This document shows, piece after piece, positions 1 through 64,000 of a stretch of 64,000 nucleotides of DNA. Source of the DNA: Crossaster papposus (Eukaryota > Echinodermata > Asteroidea > Velatida > Solasteridae). The translations under genes were made by a program, and so were the position numbers. The stretch's first letter is position 1, and the number at the start of each line of letters is the position of its first letter. The stretch is taken from the NCBI GenBank assembly GCA_037893245.1, contig JBAIAA010000597.1:310001-374000 (forward strand). Reading direction: 5' to 3'. The notes beneath the pieces were generated by a model that saw only the letters and a list, made by a program, of their open reading frames with translations, ran no database searches and had not been told where the DNA came from.

Positions 1-387
1 AGCGAGGGTTTTATACCCTCCCTGGAATGCCAGCTAACGGATTAAAATGCCCTTGTGGTTTATGTGTGGATTAAACACGGATTAACCCATTCAAATGCAA
101 AATCATTGGGGAGTGTGCACCACAGGTGGAATTCCACCTGGGTGCAAGCTGGGATTGGTATTTAACAAATAATTTTTACAACTGCCCTATGAAGAAAAGT
201 TTTCTAGCAGCTATGAGTCAGATGGGGAAGAGAAGGAATCGGCAGTAACCGAAGAATAGACAATTCTTTGTCAATCAATATTGCACTCTGTCCTCACTGA
301 TGTGGACTTGTTTTAGTATCGTGGGTATGTCCTCTTCCGTAGCAGTTGCAGCTTCCTAGGATTTCCTTGAAGTAGTTATGCAGATTG
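1..387. other. Intergenic DNA, no gene seen
   Basis: AT-rich sequence with no recognisable coding region. The only structure I see is the perfect 18-bp palindrome at 123-140 and a short hairpin near the left edge (GAGGG at 4-8 paired with CCCTC a few bases on). Confidence 0.6.
123..140. repeat. Perfect 18-bp palindrome with paired E-boxes
   Basis: CAGGTGGAATTCCACCTG is its own reverse complement. It contains CAGGTG and CACCTG (E-box type CANNTG) around a central GAATTC. Just outside, GCACC (117-121) and GGTGC (141-145) extend the symmetry with one unpaired base. It may be a chance palindrome or the centre of a decayed inverted-repeat element; function is unknown. Confidence 0.6.
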
Positions 388-612
388 GTGCACAAATATA
401 AAATTGTTTACACACAGTCATTGTGTCATGAGAAAGGTATTTGGCTATAGGGCCATCGCAGATTTGACCTTTGAAAAAATATAGGGAGAATAACATGAAA
501 TGCCAGCCATTTTGAAAATTGATTCTTATTCTACCTATAGATATTTTGTTAAAGGACAATATCTTTCTCATACTGTGATTGTGTGCCAAATTTTATGCTT
601 TTATCATCAAGT
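388..612 (-). mobile_element. Palindromic MITE-like element, copy 1
   Basis: The reverse complement of this stretch resembles 21885-22084 along most of its length, including the central segment around AAAATGGCT and the flanking GGTAGAATAA/CCTATAT motifs. Each copy is itself roughly palindromic: here the left arm (ATAAAATTG...TCATGAGAAAGGTATTTGG) pairs with the right arm (GATATTGTC...TTTATGC region) with mismatches. It has no coding capacity, so it looks like a non-autonomous foldback or MITE family. Ends are approximate and no target duplication was identified. The orientation assigned is relative to copy 2, taken as plus. Confidence 0.55.
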
Positions 613-1170
613 GAACAATGTTTTTAACCAATTTGCCTGACAAGTGGGTGTTCCATGTCTGGTAGTTTTGTGTGTGTAGTATCAATACACGACATGAAGC
701 AAGTTAATGAGCAATCCTTTTTCGCAAATGTTGGTTTCATAATTTTAACAGAATATAACAGCAACCTCGGTTGTCCAGGAAAGCATTTTAAATTTGAAAA
801 TACATTTTCAATAAAAACATTAAAGGGTTGTCAATCAGTTGATGCATTTAAAAGTAGATAGTTCTACAAAATACATTCCTGCCAAACAAAGTTGGGAAAA
901 CAACTTAAATTAATGTGTTTTTGTGTGTTTTGTCAATTTAATCAATTTTAAATCGCCCTTGCGCACGAAAGGCAACGTACCATTTCTATGTGCATTTGTA
1001 ATTGTAGGCTAATAGGCATATTTAAATTGGGAAGATAGCATTCGCAAGGACTTCAAGTTGACAATTGAAACTCCTAACCATGCATGACATGGCCAAAAAC
1101 AATTCATGAATTATTTTCTGTTCTTTTTGGTTTATGTTTTAATGAAAACCACTAAAACAATTTACATATA
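613..1170. other. Intergenic DNA, nothing recognised
   Basis: AT-rich sequence. Short open frames exist but have no family motif or coding-like composition. I see no repeat or RNA gene. Confidence 0.5.
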
Positions 1171-1698
1171 CAGGGTGAACCCACTGACCTCTACACATGG
1201 ACAGATCATCATTGTTTCACACTTGAAGTCGGCGTGAACTGGAAGTGCAACATGGCGGACCCACGACATCACTCTGTGAGCCAATGAAATGTCCAGGTGT
1301 AAGGTTCAGTGGGTACGGTACGTATGACGTAATGTTTATAAATAAAAAATGTATAGAGTAAATCCACTGACCTCTACACCTGGACATTTCATTGGCTCAC
1401 ATAAGTGACGTCTTTGGTCCGCCATGTTGCACTTCCAGTTCGCGCCGACTTCAAGCGTTAGCACAGCAGAATGTAAACAATGGTCCGTCGAGGTGTAGAG
1501 GTCAGTGGGTGAACCTAAAAAAACGAAACCCACCGGAAAATGGCCATAATTCCGAAAGTATACATTTTATGGAAAAACTGAAATCAATATCAGAAAGAAG
1601 GAGCTAGAAGCTTTCTTCTGACACCTACATCGCAGGCCTATGGTCACTGGTAACTGAGTACCATCGTCTTGAAAACCATAGGCAGATTTCAGAAATGT
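1171..1698 (+). repeat. Left terminal inverted repeat of the mariner-like element (interrupted)
   Basis: Bases 1171-1181 and 1516-1698 together match the reverse complement of the right repeat with a few mismatches. The interruption at 1182-1507 is a MITE insertion, and the bases GGTGAACC just after it (1508-1515) duplicate 1174-1181. A 194-bp repeat is long for Tc1/mariner elements, whose repeats are often under 50 bp. Confidence 0.8.
1182..1507. mobile_element. Paired inverted MITEs, hAT-like 8-bp target duplication
   Basis: The insert begins CACTGACCTCTACAC and ends with the inverse of it, and is flanked by the 8-bp direct repeat GGTGAACC (1174-1181 and 1508-1515). Inside are two copies of one short element in opposite orientation, 1182-1312 and 1365-1507, each bounded by the same inverted ends and sharing the segment GAAGTCGGCG.GAACTGGAAG. 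About 50 unrelated AT-rich bases separate them. An 8-bp duplication with ends starting CA and finishing TG is what hAT transposons make; there is no coding sequence, so this is a non-autonomous derivative. Assignment to hAT is inference from the ends only. Confidence 0.7.
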
Positions 1699-2025
1699 CC
1701 AAATCAGTCTGTGGTGGGGAACGTCAGGGAACGTCTTCGAGAACTCTTTGCACACCTTGTGATTGCCTTGAATCATGAAGTGGAGTGGCCACCACGATCC
1801 CCTGACCTTACTCCATGTGACTTTTTCCTTTGGGGAAACCTTAAGAATAAGGCCTACGCTAGTCCCCCACGGGACCTTGTGGAATTACGGGAGAGGATTC
1901 AGCAAGAAGTTGACATTTTACGACAAGATCCGGGGATGGTGTGGAGAGCGGTGCAGTATATGCAAAGACGATGTGAAATTTGCGTTGAGAGAGGTGGCGG
2001 CCATGTTGAAGGAATCGAACCTTAA
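1699..2025 (+). pseudogene. Mariner-like transposase, C-terminal fragment
   Basis: About 108 codons are open to a stop at 2023-2025. The residues include WPPRSPDLTPCDFFLWG, the signature around the third catalytic acidic residue of IS630/Tc1/mariner transposases (here Asp, as in mariner rather than the Glu of Tc1), followed by a PPRDLVELRERIQQEVD helix and a C-terminal RRCE.CVERGGGHVEG motif seen in this transposase group. The helix-turn-helix DNA-binding region and the first two catalytic aspartates are absent: coding sequence begins directly where the left inverted repeat stops. The methionine at 1669 lies inside the inverted repeat and is probably not a real start. The fragment cannot be catalytic by itself. 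Confidence 0.85.
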
Positions 2026-2081
2026 GGACTGAGAAAGATGCTTATGAAAGCCAAATAAGTGTTTTCATTTTTATTGTTTCA

Positions 2082-2087
2082 AATAAA
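2082..2087 (+). promoter_or_regulatory. Poly(A) signal AATAAA after the transposase fragment
   Basis: A canonical AATAAA hexamer lies about 60 bases past the transposase stop and before the right inverted repeat, where a transcript of the intact element would be expected to end. This is inference from position. Confidence 0.45.
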
Positions 2088-2348
2088 CAGGTTATAACAA
2101 AGGGAATTATGTTCTTGTTCTTTTCAAGGCGACCTTATTAATACACGAAGATAACAACCCGCACATCTATTTGTACATTTCTGAAATCTGCCTATGGTTT
2201 TCAAGACAATGGTACTCAGTTACCAGTGACCGTAGGCCTGCGATGTAGGTGTCAGAAGAAAGCTTGTAGCTTCTACTTTCTGATATTGATTTCAGTTTTT
2301 CCATGAAATATATACTTTCGGAATTATGGCCATTTTCCGGTGGGTTTG

Positions 2349-2566
2349 CAGGCCCGTACGCAGGGGGGGGGGGGGGGGGGGTGCGACGGGTGCGTACGCA
2401 CCCCCCCCCCCCCCCCCCCCTCCCCAAATTACCAAAAGGTCCACATTTTTCGGGGTATTTCGATGTAGAAATAACGGTACTGGCACACGAAAAAATTTGG
2501 TCCCATTGTTGGTCCCATCAAGTACAAATTCGCACCCACCCATACAAAATCCTGCGTACGGGCCTG
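2349..2566. mobile_element. Non-autonomous element with CAGGCCCGTACGCAGG inverted ends
   Basis: Perfect 16-bp inverted ends: CAGGCCCGTACGCAGG at the left and CCTGCGTACGGGCCTG at the right. A 5-bp repeat, GTTTG, flanks it (2344-2348 and 2567-2571). The left side carries a G run and, after GTGCGACGGGTGCGTACGCAC, a C run, so the left third can fold on itself. No coding sequence. I recall similar GGCCCGTACGCAGG ends as common in animal DNA transposons, but I cannot name the superfamily with confidence; the 5-bp duplication would argue against a standard 8-bp hAT. Confidence 0.75.
2363..2421. repeat. Poly-G and poly-C runs facing each other
   Basis: A long G tract and a long C tract flank a GC-rich core. 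Run lengths in such tracts are unreliable in assemblies. Open frames across this stretch encode only poly-Gly/Pro and are not genes. Confidence 0.8.
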
Positions 2567-2784
2567 GTTTGGTTTTTTTAGGTTCACCCTGTATAGGAAA
2601 CAATTACAAAATAAGTTCCTGTTTATAAAAGTATAGAGCCTGTAAAATAGGACAACCTCCCTTTTGTATGGCTCACCCTCCCAAATTTACCACCACCCCA
2701 TTATATATTTGCTAAAACCCTGTTTGTTACTACCCTATACATGAAAATAATATCACCCATCCAAACTTTTGGCCACACAGTCCC

Positions 2785-2883
2785 GTGTACATGTACATGT
2801 GTATGCCTACATAAATTATACTTTACACAGATGTATGTACATGTACACTGTGCATTGTACTGTACTGTACATGTACATGTATA
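2785..2883. repeat. ACATGTAC-rich palindromic low-complexity tract
   Basis: Several overlapping copies of GTACATGTACATGT and TGTACTGTAC occur within 100 bases. The unit is self-complementary. Such tracts are frequent in some marine deuterostome genomes, which weakly supports the proposed host group. Confidence 0.6.
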
Positions 2884-3025
2884 TTTTACATTATACTCGG
2901 ACTCATTAACGACCAAAGAGACAATTCTTGAGTTTATGGCCACAGCCTGAGATAACGTTTTATTCATCCGGATACCAGATTATGGGCATACCGGTAAATT
3001 ATTAGTAAAGTTATTTTAATAAAAT

Positions 3026-3092
3026 GGGCAACACCAGGCCCGACCAGAAATGGGGCAACAACAGGCTCCTGGGCAACACCAGGCCCGACCAG
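3026..3092 (+). repeat. Short direct repeat, 22 bp, two copies 45 bp apart
   Basis: An identical 22-bp segment (GGGCAACACC followed by AGGCCCGACCAG) occurs at 3026-3047 and 3071-3092. A partial third (GGGCAATACCA) follows. A minor local tandem duplication. Confidence 0.75.
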
Positions 3093-3508
3093 TATGGGCA
3101 ATACCACATGCCCAAAGCTACATGTACATGAGCCAAATTCACTTAAAATGCTGTATAATTCACAGTTTACATGTGGATTAACACACGATAGCTTCCCACC
3201 GGTATTACGTTCAGTCGGGAAAACATAGCCTCGGGATACTTTCGAGCGCTATGGCAACCAATTCAATTTGCATAATAAATAGACCTAAACCTGAAGTGAT
3301 TTTAAATGCCCCCAAATATGAGAACTTGGATTACTGGCTGTCTGCATCCGCAAAAATTGCCACCCGAGCACCCCAATGGGGATGAGCAATGTACATGTAC
3401 ATTGAACTTTAACCCGCAGACATTCCAAAAGGAAACCATTATATAGCTTCATGACACCTGCGAGCACTATATTGGAAAATTGCATTATGCTGTGTGGTTA
3501 AAATGAAT

Positions 3509-3531
3509 GGGGGGGGGGGGGGGGGGGGGGG
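3509..3531 (+). repeat. Poly-G tract, about 23 bases
   Basis: An uninterrupted run of G. The true length is uncertain in any sequencing technology. Confidence 0.85.
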
Positions 3532-3821
3532 TGGTGATGGGTGACAATTTTGGGATGAACGAAAGTGTGTCTGTGCACAAAGGATGGCTGTGACAGAGTG
3601 ACTGTATTTTGTCAGCCAGCCGAACGCCCAGAGACCCGACGCGCGCCCGGAGAATCTCATTGGTTAAAAGTTTAACCAGCGCAATTAGCATATCAGTGAC
3701 CTTTCACATTTTGCATAATTATCCCTTATAAGGCAACTACCTTACCGGGCCTGTAATCATTTACGCCCACAACACCAGACGGTCAAAAGTTCGATGACCG
3801 GGAGATTTTGGTCTTGCTGAT

Positions 3822-5610
3822 ATGAAAAAGGTGTTTAAAATCACTAATACTTTGCTGAACAAAAATAAGACTAAACAATCTCTGCCTGTGTGTGATTCAA
3901 ATGAGCACCTGTCCAACAAATTTGCTGACTTCTTTGACAACAAAATTGTCAAGATTCGTAACGATCTCGATAATAACACTGATATTGCAGACTCCAATCC
4001 AATTGATAACGAGTCTGAAACTGTTCCTGCTATAACTATTCTGAATAACTTTGAACCAGTTGATGAAAATGAGATTTGCAAAATTATCTCCCGATCGCCA
4101 AACAAGTCTTGTTCTTTGGACGTCTTGCCAACATGGTTGGTCAAGCAATGCATCAACATCATTGTACCAAAGCTGACTTATATCGTTAACTTGTCTTTAT
4201 CAACTGGTGTATTTCCGGATGTTCTAAAGCAGGCAATCATCAAACCCACCCTCAAGAAACCATCTTTGTATATTAATCAATTGAAAAACTACAGACCAGT
4301 TTCTAATATACCTATGTGGTCTAAAATCATTGAAAAAGTCATCGCTTCACGTCTAAATGATCACCTTGCTGACAATCATCTGAATGAGACTTTCCAGTCT
4401 GCTTATCGCGTCCATCATAGTACAGAGACAGCTTTGCTTAAAGTTAAGAATGACATTATGTGTGCTTTGGATCAAAGGAGAGCTGTGTTCGTTGTACTCC
4501 TTGACCTTAGTGCAGCTTTTGACACTGTTGATTATCAGATTTTCTTAAATCGTCTTTCGGACACTTTTTGCATCAAGGATACGGCCCTCATATCTCCAAG
4601 GTCGACGAAATCGTGTCGTAGTCTCTGGATCGTATTCTTGTGTACATACTATGGATTACGGACTACCCCAAGGTTCGGTCATTGGACCTATGGGGTTTTC
4701 ACTTTACACTCATCCTGTTGGCAAAGTTATTCGTCGGCACAATGTCAATTACCACATGTATGCCGATGATACACAATTGTATGTTGACTTCAATCCAACC
4801 GTGCCAGGTGAAAAAGAAAAAGCCTTGGATATACTAACGTCATGCACAGATGACATCATAGTCTGGATGCACACAAACAAATTGAAACTGAATGCTGAGA
4901 AAACCGAGTTCTTTGTTGCTGCCTCTAAGAACAACTTGTCACATGTTAAAGATTGTTCTCTTAACATTGGAAATTCTACGGTAACCCCCTCAACTAATAT
5001 TCGGAATTTGGGTGTCATGTTTGACCCTGTCATGTCAATGTCATCTCAAGTTAATTCAGTATGTAGCTCTACTAACTTCCATCTGCGCAACATTGCAAGG
5101 ATTCGAAAATACATTGATCATGATACTTGTCACCATGTGGTTCGCTGTCTTGTCACTTCTCGTCTGGACTATTGTAACTCCCTGTTATCTGGAATCACCA
5201 AAGCACATCTTAAATGCCTCACCAGTATCCAATACAGAGCTGCCAAACTTGTTCTCACTGTTAACTGTTGGAGAGCTCATGGATCCCCCTTACTTGCTAA
5301 ACTACACTGGCTACCCATGGAGAAACGCATCCAGTTCAAAACTCTTCTATATGTTTTCAAATGTTTGAAGGACATTGCCCCACCTTATCTCTCTGATATG
5401 TTTCATCTTCACCAAAGCAATCGTCAAGGACTCCGTTCTTCTTCCGATAGAACTCGGCTTAACACTCACAACTCAAGTTTATCTTATGGCAAACACGCCT
5501 TCTCACACTCTGCTGCTGAACTTTGGAACAGTCTCCCAATTAGTGTCCGTGACTCTACTTGTGTTGTTACATTTAAGAGTAAACTTAAAACTTATCTTTT
5601 TCCTAAATAG
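3822..5610 (+). pseudogene. LINE ORF2 reverse transcriptase, broken
   Basis: The reading starts in the linker after the missing endonuclease (KITNTLLNKN, FADFFDNKIVKIRNDL) and proceeds through RT motifs LKNYRPVSNIP, QSAYRVHHSTETALL, the first catalytic box FVVLLDLSAAFDTVD, then GLPQGSVIGP and the catalytic MYADDTQLY box, followed by the thumb (KTEFFVAASK, LNIGNSTVTPSTNIRNLGV) and a C-terminal region ending at 5610. The frame changes at about 4595 between the LSDTFCIKDTAL segment and RRNRVVVSG, and roughly ten residues expected there (the SWF-type motif) are missing, so there is a small deletion plus frameshift. Both catalytic boxes survive but lie in different frames. It would have nicked and copied into chromosomal DNA by target-primed reverse transcription when whole. 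Confidence 0.88.
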
Positions 5611-5662
5611 TAGAATTTAAGTTTTGTTCTAGTTTGTTTTAATTTATCCTTTCTTTTGTTAT

Positions 5663-5690
5663 GCGCTTTGATCATGTTTTGGAAAAGCGC
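5663..5690 (+). other. LINE 3'-UTR hairpin
   Basis: GCGCTTT (5663-5669) pairs with AAAGCGC (5684-5690) over a 14-base loop, about 50 bases after the ORF2 stop. CR1/L2-group elements carry a hairpin here that their reverse transcriptase is thought to recognise. Confidence 0.6.
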
Positions 5691-5820
5691 AGTATTAATG
5701 CCTGTTATTATTAAACTGTTTGCAAGATTGATTTATACTGACGGCCTGGTGGCTACATGTCGGGATAGAGGGCTGTCGCTGAGTATAAGGCCTTTTACCC
5801 TGCAAGGGTAAAAGGAATTA

Positions 5821-5984
5821 TATTCCACAGAGACTGTCCCGTTGACTTGCACGTCATCCTCATACAGTTCATGATGGTACTTTTTTGTACACAGCATTGC
5901 ATTTTGTTAATGTTGTGTACACTGTACAAATTACCATCACGGAATGTATGCCGTGCAAGTCAATGGGAAAGTCTCTGTGGAATA
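5821..5984. mobile_element. Hairpin MITE with TA target duplication
   Basis: Bases 5823-5982 form a nearly full-length inverted repeat: TTCCACAGAGACTGTCCC and TTGACTTGCACG at the left pair with CGTGCAAGTCAATGGGAAA and GTCTCTGTGGAA at the right, and the pairing continues inward through GTACACA/TGTGTAC. TA lies on each side (5821-5822 and 5983-5984). Length about 160 bp, no coding sequence. This fits a Tc1/mariner-mobilised foldback MITE. Confidence 0.75.
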
Positions 5985-6254
5985 GTCAAGAAATTAGTCT
6001 GAAAATACACTTTATTGTATACAATTCAATCCGATGTAAAGGGTACTGATGTACATGTATAGTGATTTTATTAATGAGATTTTCTGTTGAAATATCCCAA
6101 TGGTTAAAAACTTTTTGTACTCGATCGGGCGGGTAGGACCACAAAATCAAAACGAAACAGCATGCATAACTGTCATGTAATGGCTGTCAAGTACTACTAA
6201 AGTCAGTAGGCGTTTCCTTCAAGTTTTATGAACCACAACTTTATATCCAGCAAG
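5985..6254. other. Intergenic DNA, nothing recognised
   Basis: About 270 AT-rich bases between the hairpin MITE and the BEL element. No gene, RNA or repeat identified. It is the left half of the original insertion site of the BEL element. Confidence 0.5.
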
Positions 6255-6259
6255 GCCCT
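6255..6259 (+). repeat. Target-site duplication, left (GCCCT)
   Basis: The same five bases follow the other end of the BEL element at 14274-14278. A 5-bp duplication is the usual footprint of BEL/Pao integrases. Confidence 0.85.
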
Positions 6260-7443
6260 TGTGATGAAATCGGAAAAAAAGGTCTAACACGTTGCTGCAA
6301 TGAAACTGCACATGAAACTGTACTCCACTGTTGTGCTTCTACTTTATTTGGTTACAGCAGTAGGTAGTGTAGTCAAATGTAGTTGTAATTATTCAACAAC
6401 TGTGTGTGATTTCCTGAAAGCAAAAATAAAAAGGGAAAACACTGTCAAAAATCTGGAATTCCATGAACAACTCAGGCAAACCGGATAAACAATTAGTTCT
6501 CCAAATATCAGCAGTTAAACTCAACTTAAGTCAGACAGCCTATAACCTGCAATTCCTTGTTACAATCAAACAGTGTATAATCCTTAATGAAGAACAAGCT
6601 CCTAAATTACATGTGAACTAATTCCTAATTGTGCCGAATAAAAATTAAGATAAATAAAACAACTCTGACTGAGCGTGCGTATTACTTCTTAAACACATTC
6701 TTAATTATCTTAACTTCTTAACTTCCACTACACTATCCCCTAATCTGAGACTGTTAATGCCAATAATATATGCTCAATAAGACCAAAACTACATCAAGCG
6801 ACTTATAAACAAGACTACGACTGGGCGGATCACCAAAACCTTCACTGAAAATATCACTCCGCGTGTACGCCTGTGAGAGTATACATTCCTCCATGGTGAC
6901 ACATGAACGGACATAACACAACGTGGCTGGACCGCATGACAAAATAGTGCGTAACCCTGACCTCTACGATCTATAACAAGAAAATGACGAGGGAAAAAAC
7001 ACAGAAGCAGTACAGCCCTAAATAACAAAAACTAATGCAGACTATCTAGAAAAATGTAGCTTAAGAAAACTAAATCTGGAGTGAGTTTACCGAGTGCACA
7101 GCACCGAAACTCCTTGCTTCGCTACAAAATACATTTGTCCACGTGAGCACCTCATTGAACGACAAAAATATCATCATAAAGCTAACTATACGGCTTCTCT
7201 ATAACAGATATCCTAACTACAGGATTCAGGGAGCAATCCAGATCAATACAAAGCAAATTTCACATACCTTGGCTATAGGAAGGCCAATAAAAAAGGCGAT
7301 CTTTGACGTAAAACTTTGCAGGGAAAAACAACTCTAGAAACTCGTGTAAAAAATGTGTAGACTTCGCTCAAGTCTGAAGACAGAACCACCACCAAAGGCG
7401 CTCTCACTTGAGGTAAACTACAAAGACATATCATGATATGACA
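6260..7443 (-). repeat. BEL/Pao 3' LTR
   Basis: 1184 bases, more than 99% identical to 13091-14273. A polypurine tract lies immediately next to it on the internal side. Confidence 0.92.
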
Positions 7444-7455
7444 TCCCATCCCCCT
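7444..7455 (-). promoter_or_regulatory. BEL/Pao polypurine tract
   Basis: On the minus strand AGGGGGATGGGA abuts the 3' LTR exactly. In LTR elements this purine run primes plus-strand DNA synthesis. Seen in sequence; role inferred from family and position. Confidence 0.75.
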
Positions 7456-7656
7456 AAACGTGACGGAATGTCACAAACTAACTAGCTAAGGCAAAGCTAA
7501 CAAACGAACACAAAAAACTGGAATGAAAACTACTGCCAAGTTCGAAGTTGAAGTCTGATTCTGAAGGCCCCCAAAAGGTATCCAAACAGTCCAAAGGCCG
7601 CTTCGATGCTCTTAAACTTCAATAAAGCTTGCGTCGCTTCAAAACATGAACTTAAA

Positions 7657-8760
7657 CTAAATGTCAGTTCGTTCAGACTTCTTCATCAGAAGAATAAGCT
7701 TCGTCACAGGTCTCTTAGCGATGGTGCCACAGGCGAACTTGACGTCAACAACTCTGACAAGGTCGTCCTTTCCTGGGTAAGTATTCACAACCTCAGCCAT
7801 CTTCCAGGAACCGCGTCTTTTGTCTTCGCTGATGACGAGAACAATGTCTCCCTCCTGTACGCAGTCTGTCGATTGCTGCCACTTCTGGCGTGGTGAGAGC
7901 TTGTGGATGCATTCCATCCAGCGTTTCCAGAAACCATCTACCATCGTGTTACAAAGCTCTCTGCGTTTTCGCAAATTTCCCTTGTAATCCTCGCATGGGA
8001 CTTCGGGGCTTGGCAAATCTCCTCTTCCAATCAGGAAGTGATTTGGCGTCAGGGGTGGATGGTCTAGTGGTGAAGTTGACTTGGCGGTTAGAGGTCGACC
8101 GTTGATAAGAGCGGATATCTGACAGAAAACAGTTTCCCACTCGACAAATGTCAGACGATCTGCCTTCACCAGGTGTCTCATCCCTTTCTTGACCTCTTGC
8201 ACCATGCGTTCAACAGCTCCCTGGTGATGGGGTCCTCCTGGAGGGCCGAACTTCCACTGAACGTTGTAGCGCAGACAATGTTCCCTCAGTTGAGTCTGGT
8301 CCAACTTCAAGTTCAACTCATTAATGGTGTTGTCAGCTCCTCTGAAGCAGGTAGCATTGTCACTGACCAATAAAGATGGTGCTCCCCTGATACTTATGAA
8401 TCGTTCCAAGGCCTGCAGGAACGCTGAGGTTGACAGGTCTTGTACGCATGTTAGATGCAGAGCTCTGGTTACTGCGCATGTAAAGACGGCGCAGTAGCCT
8501 TTGGTAGTAGTGTTGCGAGTCATCTTCACGCTTACTGGTCCAAGGTAGTCCACCAATGTCGTTTTGAACGGGGGCGAGCAAGGACTGGCTCTAAAATCTG
8601 GCAAGTCAGCCATCTTCTGCTGGATTGGCTTTCTCCTGTGTCTTCTACACGTGATGCACTCGTGCACGACATGCTTTGAGATGCGGATGTCCCCGACGAT
8701 CCAGTACTTCTTCCTAACCTCAGTTGCTGTTCTCAGGTGGCCCCCATGCAGGGTGTGTGT
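7657..8760 (-). other. BEL/Pao integrase region (approximate span)
   Basis: Part of the retroelement fossil. It reads through an H2C2 zinc-binding module (HGGHLRTATEVRKKYW... CITCRR), an integrase core with conserved acidic residues (LVDYLGPV, VSDNATCF, GAVERMVQEVKKG), and a C-terminal DUF5641-type segment (GDIVLVISEDKRRGSWKMAE). These enzymes insert the cDNA copy into chromosomes. The gene lies downstream of the reverse transcriptase, as usual for BEL/Pao. Confidence 0.88.
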
Positions 8761-9499
8761 GTGTCTGTCTCGTACAAGCAACAGGCTAATGTGGCTCCGT
8801 TTAGGCAGAAGATATGGATGTCGGATATCGTATGACAGCGGTGCCTGGCTCAGGCGTCCACCAACACGGTAAACTTGGTCATCTTTGTCAAAGAATGGAT
8901 CAAGCTTCGAGATATTGGGATCCTGGAAGTTAATGTCTTTCTGTGCTTGTCTAATCCAGTAAATCTCAGCTTCCCTAACTAGCTTTGAAGAAGGCCACTG
9001 AGAAATCTGCTGGGTCAGCTGCTTAAGCCACTGCTTCTTTGGGATCTCCTTCAAGGAGAGTACTCTAGCAGTGACCATCTTTAGCCTGGACCAACTGGAG
9101 AACGTAGTAGGGTGGACAATCGGAGTAGGGTTCACGGCAGCGTTAACTTTGAGTGCTAGTGTTTTAGCATTCCGGACGTGGAACTTCTTCTGCTCTCCAT
9201 CTTTAGGGTCCACTGGGATATTTGATGGTGTCTTGGGCCAGGACGCAGGGGGCAGCTTCAAGTATTCAGGCCCATCAATGACCCGCCTCATGTCAGCAGC
9301 AGTTCCTCCCCTAGAAACCAGGTCGATGACGTTCTGGTCAGACGGAACGTATGCGACGTCCTTGATGGGGTCAAACTCTGTTGTAATCTCACCCACACGA
9401 TATGCAACATAGGAGCGGAAAGATTTGGACTGTCCTCTTAGCCAGCTTATGGCAGTCATGCTGTCCGTCCATATCTTTGAGTAGGCTATGTCGAAACGT

Positions 9500-10700
9500 A
9501 GCATTCTTCACAGTGAGCATCAGTCTTGTCAATAGCAGAATAGCCTGAAGTTCCTTTCGGGGAATGCTGGACTGCTTAAGCGGCGTAACTCTGGCTCGAG
9601 CACACACAAATGTCAGATGTGCCTCAGTTTCTTCCGGGCGAGACCACCTCAGCCAAATTCCGATGCCCATAGCGTCTTCGGAGGCGTCACTTGCACCATG
9701 TAAAGAAACTTCAGGTAAGGGTCTCGTACCCTTGTACGGTTCTGGAATCAGGCACCTTGGAATTTCAATGCTGTTTACGTCCCCAAGGTCTCTGTTGATG
9801 TCACTCAGCATGGCACATAAGTCGCCCCCTGGGTTGAGGGGGGTGTCCCAATCAAGGTTCAACTGCCATAGCTTCTGCAAAAGAATCTTCGGTCGAACAA
9901 GGAGTCCTGACAGCATGCCGAAGACATCATAGTACGAAGCAGTCTGTCCAAGGATGTTACGTTTGGTTGGGATGTCCTTGGCTGACTTCACTGCTTTGAC
10001 TTTCAAGGTGTCCTTCTCAAGGTTCCACTTAGTGCCTAAAGCTGTGGCAACCTCGGTATCTTCTGTCTTGTCACACACTTCTTCTACGTTTGATTGCCAT
10101 TTCCTTATGGCAAAGTTGCCCTTTTTGAGGGTCTCAGTGAGCTTTGACTTGAGCTGCAGAGCTTCTGCAGTATTGACTACAGATTCGTTTAAATCGTCCA
10201 TATAGAACTGGTCGGTGACCACTCTGTTCAGCTGCTCATCACCCGCAGCTTGCTCAGCTACCACATGTCTCAAGGTCACAATAGCAGCAGTTGGAGACGG
10301 CTTGTCCCCAAAGGTAACCGTCGTCAGCTCATACACCTGGACGGGTTGACCAGGGCTCTCTCGAAACACAAACCTGTGGAAGCGCGCATCTTCAGGTTTG
10401 ATCTTGATGGCTTGGAACATCTTGCTGATGTCAGCGATGAGACCCACTTCGCTTTCTCGGAACCGCAAAGCAACCTCAAACAGATCCGAGTTTATATTCT
10501 CCCCCTTCATAAGATAATCGTTCAGCGAGTGGCCCTGATACCTTGCTTTCCCATCGTATACTACTCTGACCGGAGTCGTCTTTGAGTCCTTGGTGACAGC
10601 AAAGTGGGGCAGGAACCACATCTTCTTGCCAGTGTCTCGGTCTTGTCGCAGCTCCTCTTCTGTGACAAGCCGAGAGACACCTCTCTTCAACTGGTCTCTC
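9500..10700 (-). other. BEL/Pao reverse transcriptase and RNase-H-like region (approximate span)
   Basis: Part of the retroelement fossil. Recognisable pieces are VRVVYDGKARYQGHSLNDYL, GLIADISKMFQAIKI (first catalytic Asp), the YMDD box and, further on, LHGASDASEDAMGIGIW, which begins the Peptidase_A17/RNase-H-like module typical of Pao elements. It makes the DNA copy of the element RNA in the cytoplasmic particle. Confidence 0.9.
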
Positions 10701-11099
10701 ATTTGCTGGCAGTACGTTTCCCATTCTTCAGGTCTGTTGCTGAATTGATTTTCTAGACCCCTCAACCTCTTGACAGCATAGTTGTAGTTGTCAGGCAGGT
10801 CATCTGGTGATCTCTTCCATGGCAGTCGAATTTCATAGGACCCGTCGGGCAGCTGAGTGACACTCCGCTGCATGGCCTCAGTTGCGCTCTTGTCAATGAG
10901 ATCAGCAGAACACCTACATCTCTTAGGTTCCAATCCCACCGCCTCTAGGCCGAGGAACTCCTCTAATGGGCCGATGGCTGACACGTTAACATAGTTGACC
11001 AATGTAGCTGAACTTGTAGATCGTCCTCCCTGGATGAACCAACCCAAAGGGCATCTGACTGCTACAGGCTCATTACATTTCTCACCACAGATGTAGTTC

Positions 11100-11480
11100 T
11101 CCCAGATCATCAGATGTGTGTTATCAACACCCAGGAGTAAATCGATAGTCTGCGATGGAGCAACATGGATGTGGACCTGACTCAAATGCTCATACTGTCG
11201 TAGCTGATCTGGTAAAATGACTGGAGCATCACCACAAGGCTCGTTAATCTCTGTGACAGTTAAAGGAGACGACCATCTTCCTTCAACGTCTTCGATGTGG
11301 CAATCCAAAAGTCTCAACTTGTTTGTTATTTGTTTCCCGCCAACAAGACTCAGGTCATAATCCTGGTAGAGATCTCGCTCGGATTTTGGGAAGATCCCAT
11401 TTCTCAGCAAGGTAGCTTGGCTGCCACCATCCAGAAGGATACGCACCAGGTGACGAGTGTTTCCTTGACGAAGGTATCCC
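11100..11480 (-). other. BEL/Pao aspartic protease region (approximate span)
   Basis: Part of the retroelement fossil. RILLDGGSQATLLRNG contains the DGGS active-site variant typical of DUF1758 proteases in BEL/Pao elements; it would cut the gag-pol polyprotein. Confidence 0.8.
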
Positions 11481-11619
11481 ATGACAGTCGGTAAGGTGCC
11501 ACGTAATTTAGCTGGGTCATTGGCGGTGACTGTTGCCACTTTCACAGAGCTGCTCGTAGGGTGAAAGGGTTCCGCACGGCTTCTCAACTGGCTCGGAGGA
11601 TTATTTCCCCTCTCACCAT

Positions 11620-13048
11620 ACACAACAGGACAGATGGCTGAAAAGTGTAAATCACTTCCGCAAGTCTGGACACGGCAAGGAAACACAAACTGGCACGAGT
11701 TGGAGTTATACGGAGGTCTACCCGCCATACAATTGTTGTGTCCACAACGGTTGCAGATGCTGTTCCTCTTCATGACTTCATACTTCTCCTTCAACGGCAG
11801 ACTTCTGAACGTGTTGCAGGTCTTCAGAAAATGTGTGTTCGAAGTGGTGTGTAAGGCGCACTTGGGTAATCCTGACTGTTTACCCTTGTCTGTGTGACTC
11901 TGTTTGCTCCAGTTCACTGTGGCAGAATTCGAAGACTTGAATGTTTTATTCTGCGGTACTGGATAGGTTGATGTACTGTCTAACCCAGCAGGCCTCGTTT
12001 TCTCTAGAAGCAGTTGCTGGCCGTAGATCCACTTGACAAGGCCGGTGAGCGAATCCTCAATATGGTCATCCCTCACGCTCTTGCAGTAGGCGATCCGGTG
12101 TTCCTCCGGTAATTTCTGCTTTATTTGACTTAGCATGATCTTGCTGTTTAGTTCTCCTGACAGGCCGATGGCTTCTGCGTGGGTCTCGAATATCTGCAGG
12201 GTCTGAACAAAGCGACTCATGGCAGGGAGGGTGACTCTCCCCTTGATCTCGTACGTCTTCAAGTTATCTAGATCTCTGAGGAGGCTGTCCACGATTTTGT
12301 CTGAATCACCGTAACACTCATCGAGTACTTGCCACGCTCTCGAGACGTTGATGCAACCCTTGACACGATTGCGTTCCTTGGCATTGACCATGGATTCTGT
12401 CAGTTGGTAGAAACATTCGATCTCAGTCAGATCTACCGAGCAGTGGATGAACAGCTCTCTGAATCGCTTGTAGTCTCTGATGTTACCGCTGAAGGTAGGG
12501 AATTTCATCCTCGCCATCTTTGGAGCTGATGACGCAGGATGAGATGTAGCAGGTGGTGTTGGCAAGGCTGCACTGAATGCGGCCGACACAGCTCCTGTGC
12601 TCACAGGCTTTATAGGAACCGTATGAAATGGGTTACTGGATGCGGCTTGTACAGTTCCTGTGCTCACAGGCTGTGTAGGAGCTGTACATGTTGGGTTTGG
12701 CTGGGAAGTCGCAGGCAAAGGAGGACAGGGAGTATCAATCACAGATGATTGCGATTGGTCGTTGACAACCTGTCTCGCATGAAGTAGAATATGGACAAAC
12801 TGTGATTCACAATCTCCCATCCATTTCTCCCCATCTTCAAACTCCATCTGCTCTTCGATGACCTCCATTAACTCAGAGTGTTTCTCTTCCAACTTCTCAA
12901 ACTGCCGTTCAGCCTTGGTAATGTATTTCTTTACCAGTTCCAGATCAATAACCTCTTCTTTCACCAGGTCGTTTATCGTTGTCAATGTTCTTGTCAATTG
13001 ACCCTTGGTGTTTCGTCTGGTTAACTTCAATTTGTTGACATCAGCCAT
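11620..13048 (-). other. BEL/Pao gag-like region
   Basis: Part of the retroelement fossil. From the methionine at 13046-13048 it shows a charged helical N-terminus (likely coiled coil, about residues 1-90), a Pro/Thr/Ser-rich linker, a DUF1759-type segment (MARMKFPTFSGNIRDYKRF) and Cys/His fingers near 11,640-11,760 (CNRCGHNNC). It would form the particle shell and bind element RNA. Confidence 0.85.
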
Positions 13049-13090
13049 GATGCAAGATCCACAGAGTGGGGTACACGTAGTTGTTGAAGA

Positions 13091-14273
13091 TGTGATGAAA
13101 TCGGAAAAAAAGGTCTAACACGTTGCTGCAATGAAACTGCACATGAAACTGTACTCCACTGTTGTGCTTCTACTTTATTTGGTTACAGCAGTAGGTAGTG
13201 TAGTCAAATGTAGTTGTAATTATTCAACAACTGTGTGTGATTTCCTGAAAGCAAAAATAAAAAGGGAAAACACTGTCAAAAATCTGGAATTCCATGAACA
13301 ACTCAGGCAAACCGGATAAACAATTAGTTCTCCAAATATCAGCAGTTAAACTCAACTTAAGTCAGACAGCCTATAACCTGCAATTCCTTGTTACAATCAA
13401 ACAGTGTATAATCCTTAATGAAGAACAAGCTCCTAAATTACATGTGAACTAATTCCTAATTGTGCCGAATAAAAATTAAGATAAATAAAACAACTCTGAC
13501 TGAGCGTGCGTATTACTTCTTAAACACATTCTTAATTATCTTAACTTCTTAACTTCTACTACACTATCCCCTAATCTGAGACTGTTAATGCCAATAATAT
13601 ATGCTCAATAAGACCAAAACTACATCAAGCGACTTATAAACAAGACTACGACTGGGCGGATCACCAAAACTTTCACTGAAAATATCACTCCGCGTGTACG
13701 CCTGTGAGAGTATACATTCCTCCATGGTGACACATGAACGGACATAACACAACGTGGCTGGACCGCATGACAAAATAGTGCGTAACCCTGACCTCTACGA
13801 TCTATAACAAGAAAATGACGAGGGAAAAAACACGGAAGCAGTACAGCCCTAAATAACAAAAACTAATGCAGACTATCTAGAAAAATGTAGCTTAAGAAAA
13901 CTAAATCTGGAGTGAGTTTACCGAGTGGCACAGCACCGAAACTCCTTGCTTCGCTACAAAATACATTTGTCCACGTGAGCACCTCATTGAACGACAAAAA
14001 TATCATCATAAAGCTAACTATACGGCTTCTCTATAACAGATATCCTAACTACAGGATTCAGGGAGCAATCCAGATCAATAGAAAGCAAATTTCACATACC
14101 TTGGCTAGGAAGGCCAATAAAAAAGGCGATCTTTGACGTAAAACTTTGCAGGGAAAAACAACTCTAGAAACTCGTGTAAAAAATGTGTAGACTTCGCTCA
14201 AGTCTGAAGACAGAACAACCAACAAAGGCGCCCTCACTTGAGGTAAACTACAAAGACATATCATGATATGACA
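13091..14273 (-). repeat. BEL/Pao 5' LTR
   Basis: 1183 bases, near-identical partner of 6260-7443. As the 5' LTR of a minus-strand element it would hold the promoter; I did not identify a clear TATA box or primer-binding site. Confidence 0.92.
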
Positions 14274-14278
14274 GCCCT
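14274..14278 (+). repeat. Target-site duplication, right (GCCCT)
   Basis: Exact copy of 6255-6259 immediately outside the 5' LTR. Confidence 0.85.
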
Positions 14279-14355
14279 ACTTAAAAATATGACTGTAATC
14301 CCGCCTATACATGGCCACACCGTGTGCAGTATATACATGTAGTACGATCGTATTC

Positions 14356-14436
14356 TTAAGTAGATCCTTCAGTGAATGTCTGTTCCAGCTCCTCCATGCC
14401 CCAGTCCGCCAGCATCTCGGTTAGTGTAGCCGCCAT
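14356..14436 (-). CDS. 26-residue ORF resembling the start of a SAM-like domain
   Basis: On the minus strand an ATG in good start context (A at -3, G at +4) opens 26 codons ending in TAA. The residues include LADWGMEELEQTF, which resembles the first helices of SAM-type domains (a W followed by hydrophobic-acidic repeats). The codons are GC-rich against an AT-rich surround. It is too short for a domain and I see no GT splice donor that would extend it. It could be the relic of a first exon of a host or transposon gene, or chance. No homologue can be named from sequence alone. Confidence 0.25.
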   Translation of the reverse strand: MAATLTEMLADWGMEELEQTFTEGST

Positions 14437-14493
14437 GATCGATGGATGGGTATTGGGTGTGTGTAAAACGCGCATCCGGACGCTATCGCGATG

Positions 14494-15972
14494 CGCGATG
14501 TCCGCGATTATTTTGCGCAACGTTGGTTAATTTTAACCTCGTGCTGCGCGTTTGCTCAACTGTTGTAAATAAATGTTTCCCGCCCTTCACATTTAATCAA
14601 CATTTGTGTAATGAAACGCGGTTACCCAACTTTTTTTATTAAACATTCTTACCCGTACTTACTCAACGTAGGGCAAAGAAAATAATTATAAAACGGGCGA
14701 TTTTCAACATAATTTTGTTGGCTACAAATTTGCTCAACAACCGATTAAAGCAATTCAACCAGCAAATTTTCAGATTTTTGCGCGAACGCGATGTCCGTGA
14801 TTAATTTGCGCAACGTGGTTTACCTCGTGGTGCGCATTTGCTCAACTGTTGTAAATAAATGGTTCCCGCCATTCACATTTAATGAACATTTCGTCACCGT
14901 TTTCACGAAGAGGCGAATTTCATGAAAAATCGTCTATTTATCGAAATTATTTTTTTTGATGAAAACGATTAAATATTGCAATTTCTACAACCTGGTAAAG
15001 TTATACATCCAAAAAATCATTAAAATCCTAATTAACCTAATGGGCGAATTGGTCCTCAAGTGCCCTTTTGCGTTTTCACGAAGAGGCAAATTCGAAATAG
15101 CGTTGACTTCAACGTGTTTATGAAGGGGCACTTAATTTGGTGCGCGTAGTGACTTTAGCGTTTTCACGAAGAGGCGAATTGGGCGAATTGGGCGCGAAGT
15201 GGCTTTTAGCGTTTTCACGAAGAGACAAATGGGGGGCGTAATGGGGAAATGTATACATTCTGACTCTCACAGCCACGGGCAAATTTGCTAATGTATCGTT
15301 TTTTCGTTTTCACGAAGAGACAATTCTATTAATTGATTAATTCTGCAAAACTAATCACCTATTTTTCTTAACGTTTGCTATATTTAGGAAGATTGAAATC
15401 TCTTCTTTCCCATGATACCTTAATCTTGTATATTCTATGGATATTTATGTTTCAAACTGCCAAACGAAAAAAGGACGAACTTTACAAGCGATTATCTCGA
15501 AAGTTTGTTCAGACCATGAAAGGCTCAATTTGCCTCTTCGTGAAAACGGTGACGATTTGTGTAATGAAACGCGTTTACCCAACTGTTTTATTAAACATTC
15601 TTACCACTTACTCAACGTTGGGCAAAGAAAATAACTATAAAACGGGCGATTTTTAAAATAATATTGTTGGCTAAAAATTTGCTCAACAACCGATGAAAGC
15701 AATTCAACAAGCAAATTTTCAGCAACATTTTTTCCGCGATCGCGATGTCCGTGATAAATTTGCGCAACGTTTTCCCGCCGTTGACATTTGTTCAACATTT
15801 GTGTAAAGAAACGCGGTTACCCAACTTTTTTTATTAAACATTCTTACTCAACGTTGCGCAATAAAAATACATATACAAGGGGTGATTTTCAACAAATGTT
15901 GGCCCCAAAAAATGCTCAACAACCGATGAAAGCAATTTACCCAACGAATTTTAAGCAACCTTTTTGCAGTGT
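14494..15972 (+). repeat. Tandem repeat of about 290 bp, three copies
   Basis: Copies start with CGCGATGTCCG at 14494, 14787 and 15741 and share TTTGCGCAACGT, CAACATTTGTGTAA.GAAACG, TTATTAAACATTCTTAC and TTTGCTCAACAACCGAT. Copy 1 is 293 bases. Copy 2 measures 954 bases, or about 287 once the 663-base insertion and its 4-base duplication are removed. Copy 3 ends near 15972 and is more diverged. The copies differ by several percent, so the tandem is older than the insertion that splits copy 2. No coding sequence seen. Confidence 0.8.
14892..15554. mobile_element. 663-bp inverted-repeat element with internal copies of its end motif
   Basis: The ends are CGTCACCGTTTTCACGAAGA on the left and its inverse on the right, flanked by a 4-bp ATTT duplication (14888-14891 and 15555-15558). 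The tandem repeat on either side reads through once the insert is removed, which fixes both edges. The core of the end motif, CGTTTTCACGAAGAG, recurs in direct orientation near 15071, 15159, 15210 and 15305. No open frame of note, so it is non-autonomous. Superfamily unknown: ATTT is not the TTAA of Kolobok or piggyBac. Confidence 0.78.
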
Positions 15973-16261
15973 ACGGAAGCAGAGCGTTAAAGGTAGGATA
16001 CACCATTGGCAATTGCTTGAATTATCATTAATGGGTAGATTTGGGGGTTGTATTTTGTAGTAAATATCGTTTAACTGACCTGTCCAAAGTTTTACAATCA
16101 TGGATGCCGAGAAAAGCACGAAAAACAGCGTTTGTTTTCAACCGGCGTTGGGCAGTTATTCTTATGTTATCTTTGTTTTTTCGCGATCGCCGTCCGGCAT
16201 AATTACAGGATATCTAGCGCAATTATTTTCAAGGATGCCTAGAATCAGTATTTAATTTCAA
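15973..16261. other. Intergenic DNA, nothing recognised
   Basis: About 290 bases between the tandem repeat and the Gypsy remnant. No motif identified. Confidence 0.45.
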
Positions 16262-17900
16262 GTGAGTAAGATATTTCTTAATAATTCAGTAGTAAATATT
16301 GTTGATATCTGCAAATGGTGTATACTACCTTTAAGTACGGCCAAGCGCAATTACTGCGTTACGAGACGCGAGCTCCTGGCGGTGGTGGTAATTCTAAAAC
16401 AATTTTGGAAGTACCTGTACGGGCGTATAGTTACTATTCGGACGGACCATGGAGCCTTACGATGGCTTGTAAACTTTCAGGATCCCCAAGTGAAAATGGC
16501 AAAATGGCTACAGGTGATCAGTGAGTTCGACTTTATTGTTGTACATCAAATAGGTCGATCCCATACGAATGCATGCAGCTAATCACAATGCCGTGCACTC
16601 AGTGTGGCAGAGAAAAGGGGCAAACGGCGAATTGTCAACCGACGGACAAGGAAGAAGTTAAGAGAATATAAATACTGTCGGCTGTGTCTCACTCAAGAGT
16701 CGTGACTGCAAAACCTACACTGAGTTATGAAGAGCTGCAAAAAGCGCAGTTAGAGGAAAAAGCCTTCGGTTGTCTGATAACTGCAAACGAAAATCAGGAG
16801 CAAGAACCTAACTGGGCAGATATATCTGCGTTGTCGTCTAGGGCAAAGACCTATAGGCGTCATTGGGGCCAACTTGAAGTCCGCAATAGTGTTCTCTGCG
16901 GGAAATAAGAGTCGGCCCTGACATTTTACACTCGGACCAAGGGCGTAATTTCGAGTCCCAGGTCTTCACAGAAATGTGTCGCCTATTTGGCATCGAGAAA
17001 ACGCGAACGACGCCATATAGCCCGGAAAGTGATGGGATGATTGAGCGTTTCAATCGCACACTGATCACAATGGTTTCTATGATAGCCCCACAAGCGACAG
17101 CGAGATTGGGATGAGAAGATTCCACTGGCCATGTTCGATTATCGTGCCTCACCGCAGGAGCCAACAGGTGAATCACCTAACATGTTGATGCTTGGACGCG
17201 AGGTGCGCCTTCCCATCGACTTGTCTGTTGAACAACCAAGTGACGACCAATAAGAGGTTGAAGGCGTTGATACCGACTACGCGAACAGCTGGGGGAATAG
17301 TTGAGACTTACACACGGCAGGGCCCGTGAGTATCTAAAGAGGCGTGCCAGGAGGCAAAAGACTCATTATAACCGAAGATCCGTTAAGGATAACATGTTGG
17401 CCAGAAGTTTTGTGTTACTGCACGATCCAGCACAGAAGACAGGCGTTTCTCCTAAATTGCAGTGCCGAGAGGATGGCCCGTATCTCAATGTGCACAAGCA
17501 TTTCGATGAGATCTTCAGGATCCAACGGAAAAAGGGTAAGTTGTGAATCGGGACCGCTTGAAGGCTACTTAGGAAACCCCCTTGTCCCGTGGATAGAGAA
17601 CACAACAGAGGTCAATGCAGACACGCCCGACAAACAGCAAGAAACCAGCGTTCCACCACCAACGGAAGGCGGAGCCAGCAAGCAAACGGATACGCCTATA
17701 CCAGGATGGCCGTTTATGAACCCAACCGTTCTTCTTTTCACCCCAAGAGTGTCACCGGAGAACAATGACTGTACCCCGGAAACACCACCAATTGCGATAT
17801 CTAGTTCCGAAACTCCACCGAGGCATGTGAACGTTAAATACAAACTGTGAACGACAGGAGTCCCCATCACCGAGTCAGGATCCCCCAGGCACCGCAGAGT
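16262..17900 (+). mobile_element. Ty3/Gypsy pol remnant (RNase H and integrase)
   Basis: An old LTR-retroelement fossil without visible LTRs. Recognisable parts in order are an RNase H piece (TRRELLAVVVILKQFWKYLYG, RTDHGALRWL) near 16,340-16,570, an integrase core piece near 16,930-17,080 (HSDQGRNFES, YSPESDGMIERFNR) and an integrase C-terminal piece near 17,300-17,540 (RRQKTHYNRR, GPYLNVHKHFDEIFRIQRKKG). This order and the motifs indicate Ty3/Gypsy. Gag, protease and most of the reverse transcriptase are absent. It is broken in many places (of the order of six or more), so it is much older than the BEL element. Confidence 0.85.
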
Positions 17901-18053
17901 ACCCCAGATATATCGTTAGGTTTAAAGGGTGGTTGTGTGATCGGTGAAAAGGTGAAACACATATTAAACAGAATGCACCTTTTGTCCATTTCCCTACATA
18001 ATCGATACACACTTCACATGGCACGAGACACTTTGGAGAACTCCAGAGATTAG

Positions 18054-18197
18054 GTGGACCCGGAGCACATCAGGTGTCCCCAGTGCCAGGTGAGACTTCA
18101 CAAGAAAAACCTGGAACGCCACTTAGCAATAGAGCATGGGCCGCGACTGTACTACTGGTGTAGCACGGCCGTTTCAAAGTCATTGCAATACTGTTAA
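18054..18197 (+). other. Open frame with one C2H2-like zinc finger
   Basis: An open stretch of 47 codons contains CPQCQVRLHKKNLERHLAIEH, which has the spacing C-x2-C-x11-H-x4-H with the hydrophobic positions of a C2H2 finger, followed by YYWC, which may begin a decayed second finger. There is no start codon in good context. It lies about 150 bases past the Gypsy remnant in the same direction. Some Ty3/Gypsy elements carry a finger of this kind near the end of pol, so it is most likely part of the same fossil; a separate host-gene relic is possible. Confidence 0.4.
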
Positions 18198-18816
18198 TAC
18201 ACTTTTCCCGTTCAACTGTTTACAATTTTCCTAACTCCAGTAATGATAGCGCACAGAAATCCAAGATGGCGGACTATTTTAACGTTCACAATCCACGAAA
18301 ACAACATGGACAAATTTTTTTTTGTTTAACTTGTAACTTTTTTCTAAGAGAATTCTGGTAATATATAAGAAACATTCCAGGATTGTTCCTATTTACAGTT
18401 TAGTTTAGACTTACGGAACATAAAAACAACAAAAGCACCAGTTTTATAAATTCTGTGTGGGAATTTTGATGGCGCACATACATGGAGCGACCGACCGAAT
18501 TATTGACTAAAAAATATTGTTTATTTGACACAGTGCGAAGAAAAGATTGAAAAAGGGAAGCCTTGAATGTTCAGGCATTGAAGTTTTTGCGGCGTCAGCA
18601 GCACTCTTTTACACGTAAGAGGTGACGAAAGTCGTCGTATTTTTCACGCCGCGTCGCCCTCGAAAACCATCGGTGCATCATCGGTCGCGCGCTTGCGGCG
18701 CACGTACTACATGTTGTATAAAGGCCCGGTCACACTGCAGTGATAACGAGCGCGATAACGAGCACGGAAACGACAAAAATAATTGCACTCGTGTCACTTC
18801 ACCCAGCTTTACCTTA
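18198..18816. other. Intergenic DNA, nothing certain
   Basis: No gene recognised. Near 18,722 the sequence AGGCCCGGTCACACTGCAGT resembles the end of a DNA transposon, but no matching inverted end was found nearby. Confidence 0.4.
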
Positions 18817-19096
18817 CATACGCACTGTGGACATTCTTTTGTATTCGTGTAGTTAACAAACTTTGACTAAATACTCATTTTTCTCGCTTCCCCAAAACAA
18901 ATTTACCCTCAAATTAGGATTATGGGCCTCTCAGCTGTCCCTTCTATCTTTTCTATATATAACCCTAACCCGTTTTTCCTCTAGCGCTCTTTTTCGGAAA
19001 CTGAAAAACGGATTGTGGACGTGTGCAAGTCCACACACCGTAACCTCTTCCCGCATCGTGTGGACCTATATTGTTCGGAGGTCCACAGTGCGTATG
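18817..19096. mobile_element. 280-bp element with 16-bp perfect inverted ends
   Basis: CATACGCACTGTGGAC (18817-18832) is the exact inverse of GTCCACAGTGCGTATG (19081-19096). The GTGGAC motif recurs inside several times (near 19,014, 19,029 inverted and 19,061), as subterminal repeats often do. No coding sequence and no clear target duplication. MITE-like; family unknown. Confidence 0.6.
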
Positions 19097-19149
19097 CAAG
19101 ACTAACTCAATAAGCCTTTTTGAGGTATGGCCGATATACACATTGTCAA

Positions 19150-20095
19150 CAGAGGGCGCCCTTCGGGTTGGGCAAACAACATCCATCATGGCTGCCAAGC
19201 ACAGTCTGACAGTTTAGTTTTAATGACAACATAAACGAAGTAGGCCTATCATCGGTGAAGCTGGTGAGTATCCTAATGTAATAAAATGTGTAAACTGTAT
19301 GAAGAAGAATACCTGTGTAAGTATCTGGCCAACTTTCCATTGGTGTTTGTGCACTAAATTGTGATTTGTTTTCTTACAAAAAGGACAAACTTGCGAACAT
19401 TTTTACCAGTTTACTTCCCATGCCATGCATGCTTGAACGTCGTTGGGATATATATGATGCATGACATGCATGACCACCATGATGACTCTAATTGAATTAA
19501 CGTGGTTAGTTCTGTATAAACCAACTTGCCAGTACTGTGTGGGCCTGTGATTAGCAGTTTTTACAATCGCTGAGGTTAACTTTAATGCATTCAGCTTCAA
19601 TTTGTGATTGTTTCCACAAATTTAAACAAGTTATTGTCCTTTTTTGTTATTGTACATGTTGTGTTTCTCGCCTCGGTTTCCCCTCATCATTCCTCTTTCT
19701 TTGTCCCACAGTAATTACCTCAACTTGTTCGGGCCCAGCCTGGGCATTTCCAACTTACACACAGTTTTATATCCTCCCTCCCTTTGACCTCTTGCTTTTA
19801 TATTTCCCTCCGTGTACCCAAGCGCACAAGTTCCCCGCATCCTTGTCCATCTTCTCATCTGTACTAGTGCGTTGTCAAACATGTCAGTGTCAGCCTTTGA
19901 GAAAGATTGTGCTAGGATCGAAACGTCAGGCCCTCCTAACTTTTATTGTTAAATAAAAGTGGCGGTCGGATACCACACTATTCCCCAGATAAAAAACAAA
20001 ATAATAGGCGTATTCAAGAAATAAGTTGAATTCAAGTGGCATACTGAACACTTTTCAATTGTATTTTTCTGTTTTGCTATTATTTAATGTTTCAG
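19150..20095 (+). promoter_or_regulatory. Possible 5' leader exon and intron of the THAP transposase gene
   Basis: A consensus splice donor CTG|GTGAGT lies at 19263/19264, and a strong acceptor (a T-rich tract, then TTTCAG) ends at 20095, two bases before the THAP methionine. This would give an 832-base intron separating a short non-coding leader from the coding exon. The leader side includes a small ATGGCTGCC frame that stops after nine codons. Splice sites are seen; the gene model is inference. Confidence 0.35.
19892..19930 (+). other. GATCGAAACGTCAG motif, possible Penelope-like or SINE tail
   Basis: The stretch AAGATTGTGCTAGGATCGAA followed by ACGTCAGG matches in style the short conserved GAAACGTC segments found near the ends of Penelope-like elements. 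It is followed about 25 bases on by AAATAAAAG. No reverse transcriptase or GIY-YIG sequence is present, so this would be only a terminal scrap. Low confidence. Confidence 0.25.
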
Positions 20096-20097
20096 GT

Positions 20098-20604
20098 ATG
20101 CCTCACAGGTGCTGTGTACCCCTGTGTTCTAAATCAGGCTACAGAACAGTTGACGGAAGGAAAGTCACATTTCACAAACTACCAGCTCTAAAATTCATCA
20201 GGCGTCAGTGGTTACATGTTATTAAACGGGACCCTGGTAAACATTTCAAAATATCAGAGCACACGAAAGTATGCTCTCTTCATTTTAAAGATACTGAATT
20301 CCTGAAAGACACATGTAGAACAAAGAACACACTGCTACCATATGCTGTACCCTCGATTTTTGCATGTACCAAGACACCAGCTACAAAGGAATCAAAGCGG
20401 AGACCTCCTAGACACCGTCCTGACTTTGCAGATAAAACAACCGTAGAGAAATCAAACGATGAAGAAGCTAAAGAAGTAACACCGGAGACTATTTTGCAGA
20501 AAAAAAAAGTTAAATTGAAAGACCAAATCTTGAAGTTAAATGAGGTTATTTCTGAAACAAAGAAAACACTTGAAAGGTTAGAAAAAATGTGCAAGAAGAA
20601 CTGA
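20098..20604 (+). CDS. THAP zinc-finger protein segment of a DNA transposase
   Basis: 168 residues starting MPHRCCVPLC. The THAP domain spans about residues 1-90 and has the C-x4-C...C-x2-H zinc ligands (CVPLC and VCSLHF), the conserved tryptophan of RRQWLHVI and the closing AVPSIF box, matching the AVPTIF of the family. A basic region and a predicted coiled coil (about 125-168, KLKDQILKLNEVISETKKTLERL) follow. THAP fingers bind specific DNA, here presumably the transposon ends. I start at 20098 because THAP domains begin within a few residues of methionine; the frame continues upstream but across a strong splice acceptor ending at 20095. The stop at 20602-20604 follows an A-rich run where the frame slips, so this was probably joined to the catalytic domain downstream. 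Confidence 0.8.
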   Translation: MPHRCCVPLCSKSGYRTVDGRKVTFHKLPALKFIRRQWLHVIKRDPGKHFKISEHTKVCSLHFKDTEFLKDTCRTKNTLLPYAVPSIFACTKTPATKESKRRPPRHRPDFADKTTVEKSNDEEAKEVTPETILQKKKVKLKDQILKLNEVISETKKTLERLEKMCKKN

Positions 20605-20799
20605 ACCAAGCTACAGAAAAGGTTGAGAGTAGTCTGAACTTTAGACTGAACACATTTAAAGATGATGATGCATCAATGGAATTGTATACAGGATTCACAT
20701 ACGCAACATTTAATAATATTTACAGCTTGCTTGACCCAGGACCAAATGGTGAGAACATTGATTGATATGCAAGAAGTAAATACGCCTGTCAAACCATGA

Positions 20800-21651
20800 C
20801 CCAGATCATACTCCGATCTGTCACAGGCACAAAGAAAGGGACCATCCCCAGCTTTGCCTTTCCAAGAACAATTCTTTTTGACTCTTGTTCGCTTGAGGAC
20901 AGGTTTTTCTGAGCTGCATTTAGCACATTTGTTTGGAATTTCATGCAGCACCGTGTCGCGTTACATCATCTCGTGGGTAAATTTCACGTTTCTAAACCTT
21001 GGGAGCTTGAATATGTGGATAGACCGAGAAACTGTTGATAAAACAATGCCCCAAAGTTTTCAGACAAAGTTTCCAAACACCCGTGTCATCATAGACTGCA
21101 CTGAAATTAAAACTGAAACCCCACCAACACTTGTCCTGAACAGTGAAATGTTTTCACAGTATAAAAATGCATGTACAGTGAAAGGACTTGTTGGAATATC
21201 CCCATCAGGAGCAGTGACATTCGCAAGTAAACTTTACACCGGCTCCATATCAGACCGAAAGATTACAGACGAAAGTGGTCTGCTGAAGATGGATTTTAAT
21301 GACAATGATGTTGTGATGGCGGACAAGGGATTTCTTATAGATGATCTGTTATCTGAAAAGGTGGAAGCAACAAATGTGAGACTGAACATTCCTCCATTTC
21401 TGGAGAAAAGGGGTCAGTTTTCTGAAGAGGATGTTTTGGCAACTCAAGAGATTGCTGCAGAAAAAATCCACGTGGAACGTGCCATCAACAAAATCAAGAA
21501 CTTTCATATTTTTGATACACCAGTGCCTATAAACATGGCAGGCTCCATCAATCAGATTTGGTCTGTGTGTGCTGCACTTACAAACTTTCAAAGCACACTC
21601 CTCTCTGACCACCCAGTGTTTATAATAGACAATGCTAATCAAGTGTTGTAA
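20800..21651 (+). pseudogene. DDE_Tnp_4 transposase catalytic domain
   Basis: About 283 codons are open to TAA at 21649-21651. A helix-turn-helix (GFSELHLAHLFGISCSTVSR, HTH_Tnp_4 style) precedes the catalytic fold. The three acidic residues of the DDE triad are visible: Asp in VIIDCTEIKTE, Asp in VMADKGF and Glu in HVERAINKIKNF. The motifs GLVGISPSGAVTF, YTGSISDR and LNIPPFL are typical of this transposase group. The domain cuts and rejoins DNA at transposon ends. A Met at 20854 exists but sits inside the conserved region, so it is not the true start; the frame is closed upstream by TGA at 20797-20799. The catalytic domain itself looks intact, and the damage is in the linker to the THAP part. 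Confidence 0.85.
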
Positions 21652-21884
21652 AACATGCATACGTGTGTAAAGAGATTTGTTCTGGCACAATGTCAGATCA
21701 CATATTTTCTAACTGCAAGTTAGTTTTGACTGTTCACAGGATGATCCTAACTGTTAAATGGGTGAATGGGACTTTTTGAGCCCCTGCATGAATGGGAGCA
21801 ACAACGAATGTCATGTGATGTGAGTTCCACCAATCAAATGACAAGGATCTGTATTAGTCAGGCAGATGGTGGAAAAAAAAATTC
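21652..21884. other. Probable 3' flank of the THAP transposon
   Basis: No further coding sequence. I looked for an inverted copy of upstream sequence here and did not find one. Confidence 0.4.
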
Positions 21885-22084
21885 ACTTAAATGGCATGGA
21901 ATTTGGCACGCAATCATAGTATGTCATGAGAAAAATATTTGGCTGAAGGGCTGTTGCAATTTGTCCTTTAAAAAAATATAGGTAGGATAACAAGCAATTT
22001 TTAAAATGGCTACCATTGCACGTTATTCTACCTATATTTGTCAAAGGTCAAATCTGTGATGGCCCAAAGCCAAATATCTCATGA
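21885..22084 (+). mobile_element. Palindromic MITE-like element, copy 2, truncated by the satellite
   Basis: Same family as 388-612 in opposite orientation. The left arm (GGAATTTGGCACGCAATCAT, TCATGAGAAAAATATTTGG) is complete; the right arm pairs back from the centre (CCTATATTTGTCAAAGGTC, GGCCCAAAGCCAAATATCTC) and stops at CTCATGA, where satellite sequence begins. About 35-40 bases expected at the outer end of the right arm are missing. Confidence 0.6.
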
Positions 22085-22586
22085 GTAGAGTGGCCATATT
22101 TTTTTTACTGGAAATCAAAGATTAAGACTCCTAGAACAATTTTCTTTTCAAATTTATAGGGGTTGACCGAATGAATTTTTTTTATACTCCTCTCCGCACA
22201 AACCACCCCTAAACTGGTGGCCCAACTCTGGGCCCAGGTATCAATGTAGCCCCCCCGCCTCTATGCGAAATAGACCCTGGTATTGGTCTTTTCTGTGAAC
22301 GAAATCCCCCGAGTTGGAAGCCACGGGTCACCAATTCTTGATTTCCACAATTATTTCTACAATCAGTCCAATGTATAGGCCCCAGGGACCTCTTATTCAA
22401 AATTACCGGAGGGATCACAAAATATTAATGAGCTCGCGCGCAGTCATTTTCACTGATTTAGTCACATGCACCCTTTAATAGCACTTACTGGGGCCTTTGG
22501 TAAGAAAAATGGGACTCAAAACAATGACAATTTACCTAAAATACAGTAACCACTTCAAAAAAATAAATGCGGTGGACTTGCTGTTC

Positions 22587-22635
22587 TAAAATGGCGCGTA
22601 AAATGGCGCGCTACAGTTTAGTGCGCCGCCATCTT
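22587..22635 (+). promoter_or_regulatory. Conserved motif block in each satellite unit (twin TAAAATGGCGCG and YY1-like site)
   Basis: TAAAATGGCGCG occurs twice back to back (22587-22598 and 22599-22610), and 22625-22635 read on the minus strand is AAGATGGCGGC, a match to the YY1 consensus AANATGGCGGC. The arms TGGCGCGCTA and GTGCGCCGCCA are also partly inverted. The block appears unchanged in every unit I read. Binding is inference only. Confidence 0.5.
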
Positions 22636-22703
22636 TGATTCATATAGGTTCTACTACACTAAATACGGCGCTCATTGTAACCAACACAAAAATTGAAAGA
22701 AAG

Positions 22704-22719
22704 AGCGCCGCCTGGTGAC
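22704..22719 (+). promoter_or_regulatory. CTCF-like motif in each satellite unit
   Basis: AGCGCCGCCTGGTGAC resembles the reverse complement of the bilaterian CTCF core (GGCGCCCCCTNGTGGC), about 13 of 16 positions by eye. It recurs at the tail of every unit. The match is imperfect at two informative places, so this is only a candidate. Confidence 0.25.
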
Positions 22720-22720
22720 G

Positions 22721-23365
22721 CTCATGAGTAGAGTGGCCATATTTTTTTGACTGGAAATCAAAGATTAAGACTCCTAGAACAATTTTCTTTTCAAATTTAT
22801 AGGGGTTGACCGAATGAATTTTTTTTATACTCCTCTCCGAACAAACCACCCCTAAACTGGTGGCCCAGCTCTGGGCCCAGGTATCAATGTAGCCCCCCGC
22901 CTCTATGCGAAATAGACCCTGGTATTGGTCTTTTCTGTGAACGAAATCCCCCGAGTTGGAAGCCACGGGTCACCAATTCTTGATTTCCACAATTATTTCT
23001 ACAATCAGTCCAATGTATAGGCCCCAGGGACCTCTTATTCAAAATTACCGGAGGGATCACAAAATATTAATTAGCTCGCGCGCAGTCATTTTCACTGATT
23101 TAGTCACATGCACCCTTTAATAGCACTTACTGGGGCCTTTGGTAAGAAAAATGGGACTCAAAACAATGACAATTTACCTAAAATACAGTAACCACTTCAA
23201 AAAAAAAATTAATGCGGTGGACTTGCTGTTCTAAAATGGCGCGTAAAATGGCGCGCTACAGTTTAGTGCGCCGCCATCTTTGATTCATATAGGTTCTACT
23301 ACACTAAATACGGCGCTCATTGTAACCAACACAAAAATTGAAAGAAAGAGCGCCGCCTGGTGACG
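22721..23365 (+). repeat. Second satellite unit, B type, edge variant
   Basis: 645 bases, six-C subclass with AATTAGCTCG. It carries CCGAACAAACC where other units have CCGCACAA, another private edge change. Confidence 0.8.
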
Positions 23366-24009
23366 CTCATGAGTAGAGTGGCCATATTTTGTTGACTGGA
23401 AATCAAAGATTAAGACTCCTAGAACAATTTTCTTTTCAAATTTATAGGGGTTGACCGAATGAATTTGTTTTTATACTCCTATCCGCACAAGCCACCCCTA
23501 AACCGGTGGCCCAGCTCTGGGCCCAGGTATCAATGTAGCCCCCCCGCCTCTATGCGAAATAGACCCTGGTATTGGTCTTTTCTGTGAACGAATTCCCCCG
23601 AGTTGGAAGCCACGGGTCACCAATTCTTGATTTCCACAATTATTTCTACAATCAGTCCAATGTATAGGCCCCAGGGACCTCTTATTCAAAATTACCGGAG
23701 GGATCACAAAATATTAATGAGCTCGCGCGCAGTCATTTTCACTGATTTAGTCACATGCACCCTTTAATAGCACTTACTGGGGCCTTTGGTAAGAAAAATG
23801 GGACTCAAAACAATGACAATTTACCTAAAATACAGTAACCACTTCAAAAAAATAAATGCGGTGGACTTGCTGTTCTAAAATGGCGCGTAAAATGGCGCGC
23901 TACAGTTTAGTGCGCCGCCATCTTTGATTCATATAGGTTCTACTACACTAAATACGGCGCTCATTGTAACCAACACAAAAATTAAAAGAAAGAGCGCCGC
24001 CTGGTGACG
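23366..24009 (+). repeat. Representative type A satellite unit
   Basis: 644 bases. Diagnostic bases are TTTGTTGACTGG at the head, AATTTGTTTTTATACTCCTA, AAGCCACCCCTAAACCGG, GAATTC, AATGAGCTCG, seven A before TAAATGCGG, and ATTAAAAG at the tail. It contains one EcoRI site. Confidence 0.9.
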
Positions 24010-24653
24010 CTCATGAGTAGAGTGGCCATATTTTTTTTACTGGAAATCAAAGATTAAGACTCCTAGAACAATTTTCTTTTCAAATTTATAGGGGTTGACC
24101 GAATGAATTTTTTTTTATACTCCTCTCCGCACAAACCACCCCTAAACTGGTGGCCCAGCTCTGGGCCCAGGTATCAATGTAGCCCCCCCGCCTCTATGCG
24201 AAATAGACCCTGGTATTGGTCTTTTCTGTGAACGAAATCCCCCGAGTTGGAAGCCACGGGTCACCAATTCTTGATTTCCACAATTATTTCTACAATCAGT
24301 CCAATGTATAGGCCCCAGGGACCTCTTATTCAAAATTACCGGAGGGATCACAAAATATTAATGAGCTCGCGCGCAGTCATTTTCACTGATTTAGTCACAT
24401 GCACCCTTTAATAGCACTTACTGGGGCCTTTGGTAAGAAAAATGGGACTCAAAACAATGACAATTTACCTAAAATACAGTAACCACTTCAAAAAAATAAA
24501 TGCGGTGGACTTGCTGTTCTAAAATGGCGCGTAAAATGGCGCGCTACAGTTTAGTGCGCCGCCATCTTTGATTCATATAGGTTCTACTACACTAAATACG
24601 GCGCTCATTGTAACCAACACAAAAATTGAAAGAAAGAGCGCCGCCTGGTGACG
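24010..24653 (+). repeat. Representative type B satellite unit (seven-C subclass)
   Basis: 644 bases. Diagnostic bases are a T8 head, a T run in place of TTTGTTTTT, AAACCACCCCTAAACTGG, GAAATC, seven C, and ATTGAAAG at the tail. Seven such B7 units occur, starting 22078, 24010, 29168, 40767, 45278, 51720 and 55585. Confidence 0.85.
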
Positions 24654-27600
24654 CTCATGAGTAGAGTGGCCATATTTTGTTGACTGGAAATCAAAGATTA
24701 AGACTCCTAGAACAATTTTCTTTTCAAATTTATAGGGGTTGACCGAATGAATTTGTTTTTATACTCCTATCCGCACAAGCCACCCCTAAACCGGTGGCCC
24801 AGCTCTGGGCCCAGGTATCAATGTAGCCCCCCCGCCTCTATGCGAAATAGACCCTGGTATTGGTCTTTTCTGTGAACGAATTCCCCCGAGTTGGAAGCCA
24901 CGGGTCACCAATTCTTGATTTCCACAATTATTTCTACAATCAGTCCAATGTATAGGCCCCAGGGACCTCTTATTCAAAATTACCGGAGGGATCACAAAAT
25001 ATTAATGAGCTCGCGCGCAGTCATTTTCACTGATTTAGTCACATGCACCCTTTAATAGCACTTACTGGGGCCTTTGGTAAGAAAAATGGGACTCAAAACA
25101 ATGACAATTTACCTAAAATACAGTAACCACTTCAAAAAAATAAATGCGGTGGACTTGCTGTTCTAAAATGGCGCGTAAAATGGCGCGCTACAGTTTAGTG
25201 CGCCGCCATCTTTGATTCATATAGGTTCTACTACACTAAATACGGCGCTCATTGTAACCAACACAAAAATTAAAAGAAAGAGCGCCGCCTGGTGACGCTC
25301 ATGAGTAGAGTGGCCATATTTTTTTGACTGGAAATCAAAGATTAAGACTCCTAGAACAATTTTCTTTTCAAATTTATAGGGGTTGACCGAATGAATTTTT
25401 TTTTATACTCCTCTCCGCACAAACCACCCCTAAACTGGTGGCCCAGCTCTGGGCCCAGGTATCAATGTAGCCCCCCGCCTCTATGCGAAATAGACCCTGG
25501 TATTGGTCTTTTCTGTGAACGAAATCCCCCGAGTTGGAAGCCACGGGTCACCAATTCTTGATTTCCACAATTATTTCTACAATCAGTCCAATGTATAGGC
25601 CCCAGGGACCTCTTATTCAAAATTACCGGAGGGATCACAAAATATTAATTAGCTCGCGCGCAGTCATTTTCACTGATTTAGTCACATGCACCCTTTAATA
25701 GCACTTACTGGGGCCTTTGGTAAGAAAAATGGGACTCAAAACAATGACAATTTACCTAAAATACAGTAACCACTTCAAAAAAAAAATTAATGCGGTGGAC
25801 TTGCTGTTCTAAAATGGCGCGTAAAATGGCGCGCTACAGTTTAGTGCGCCGCCATCTTTGATTCATATAGGTTCTACTACACTAAATACGGCGCTCATTG
25901 TAACCAACACAAAAATTGAAAGAAAGAGCGCCGCCTGGTGACGCTCATGAGTAGAGTGGCCATATTTTGTTGACTGGAAATCAAAGATTAAGACTCCTAG
26001 AACAATTTTCTTTTCAAATTTATAGGGGTTGACCGAATGAATTTGTTTTTATACTCCTATCCGCACAAGCCACCCCTAAACCGGTGGCCCAGCTCTGGGC
26101 CCAGGTATCAATGTAGCCCCCCCGCCTCTATGCGAAATAGACCCTGGTATTGGTCTTTTCTGTGAACGAATTCCCCCGAGTTGGAAGCCACGGGTCACCA
26201 ATTCTTGATTTCCACAATTATTTCTACAATCAGTCCAATGTATAGGCCCCAGGGACCTCTTATTCAAAATTACCGGAGGGATCACAAAATATTAATGAGC
26301 TCGCGCGCAGTCATTTTCACTGATTTAGTCACATGCACCCTTTAATAGCACTTACTGGGGCCTTTGGTAAGAAAAATGGGACTCAAAACAATGACAATTT
26401 ACCTAAAATACAGTAACCACTTCAAAAAAATAAATGCGGTGGACTTGCTGTTCTAAAATGGCGCGTAAAATGGCGCGCTACAGTTTAGTGCGCCGCCATC
26501 TTTGATTCATATAGGTTCTACTACACTAAATACGGCGCTCATTGTAACCAACACAAAAATTAAAAGAAAGAGCGCCGCCTGGTGACGCTCATGAGTAGAG
26601 TGGCCATATTTTTTTGACTGGAAATCAAAGATTAAGACTCCTAGAACAATTTTCTTTTCAAATTTATAGGGGTTGACCGAATGAATTTTTTTTTATACTC
26701 CTCTCCGCACAAACCACCCCTAAACTGGTGGCCCAGCTCTGGGCCCAGGTATCAATGTAGCCCCCCGCCTCTATGCGAAATAGACCCTGGTATTGGTCTT
26801 TTCTGTGAACGAAATCCCCCGAGTTGGAAGCCACGGGTCACCAATTCTTGATTTCCACAATTATTTCTACAATCAGTCCAATGTATAGGCCCCAGGGACC
26901 TCTTATTCAAAATTACCGGAGGGATCACAAAATATTAATTAGCTCGCGCGCAGTCATTTTCACTGATTTAGTCACATGCACCCTTTAATAGCACTTACTG
27001 GGGCCTTTGGTAAGAAAAATGGGACTCAAAACAATGACAATTTACCTAAAATACAGTAACCACTTCAAAAAAAAAATTAATGCGGTGGACTTGCTGTTCT
27101 AAAATGGCGCGTAAAATGGCGCGCTACAGTTTAGTGCGCCGCCATCTTTGATTCATATAGGTTCTACTACACTAAATACGGCGCTCATTGTAACCAACAC
27201 AAAAATTGAAAGAAAGAGCGCCGCCTGGTGACGCTCATGAGTAGAGTGGCCATATTTTGTTGACTGGAAATCAAAGATTAAGACTCCTAGAACAATTTTC
27301 TTTTCAAATTTATAGGGGTTGACCGAATGAATTTGTTTTTATACTCCTATCCGCACAAGCCACCCCTAAACCGGTGGCCCAGCTCTGGGCCCAGGTATCA
27401 ATGTAGCCCCCCCGCCTCTATGCGAAATAGACCCTGGTATTGGTCTTTTCTGTGAACGAATTCCCCCGAGTTGGAAGCCACGGGTCACCAATTCTTGATT
27501 TCCACAATTATTTCTACAATCAGTCCAATGTATAGGCCCCAGGGACCTCTTATTCAAAATTACCGGAGGGATCACAAAATATTAATGAGCTCGCGCGCAG

Positions 27601-28523
27601 TCATTTTCACTGATTTAGTCACATGCACCCTTTAATAGCACTTACTGGGGCCTTTGGTAAGAAAAATGGGACTCAAAACAATGACAATTTACCTAAAATA
27701 CAGTAACCACTTCAAAAAAATAAATGCGGTGGACTTGCTGTTCTAAAATGGCGCGTAAAATGGCGCGCTACAGTTTAGTGCGCCGCCATCTTTGATTCAT
27801 ATAGGTTCTACTACACTAAATACGGCGCTCATTGTAACCAACACAAAAATTAAAAGAAAGAGCGCCGCCTGGTGACGCTCATGAGTAGAGTGGCCATATT
27901 TTTTTGACTGGAAATCAAAGATTAAGACTCCTAGAACAATTTTCTTTTCAAATTTATAGGGGTTGACCGAATGAATTTTTTTTTATACTCCTCTCCGCAC
28001 AAACCACCCCTAAACTGGTGGCCCAGCTCTGGGCCCAGGTATCAATGTAGCCCCCCGCCTCTATGCGAAATAGACCCTGGTATTGGTCTTTTCTGTGAAC
28101 GAAATCCCCCGAGTTGGAAGCCACGGGTCACCAATTCTTGATTTCCACAATTATTTCTACAATCAGTCCAATGTATAGGCCCCAGGGACCTCTTATTCAA
28201 AATTACCGGAGGGATCACAAAATATTAATTAGCTCGCGCGCAGTCATTTTCACTGATTTAGTCACATGCACCCTTTAATAGCACTTACTGGGGCCTTTGG
28301 TAAGAAAAATGGGACTCAAAACAATGACAATTTACCTAAAATACAGTAACCACTTCAAAAAAAAAATTAATGCGGTGGACTTGCTGTTCTAAAATGGCGC
28401 GTAAAATGGCGCGCTACAGTTTAGTGCGCCGCCATCTTTGATTCATATAGGTTCTACTACACTAAATACGGCGCTCATTGTAACCAACACAAAAATTGAA
28501 AGAAAGAGCGCCGCCTGGTGACG
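24654..28523 (+). repeat. Three successive 1290-bp A-B dimers
   Basis: Unit A starts recur at 24654, 25944, 27234 and 28524, exactly 1290 apart. All three B partners are the six-C subclass with AATTAG and a nine-A run, a subclass confined to the first third of the array. Confidence 0.9.
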
Positions 28524-31500
28524 CTCATGAGTAGAGTGGCCATATTTTGTTGACTGGAAATCAAAGATTAAGACTCCTAGAACAATTTTCTTTTCAAATT
28601 TATAGGGGTTGACCGAATGAATTTGTTTTTATACTCCTATCCGCACAAGCCACCCCTAAACCGGTGGCCCAGCTCTGGGCCCAGGTATCAATGTAGCCCC
28701 CCCGCCTCTATGCGAAATAGACCCTGGTATTGGTCTTTTCTGTGAACGAATTCCCCCGAGTTGGAAGCCACGGGTCACCAATTCTTGATTTCCACAATTA
28801 TTTCTACAATCAGTCCAATGTATAGGCCCCAGGGACCTCTTATTCAAAATTACCGGAGGGATCACAAAATATTAATGAGCTCGCGCGCAGTCATTTTCAC
28901 TGATTTAGTCACATGCACCCTTTAATAGCACTTACTGGGGCCTTTGGTAAGAAAAATGGGACTCAAAACAATGACAATTTACCTAAAATACAGTAACCAC
29001 TTCAAAAAAATAAATGCGGTGGACTTGCTGTTCTAAAATGGCGCGTAAAATGGCGCGCTACAGTTTAGTGCGCCGCCATCTTTGATTCATATAGGTTCTA
29101 CTACACTAAATACGGCGCTCATTGTAACCAACACAAAAATTAAAAGAAAGAGCGCCGCCTGGTGACGCTCATGAGTAGAGTGGCCATATTTTTTTTACTG
29201 GAAATCAAAGATTAAGACTCCTAGAACAATTTTCTTTTCAAATTTATAGGGGTTGACCGAATGAATTTTTTTTTATACTCCTCTCCGCACAAACCACCCC
29301 TAAACTGGTGGCCCAGCTCTGGGCCCAGGTATCAATGTAGCCCCCCCGCCTCTATGCGAAATAGACCCTGGTATTGGTCTTTTCTGTGAACGAAATCCCC
29401 CGAGTTGGAAGCCACGGGTCACCAATTCTTGATTTCCACAATTATTTCTACAATCAGTCCAATGTATAGGCCCCAGGGACCTCTTATTCAAAATTACCGG
29501 AGGGATCACAAAATATTAATGAGCTCGCGCGCAGTCATTTTCACTGATTTAGTCACATGCACCCTTTAATAGCACTTACTGGGGCCTTTGGTAAGAAAAA
29601 TGGGACTCAAAACAATGACAATTTACCTAAAATACAGTAACCACTTCAAAAAAATAAATGCGGTGGACTTGCTGTTCTAAAATGGCGCGTAAAATGGCGC
29701 GCTACAGTTTAGTGCGCCGCCATCTTTGATTCATATAGGTTCTACTACACTAAATACGGCGCTCATTGTAACCAACACAAAAATTGAAAGAAAGAGCGCC
29801 GCCTGGTGACGCTCATGAGTAGAGTGGCCATATTTTGTTGACTGGAAATCAAAGATTAAGACTCCTAGAACAATTTTCTTTTCAAATTTATAGGGGTTGA
29901 CCGAATGAATTTGTTTTTATACTCCTATCCGCACAAGCCACCCCTAAACCGGTGGCCCAGCTCTGGGCCCAGGTATCAATGTAGCCCCCCCGCCTCTATG
30001 CGAAATAGACCCTGGTATTGGTCTTTTCTGTGAACGAATTCCCCCGAGTTGGAAGCCACGGGTCACCAATTCTTGATTTCCACAATTATTTCTACAATCA
30101 GTCCAATGTATAGGCCCCAGGGACCTCTTATTCAAAATTACCGGAGGGATCACAAAATATTAATGAGCTCGCGCGCAGTCATTTTCACTGATTTAGTCAC
30201 ATGCACCCTTTAATAGCACTTACTGGGGCCTTTGGTAAGAAAAATGGGACTCAAAACAATGACAATTTACCTAAAATACAGTAACCACTTCAAAAAAATA
30301 AATGCGGTGGACTTGCTGTTCTAAAATGGCGCGTAAAATGGCGCGCTACAGTTTAGTGCGCCGCCATCTTTGATTCATATAGGTTCTACTACACTAAATA
30401 CGGCGCTCATTGTAACCAACACAAAAATTAAAAGAAAGAGCGCCGCCTGGTGACGCTCATGAGTAGAGTGGCCATATTTTTTTGACTGGAAATCAAAGAT
30501 TAAGACTCCTAGAACAATTTTCTTTTCAAATTTATAGGGGTTGACCGAATGAATTTTTTTTTATACTCCTCTCCGCACAAACCACCCCTAAACTGGTGGC
30601 CCAGCTCTGGGCCCAGGTATCAATGTAGCCCCCCGCCTCTATGCGAAATAGACCCTGGTATTGGTCTTTTCTGTGAACGAAATCCCCCGAGTTGGAAGCC
30701 ACGGGTCACCAATTCTTGATTTCCACAATTATTTCTACAATCAGTCCAATGTATAGGCCCCAGGGACCTCTTATTCAAAATTACCGGAGGGATCACAAAA
30801 TATTAATTAGCTCGCGCGCAGTCATTTTCACTGATTTAGTCACATGCACCCTTTAATAGCACTTACTGGGGCCTTTGGTAAGAAAAATGGGACTCAAAAC
30901 AATGACAATTTACCTAAAATACAGTAACCACTTCAAAAAAAAAATTAATGCGGTGGACTTGCTGTTCTAAAATGGCGCGTAAAATGGCGCGCTACAGTTT
31001 AGTGCGCCGCCATCTTTGATTCATATAGGTTCTACTACACTAAATACGGCGCTCATTGTAACCAACACAAAAATTGAAAGAAAGAGCGCCGCCTGGTGAC
31101 GCTCATGAGTAGAGTGGCCATATTTTGTTGACTGGAAATCAAAGATTAAGACTCCTAGAACAATTTTCTTTTCAAATTTATAGGGGTTGACCGAATGAAT
31201 TTGTTTTTATACTCCTATCCGCACAAGCCACCCCTAAACCGGTGGCCCAGCTCTGGGCCCAGGTATCAATGTAGCCCCCCCGCCTCTATGCGAAATAGAC
31301 CCTGGTATTGGTCTTTTCTGTGAACGAATTCCCCCGAGTTGGAAGCCACGGGTCACCAATTCTTGATTTCCACAATTATTTCTACAATCAGTCCAATGTA
31401 TAGGCCCCAGGGACCTCTTATTCAAAATTACCGGAGGGATCACAAAATATTAATGAGCTCGCGCGCAGTCATTTTCACTGATTTAGTCACATGCACCCTT

Positions 31501-34500
31501 TAATAGCACTTACTGGGGCCTTTGGTAAGAAAAATGGGACTCAAAACAATGACAATTTACCTAAAATACAGTAACCACTTCAAAAAAATAAATGCGGTGG
31601 ACTTGCTGTTCTAAAATGGCGCGTAAAATGGCGCGCTACAGTTTAGTGCGCCGCCATCTTTGATTCATATAGGTTCTACTACACTAAATACGGCGCTCAT
31701 TGTAACCAACACAAAAATTAAAAGAAAGAGCGCCGCCTGGTGACGCTCATGAGTAGAGTGGCCATATTTTTTTTACTGGAAATCAAAGATTAAGACTCCT
31801 AGAACAATTTTCTTTTCAAATTTATAGGGGTTGACCGAATGAATTTTTTTTTATACTCCTCTCCGCACAAACCACCCCTAAACTGGTGGCCCAGCTCTGG
31901 GCCCAGGTATCAATGTAGCCCCCCGCCTCTATGCGAAATAGACCCTGGTATTGGTCTTTTCTGTGAACGAAATCCCCCGAGTTGGAAGCCACGGGTCACC
32001 AATTCTTGATTTCCACAATTATTTCTACAATCAGTCCAATGTATAGGCCCCAGGGACCTCTTATTCAAAATTACCGGAGGGATCACAAAATATTAATGAG
32101 CTCGCGCGCAGTCATTTTCACTGATTTAGTCACATGCACCCTTTAATAGCACTTACTGGGGCCTTTGGTAAGAAAAATGGGACTCAAAACAATGACAATT
32201 TACCTAAAATACAGTAACCACTTCAAAAAAATAAATGCGGTGGACTTGCTGTTCTAAAATGGCGCGTAAAATGGCGCGCTACAGTTTAGTGCGCCGCCAT
32301 CTTTGATTCATATAGGTTCTACTACACTAAATACGGCGCTCATTGTAACCAACACAAAAATTAAAAGAAAGAGCGCCGCCTGGTGACGCTCATGAGTAGA
32401 GTGGCCATATTTTTTTGACTGGAAATCAAAGATTAAGACTCCTAGAACAATTTTCTTTTCAAATTTATAGGGGTTGACCGAATGAATTTTTTTTTATACT
32501 CCTCTCCGCACAAACCACCCCTAAACTGGTGGCCCAGCTCTGGGCCCAGGTATCAATGTAGCCCCCCGCCTCTATGCGAAATAGACCCTGGTATTGGTCT
32601 TTTCTGTGAACGAAATCCCCCGAGTTGGAAGCCACGGGTCACCAATTCTTGATTTCCACAATTATTTCTACAATCAGTCCAATGTATAGGCCCCAGGGAC
32701 CTCTTATTCAAAATTACCGGAGGGATCACAAAATATTAATTAGCTCGCGCGCAGTCATTTTCACTGATTTAGTCACATGCACCCTTTAATAGCACTTACT
32801 GGGGCCTTTGGTAAGAAAAATGGGACTCAAAACAATGACAATTTACCTAAAATACAGTAACCACTTCAAAAAAAAAATTAATGCGGTGGACTTGCTGTTC
32901 TAAAATGGCGCGTAAAATGGCGCGCTACAGTTTAGTGCGCCGCCATCTTTGATTCATATAGGTTCTACTACACTAAATACGGCGCTCATTGTAACCAACA
33001 CAAAAATTGAAAGAAAGAGCGCCGCCTGGTGACGCTCATGAGTAGAGTGGCCATATTTTGTTGACTGGAAATCAAAGATTAAGACTCCTAGAACAATTTT
33101 CTTTTCAAATTTATAGGGGTTGACCGAATGAATTTGTTTTTATACTCCTATCCGCACAAGCCACCCCTAAACCGGTGGCCCAGCTCTGGGCCCAGGTATC
33201 AATGTAGCCCCCCCGCCTCTATGCGAAATAGACCCTGGTATTGGTCTTTTCTGTGAACGAATTCCCCCGAGTTGGAAGCCACGGGTCACCAATTCTTGAT
33301 TTCCACAATTATTTCTACAATCAGTCCAATGTATAGGCCCCAGGGACCTCTTATTCAAAATTACCGGAGGGATCACAAAATATTAATGAGCTCGCGCGCA
33401 GTCATTTTCACTGATTTAGTCACATGCACCCTTTAATAGCACTTACTGGGGCCTTTGGTAAGAAAAATGGGACTCAAAACAATGACAATTTACCTAAAAT
33501 ACAGTAACCACTTCAAAAAAATAAATGCGGTGGACTTGCTGTTCTAAAATGGCGCGTAAAATGGCGCGCTACAGTTTAGTGCGCCGCCATCTTTGATTCA
33601 TATAGGTTCTACTACACTAAATACGGCGCTCATTGTAACCAACACAAAAATTAAAAGAAAGAGCGCCGCCTGGTGACGCTCATGAGTAGAGTGGCCATAT
33701 TTGTTTTACTGGAAATCAAAGATTAAGACTCCTAGAACAATTTTCTTTTCAAATTTATAGGGGTTGACCGAATGAATTTTTTTTTATACTCCTCTCCGCA
33801 CAAACCACCCCTAAACTGGTGGCCCAGCTCTGGGCCCAGGTATCAATGTAGCCCCCCGCCTCTATGCGAAATAGACCCTGGTATTGGTCTTTTCTGTGAA
33901 CGAAATCCCCCGAGTTGGAAGCCACGGGTCACCAATTCTTGATTTCCACAATTATTTCTACAATCAGTCCAATGTATAGGCCCCAGGGACCTCTTATTCA
34001 AAATTACCGGAGGGATCACAAAATATTAATGAGCTCGCGCGCAGTCATTTTCACTGATTTAGTCACATGCACCCTTTAATAGCACTTACTGGGGCCTTTG
34101 GTAAGAAAAATGGGACTCAAAACAATGACAATTTACCTAAAATACAGTAACCACTTCAAAAAAATAAATGCGGTGGACTTGCTGTTCTAAAATGGCGCGT
34201 AAAATGGCGCGCTACAGTTTAGTGCGCCGCCATCTTTGATTCATATAGGTTCTACTACACTAAATACGGCGCTCATTGTAACCAACACAAAAATTGAAAG
34301 AAAGAGCGCCGCCTGGTGACGCTCATGAGTAGAGTGGCCATATTTTGTTGACTGGAAATCAAAGATTAAGACTCCTAGAACAATTTTCTTTTCAAATTTA
34401 TAGGGGTTGACCGAATGAATTTGTTTTTATACTCCTATCCGCACAAGCCACCCCTAAACCGGTGGCCCAGCTCTGGGCCCAGGTATCAATGTAGCCCCCC

Positions 34501-37500
34501 CGCCTCTATGCGAAATAGACCCTGGTATTGGTCTTTTCTGTGAACGAATTCCCCCGAGTTGGAAGCCACGGGTCACCAATTCTTGATTTCCACAATTATT
34601 TCTACAATCAGTCCAATGTATAGGCCCCAGGGACCTCTTATTCAAAATTACCGGAGGGATCACAAAATATTAATGAGCTCGCGCGCAGTCATTTTCACTG
34701 ATTTAGTCACATGCACCCTTTAATAGCACTTACTGGGGCCTTTGGTAAGAAAAATGGGACTCAAAACAATGACAATTTACCTAAAATACAGTAACCACTT
34801 CAAAAAAATAAATGCGGTGGACTTGCTGTTCTAAAATGGCGCGTAAAATGGCGCGCTACAGTTTAGTGCGCCGCCATCTTTGATTCATATAGGTTCTACT
34901 ACACTAAATACGGCGCTCATTGTAACCAACACAAAAATTAAAAGAAAGAGCGCCGCCTGGTGACGCTCATGAGTAGAGTGGCCATATTTGTTTTACTGGA
35001 AATCAAAGATTAAGACTCCTAGAACAATTTTCTTTTCAAATTTATAGGGGTTGACCGAATGAATTTTTTTTTATACTCCTCTCCGCACAAACCACCCCTA
35101 AACTGGTGGCCCAGCTCTGGGCCCAGGTATCAATGTAGCCCCCCGCCTCTATGCGAAATAGACCCTGGTATTGGTCTTTTCTGTGAACGAAATCCCCCGA
35201 GTTGGAAGCCACGGGTCACCAATTCTTGATTTCCACAATTATTTCTACAATCAGTCCAATGTATAGGCCCCAGGGACCTCTTATTCAAAATTACCGGAGG
35301 GATCACAAAATATTAATGAGCTCGCGCGCAGTCATTTTCACTGATTTAGTCACATGCACCCTTTAATAGCACTTACTGGGGCCTTTGGTAAGAAAAATGG
35401 GACTCAAAACAATGACAATTTACCTAAAATACAGTAACCACTTCAAAAAAATAAATGCGGTGGACTTGCTGTTCTAAAATGGCGCGTAAAATGGCGCGCT
35501 ACAGTTTAGTGCGCCGCCATCTTTGATTCATATAGGTTCTACTACACTAAATACGGCGCTCATTGTAACCAACACAAAAATTGAAAGAAAGAGCGCCGCC
35601 TGGTGACGCTCATGAGTAGAGTGGCCATATTTTGTTGACTGGAAATCAAAGATTAAGACTCCTAGAACAATTTTCTTTTCAAATTTATAGGGGTTGACCG
35701 AATGAATTTGTTTTTATACTCCTATCCGCACAAGCCACCCCTAAACCGGTGGCCCAGCTCTGGGCCCAGGTATCAATGTAGCCCCCCCGCCTCTATGCGA
35801 AATAGACCCTGGTATTGGTCTTTTCTGTGAACGAATTCCCCCGAGTTGGAAGCCACGGGTCACCAATTCTTGATTTCCACAATTATTTCTACAATCAGTC
35901 CAATGTATAGGCCCCAGGGACCTCTTATTCAAAATTACCGGAGGGATCACAAAATATTAATGAGCTCGCGCGCAGTCATTTTCACTGATTTAGTCACATG
36001 CACCCTTTAATAGCACTTACTGGGGCCTTTGGTAAGAAAAATGGGACTCAAAACAATGACAATTTACCTAAAATACAGTAACCACTTCAAAAAAATAAAT
36101 GCGGTGGACTTGCTGTTCTAAAATGGCGCGTAAAATGGCGCGCTACAGTTTAGTGCGCCGCCATCTTTGATTCATATAGGTTCTACTACACTAAATACGG
36201 CGCTCATTGTAACCAACACAAAAATTGAAAGAAAGAGCGCCGCCTGGTGACGCTCATGAGTAGAGTGGCCATATTTTGTTGACTGGAAATCAAAGATTAA
36301 GACTCCTAGAACAATTTTCTTTTCAAATTTATAGGGGTTGACCGAATGAATTTGTTTTTATACTCCTATCCGCACAAGCCACCCCTAAACCGGTGGCCCA
36401 GCTCTGGGCCCAGGTATCAATGTAGCCCCCCCGCCTCTATGCGAAATAGACCCTGGTATTGGTCTTTTCTGTGAACGAATTCCCCCGAGTTGGAAGCCAC
36501 GGGTCACCAATTCTTGATTTCCACAATTATTTCTACAATCAGTCCAATGTATAGGCCCCAGGGACCTCTTATTCAAAATTACCGGAGGGATCACAAAATA
36601 TTAATGAGCTCGCGCGCAGTCATTTTCACTGATTTAGTCACATGCACCCTTTAATAGCACTTACTGGGGCCTTTGGTAAGAAAAATGGGACTCAAAACAA
36701 TGACAATTTACCTAAAATACAGTAACCACTTCAAAAAAATAAATGCGGTGGACTTGCTGTTCTAAAATGGCGCGTAAAATGGCGCGCTACAGTTTAGTGC
36801 GCCGCCATCTTTGATTCATATAGGTTCTACTACACTAAATACGGCGCTCATTGTAACCAACACAAAAATTAAAAGAAAGAGCGCCGCCTGGTGACGCTCA
36901 TGAGTAGAGTGGCCATATTTGTTTTACTGGAAATCAAAGATTAAGACTCCTAGAACAATTTTCTTTTCAAATTTATAGGGGTTGACCGAATGAATTTTTT
37001 TTTATACTCCTCTCCGCACAAACCACCCCTAAACTGGTGGCCCAGCTCTGGGCCCAGGTATCAATGTAGCCCCCCGCCTCTATGCGAAATAGACCCTGGT
37101 ATTGGTCTTTTCTGTGAACGAAATCCCCCGAGTTGGAAGCCACGGGTCACCAATTCTTGATTTCCACAATTATTTCTACAATCAGTCCAATGTATAGGCC
37201 CCAGGGACCTCTTATTCAAAATTACCGGAGGGATCACAAAATATTAATGAGCTCGCGCGCAGTCATTTTCACTGATTTAGTCACATGCACCCTTTAATAG
37301 CACTTACTGGGGCCTTTGGTAAGAAAAATGGGACTCAAAACAATGACAATTTACCTAAAATACAGTAACCACTTCAAAAAAAAAATTAATGCGGTGGACT
37401 TGCTGTTCTAAAATGGCGCGTAAAATGGCGCGCTACAGTTTAGTGCGCCGCCATCTTTGATTCATATAGGTTCTACTACACTAAATACGGCGCTCATTGT

Positions 37501-37542
37501 AACCAACACAAAAATTGAAAGAAAGAGCGCCGCCTGGTGACG

Positions 37543-40500
37543 CTCATGAGTAGAGTGGCCATATTTTGTTGACTGGAAATCAAAGATTAAGACTCCTAGA
37601 ACAATTTTCTTTTCAAATTTATAGGGGTTGACCGAATGAATTTGTTTTTATACTCCTATCCGCACAAGCCACCCCTAAACCGGTGGCCCAGCTCTGGGCC
37701 CAGGTATCAATGTAGCCCCCCCGCCTCTATGCGAAATAGACCCTGGTATTGGTCTTTTCTGTGAACGAATTCCCCCGAGTTGGAAGCCACGGGTCACCAA
37801 TTCTTGATTTCCACAATTATTTCTACAATCAGTCCAATGTATAGGCCCCAGGGACCTCTTATTCAAAATTACCGGAGGGATCACAAAATATTAATGAGCT
37901 CGCGCGCAGTCATTTTCACTGATTTAGTCACATGCACCCTTTAATAGCACTTACTGGGGCCTTTGGTAAGAAAAATGGGACTCAAAACAATGACAATTTA
38001 CCTAAAATACAGTAACCACTTCAAAAAAATAAATGCGGTGGACTTGCTGTTCTAAAATGGCGCGTAAAATGGCGCGCTACAGTTTAGTGCGCCGCCATCT
38101 TTGATTCATATAGGTTCTACTACACTAAATACGGCGCTCATTGTAACCAACACAAAAATTAAAAGAAAGAGCGCCGCCTGGTGACGCTCATGAGTAGAGT
38201 GGCCATATTTTTTTTACTGGAAATCAAAGATTAAGACTCCTAGAACAATTTTCTTTTCAAATTTATAGGGGTTGACCGAATGAATTTTTTTTTATACTCC
38301 TCTCCGCACAAACCACCCCTAAACTGGTGGCCCAGCTCTGGGCCCAGGTATCAATGTAGCCCCCCGCCTCTATGCGAAATAGACCCTGGTATTGGTCTTT
38401 TCTGTGAACGAAATCCCCCGAGTTGGAAGCCACGGGTCACCAATTCTTGATTTCCACAATTATTTCTACAATCAGTCCAATGTATAGGCCCCAGGGACCT
38501 CTTATTCAAAATTACCGGAGGGATCACAAAATATTAATGAGCTCGCGCGCAGTCATTTTCACTGATTTAGTCACATGCACCCTTTAATAGCACTTACTGG
38601 GGCCTTTGGTAAGAAAAATGGGACTCAAAACAATGACAATTTACCTAAAATACAGTAACCACTTCAAAAAAAAAATTAATGCGGTGGACTTGCTGTTCTA
38701 AAATGGCGCGTAAAATGGCGCGCTACAGTTTAGTGCGCCGCCATCTTTGATTCATATAGGTTCTACTACACTAAATACGGCGCTCATTGTAACCAACACA
38801 AAAATTGAAAGAAAGAGCGCCGCCTGGTGACGCTCATGAGTAGAGTGGCCATATTTTGTTGACTGGAAATCAAAGATTAAGACTCCTAGAACAATTTTCT
38901 TTTCAAATTTATAGGGGTTGACCGAATGAATTTGTTTTTATACTCCTATCCGCACAAGCCACCCCTAAACCGGTGGCCCAGCTCTGGGCCCAGGTATCAA
39001 TGTAGCCCCCCCGCCTCTATGCGAAATAGACCCTGGTATTGGTCTTTTCTGTGAACGAATTCCCCCGAGTTGGAAGCCACGGGTCACCAATTCTTGATTT
39101 CCACAATTATTTCTACAATCAGTCCAATGTATAGGCCCCAGGGACCTCTTATTCAAAATTACCGGAGGGATCACAAAATATTAATGAGCTCGCGCGCAGT
39201 CATTTTCACTGATTTAGTCACATGCACCCTTTAATAGCACTTACTGGGGCCTTTGGTAAGAAAAATGGGACTCAAAACAATGACAATTTACCTAAAATAC
39301 AGTAACCACTTCAAAAAAATAAATGCGGTGGACTTGCTGTTCTAAAATGGCGCGTAAAATGGCGCGCTACAGTTTAGTGCGCCGCCATCTTTGATTCATA
39401 TAGGTTCTACTACACTAAATACGGCGCTCATTGTAACCAACACAAAAATTAAAAGAAAGAGCGCCGCCTGGTGACGCTCATGAGTAGAGTGGCCATATTT
39501 TTTTTACTGGAAATCAAAGATTAAGACTCCTAGAACAATTTTCTTTTCAAATTTATAGGGGTTGACCGAATGAATTTTTTTTTATACTCCTCTCCGCACA
39601 AACCACCCCTAAACTGGTGGCCCAGCTCTGGGCCCAGGTATCAATGTAGCCCCCCGCCTCTATGCGAAATAGACCCTGGTATTGGTCTTTTCTGTGAACG
39701 AAATCCCCCGAGTTGGAAGCCACGGGTCACCAATTCTTGATTTCCACAATTATTTCTACAATCAGTCCAATGTATAGGCCCCAGGGACCTCTTATTCAAA
39801 ATTACCGGAGGGATCACAAAATATTAATGAGCTCGCGCGCAGTCATTTTCACTGATTTAGTCACATGCACCCTTTAATAGCACTTACTGGGGCCTTTGGT
39901 AAGAAAAATGGGACTCAAAACAATGACAATTTACCTAAAATACAGTAACCACTTCAAAAAAAAAATTAATGCGGTGGACTTGCTGTTCTAAAATGGCGCG
40001 TAAAATGGCGCGCTACAGTTTAGTGCGCCGCCATCTTTGATTCATATAGGTTCTACTACACTAAATACGGCGCTCATTGTAACCAACACAAAAATTGAAA
40101 GAAAGAGCGCCGCCTGGTGACGCTCATGAGTAGAGTGGCCATATTTTGTTGACTGGAAATCAAAGATTAAGACTCCTAGAACAATTTTCTTTTCAAATTT
40201 ATAGGGGTTGACCGAATGAATTTGTTTTTATACTCCTATCCGCACAAGCCACCCCTAAACCGGTGGCCCAGCTCTGGGCCCAGGTATCAATGTAGCCCCC
40301 CCGCCTCTATGCGAAATAGACCCTGGTATTGGTCTTTTCTGTGAACGAATTCCCCCGAGTTGGAAGCCACGGGTCACCAATTCTTGATTTCCACAATTAT
40401 TTCTACAATCAGTCCAATGTATAGGCCCCAGGGACCTCTTATTCAAAATTACCGGAGGGATCACAAAATATTAATGAGCTCGCGCGCAGTCATTTTCACT

Positions 40501-42053
40501 GATTTAGTCACATGCACCCTTTAATAGCACTTACTGGGGCCTTTGGTAAGAAAAATGGGACTCAAAACAATGACAATTTACCTAAAATACAGTAACCACT
40601 TCAAAAAAATAAATGCGGTGGACTTGCTGTTCTAAAATGGCGCGTAAAATGGCGCGCTACAGTTTAGTGCGCCGCCATCTTTGATTCATATAGGTTCTAC
40701 TACACTAAATACGGCGCTCATTGTAACCAACACAAAAATTAAAAGAAAGAGCGCCGCCTGGTGACGCTCATGAGTAGAGTGGCCATATTTTTTTTACTGG
40801 AAATCAAAGATTAAGACTCCTAGAACAATTTTCTTTTCAAATTTATAGGGGTTGACCGAATGAATTTTTTTTTATACTCCTCTCCGCACAAACCACCCCT
40901 AAACTGGTGGCCCAGCTCTGGGCCCAGGTATCAATGTAGCCCCCCCGCCTCTATGCGAAATAGACCCTGGTATTGGTCTTTTCTGTGAACGAAATCCCCC
41001 GAGTTGGAAGCCACGGGTCACCAATTCTTGATTTCCACAATTATTTCTACAATCAGTCCAATGTATAGGCCCCAGGGACCTCTTATTCAAAATTACCGGA
41101 GGGATCACAAAATATTAATGAGCTCGCGCGCAGTCATTTTCACTGATTTAGTCACATGCACCCTTTAATAGCACTTACTGGGGCCTTTGGTAAGAAAAAT
41201 GGGACTCAAAACAATGACAATTTACCTAAAATACAGTAACCACTTCAAAAAAATAAATGCGGTGGACTTGCTGTTCTAAAATGGCGCGTAAAATGGCGCG
41301 CTACAGTTTAGTGCGCCGCCATCTTTGATTCATATAGGTTCTACTACACTAAATACGGCGCTCATTGTAACCAACACAAAAATTAAAAGAAAGAGCGCCG
41401 CCTGGTGACGCTCATGAGTAGAGTGGCCATATTTGTTTTACTGGAAATCAAAGATTAAGACTCCTAGAACAATTTTCTTTTCAAATTTATAGGGGTTGAC
41501 CGAATGAATTTTTTTTTATACTCCTCTCCGCACAAACCACCCCTAAACTGGTGGCCCAGCTCTGGGCCCAGGTATCAATGTAGCCCCCCGCCTCTATGCG
41601 AAATAGACCCTGGTATTGGTCTTTTCTGTGAACGAAATCCCCCGAGTTGGAAGCCACGGGTCACCAATTCTTGATTTCCACAATTATTTCTACAATCAGT
41701 CCAATGTATAGGCCCCAGGGACCTCTTATTCAAAATTACCGGAGGGATCACAAAATATTAATGAGCTCGCGCGCAGTCATTTTCACTGATTTAGTCACAT
41801 GCACCCTTTAATAGCACTTACTGGGGCCTTTGGTAAGAAAAATGGGACTCAAAACAATGACAATTTACCTAAAATACAGTAACCACTTCAAAAAAATAAA
41901 TGCGGTGGACTTGCTGTTCTAAAATGGCGCGTAAAATGGCGCGCTACAGTTTAGTGCGCCGCCATCTTTGATTCATATAGGTTCTACTACACTAAATACG
42001 GCGCTCATTGTAACCAACACAAAAATTGAAAGAAAGAGCGCCGCCTGGTGACG
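37543..42053 (+). repeat. Seven-unit higher-order repeat, copy 1 (4511 bp)
   Basis: Order A, B(nine-A), A, B(nine-A), A, B7, B(TTTGTTTTACTGG head). The next 4511 bases repeat this order with the same subclass at each place. Confidence 0.88.
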
Positions 42054-45000
42054 CTCATGAGTAGAGTGGCCATATTTTGTTGACTGGAAATCAAAGATTA
42101 AGACTCCTAGAACAATTTTCTTTTCAAATTTATAGGGGTTGACCGAATGAATTTGTTTTTATACTCCTATCCGCACAAGCCACCCCTAAACCGGTGGCCC
42201 AGCTCTGGGCCCAGGTATCAATGTAGCCCCCCCGCCTCTATGCGAAATAGACCCTGGTATTGGTCTTTTCTGTGAACGAATTCCCCCGAGTTGGAAGCCA
42301 CGGGTCACCAATTCTTGATTTCCACAATTATTTCTACAATCAGTCCAATGTATAGGCCCCAGGGACCTCTTATTCAAAATTACCGGAGGGATCACAAAAT
42401 ATTAATGAGCTCGCGCGCAGTCATTTTCACTGATTTAGTCACATGCACCCTTTAATAGCACTTACTGGGGCCTTTGGTAAGAAAAATGGGACTCAAAACA
42501 ATGACAATTTACCTAAAATACAGTAACCACTTCAAAAAAATAAATGCGGTGGACTTGCTGTTCTAAAATGGCGCGTAAAATGGCGCGCTACAGTTTAGTG
42601 CGCCGCCATCTTTGATTCATATAGGTTCTACTACACTAAATACGGCGCTCATTGTAACCAACACAAAAATTAAAAGAAAGAGCGCCGCCTGGTGACGCTC
42701 ATGAGTAGAGTGGCCATATTTTTTTTACTGGAAATCAAAGATTAAGACTCCTAGAACAATTTTCTTTTCAAATTTATAGGGGTTGACCGAATGAATTTTT
42801 TTTTATACTCCTCTCCGCACAAACCACCCCTAAACTGGTGGCCCAGCTCTGGGCCCAGGTATCAATGTAGCCCCCCGCCTCTATGCGAAATAGACCCTGG
42901 TATTGGTCTTTTCTGTGAACGAAATCCCCCGAGTTGGAAGCCACGGGTCACCAATTCTTGATTTCCACAATTATTTCTACAATCAGTCCAATGTATAGGC
43001 CCCAGGGACCTCTTATTCAAAATTACCGGAGGGATCACAAAATATTAATGAGCTCGCGCGCAGTCATTTTCACTGATTTAGTCACATGCACCCTTTAATA
43101 GCACTTACTGGGGCCTTTGGTAAGAAAAATGGGACTCAAAACAATGACAATTTACCTAAAATACAGTAACCACTTCAAAAAAAAAATTAATGCGGTGGAC
43201 TTGCTGTTCTAAAATGGCGCGTAAAATGGCGCGCTACAGTTTAGTGCGCCGCCATCTTTGATTCATATAGGTTCTACTACACTAAATACGGCGCTCATTG
43301 TAACCAACACAAAAATTGAAAGAAAGAGCGCCGCCTGGTGACGCTCATGAGTAGAGTGGCCATATTTTGTTGACTGGAAATCAAAGATTAAGACTCCTAG
43401 AACAATTTTCTTTTCAAATTTATAGGGGTTGACCGAATGAATTTGTTTTTATACTCCTATCCGCACAAGCCACCCCTAAACCGGTGGCCCAGCTCTGGGC
43501 CCAGGTATCAATGTAGCCCCCCCGCCTCTATGCGAAATAGACCCTGGTATTGGTCTTTTCTGTGAACGAATTCCCCCGAGTTGGAAGCCACGGGTCACCA
43601 ATTCTTGATTTCCACAATTATTTCTACAATCAGTCCAATGTATAGGCCCCAGGGACCTCTTATTCAAAATTACCGGAGGGATCACAAAATATTAATGAGC
43701 TCGCGCGCAGTCATTTTCACTGATTTAGTCACATGCACCCTTTAATAGCACTTACTGGGGCCTTTGGTAAGAAAAATGGGACTCAAAACAATGACAATTT
43801 ACCTAAAATACAGTAACCACTTCAAAAAAATAAATGCGGTGGACTTGCTGTTCTAAAATGGCGCGTAAAATGGCGCGCTACAGTTTAGTGCGCCGCCATC
43901 TTTGATTCATATAGGTTCTACTACACTAAATACGGCGCTCATTGTAACCAACACAAAAATTAAAAGAAAGAGCGCCGCCTGGTGACGCTCATGAGTAGAG
44001 TGGCCATATTTTTTTTACTGGAAATCAAAGATTAAGACTCCTAGAACAATTTTCTTTTCAAATTTATAGGGGTTGACCGAATGAATTTTTTTTTATACTC
44101 CTCTCCGCACAAACCACCCCTAAACTGGTGGCCCAGCTCTGGGCCCAGGTATCAATGTAGCCCCCCGCCTCTATGCGAAATAGACCCTGGTATTGGTCTT
44201 TTCTGTGAACGAAATCCCCCGAGTTGGAAGCCACGGGTCACCAATTCTTGATTTCCACAATTATTTCTACAATCAGTCCAATGTATAGGCCCCAGGGACC
44301 TCTTATTCAAAATTACCGGAGGGATCACAAAATATTAATGAGCTCGCGCGCAGTCATTTTCACTGATTTAGTCACATGCACCCTTTAATAGCACTTACTG
44401 GGGCCTTTGGTAAGAAAAATGGGACTCAAAACAATGACAATTTACCTAAAATACAGTAACCACTTCAAAAAAAAAATTAATGCGGTGGACTTGCTGTTCT
44501 AAAATGGCGCGTAAAATGGCGCGCTACAGTTTAGTGCGCCGCCATCTTTGATTCATATAGGTTCTACTACACTAAATACGGCGCTCATTGTAACCAACAC
44601 AAAAATTGAAAGAAAGAGCGCCGCCTGGTGACGCTCATGAGTAGAGTGGCCATATTTTGTTGACTGGAAATCAAAGATTAAGACTCCTAGAACAATTTTC
44701 TTTTCAAATTTATAGGGGTTGACCGAATGAATTTGTTTTTATACTCCTATCCGCACAAGCCACCCCTAAACCGGTGGCCCAGCTCTGGGCCCAGGTATCA
44801 ATGTAGCCCCCCCGCCTCTATGCGAAATAGACCCTGGTATTGGTCTTTTCTGTGAACGAATTCCCCCGAGTTGGAAGCCACGGGTCACCAATTCTTGATT
44901 TCCACAATTATTTCTACAATCAGTCCAATGTATAGGCCCCAGGGACCTCTTATTCAAAATTACCGGAGGGATCACAAAATATTAATGAGCTCGCGCGCAG

Positions 45001-46564
45001 TCATTTTCACTGATTTAGTCACATGCACCCTTTAATAGCACTTACTGGGGCCTTTGGTAAGAAAAATGGGACTCAAAACAATGACAATTTACCTAAAATA
45101 CAGTAACCACTTCAAAAAAATAAATGCGGTGGACTTGCTGTTCTAAAATGGCGCGTAAAATGGCGCGCTACAGTTTAGTGCGCCGCCATCTTTGATTCAT
45201 ATAGGTTCTACTACACTAAATACGGCGCTCATTGTAACCAACACAAAAATTAAAAGAAAGAGCGCCGCCTGGTGACGCTCATGAGTAGAGTGGCCATATT
45301 TTTTTTACTGGAAATCAAAGATTAAGACTCCTAGAACAATTTTCTTTTCAAATTTATAGGGGTTGACCGAATGAATTTTTTTTTATACTCCTCTCCGCAC
45401 AAACCACCCCTAAACTGGTGGCCCAGCTCTGGGCCCAGGTATCAATGTAGCCCCCCCGCCTCTATGCGAAATAGACCCTGGTATTGGTCTTTTCTGTGAA
45501 CGAAATCCCCCGAGTTGGAAGCCACGGGTCACCAATTCTTGATTTCCACAATTATTTCTACAATCAGTCCAATGTATAGGCCCCAGGGACCTCTTATTCA
45601 AAATTACCGGAGGGATCACAAAATATTAATGAGCTCGCGCGCAGTCATTTTCACTGATTTAGTCACATGCACCCTTTAATAGCACTTACTGGGGCCTTTG
45701 GTAAGAAAAATGGGACTCAAAACAATGACAATTTACCTAAAATACAGTAACCACTTCAAAAAAATAAATGCGGTGGACTTGCTGTTCTAAAATGGCGCGT
45801 AAAATGGCGCGCTACAGTTTAGTGCGCCGCCATCTTTGATTCATATAGGTTCTACTACACTAAATACGGCGCTCATTGTAACCAACACAAAAATTAAAAG
45901 AAAGAGCGCCGCCTGGTGACGCTCATGAGTAGAGTGGCCATATTTGTTTTACTGGAAATCAAAGATTAAGACTCCTAGAACAATTTTCTTTTCAAATTTA
46001 TAGGGGTTGACCGAATGAATTTTTTTTTATACTCCTCTCCGCACAAACCACCCCTAAACTGGTGGCCCAGCTCTGGGCCCAGGTATCAATGTAGCCCCCC
46101 GCCTCTATGCGAAATAGACCCTGGTATTGGTCTTTTCTGTGAACGAAATCCCCCGAGTTGGAAGCCACGGGTCACCAATTCTTGATTTCCACAATTATTT
46201 CTACAATCAGTCCAATGTATAGGCCCCAGGGACCTCTTATTCAAAATTACCGGAGGGATCACAAAATATTAATGAGCTCGCGCGCAGTCATTTTCACTGA
46301 TTTAGTCACATGCACCCTTTAATAGCACTTACTGGGGCCTTTGGTAAGAAAAATGGGACTCAAAACAATGACAATTTACCTAAAATACAGTAACCACTTC
46401 AAAAAAATAAATGCGGTGGACTTGCTGTTCTAAAATGGCGCGTAAAATGGCGCGCTACAGTTTAGTGCGCCGCCATCTTTGATTCATATAGGTTCTACTA
46501 CACTAAATACGGCGCTCATTGTAACCAACACAAAAATTGAAAGAAAGAGCGCCGCCTGGTGACG
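42054..46564 (+). repeat. Seven-unit higher-order repeat, copy 2 (4511 bp)
   Basis: Same seven subclasses in the same order and the same total length as 37543-42053, so this is a block duplication of seven units at once. The following units depart from the pattern (AAB...). Confidence 0.88.
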
Positions 46565-49500
46565 CTCATGAGTAGAGTGGCCATATTTTGTTGACTGGAA
46601 ATCAAAGATTAAGACTCCTAGAACAATTTTCTTTTCAAATTTATAGGGGTTGACCGAATGAATTTGTTTTTATACTCCTATCCGCACAAGCCACCCCTAA
46701 ACCGGTGGCCCAGCTCTGGGCCCAGGTATCAATGTAGCCCCCCCGCCTCTATGCGAAATAGACCCTGGTATTGGTCTTTTCTGTGAACGAATTCCCCCGA
46801 GTTGGAAGCCACGGGTCACCAATTCTTGATTTCCACAATTATTTCTACAATCAGTCCAATGTATAGGCCCCAGGGACCTCTTATTCAAAATTACCGGAGG
46901 GATCACAAAATATTAATGAGCTCGCGCGCAGTCATTTTCACTGATTTAGTCACATGCACCCTTTAATAGCACTTACTGGGGCCTTTGGTAAGAAAAATGG
47001 GACTCAAAACAATGACAATTTACCTAAAATACAGTAACCACTTCAAAAAAATAAATGCGGTGGACTTGCTGTTCTAAAATGGCGCGTAAAATGGCGCGCT
47101 ACAGTTTAGTGCGCCGCCATCTTTGATTCATATAGGTTCTACTACACTAAATACGGCGCTCATTGTAACCAACACAAAAATTGAAAGAAAGAGCGCCGCC
47201 TGGTGACGCTCATGAGTAGAGTGGCCATATTTTGTTGACTGGAAATCAAAGATTAAGACTCCTAGAACAATTTTCTTTTCAAATTTATAGGGGTTGACCG
47301 AATGAATTTGTTTTTATACTCCTATCCGCACAAGCCACCCCTAAACCGGTGGCCCAGCTCTGGGCCCAGGTATCAATGTAGCCCCCCCGCCTCTATGCGA
47401 AATAGACCCTGGTATTGGTCTTTTCTGTGAACGAATTCCCCCGAGTTGGAAGCCACGGGTCACCAATTCTTGATTTCCACAATTATTTCTACAATCAGTC
47501 CAATGTATAGGCCCCAGGGACCTCTTATTCAAAATTACCGGAGGGATCACAAAATATTAATGAGCTCGCGCGCAGTCATTTTCACTGATTTAGTCACATG
47601 CACCCTTTAATAGCACTTACTGGGGCCTTTGGTAAGAAAAATGGGACTCAAAACAATGACAATTTACCTAAAATACAGTAACCACTTCAAAAAAATAAAT
47701 GCGGTGGACTTGCTGTTCTAAAATGGCGCGTAAAATGGCGCGCTACAGTTTAGTGCGCCGCCATCTTTGATTCATATAGGTTCTACTACACTAAATACGG
47801 CGCTCATTGTAACCAACACAAAAATTAAAAGAAAGAGCGCCGCCTGGTGACGCTCATGAGTAGAGTGGCCATATTTGTTTTACTGGAAATCAAAGATTAA
47901 GACTCCTAGAACAATTTTCTTTTCAAATTTATAGGGGTTGACCGAATGAATTTTTTTTTATACTCCTCTCCGCACAAACCACCCCTAAACTGGTGGCCCA
48001 GCTCTGGGCCCAGGTATCAATGTAGCCCCCCGCCTCTATGCGAAATAGACCCTGGTATTGGTCTTTTCTGTGAACGAAATCCCCCGAGTTGGAAGCCACG
48101 GGTCACCAATTCTTGATTTCCACAATTATTTCTACAATCAGTCCAATGTATAGGCCCCAGGGACCTCTTATTCAAAATTACCGGAGGGATCACAAAATAT
48201 TAATGAGCTCGCGCGCAGTCATTTTCACTGATTTAGTCACATGCACCCTTTAATAGCACTTACTGGGGCCTTTGGTAAGAAAAATGGGACTCAAAACAAT
48301 GACAATTTACCTAAAATACAGTAACCACTTCAAAAAAATAAATGCGGTGGACTTGCTGTTCTAAAATGGCGCGTAAAATGGCGCGCTACAGTTTAGTGCG
48401 CCGCCATCTTTGATTCATATAGGTTCTACTACACTAAATACGGCGCTCATTGTAACCAACACAAAAATTGAAAGAAAGAGCGCCGCCTGGTGACGCTCAT
48501 GAGTAGAGTGGCCATATTTTGTTGACTGGAAATCAAAGATTAAGACTCCTAGAACAATTTTCTTTTCAAATTTATAGGGGTTGACCGAATGAATTTGTTT
48601 TTATACTCCTATCCGCACAAGCCACCCCTAAACCGGTGGCCCAGCTCTGGGCCCAGGTATCAATGTAGCCCCCCCGCCTCTATGCGAAATAGACCCTGGT
48701 ATTGGTCTTTTCTGTGAACGAATTCCCCCGAGTTGGAAGCCACGGGTCACCAATTCTTGATTTCCACAATTATTTCTACAATCAGTCCAATGTATAGGCC
48801 CCAGGGACCTCTTATTCAAAATTACCGGAGGGATCACAAAATATTAATGAGCTCGCGCGCAGTCATTTTCACTGATTTAGTCACATGCACCCTTTAATAG
48901 CACTTACTGGGGCCTTTGGTAAGAAAAATGGGACTCAAAACAATGACAATTTACCTAAAATACAGTAACCACTTCAAAAAAATAAATGCGGTGGACTTGC
49001 TGTTCTAAAATGGCGCGTAAAATGGCGCGCTACAGTTTAGTGCGCCGCCATCTTTGATTCATATAGGTTCTACTACACTAAATACGGCGCTCATTGTAAC
49101 CAACACAAAAATTAAAAGAAAGAGCGCCGCCTGGTGACGCTCATGAGTAGAGTGGCCATATTTTTTTTACTGGAAATCAAAGATTAAGACTCCTAGAACA
49201 ATTTTCTTTTCAAATTTATAGGGGTTGACCGAATGAATTTTTTTTTATACTCCTCTCCGCACAAACCACCCCTAAACTGGTGGCCCAGCTCTGGGCCCAG
49301 GTATCAATGTAGCCCCCCGCCTCTATGCGAAATAGACCCTGGTATTGGTCTTTTCTGTGAACGAAATCCCCCGAGTTGGAAGCCACGGGTCACCAATTCT
49401 TGATTTCCACAATTATTTCTACAATCAGTCCAATGTATAGGCCCCAGGGACCTCTTATTCAAAATTACCGGAGGGATCACAAAATATTAATGAGCTCGCG

Positions 49501-52500
49501 CGCAGTCATTTTCACTGATTTAGTCACATGCACCCTTTAATAGCACTTACTGGGGCCTTTGGTAAGAAAAATGGGACTCAAAACAATGACAATTTACCTA
49601 AAATACAGTAACCACTTCAAAAAAAAAATTAATGCGGTGGACTTGCTGTTCTAAAATGGCGCGTAAAATGGCGCGCTACAGTTTAGTGCGCCGCCATCTT
49701 TGATTCATATAGGTTCTACTACACTAAATACGGCGCTCATTGTAACCAACACAAAAATTGAAAGAAAGAGCGCCGCCTGGTGACGCTCATGAGTAGAGTG
49801 GCCATATTTTGTTGACTGGAAATCAAAGATTAAGACTCCTAGAACAATTTTCTTTTCAAATTTATAGGGGTTGACCGAATGAATTTGTTTTTATACTCCT
49901 ATCCGCACAAGCCACCCCTAAACCGGTGGCCCAGCTCTGGGCCCAGGTATCAATGTAGCCCCCCCGCCTCTATGCGAAATAGACCCTGGTATTGGTCTTT
50001 TCTGTGAACGAATTCCCCCGAGTTGGAAGCCACGGGTCACCAATTCTTGATTTCCACAATTATTTCTACAATCAGTCCAATGTATAGGCCCCAGGGACCT
50101 CTTATTCAAAATTACCGGAGGGATCACAAAATATTAATGAGCTCGCGCGCAGTCATTTTCACTGATTTAGTCACATGCACCCTTTAATAGCACTTACTGG
50201 GGCCTTTGGTAAGAAAAATGGGACTCAAAACAATGACAATTTACCTAAAATACAGTAACCACTTCAAAAAAATAAATGCGGTGGACTTGCTGTTCTAAAA
50301 TGGCGCGTAAAATGGCGCGCTACAGTTTAGTGCGCCGCCATCTTTGATTCATATAGGTTCTACTACACTAAATACGGCGCTCATTGTAACCAACACAAAA
50401 ATTAAAAGAAAGAGCGCCGCCTGGTGACGCTCATGAGTAGAGTGGCCATATTTTTTTTACTGGAAATCAAAGATTAAGACTCCTAGAACAATTTTCTTTT
50501 CAAATTTATAGGGGTTGACCGAATGAATTTTTTTTTATACTCCTCTCCGCACAAACCACCCCTAAACTGGTGGCCCAGCTCTGGGCCCAGGTATCAATGT
50601 AGCCCCCCGCCTCTATGCGAAATAGACCCTGGTATTGGTCTTTTCTGTGAACGAAATCCCCCGAGTTGGAAGCCACGGGTCACCAATTCTTGATTTCCAC
50701 AATTATTTCTACAATCAGTCCAATGTATAGGCCCCAGGGACCTCTTATTCAAAATTACCGGAGGGATCACAAAATATTAATGAGCTCGCGCGCAGTCATT
50801 TTCACTGATTTAGTCACATGCACCCTTTAATAGCACTTACTGGGGCCTTTGGTAAGAAAAATGGGACTCAAAACAATGACAATTTACCTAAAATACAGTA
50901 ACCACTTCAAAAAAAAAATTAATGCGGTGGACTTGCTGTTCTAAAATGGCGCGTAAAATGGCGCGCTACAGTTTAGTGCGCCGCCATCTTTGATTCATAT
51001 AGGTTCTACTACACTAAATACGGCGCTCATTGTAACCAACACAAAAATTGAAAGAAAGAGCGCCGCCTGGTGACGCTCATGAGTAGAGTGGCCATATTTT
51101 GTTGACTGGAAATCAAAGATTAAGACTCCTAGAACAATTTTCTTTTCAAATTTATAGGGGTTGACCGAATGAATTTGTTTTTATACTCCTATCCGCACAA
51201 GCCACCCCTAAACCGGTGGCCCAGCTCTGGGCCCAGGTATCAATGTAGCCCCCCCGCCTCTATGCGAAATAGACCCTGGTATTGGTCTTTTCTGTGAACG
51301 AATTCCCCCGAGTTGGAAGCCACGGGTCACCAATTCTTGATTTCCACAATTATTTCTACAATCAGTCCAATGTATAGGCCCCAGGGACCTCTTATTCAAA
51401 ATTACCGGAGGGATCACAAAATATTAATGAGCTCGCGCGCAGTCATTTTCACTGATTTAGTCACATGCACCCTTTAATAGCACTTACTGGGGCCTTTGGT
51501 AAGAAAAATGGGACTCAAAACAATGACAATTTACCTAAAATACAGTAACCACTTCAAAAAAATAAATGCGGTGGACTTGCTGTTCTAAAATGGCGCGTAA
51601 AATGGCGCGCTACAGTTTAGTGCGCCGCCATCTTTGATTCATATAGGTTCTACTACACTAAATACGGCGCTCATTGTAACCAACACAAAAATTAAAAGAA
51701 AGAGCGCCGCCTGGTGACGCTCATGAGTAGAGTGGCCATATTTTTTTTACTGGAAATCAAAGATTAAGACTCCTAGAACAATTTTCTTTTCAAATTTATA
51801 GGGGTTGACCGAATGAATTTTTTTTTATACTCCTCTCCGCACAAACCACCCCTAAACTGGTGGCCCAGCTCTGGGCCCAGGTATCAATGTAGCCCCCCCG
51901 CCTCTATGCGAAATAGACCCTGGTATTGGTCTTTTCTGTGAACGAAATCCCCCGAGTTGGAAGCCACGGGTCACCAATTCTTGATTTCCACAATTATTTC
52001 TACAATCAGTCCAATGTATAGGCCCCAGGGACCTCTTATTCAAAATTACCGGAGGGATCACAAAATATTAATGAGCTCGCGCGCAGTCATTTTCACTGAT
52101 TTAGTCACATGCACCCTTTAATAGCACTTACTGGGGCCTTTGGTAAGAAAAATGGGACTCAAAACAATGACAATTTACCTAAAATACAGTAACCACTTCA
52201 AAAAAATAAATGCGGTGGACTTGCTGTTCTAAAATGGCGCGTAAAATGGCGCGCTACAGTTTAGTGCGCCGCCATCTTTGATTCATATAGGTTCTACTAC
52301 ACTAAATACGGCGCTCATTGTAACCAACACAAAAATTGAAAGAAAGAGCGCCGCCTGGTGACGCTCATGAGTAGAGTGGCCATATTTTGTTGACTGGAAA
52401 TCAAAGATTAAGACTCCTAGAACAATTTTCTTTTCAAATTTATAGGGGTTGACCGAATGAATTTGTTTTTATACTCCTATCCGCACAAGCCACCCCTAAA

Positions 52501-55500
52501 CCGGTGGCCCAGCTCTGGGCCCAGGTATCAATGTAGCCCCCCCGCCTCTATGCGAAATAGACCCTGGTATTGGTCTTTTCTGTGAACGAATTCCCCCGAG
52601 TTGGAAGCCACGGGTCACCAATTCTTGATTTCCACAATTATTTCTACAATCAGTCCAATGTATAGGCCCCAGGGACCTCTTATTCAAAATTACCGGAGGG
52701 ATCACAAAATATTAATGAGCTCGCGCGCAGTCATTTTCACTGATTTAGTCACATGCACCCTTTAATAGCACTTACTGGGGCCTTTGGTAAGAAAAATGGG
52801 ACTCAAAACAATGACAATTTACCTAAAATACAGTAACCACTTCAAAAAAATAAATGCGGTGGACTTGCTGTTCTAAAATGGCGCGTAAAATGGCGCGCTA
52901 CAGTTTAGTGCGCCGCCATCTTTGATTCATATAGGTTCTACTACACTAAATACGGCGCTCATTGTAACCAACACAAAAATTAAAAGAAAGAGCGCCGCCT
53001 GGTGACGCTCATGAGTAGAGTGGCCATATTTTTTTTACTGGAAATCAAAGATTAAGACTCCTAGAACAATTTTCTTTTCAAATTTATAGGGGTTGACCGA
53101 ATGAATTTTTTTTTATACTCCTCTCCGCACAAACCACCCCTAAACTGGTGGCCCAGCTCTGGGCCCAGGTATCAATGTAGCCCCCCGCCTCTATGCGAAA
53201 TAGACCCTGGTATTGGTCTTTTCTGTGAACGAAATCCCCCGAGTTGGAAGCCACGGGTCACCAATTCTTGATTTCCACAATTATTTCTACAATCAGTCCA
53301 ATGTATAGGCCCCAGGGACCTCTTATTCAAAATTACCGGAGGGATCACAAAATATTAATGAGCTCGCGCGCAGTCATTTTCACTGATTTAGTCACATGCA
53401 CCCTTTAATAGCACTTACTGGGGCCTTTGGTAAGAAAAATGGGACTCAAAACAATGACAATTTACCTAAAATACAGTAACCACTTCAAAAAAATAAATGC
53501 GGTGGACTTGCTGTTCTAAAATGGCGCGTAAAATGGCGCGCTACAGTTTAGTGCGCCGCCATCTTTGATTCATATAGGTTCTACTACACTAAATACGGCG
53601 CTCATTGTAACCAACACAAAAATTGAAAGAAAGAGCGCCGCCTGGTGACGCTCATGAGTAGAGTGGCCATATTTTGTTGACTGGAAATCAAAGATTAAGA
53701 CTCCTAGAACAATTTTCTTTTCAAATTTATAGGGGTTGACCGAATGAATTTGTTTTTATACTCCTATCCGCACAAGCCACCCCTAAACCGGTGGCCCAGC
53801 TCTGGGCCCAGGTATCAATGTAGCCCCCCCGCCTCTATGCGAAATAGACCCTGGTATTGGTCTTTTCTGTGAACGAATTCCCCCGAGTTGGAAGCCACGG
53901 GTCACCAATTCTTGATTTCCACAATTATTTCTACAATCAGTCCAATGTATAGGCCCCAGGGACCTCTTATTCAAAATTACCGGAGGGATCACAAAATATT
54001 AATGAGCTCGCGCGCAGTCATTTTCACTGATTTAGTCACATGCACCCTTTAATAGCACTTACTGGGGCCTTTGGTAAGAAAAATGGGACTCAAAACAATG
54101 ACAATTTACCTAAAATACAGTAACCACTTCAAAAAAATAAATGCGGTGGACTTGCTGTTCTAAAATGGCGCGTAAAATGGCGCGCTACAGTTTAGTGCGC
54201 CGCCATCTTTGATTCATATAGGTTCTACTACACTAAATACGGCGCTCATTGTAACCAACACAAAAATTAAAAGAAAGAGCGCCGCCTGGTGACGCTCATG
54301 AGTAGAGTGGCCATATTTTTTTTACTGGAAATCAAAGATTAAGACTCCTAGAACAATTTTCTTTTCAAATTTATAGGGGTTGACCGAATGAATTTTTTTT
54401 TATACTCCTCTCCGCACAAACCACCCCTAAACTGGTGGCCCAGCTCTGGGCCCAGGTATCAATGTAGCCCCCCGCCTCTATGCGAAATAGACCCTGGTAT
54501 TGGTCTTTTCTGTGAACGAAATCCCCCGAGTTGGAAGCCACGGGTCACCAATTCTTGATTTCCACAATTATTTCTACAATCAGTCCAATGTATAGGCCCC
54601 AGGGACCTCTTATTCAAAATTACCGGAGGGATCACAAAATATTAATGAGCTCGCGCGCAGTCATTTTCACTGATTTAGTCACATGCACCCTTTAATAGCA
54701 CTTACTGGGGCCTTTGGTAAGAAAAATGGGACTCAAAACAATGACAATTTACCTAAAATACAGTAACCACTTCAAAAAAAAAATTAATGCGGTGGACTTG
54801 CTGTTCTAAAATGGCGCGTAAAATGGCGCGCTACAGTTTAGTGCGCCGCCATCTTTGATTCATATAGGTTCTACTACACTAAATACGGCGCTCATTGTAA
54901 CCAACACAAAAATTGAAAGAAAGAGCGCCGCCTGGTGACGCTCATGAGTAGAGTGGCCATATTTTGTTGACTGGAAATCAAAGATTAAGACTCCTAGAAC
55001 AATTTTCTTTTCAAATTTATAGGGGTTGACCGAATGAATTTGTTTTTATACTCCTATCCGCACAAGCCACCCCTAAACCGGTGGCCCAGCTCTGGGCCCA
55101 GGTATCAATGTAGCCCCCCCGCCTCTATGCGAAATAGACCCTGGTATTGGTCTTTTCTGTGAACGAATTCCCCCGAGTTGGAAGCCACGGGTCACCAATT
55201 CTTGATTTCCACAATTATTTCTACAATCAGTCCAATGTATAGGCCCCAGGGACCTCTTATTCAAAATTACCGGAGGGATCACAAAATATTAATGAGCTCG
55301 CGCGCAGTCATTTTCACTGATTTAGTCACATGCACCCTTTAATAGCACTTACTGGGGCCTTTGGTAAGAAAAATGGGACTCAAAACAATGACAATTTACC
55401 TAAAATACAGTAACCACTTCAAAAAAATAAATGCGGTGGACTTGCTGTTCTAAAATGGCGCGTAAAATGGCGCGCTACAGTTTAGTGCGCCGCCATCTTT

Positions 55501-58500
55501 GATTCATATAGGTTCTACTACACTAAATACGGCGCTCATTGTAACCAACACAAAAATTAAAAGAAAGAGCGCCGCCTGGTGACGCTCATGAGTAGAGTGG
55601 CCATATTTTTTTTACTGGAAATCAAAGATTAAGACTCCTAGAACAATTTTCTTTTCAAATTTATAGGGGTTGACCGAATGAATTTTTTTTTATACTCCTC
55701 TCCGCACAAACCACCCCTAAACTGGTGGCCCAGCTCTGGGCCCAGGTATCAATGTAGCCCCCCCGCCTCTATGCGAAATAGACCCTGGTATTGGTCTTTT
55801 CTGTGAACGAAATCCCCCGAGTTGGAAGCCACGGGTCACCAATTCTTGATTTCCACAATTATTTCTACAATCAGTCCAATGTATAGGCCCCAGGGACCTC
55901 TTATTCAAAATTACCGGAGGGATCACAAAATATTAATGAGCTCGCGCGCAGTCATTTTCACTGATTTAGTCACATGCACCCTTTAATAGCACTTACTGGG
56001 GCCTTTGGTAAGAAAAATGGGACTCAAAACAATGACAATTTACCTAAAATACAGTAACCACTTCAAAAAAATAAATGCGGTGGACTTGCTGTTCTAAAAT
56101 GGCGCGTAAAATGGCGCGCTACAGTTTAGTGCGCCGCCATCTTTGATTCATATAGGTTCTACTACACTAAATACGGCGCTCATTGTAACCAACACAAAAA
56201 TTGAAAGAAAGAGCGCCGCCTGGTGACGCTCATGAGTAGAGTGGCCATATTTTGTTGACTGGAAATCAAAGATTAAGACTCCTAGAACAATTTTCTTTTC
56301 AAATTTATAGGGGTTGACCGAATGAATTTGTTTTTATACTCCTATCCGCACAAGCCACCCCTAAACCGGTGGCCCAGCTCTGGGCCCAGGTATCAATGTA
56401 GCCCCCCCGCCTCTATGCGAAATAGACCCTGGTATTGGTCTTTTCTGTGAACGAATTCCCCCGAGTTGGAAGCCACGGGTCACCAATTCTTGATTTCCAC
56501 AATTATTTCTACAATCAGTCCAATGTATAGGCCCCAGGGACCTCTTATTCAAAATTACCGGAGGGATCACAAAATATTAATGAGCTCGCGCGCAGTCATT
56601 TTCACTGATTTAGTCACATGCACCCTTTAATAGCACTTACTGGGGCCTTTGGTAAGAAAAATGGGACTCAAAACAATGACAATTTACCTAAAATACAGTA
56701 ACCACTTCAAAAAAATAAATGCGGTGGACTTGCTGTTCTAAAATGGCGCGTAAAATGGCGCGCTACAGTTTAGTGCGCCGCCATCTTTGATTCATATAGG
56801 TTCTACTACACTAAATACGGCGCTCATTGTAACCAACACAAAAATTAAAAGAAAGAGCGCCGCCTGGTGACGCTCATGAGTAGAGTGGCCATATTTTTTT
56901 GACTGGAAATCAAAGATTAAGACTCCTAGAACAATTTTCTTTTCAAATTTATAGGGGTTGACCGAATGAATTTGTTTTTATACTCCTATCCGCACAAGCC
57001 ACCCCTAAACCGGTGGCCCAGCTCTGGGCCCAGGTATCAATGTAGCCCCCCCGCCTCTATGCGAAATAGACCCTGGTATTGGTCTTTTCTGTGAACGAAT
57101 TCCCCCGAGTTGGAAGCCACGGGTCACCAATTCTTGATTTCCACAATTATTTCTACAATCAGTCCAATGTATAGGCCCCAGGGACCTCTTATTCAAAATT
57201 ACCGGAGGGATCACAAAATATTAATGAGCTCGCGCGCAGTCATTTTCACTGATTTAGTCACATGCACCCTTTAATAGCACTTACTGGGGCCTTTGGTAAG
57301 AAAAATGGGACTCAAAACAATGACAATTTACCTAAAATACAGTAACCACTTCAAAAAAATAAATGCGGTGGACTTGCTGTTCTAAAATGGCGCGTAAAAT
57401 GGCGCGCTACAGTTTAGTGCGCCGCCATCTTTGATTCATATAGGTTCTACTACACTAAATACGGCGCTCATTGTAACCAACACAAAAATTAAAAGAAAGA
57501 GCGCCGCCTGGTGACGCTCATGAGTAGAGTGGCCATATTTTTTTTACTGGAAATCAAAGATTAAGACTCCTAGAACAATTTTCTTTTCAAATTTATAGGG
57601 GTTGACCGAATGAATTTTTTTTTATACTCCTCTCCGCACAAACCACCCCTAAACTGGTGGCCCAGCTCTGGGCCCAGGTATCAATGTAGCCCCCCGCCTC
57701 TATGCGAAATAGACCCTGGTATTGGTCTTTTCTGTGAACGAAATCCCCCGAGTTGGAAGCCACGGGTCACCAATTCTTGATTTCCACAATTATTTCTACA
57801 ATCAGTCCAATGTATAGGCCCCAGGGACCTCTTATTCAAAATTACCGGAGGGATCACAAAATATTAATGAGCTCGCGCGCAGTCATTTTCACTGATTTAG
57901 TCACATGCACCCTTTAATAGCACTTACTGGGGCCTTTGGTAAGAAAAATGGGACTCAAAACAATGACAATTTACCTAAAATACAGTAACCACTTCAAAAA
58001 AAAAATTAATGCGGTGGACTTGCTGTTCTAAAATGGCGCGTAAAATGGCGCGCTACAGTTTAGTGCGCCGCCATCTTTGATTCATATAGGTTCTACTACA
58101 CTAAATACGGCGCTCATTGTAACCAACACAAAAATTGAAAGAAAGAGCGCCGCCTGGTGACGCTCATGAGTAGAGTGGCCATATTTTGTTGACTGGAAAT
58201 CAAAGATTAAGACTCCTAGAACAATTTTCTTTTCAAATTTATAGGGGTTGACCGAATGAATTTGTTTTTATACTCCTATCCGCACAAGCCACCCCTAAAC
58301 CGGTGGCCCAGCTCTGGGCCCAGGTATCAATGTAGCCCCCCCGCCTCTATGCGAAATAGACCCTGGTATTGGTCTTTTCTGTGAACGAATTCCCCCGAGT
58401 TGGAAGCCACGGGTCACCAATTCTTGATTTCCACAATTATTTCTACAATCAGTCCAATGTATAGGCCCCAGGGACCTCTTATTCAAAATTACCGGAGGGA

Positions 58501-61500
58501 TCACAAAATATTAATGAGCTCGCGCGCAGTCATTTTCACTGATTTAGTCACATGCACCCTTTAATAGCACTTACTGGGGCCTTTGGTAAGAAAAATGGGA
58601 CTCAAAACAATGACAATTTACCTAAAATACAGTAACCACTTCAAAAAAATAAATGCGGTGGACTTGCTGTTCTAAAATGGCGCGTAAAATGGCGCGCTAC
58701 AGTTTAGTGCGCCGCCATCTTTGATTCATATAGGTTCTACTACACTAAATACGGCGCTCATTGTAACCAACACAAAAATTAAAAGAAAGAGCGCCGCCTG
58801 GTGACGCTCATGAGTAGAGTGGCCATATTTTTTTGACTGGAAATCAAAGATTAAGACTCCTAGAACAATTTTCTTTTCAAATTTATAGGGGTTGACCGAA
58901 TGAATTTGTTTTTATACTCCTATCCGCACAAGCCACCCCTAAACCGGTGGCCCAGCTCTGGGCCCAGGTATCAATGTAGCCCCCCCGCCTCTATGCGAAA
59001 TAGACCCTGGTATTGGTCTTTTCTGTGAACGAATTCCCCCGAGTTGGAAGCCACGGGTCACCAATTCTTGATTTCCACAATTATTTCTACAATCAGTCCA
59101 ATGTATAGGCCCCAGGGACCTCTTATTCAAAATTACCGGAGGGATCACAAAATATTAATGAGCTCGCGCGCAGTCATTTTCACTGATTTAGTCACATGCA
59201 CCCTTTAATAGCACTTACTGGGGCCTTTGGTAAGAAAAATGGGACTCAAAACAATGACAATTTACCTAAAATACAGTAACCACTTCAAAAAAATAAATGC
59301 GGTGGACTTGCTGTTCTAAAATGGCGCGTAAAATGGCGCGCTACAGTTTAGTGCGCCGCCATCTTTGATTCATATAGGTTCTACTACACTAAATACGGCG
59401 CTCATTGTAACCAACACAAAAATTAAAAGAAAGAGCGCCGCCTGGTGACGCTCATGAGTAGAGTGGCCATATTTTTTTGACTGGAAATCAAAGATTAAGA
59501 CTCCTAGAACAATTTTCTTTTCAAATTTATAGGGGTTGACCGAATGAATTTTTTTTTATACTCCTCTCCGCACAAACCACCCCTAAACCGGTGGCCCAGC
59601 TCTGGGCCCAGGTATCAATGTAGCCCCCCGCCTCTATGCGAAATAGACCCTGGTATTGGTCTTTTCTGTGAACGAAATCCCCCGAGTTGGAAGCCACGGG
59701 TCACCAATTCTTGATTTCCACAATTATTTCTACAATCAGTCCAATGTATAGGCCCCAGGGACCTCTTATTCAAAATTACCGGAGGGATCACAAAATATTA
59801 ATGAGCTCGCGCGCAGTCATTTTCACTGATTTAGTCACATGCACCCTTTAATAGCACTTACTGGGGCCTTTGGTAAGAAAAATGGGACTCAAAACAATGA
59901 CAATTTACCTAAAATACAGTAACCACTTCAAAAAAATAAATGCGGTGGACTTGCTGTTCTAAAATGGCGCGTAAAATGGCGCGCTACAGTTTAGTGCGCC
60001 GCCATCTTTGATTCATATAGGTTCTACTACACTAAATACGGCGCTCATTGTAACCAACACAAAAATTGAAAGAAAGAGCGCCGCCTGGTGACGCTCATGA
60101 GTAGAGTGGCCATATTTTGTTGACTGGAAATCAAAGATTAAGACTCCTAGAACAATTTTCTTTTCAAATTTATAGGGGTTGACCGAATGAATTTGTTTTT
60201 ATACTCCTATCCGCACAAGCCACCCCTAAACCGGTGGCCCAGCTCTGGGCCCAGGTATCAATGTAGCCCCCCCGCCTCTATGCGAAATAGACCCTGGTAT
60301 TGGTCTTTTCTGTGAACGAATTCCCCCGAGTTGGAAGCCACGGGTCACCAATTCTTGATTTCCACAATTATTTCTACAATCAGTCCAATGTATAGGCCCC
60401 AGGGACCTCTTATTCAAAATTACCGGAGGGATCACAAAATATTAATGAGCTCGCGCGCAGTCATTTTCACTGATTTAGTCACATGCACCCTTTAATAGCA
60501 CTTACTGGGGCCTTTGGTAAGAAAAATGGGACTCAAAACAATGACAATTTACCTAAAATACAGTAACCACTTCAAAAAAATAAATGCGGTGGACTTGCTG
60601 TTCTAAAATGGCGCGTAAAATGGCGCGCTACAGTTTAGTGCGCCGCCATCTTTGATTCATATAGGTTCTACTACACTAAATACGGCGCTCATTGTAACCA
60701 ACACAAAAATTAAAAGAAAGAGCGCCGCCTGGTGACGCTCATGAGTAGAGTGGCCATATTTTTTTTACTGGAAATCAAAGATTAAGACTCCTAGAACAAT
60801 TTTCTTTTCAAATTTATAGGGGTTGACCGAATGAATTTTTTTTTATACTCCTCTCCGCACAAACCACCCCTAAACTGGTGGCCCAGCTCTGGGCCCAGGT
60901 ATCAATGTAGCCCCCCGCCTCTATGCGAAATAGACCCTGGTATTGGTCTTTTCTGTGAACGAAATCCCCCGAGTTGGAAGCCACGGGTCACCAATTCTTG
61001 ATTTCCACAATTATTTCTACAATCAGTCCAATGTATAGGCCCCAGGGACCTCTTATTCAAAATTACCGGAGGGATCACAAAATATTAATGAGCTCGCGCG
61101 CAGTCATTTTCACTGATTTAGTCACATGCACCCTTTAATAGCACTTACTGGGGCCTTTGGTAAGAAAAATGGGACTCAAAACAATGACAATTTACCTAAA
61201 ATACAGTAACCACTTCAAAAAAAAAATTAATGCGGTGGACTTGCTGTTCTAAAATGGCGCGTAAAATGGCGCGCTACAGTTTAGTGCGCCGCCATCTTTG
61301 ATTCATATAGGTTCTACTACACTAAATACGGCGCTCATTGTAACCAACACAAAAATTGAAAGAAAGAGCGCCGCCTGGTGACGCTCATGAGTAGAGTGGC
61401 CATATTTTGTTGACTGGAAATCAAAGATTAAGACTCCTAGAACAATTTTCTTTTCAAATTTATAGGGGTTGACCGAATGAATTTGTTTTTATACTCCTAT

Positions 61501-64000
61501 CCGCACAAGCCACCCCTAAACCGGTGGCCCAGCTCTGGGCCCAGGTATCAATGTAGCCCCCCCGCCTCTATGCGAAATAGACCCTGGTATTGGTCTTTTC
61601 TGTGAACGAATTCCCCCGAGTTGGAAGCCACGGGTCACCAATTCTTGATTTCCACAATTATTTCTACAATCAGTCCAATGTATAGGCCCCAGGGACCTCT
61701 TATTCAAAATTACCGGAGGGATCACAAAATATTAATGAGCTCGCGCGCAGTCATTTTCACTGATTTAGTCACATGCACCCTTTAATAGCACTTACTGGGG
61801 CCTTTGGTAAGAAAAATGGGACTCAAAACAATGACAATTTACCTAAAATACAGTAACCACTTCAAAAAAATAAATGCGGTGGACTTGCTGTTCTAAAATG
61901 GCGCGTAAAATGGCGCGCTACAGTTTAGTGCGCCGCCATCTTTGATTCATATAGGTTCTACTACACTAAATACGGCGCTCATTGTAACCAACACAAAAAT
62001 TAAAAGAAAGAGCGCCGCCTGGTGACGCTCATGAGTAGAGTGGCCATATTTTTTTTACTGGAAATCAAAGATTAAGACTCCTAGAACAATTTTCTTTTCA
62101 AATTTATAGGGGTTGACCGAATGAATTTTTTTTTATACTCCTCTCCGCACAAACCACCCCTAAACCGGTGGCCCAGCTCTGGGCCCAGGTATCAATGTAG
62201 CCCCCCGCCTCTATGCGAAATAGACCCTGGTATTGGTCTTTTCTGTGAACGAAATCCCCCGAGTTGGAAGCCACGGGTCACCAATTCTTGATTTCCACAA
62301 TTATTTCTACAATCAGTCCAATGTATAGGCCCCAGGGACCTCTTATTCAAAATTACCGGAGGGATCACAAAATATTAATGAGCTCGCGCGCAGTCATTTT
62401 CACTGATTTAGTCACATGCACCCTTTAATAGCACTTACTGGGGCCTTTGGTAAGAAAAATGGGACTCAAAACAATGACAATTTACCTAAAATACAGTAAC
62501 CACTTCAAAAAAAAAATTAATGCGGTGGACTTGCTGTTCTAAAATGGCGCGTAAAATGGCGCGCTACAGTTTAGTGCGCCGCCATCTTTGATTCATATAG
62601 GTTCTACTACACTAAATACGGCGCTCATTGTAACCAACACAAAAATTGAAAGAAAGAGCGCCGCCTGGTGACGCTCATGAGTAGAGTGGCCATATTTTGT
62701 TGACTGGAAATCAAAGATTAAGACTCCTAGAACAATTTTCTTTTCAAATTTATAGGGGTTGACCGAATGAATTTGTTTTTATACTCCTATCCGCACAAGC
62801 CACCCCTAAACCGGTGGCCCAGCTCTGGGCCCAGGTATCAATGTAGCCCCCCCGCCTCTATGCGAAATAGACCCTGGTATTGGTCTTTTCTGTGAACGAA
62901 TTCCCCCGAGTTGGAAGCCACGGGTCACCAATTCTTGATTTCCACAATTATTTCTACAATCAGTCCAATGTATAGGCCCCAGGGACCTCTTATTCAAAAT
63001 TACCGGAGGGATCACAAAATATTAATGAGCTCGCGCGCAGTCATTTTCACTGATTTAGTCACATGCACCCTTTAATAGCACTTACTGGGGCCTTTGGTAA
63101 GAAAAATGGGACTCAAAACAATGACAATTTACCTAAAATACAGTAACCACTTCAAAAAAATAAATGCGGTGGACTTGCTGTTCTAAAATGGCGCGTAAAA
63201 TGGCGCGCTACAGTTTAGTGCGCCGCCATCTTTGATTCATATAGGTTCTACTACACTAAATACGGCGCTCATTGTAACCAACACAAAAATTGAAAGAAAG
63301 AGCGCCGCCTGGTGACGCTCATGAGTAGAGTGGCCATATTTTTTTGACTGGAAATCAAAGATTAAGACTCCTAGAACAATTTTCTTTTCAAATTTATAGG
63401 GGTTGACCGAATGAATTTGTTTTTATACTCCTATCCGCACAAGCCACCCCTAAACCGGTGGCCCAGCTCTGGGCCCAGGTATCAATGTAGCCCCCCCGCC
63501 TCTATGCGAAATAGACCCTGGTATTGGTCTTTTCTGTGAACGAATTCCCCCGAGTTGGAAGCCACGGGTCACCAATTCTTGATTTCCACAATTATTTCTA
63601 CAATCAGTCCAATGTATAGGCCCCAGGGACCTCTTATTCAAAATTACCGGAGGGATCACAAAATATTAATGAGCTCGCGCGCAGTCATTTTCACTGATTT
63701 AGTCACATGCACCCTTTAATAGCACTTACTGGGGCCTTTGGTAAGAAAAATGGGACTCAAAACAATGACAATTTACCTAAAATACAGTAACCACTTCAAA
63801 AAAATAAATGCGGTGGACTTGCTGTTCTAAAATGGCGCGTAAAATGGCGCGCTACAGTTTAGTGCGCCGCCATCTTTGATTCATATAGGTTCTACTACAC
63901 TAAATACGGCGCTCATTGTAACCAACACAAAAATTGAAAGAAAGAGCGCCGCCTGGTGACGCTCATGAGTAGAGTGGCCATATTTTGTTGACTGGAAATC

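What the first reader, a model, noticed from the sequence alone, without database searches (positions are those of the whole stretch)
22078..64000. Large two-class satellite array with nested higher-order structure
The array shows three levels: a 644-bp monomer, a 1287-1290-bp A-B dimer, and in one place a 4511-bp seven-unit repeat. Such hierarchy is well known for primate alpha satellite but is less often documented in marine invertebrates, and a monomer of 644 bp is long for a satellite. The array fills 42 kb here and continues past the window.
Basis: seen in the sequence. Interest (0 to 1): 0.75.

Follow-up and report, generated by a model that had tools for sequence, protein, structure and literature searches.

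The report
Young two-type satellite DNA array
A 42-kb stretch of almost identical 644-base tandem repeats, mostly alternating between two slightly different versions, sits in what is probably an echinoderm genome and looks like an ordinary, recently expanded satellite DNA shaped by unequal crossing-over.

Summary
The array is real. From 22078 to the window end there are 65 full units and one partial unit of 643-646 bp, head to tail. Two classes, A (32) and B (33), alternate at 55 of 64 junctions, against 32.5 in shuffles (largest of 20,000: 47). The 644-bp monomer and 1287-1290-bp dimer are sound. The 4511-bp seven-unit repeat is not a standing third level. It is one tandem duplication (units 25-31 to 32-38) among several of 2 to 10 units, and 35 of 1000 within-class shuffles give a run as long.

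A and B differ at only four fixed sites (mean 98.5% identity), far less than monomers inside alpha-satellite higher-order repeats. In units 3-65 every variable site has its rarer state in at least five units, which points to recent block amplification or to over-polished assembly. Eight of nine breaks in the alternation carry a hybrid monomer, as unequal crossing-over by an odd number of units would leave; the eight are of four sequence types. The left edge meets a truncated transposon-like palindrome.

No RNA family, protein domain, sub-repeat or CENP-B box was found. The host is probably an echinoderm. New member of a known kind, modest interest. Assembly fidelity, copy number and chromosomal location were not testable.

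The parts
22078..64000 (.). Satellite array: 65 full 643-646-bp units and one partial, head to tail, reaching the window end
   Evidence: k-mer distances and anchored unit segmentation; no shorter period
23363..24006 (.). Example of a B unit (644 bp); 27 of 65 full units are exactly this sequence (type 2)
24007..24650 (.). Example of an A unit (type 3; 4 of 65 full units are this sequence)
37388..47182 (.). The 4511-bp seven-unit tandem duplication: exact 5284-bp match of 37388 onward with 41899 onward; whole units 25-31 equal units 32-38
40995..52337 (.). Overlapping ten-unit repeat (shift 6442 bp): exact 4901-bp match of 40995 onward with 47437 onward
22841..31773 (.). Eight-unit repeat (shift 5158 bp): exact 3775-bp match of 22841 onward with 27999 onward
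21900..22084 (.). Palindromic MITE-like repeat (left end approximate), truncated at its right end, that forms the left boundary of the array; it and the array share CTCATGA (22078-22084)
   Evidence: second copy at about 411-598; self-complementary

Best explanation
A non-coding satellite array in an echinoderm-like nuclear genome. Two slightly different 644-bp monomers became neighbours as an A-B dimer. The dimer was then amplified by unequal homologous crossing-over between misaligned copies. Exchanges shifted by an even number of units keep the alternation. Exchanges shifted by an odd number create AA or BB neighbours with a hybrid monomer at the join. Larger misalignments make tandem duplications of 6 to 10 units, of which the 4511-bp repeat is one. 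The expansion is recent, because no private mutation is seen inside the array. Shown: the array, the classes, the alternation, the hybrids, the duplications and the edge junction. Inferred: the mechanism, the youth and the host. It probably has no coding or RNA function; a role in heterochromatin or at the centromere is possible but untested.
For: Alternation 55 of 64 against shuffle mean 32.5. Of nine alternation breaks, eight carry a monomer whose start and end belong to different classes: six switch between alignment columns 231 and 625, two between 29 and 105; the ninth is at the array edge. Site 625 of a unit agrees with site 29 of the next in 62 of 64 junctions, and with the class of its own unit in 58 of 65, so classes run across the arbitrary unit border as expected of recombined blocks. 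Exact repeats at shifts of 2, 6, 7, 8 and 10 units. In 63 interior units (40,596 bp) no variable site has its rarer state in fewer than 5 units. A units nearer each other are slightly more alike (r=0.19, reached by 14 of 2000 permutations). Variants carried by one or two units occur only in the two edge units. No Rfam match; no ORF of 120 aa or more in the array; longest stop-free stretch 71 aa in the 3864 bp translated; no Pfam match for 4 stretches.
Against: The eight hybrids are of only four sequence types (u16; u22, u39 and u64; u30 and u37; u55 and u58), so perhaps four or five independent events are seen. Gene conversion or rolling-circle reinsertion could give much of the same pattern. 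B units vary only at columns 29 and 625, while A units vary at many columns, which plain dimer amplification does not predict; with about five independent interior A-only variants this asymmetry is weak. The absence of rare variants also fits over-polished assembly.
Confidence: 0.8

Rival explanations
1. Assembly artefact: a real but differently ordered or collapsed array whose units were stacked or homogenised by assembly and polishing, so that the order, the seven-unit repeat and the lack of rare variants are not biological.
For: No variable site with its rarer state in fewer than 5 of 63 interior units; only 16 distinct sequences among 65 units; reads and coverage not available.
Against: Length variants (six or seven C; the three-A insertion) are kept and confined to class A in consistent combinations. 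The longest exact repeat inside the array is 5284 bp, shorter than typical long accurate reads (recalled), so the order is resolvable in principle. Hybrid monomers at breaks make sense biologically.
Confidence: 0.15
2. A functional centromeric satellite of this species: the dimer is the unit on which kinetochore chromatin is built.
For: HOR arrays of alpha satellite form human centromeres (PMC5615363 passages). A 644-bp unit could hold about four nucleosomes (inference).
Against: No CENP-B box in the array: with one mismatch allowed, 1 match in the window, outside the array, against 9.3 expected in shuffles of the window. No 161-bp sub-repeat. No abundance or location data; the whole-genome search did not complete.
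Confidence: 0.15
3. A transposon-borne tandem repeat: the array grew from a tandem segment inside or at the end of the adjacent MITE or THAP/DDE transposon.
For: The array abuts a truncated palindromic element that follows a THAP/DDE transposase; a foldback-transposon origin of a satellite is reported in Drosophila virilis (PMC4079207, title and abstract start in the listing).
Against: No similarity of two monomers to any part of 1-22074 beyond 12-26-bp matches with E of 1 or more. The MITE copy near 411-598 has no satellite beside it. The shared 7 bases fit a chance or repair junction.
Confidence: 0.05

Closest known systems
Primate alpha satellite higher-order repeats
   Same: Head-to-tail monomers grouped in a multi-monomer register; same-class monomers more alike than neighbours; duplications of whole-unit multiples.
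   Different: Monomers within an alpha HOR are 70-90% identical (PMC5615363 passages); here A and B are 98.5% identical. Monomer 644 bp, not ~170; no CENP-B box; register only dimeric and interrupted nine times.
Dimeric satellite DNAs of beetles and of Meloidogyne nematodes
   Same: Two monomer types alternating as the repeating dimer in an invertebrate (PMC5615363 passages; PMC3694981 passages).
   Different: In the nematodes the two monomers of the dimer are highly divergent and about 169 bp each; here they are near-identical and 644 bp.
Long-monomer repeats of marine bivalves (e.g. Ac4p1 of Adamussium, ~726 bp)
   Same: Long repeat unit in a marine invertebrate (PMC5874043 passages).
   Different: Ac4p1 has a variable number of sub-repeats and a more complex organisation; the present monomer has no sub-repeat above chance. 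Sequences were not compared.

Membership tests
Satellite DNA | Long head-to-tail array of one repeat unit | tested here: met
   65 full units over 42 kb
Satellite DNA | Non-coding | tested here: met
   No Rfam match; no ORF of 120 aa or more in the array; longest stop-free stretch 71 aa in the 3864 bp translated; no Pfam match for four stretches
Satellite DNA | High copy number in the genome, often in heterochromatin | not testable with these tools
   The genome search 'own' not answered in any of 9 attempts
Higher-order repeat (HOR) organisation | Adjacent monomers amplified together as a larger unit | tested here: met
   Dimer alternation 55 of 64 junctions, beyond all 20,000 shuffles
Higher-order repeat (HOR) organisation | Counterpart monomers more alike than monomers within the unit | tested here: met
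   Mean differences per unit pair: B-B 0.39, A-A 3.09, A-B 9.87
Higher-order repeat (HOR) organisation | A regular further level (seven units) | tested here: not met
   One duplication; whole-unit identity at distance 7 is 0.22, below 8 and 10; 35 of 1000 within-class shuffles give a run as long. Against this, 4511 ranks third in the gap-free base comparison
Alpha-satellite-like centromeric DNA | CENP-B box | tested here: not met
   No match in the array with up to one mismatch; motif letters recalled
Alpha-satellite-like centromeric DNA | Centromeric location / CENP-A binding | not testable with these tools
   No chromosome or chromatin data
Tandem RNA gene array (5S, snRNA, tRNA) | A recognisable RNA gene in each unit | tested here: not met
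   Rfam 0 matches over the window, and 0 at E up to 5 on three units; ARAGORN (bacterial code) 0

The most novel reading that the evidence does not exclude
A very young echinoderm satellite, possibly centromeric, caught while its dimeric higher-order register is spreading: the odd-shift hybrid monomers are a readable record of individual unequal exchanges, with class B nearly fixed and class A still polymorphic.
Probability: 0.2. Interest if true: 0.5.

Novelty: new member of a known kind. Interest (0 to 1): 0.27.

Why it matters
If the assembly is right, the array is a clear, low-noise record of how a two-monomer register begins: a few founder sequences, identifiable crossover points and few later mutations to blur them. 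None of the papers listed by the searches aimed at echinoderm satellites is about one by title or abstract start; one search listed 20 of 1,467, and subscription journals are mostly missing, so this is only a hint that they are thinly covered. The repeat could be a useful cytogenetic probe. The kind of structure itself is well known.

Tried and rejected
RNA-gene array: rejected. Coding repeat: rejected. Monomer built of shorter nucleosome-sized sub-repeats: rejected; quarters and halves of one unit are no more alike than in 300 resampled sequences (298 and 300 of 300 score at least as high). CENP-B box: none in the array. Origin of the monomer from the elements to its left: no similarity. Relatives in viral and prokaryote contigs by one exact 22-mer each: none, as expected for a eukaryotic satellite. 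A 71-aa stop-free stretch of the monomer as bait for other copies: no candidate. A DNA fold of one unit is unremarkable (z -1.33; 2 of 20 shuffles fold as well). Published 644-bp satellite: '644 bp' with 'satellite DNA' and 'monomer' gave one paper, on a filarial parasite repeat, seen only in the listing; '644-bp' with 'satellite' and 'tandem' gave none.

Full report
Observation. From 22078 to the end of the window nearly every 20-mer recurs, mostly at distances of 642-647 and their multiples. Anchored at CTCATGAGTAGAGTGGCCAT with up to three errors (so units begin three bases before it), the array divides into 65 full units and a 42-bp partial one, with spacings of 643 to 646 bp. No consecutive 15-mer distance is shorter than 640. 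The unit has no internal repeat above chance, no Rfam family and no bacterial-code tRNA. The array has no ORF of 120 aa or more. In the 3864 bp translated in six frames the longest stop-free stretch is 71 aa, and the four stretches scanned match no Pfam family.

Classes. Alignment of the 65 full units gives 16 distinct sequences; one B sequence alone accounts for 27. Sites 105, 119, 129 and 231 are fixed between class A (32) and class B (33). Sites 29, 142 and 625 are nearly so, and sites 28, 32, 177, 357 and 484-495 vary inside A only. Mean differences per unit pair are 0.39 (B-B), 3.09 (A-A) and 9.87 (A-B, 98.5% identity). So 'two classes' is right but they are shallow. The classes alternate at 55 of 64 junctions, against 32.5 +/- 4.0 in 20,000 shuffles with a maximum of 47. 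The seven fixed or nearly fixed differences leave a 394-column stretch without one of them; a gap that long occurs in 2.5% of random placements. I left columns 32, 177 and 484-495 out of that count, where A is split; 357 and 484-495 lie inside the stretch. It is therefore only weak, after-the-fact support for exchange between classes there.

The seven-unit repeat. There is an exact 5284-bp match at shift 4511 (37388 with 41899), but also 4901 bp at shift 6442 (10 units), 3775 bp at 5158 (8 units), 3407 bp at 1290 (2 units) and 3405 bp at 3865 (6 units). Units 25-31 equal units 32-38. Shuffling sequence types within class gives a run of 7 or more in 35 of 1000 trials. Over the whole array, whole-unit identity at distance 7 is 0.22, against 0.18 at 5 and 9, 0.30 at 8 and 0.31 at 10; class agreement is 0.53 at 7 against 0.45 at 5 and 0.43 at 9. 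In the gap-free base comparison 4511 ranks third. I therefore read it as one tandem duplication among several, not as a level of a hierarchy.

Mechanism. The breaks in the alternation are informative. Of nine (four AA, five BB), eight carry a hybrid monomer at the join: u16, u22, u30, u37, u39 and u64 change class between sites 231 and 625, and u55 and u58 between 29 and 105. u65 is a further mosaic, and u01-u02 at the edge shows no such hybrid. Site 625 predicts site 29 of the next unit in 62 of 64 junctions. This is what unequal crossing-over by an odd number of monomers produces. The eight hybrids are of four sequence types (u16; u22, u39, u64; u30, u37; u55, u58), so perhaps four or five independent events are seen. 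Gene conversion is not excluded.

Age. In units 3-65 (40,596 bp) every variable site has its rarer state in at least five units; inside a class smaller counts occur at A/B sites (site 142 in 2 A units, 29 in 3 B units). Variants in one or two units lie only in the two edge units. With none seen, the 95% upper bound on private variants is 7.4e-5 per base. Either the array expanded very recently from a few founder sequences, or polishing removed rare variants. I cannot separate these without reads. B is almost invariant and A is polymorphic, but with about five independent A-only interior variants the asymmetry is only suggestive.

Left edge. The array begins at CTCATGA. To its left lies a palindromic repeat (about 21900-22077). 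A second copy at about 411-598 continues past its own CTCATGA with other sequence and has no satellite beside it. So the element is truncated at the array border. The seven shared bases may be a microhomology junction (inference). But four T that precede CTCATGA in the element's other arm are missing at the border, so the break may also lie just before CTCATGA and the match may be chance. The monomer itself resembles nothing in 1-22074.

Host. The BEL/Pao polyprotein at 9389-13048 (minus strand) is closest to proteins named from Lytechinus pictus (70%), Holothuria leucospilota (64%), Strongylocentrotus purpuratus (65%) and Diadema antillarum (63%), with unnamed sources between. Every named protein among the first 16 of the 40 listed is from an echinoderm, and the next ones fall to 27% or less apart from one at 29% over a short part (only 7,988 candidates were scored). 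The DDE transposase has its best match (83% over 71%) in an unnamed source, and the other listed matches are at about 40-61%, mostly unnamed. Of the 120 of 2,249 listed, the named ones are corals and an anemone, Ptychodera, Priapulus, Pecten and Ixodes, and none is an echinoderm. An echinoderm host is therefore probable but rests on one mobile element. The genome itself could not be searched.

Comparison with the literature. In passages of PMC5615363, alpha-satellite HOR monomers are 70-90% identical within the unit and over 95% between units, and dimeric HORs are described in beetles. PMC3694981 passages describe dimeric and complex HORs in nematodes. PMC5874043 passages give a ~726-bp repeat in a scallop. 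Ten paper searches were made. None listed a 644-bp echinoderm satellite by title or abstract start, but one search listed 20 of 1,467 papers and the library lacks most subscription journals. Verdict: a real, probably young, dimeric satellite array; a new member of a known kind.

Noticed in passing
window 6260-14273: A young-looking BEL/Pao LTR retrotransposon on the minus strand: about 1.19-kb LTRs (6260-7443 and 13091-14273) 99.1% identical, with a 5-bp target duplication GCCCT on both sides; the coding region is in two overlapping frames.
   Followed up: partly
window 20026-21651: A THAP-domain ORF followed by an HTH_Tnp_4/DDE_Tnp_4 transposase ORF, ending about 430 bp before the array; best relative 83% identical over 71% in an unnamed source.
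   Followed up: partly
window 411-598 and 21900-22084: Two copies of a palindromic MITE-like repeat, about 83% alike over 134 bases; the second is cut short where the satellite begins.
   Followed up: yes
window 3822-5610: A reverse-transcriptase gene in two overlapping frames, probably a decayed LINE (type recalled; RVT_1 match only).
   Followed up: no
window 14487-15965: A cluster of degenerate direct and inverted repeats, with a motif CGTTTTCACGAAGAG recurring at 15071-15548.
   Followed up: no
each unit, alignment columns about 515-640: A CpG-rich stretch with two copies of AAAATGGCGCG and an inverted GCCGCCATCTTT; these resemble YY1-type sites (recalled, not tested).
   Followed up: no
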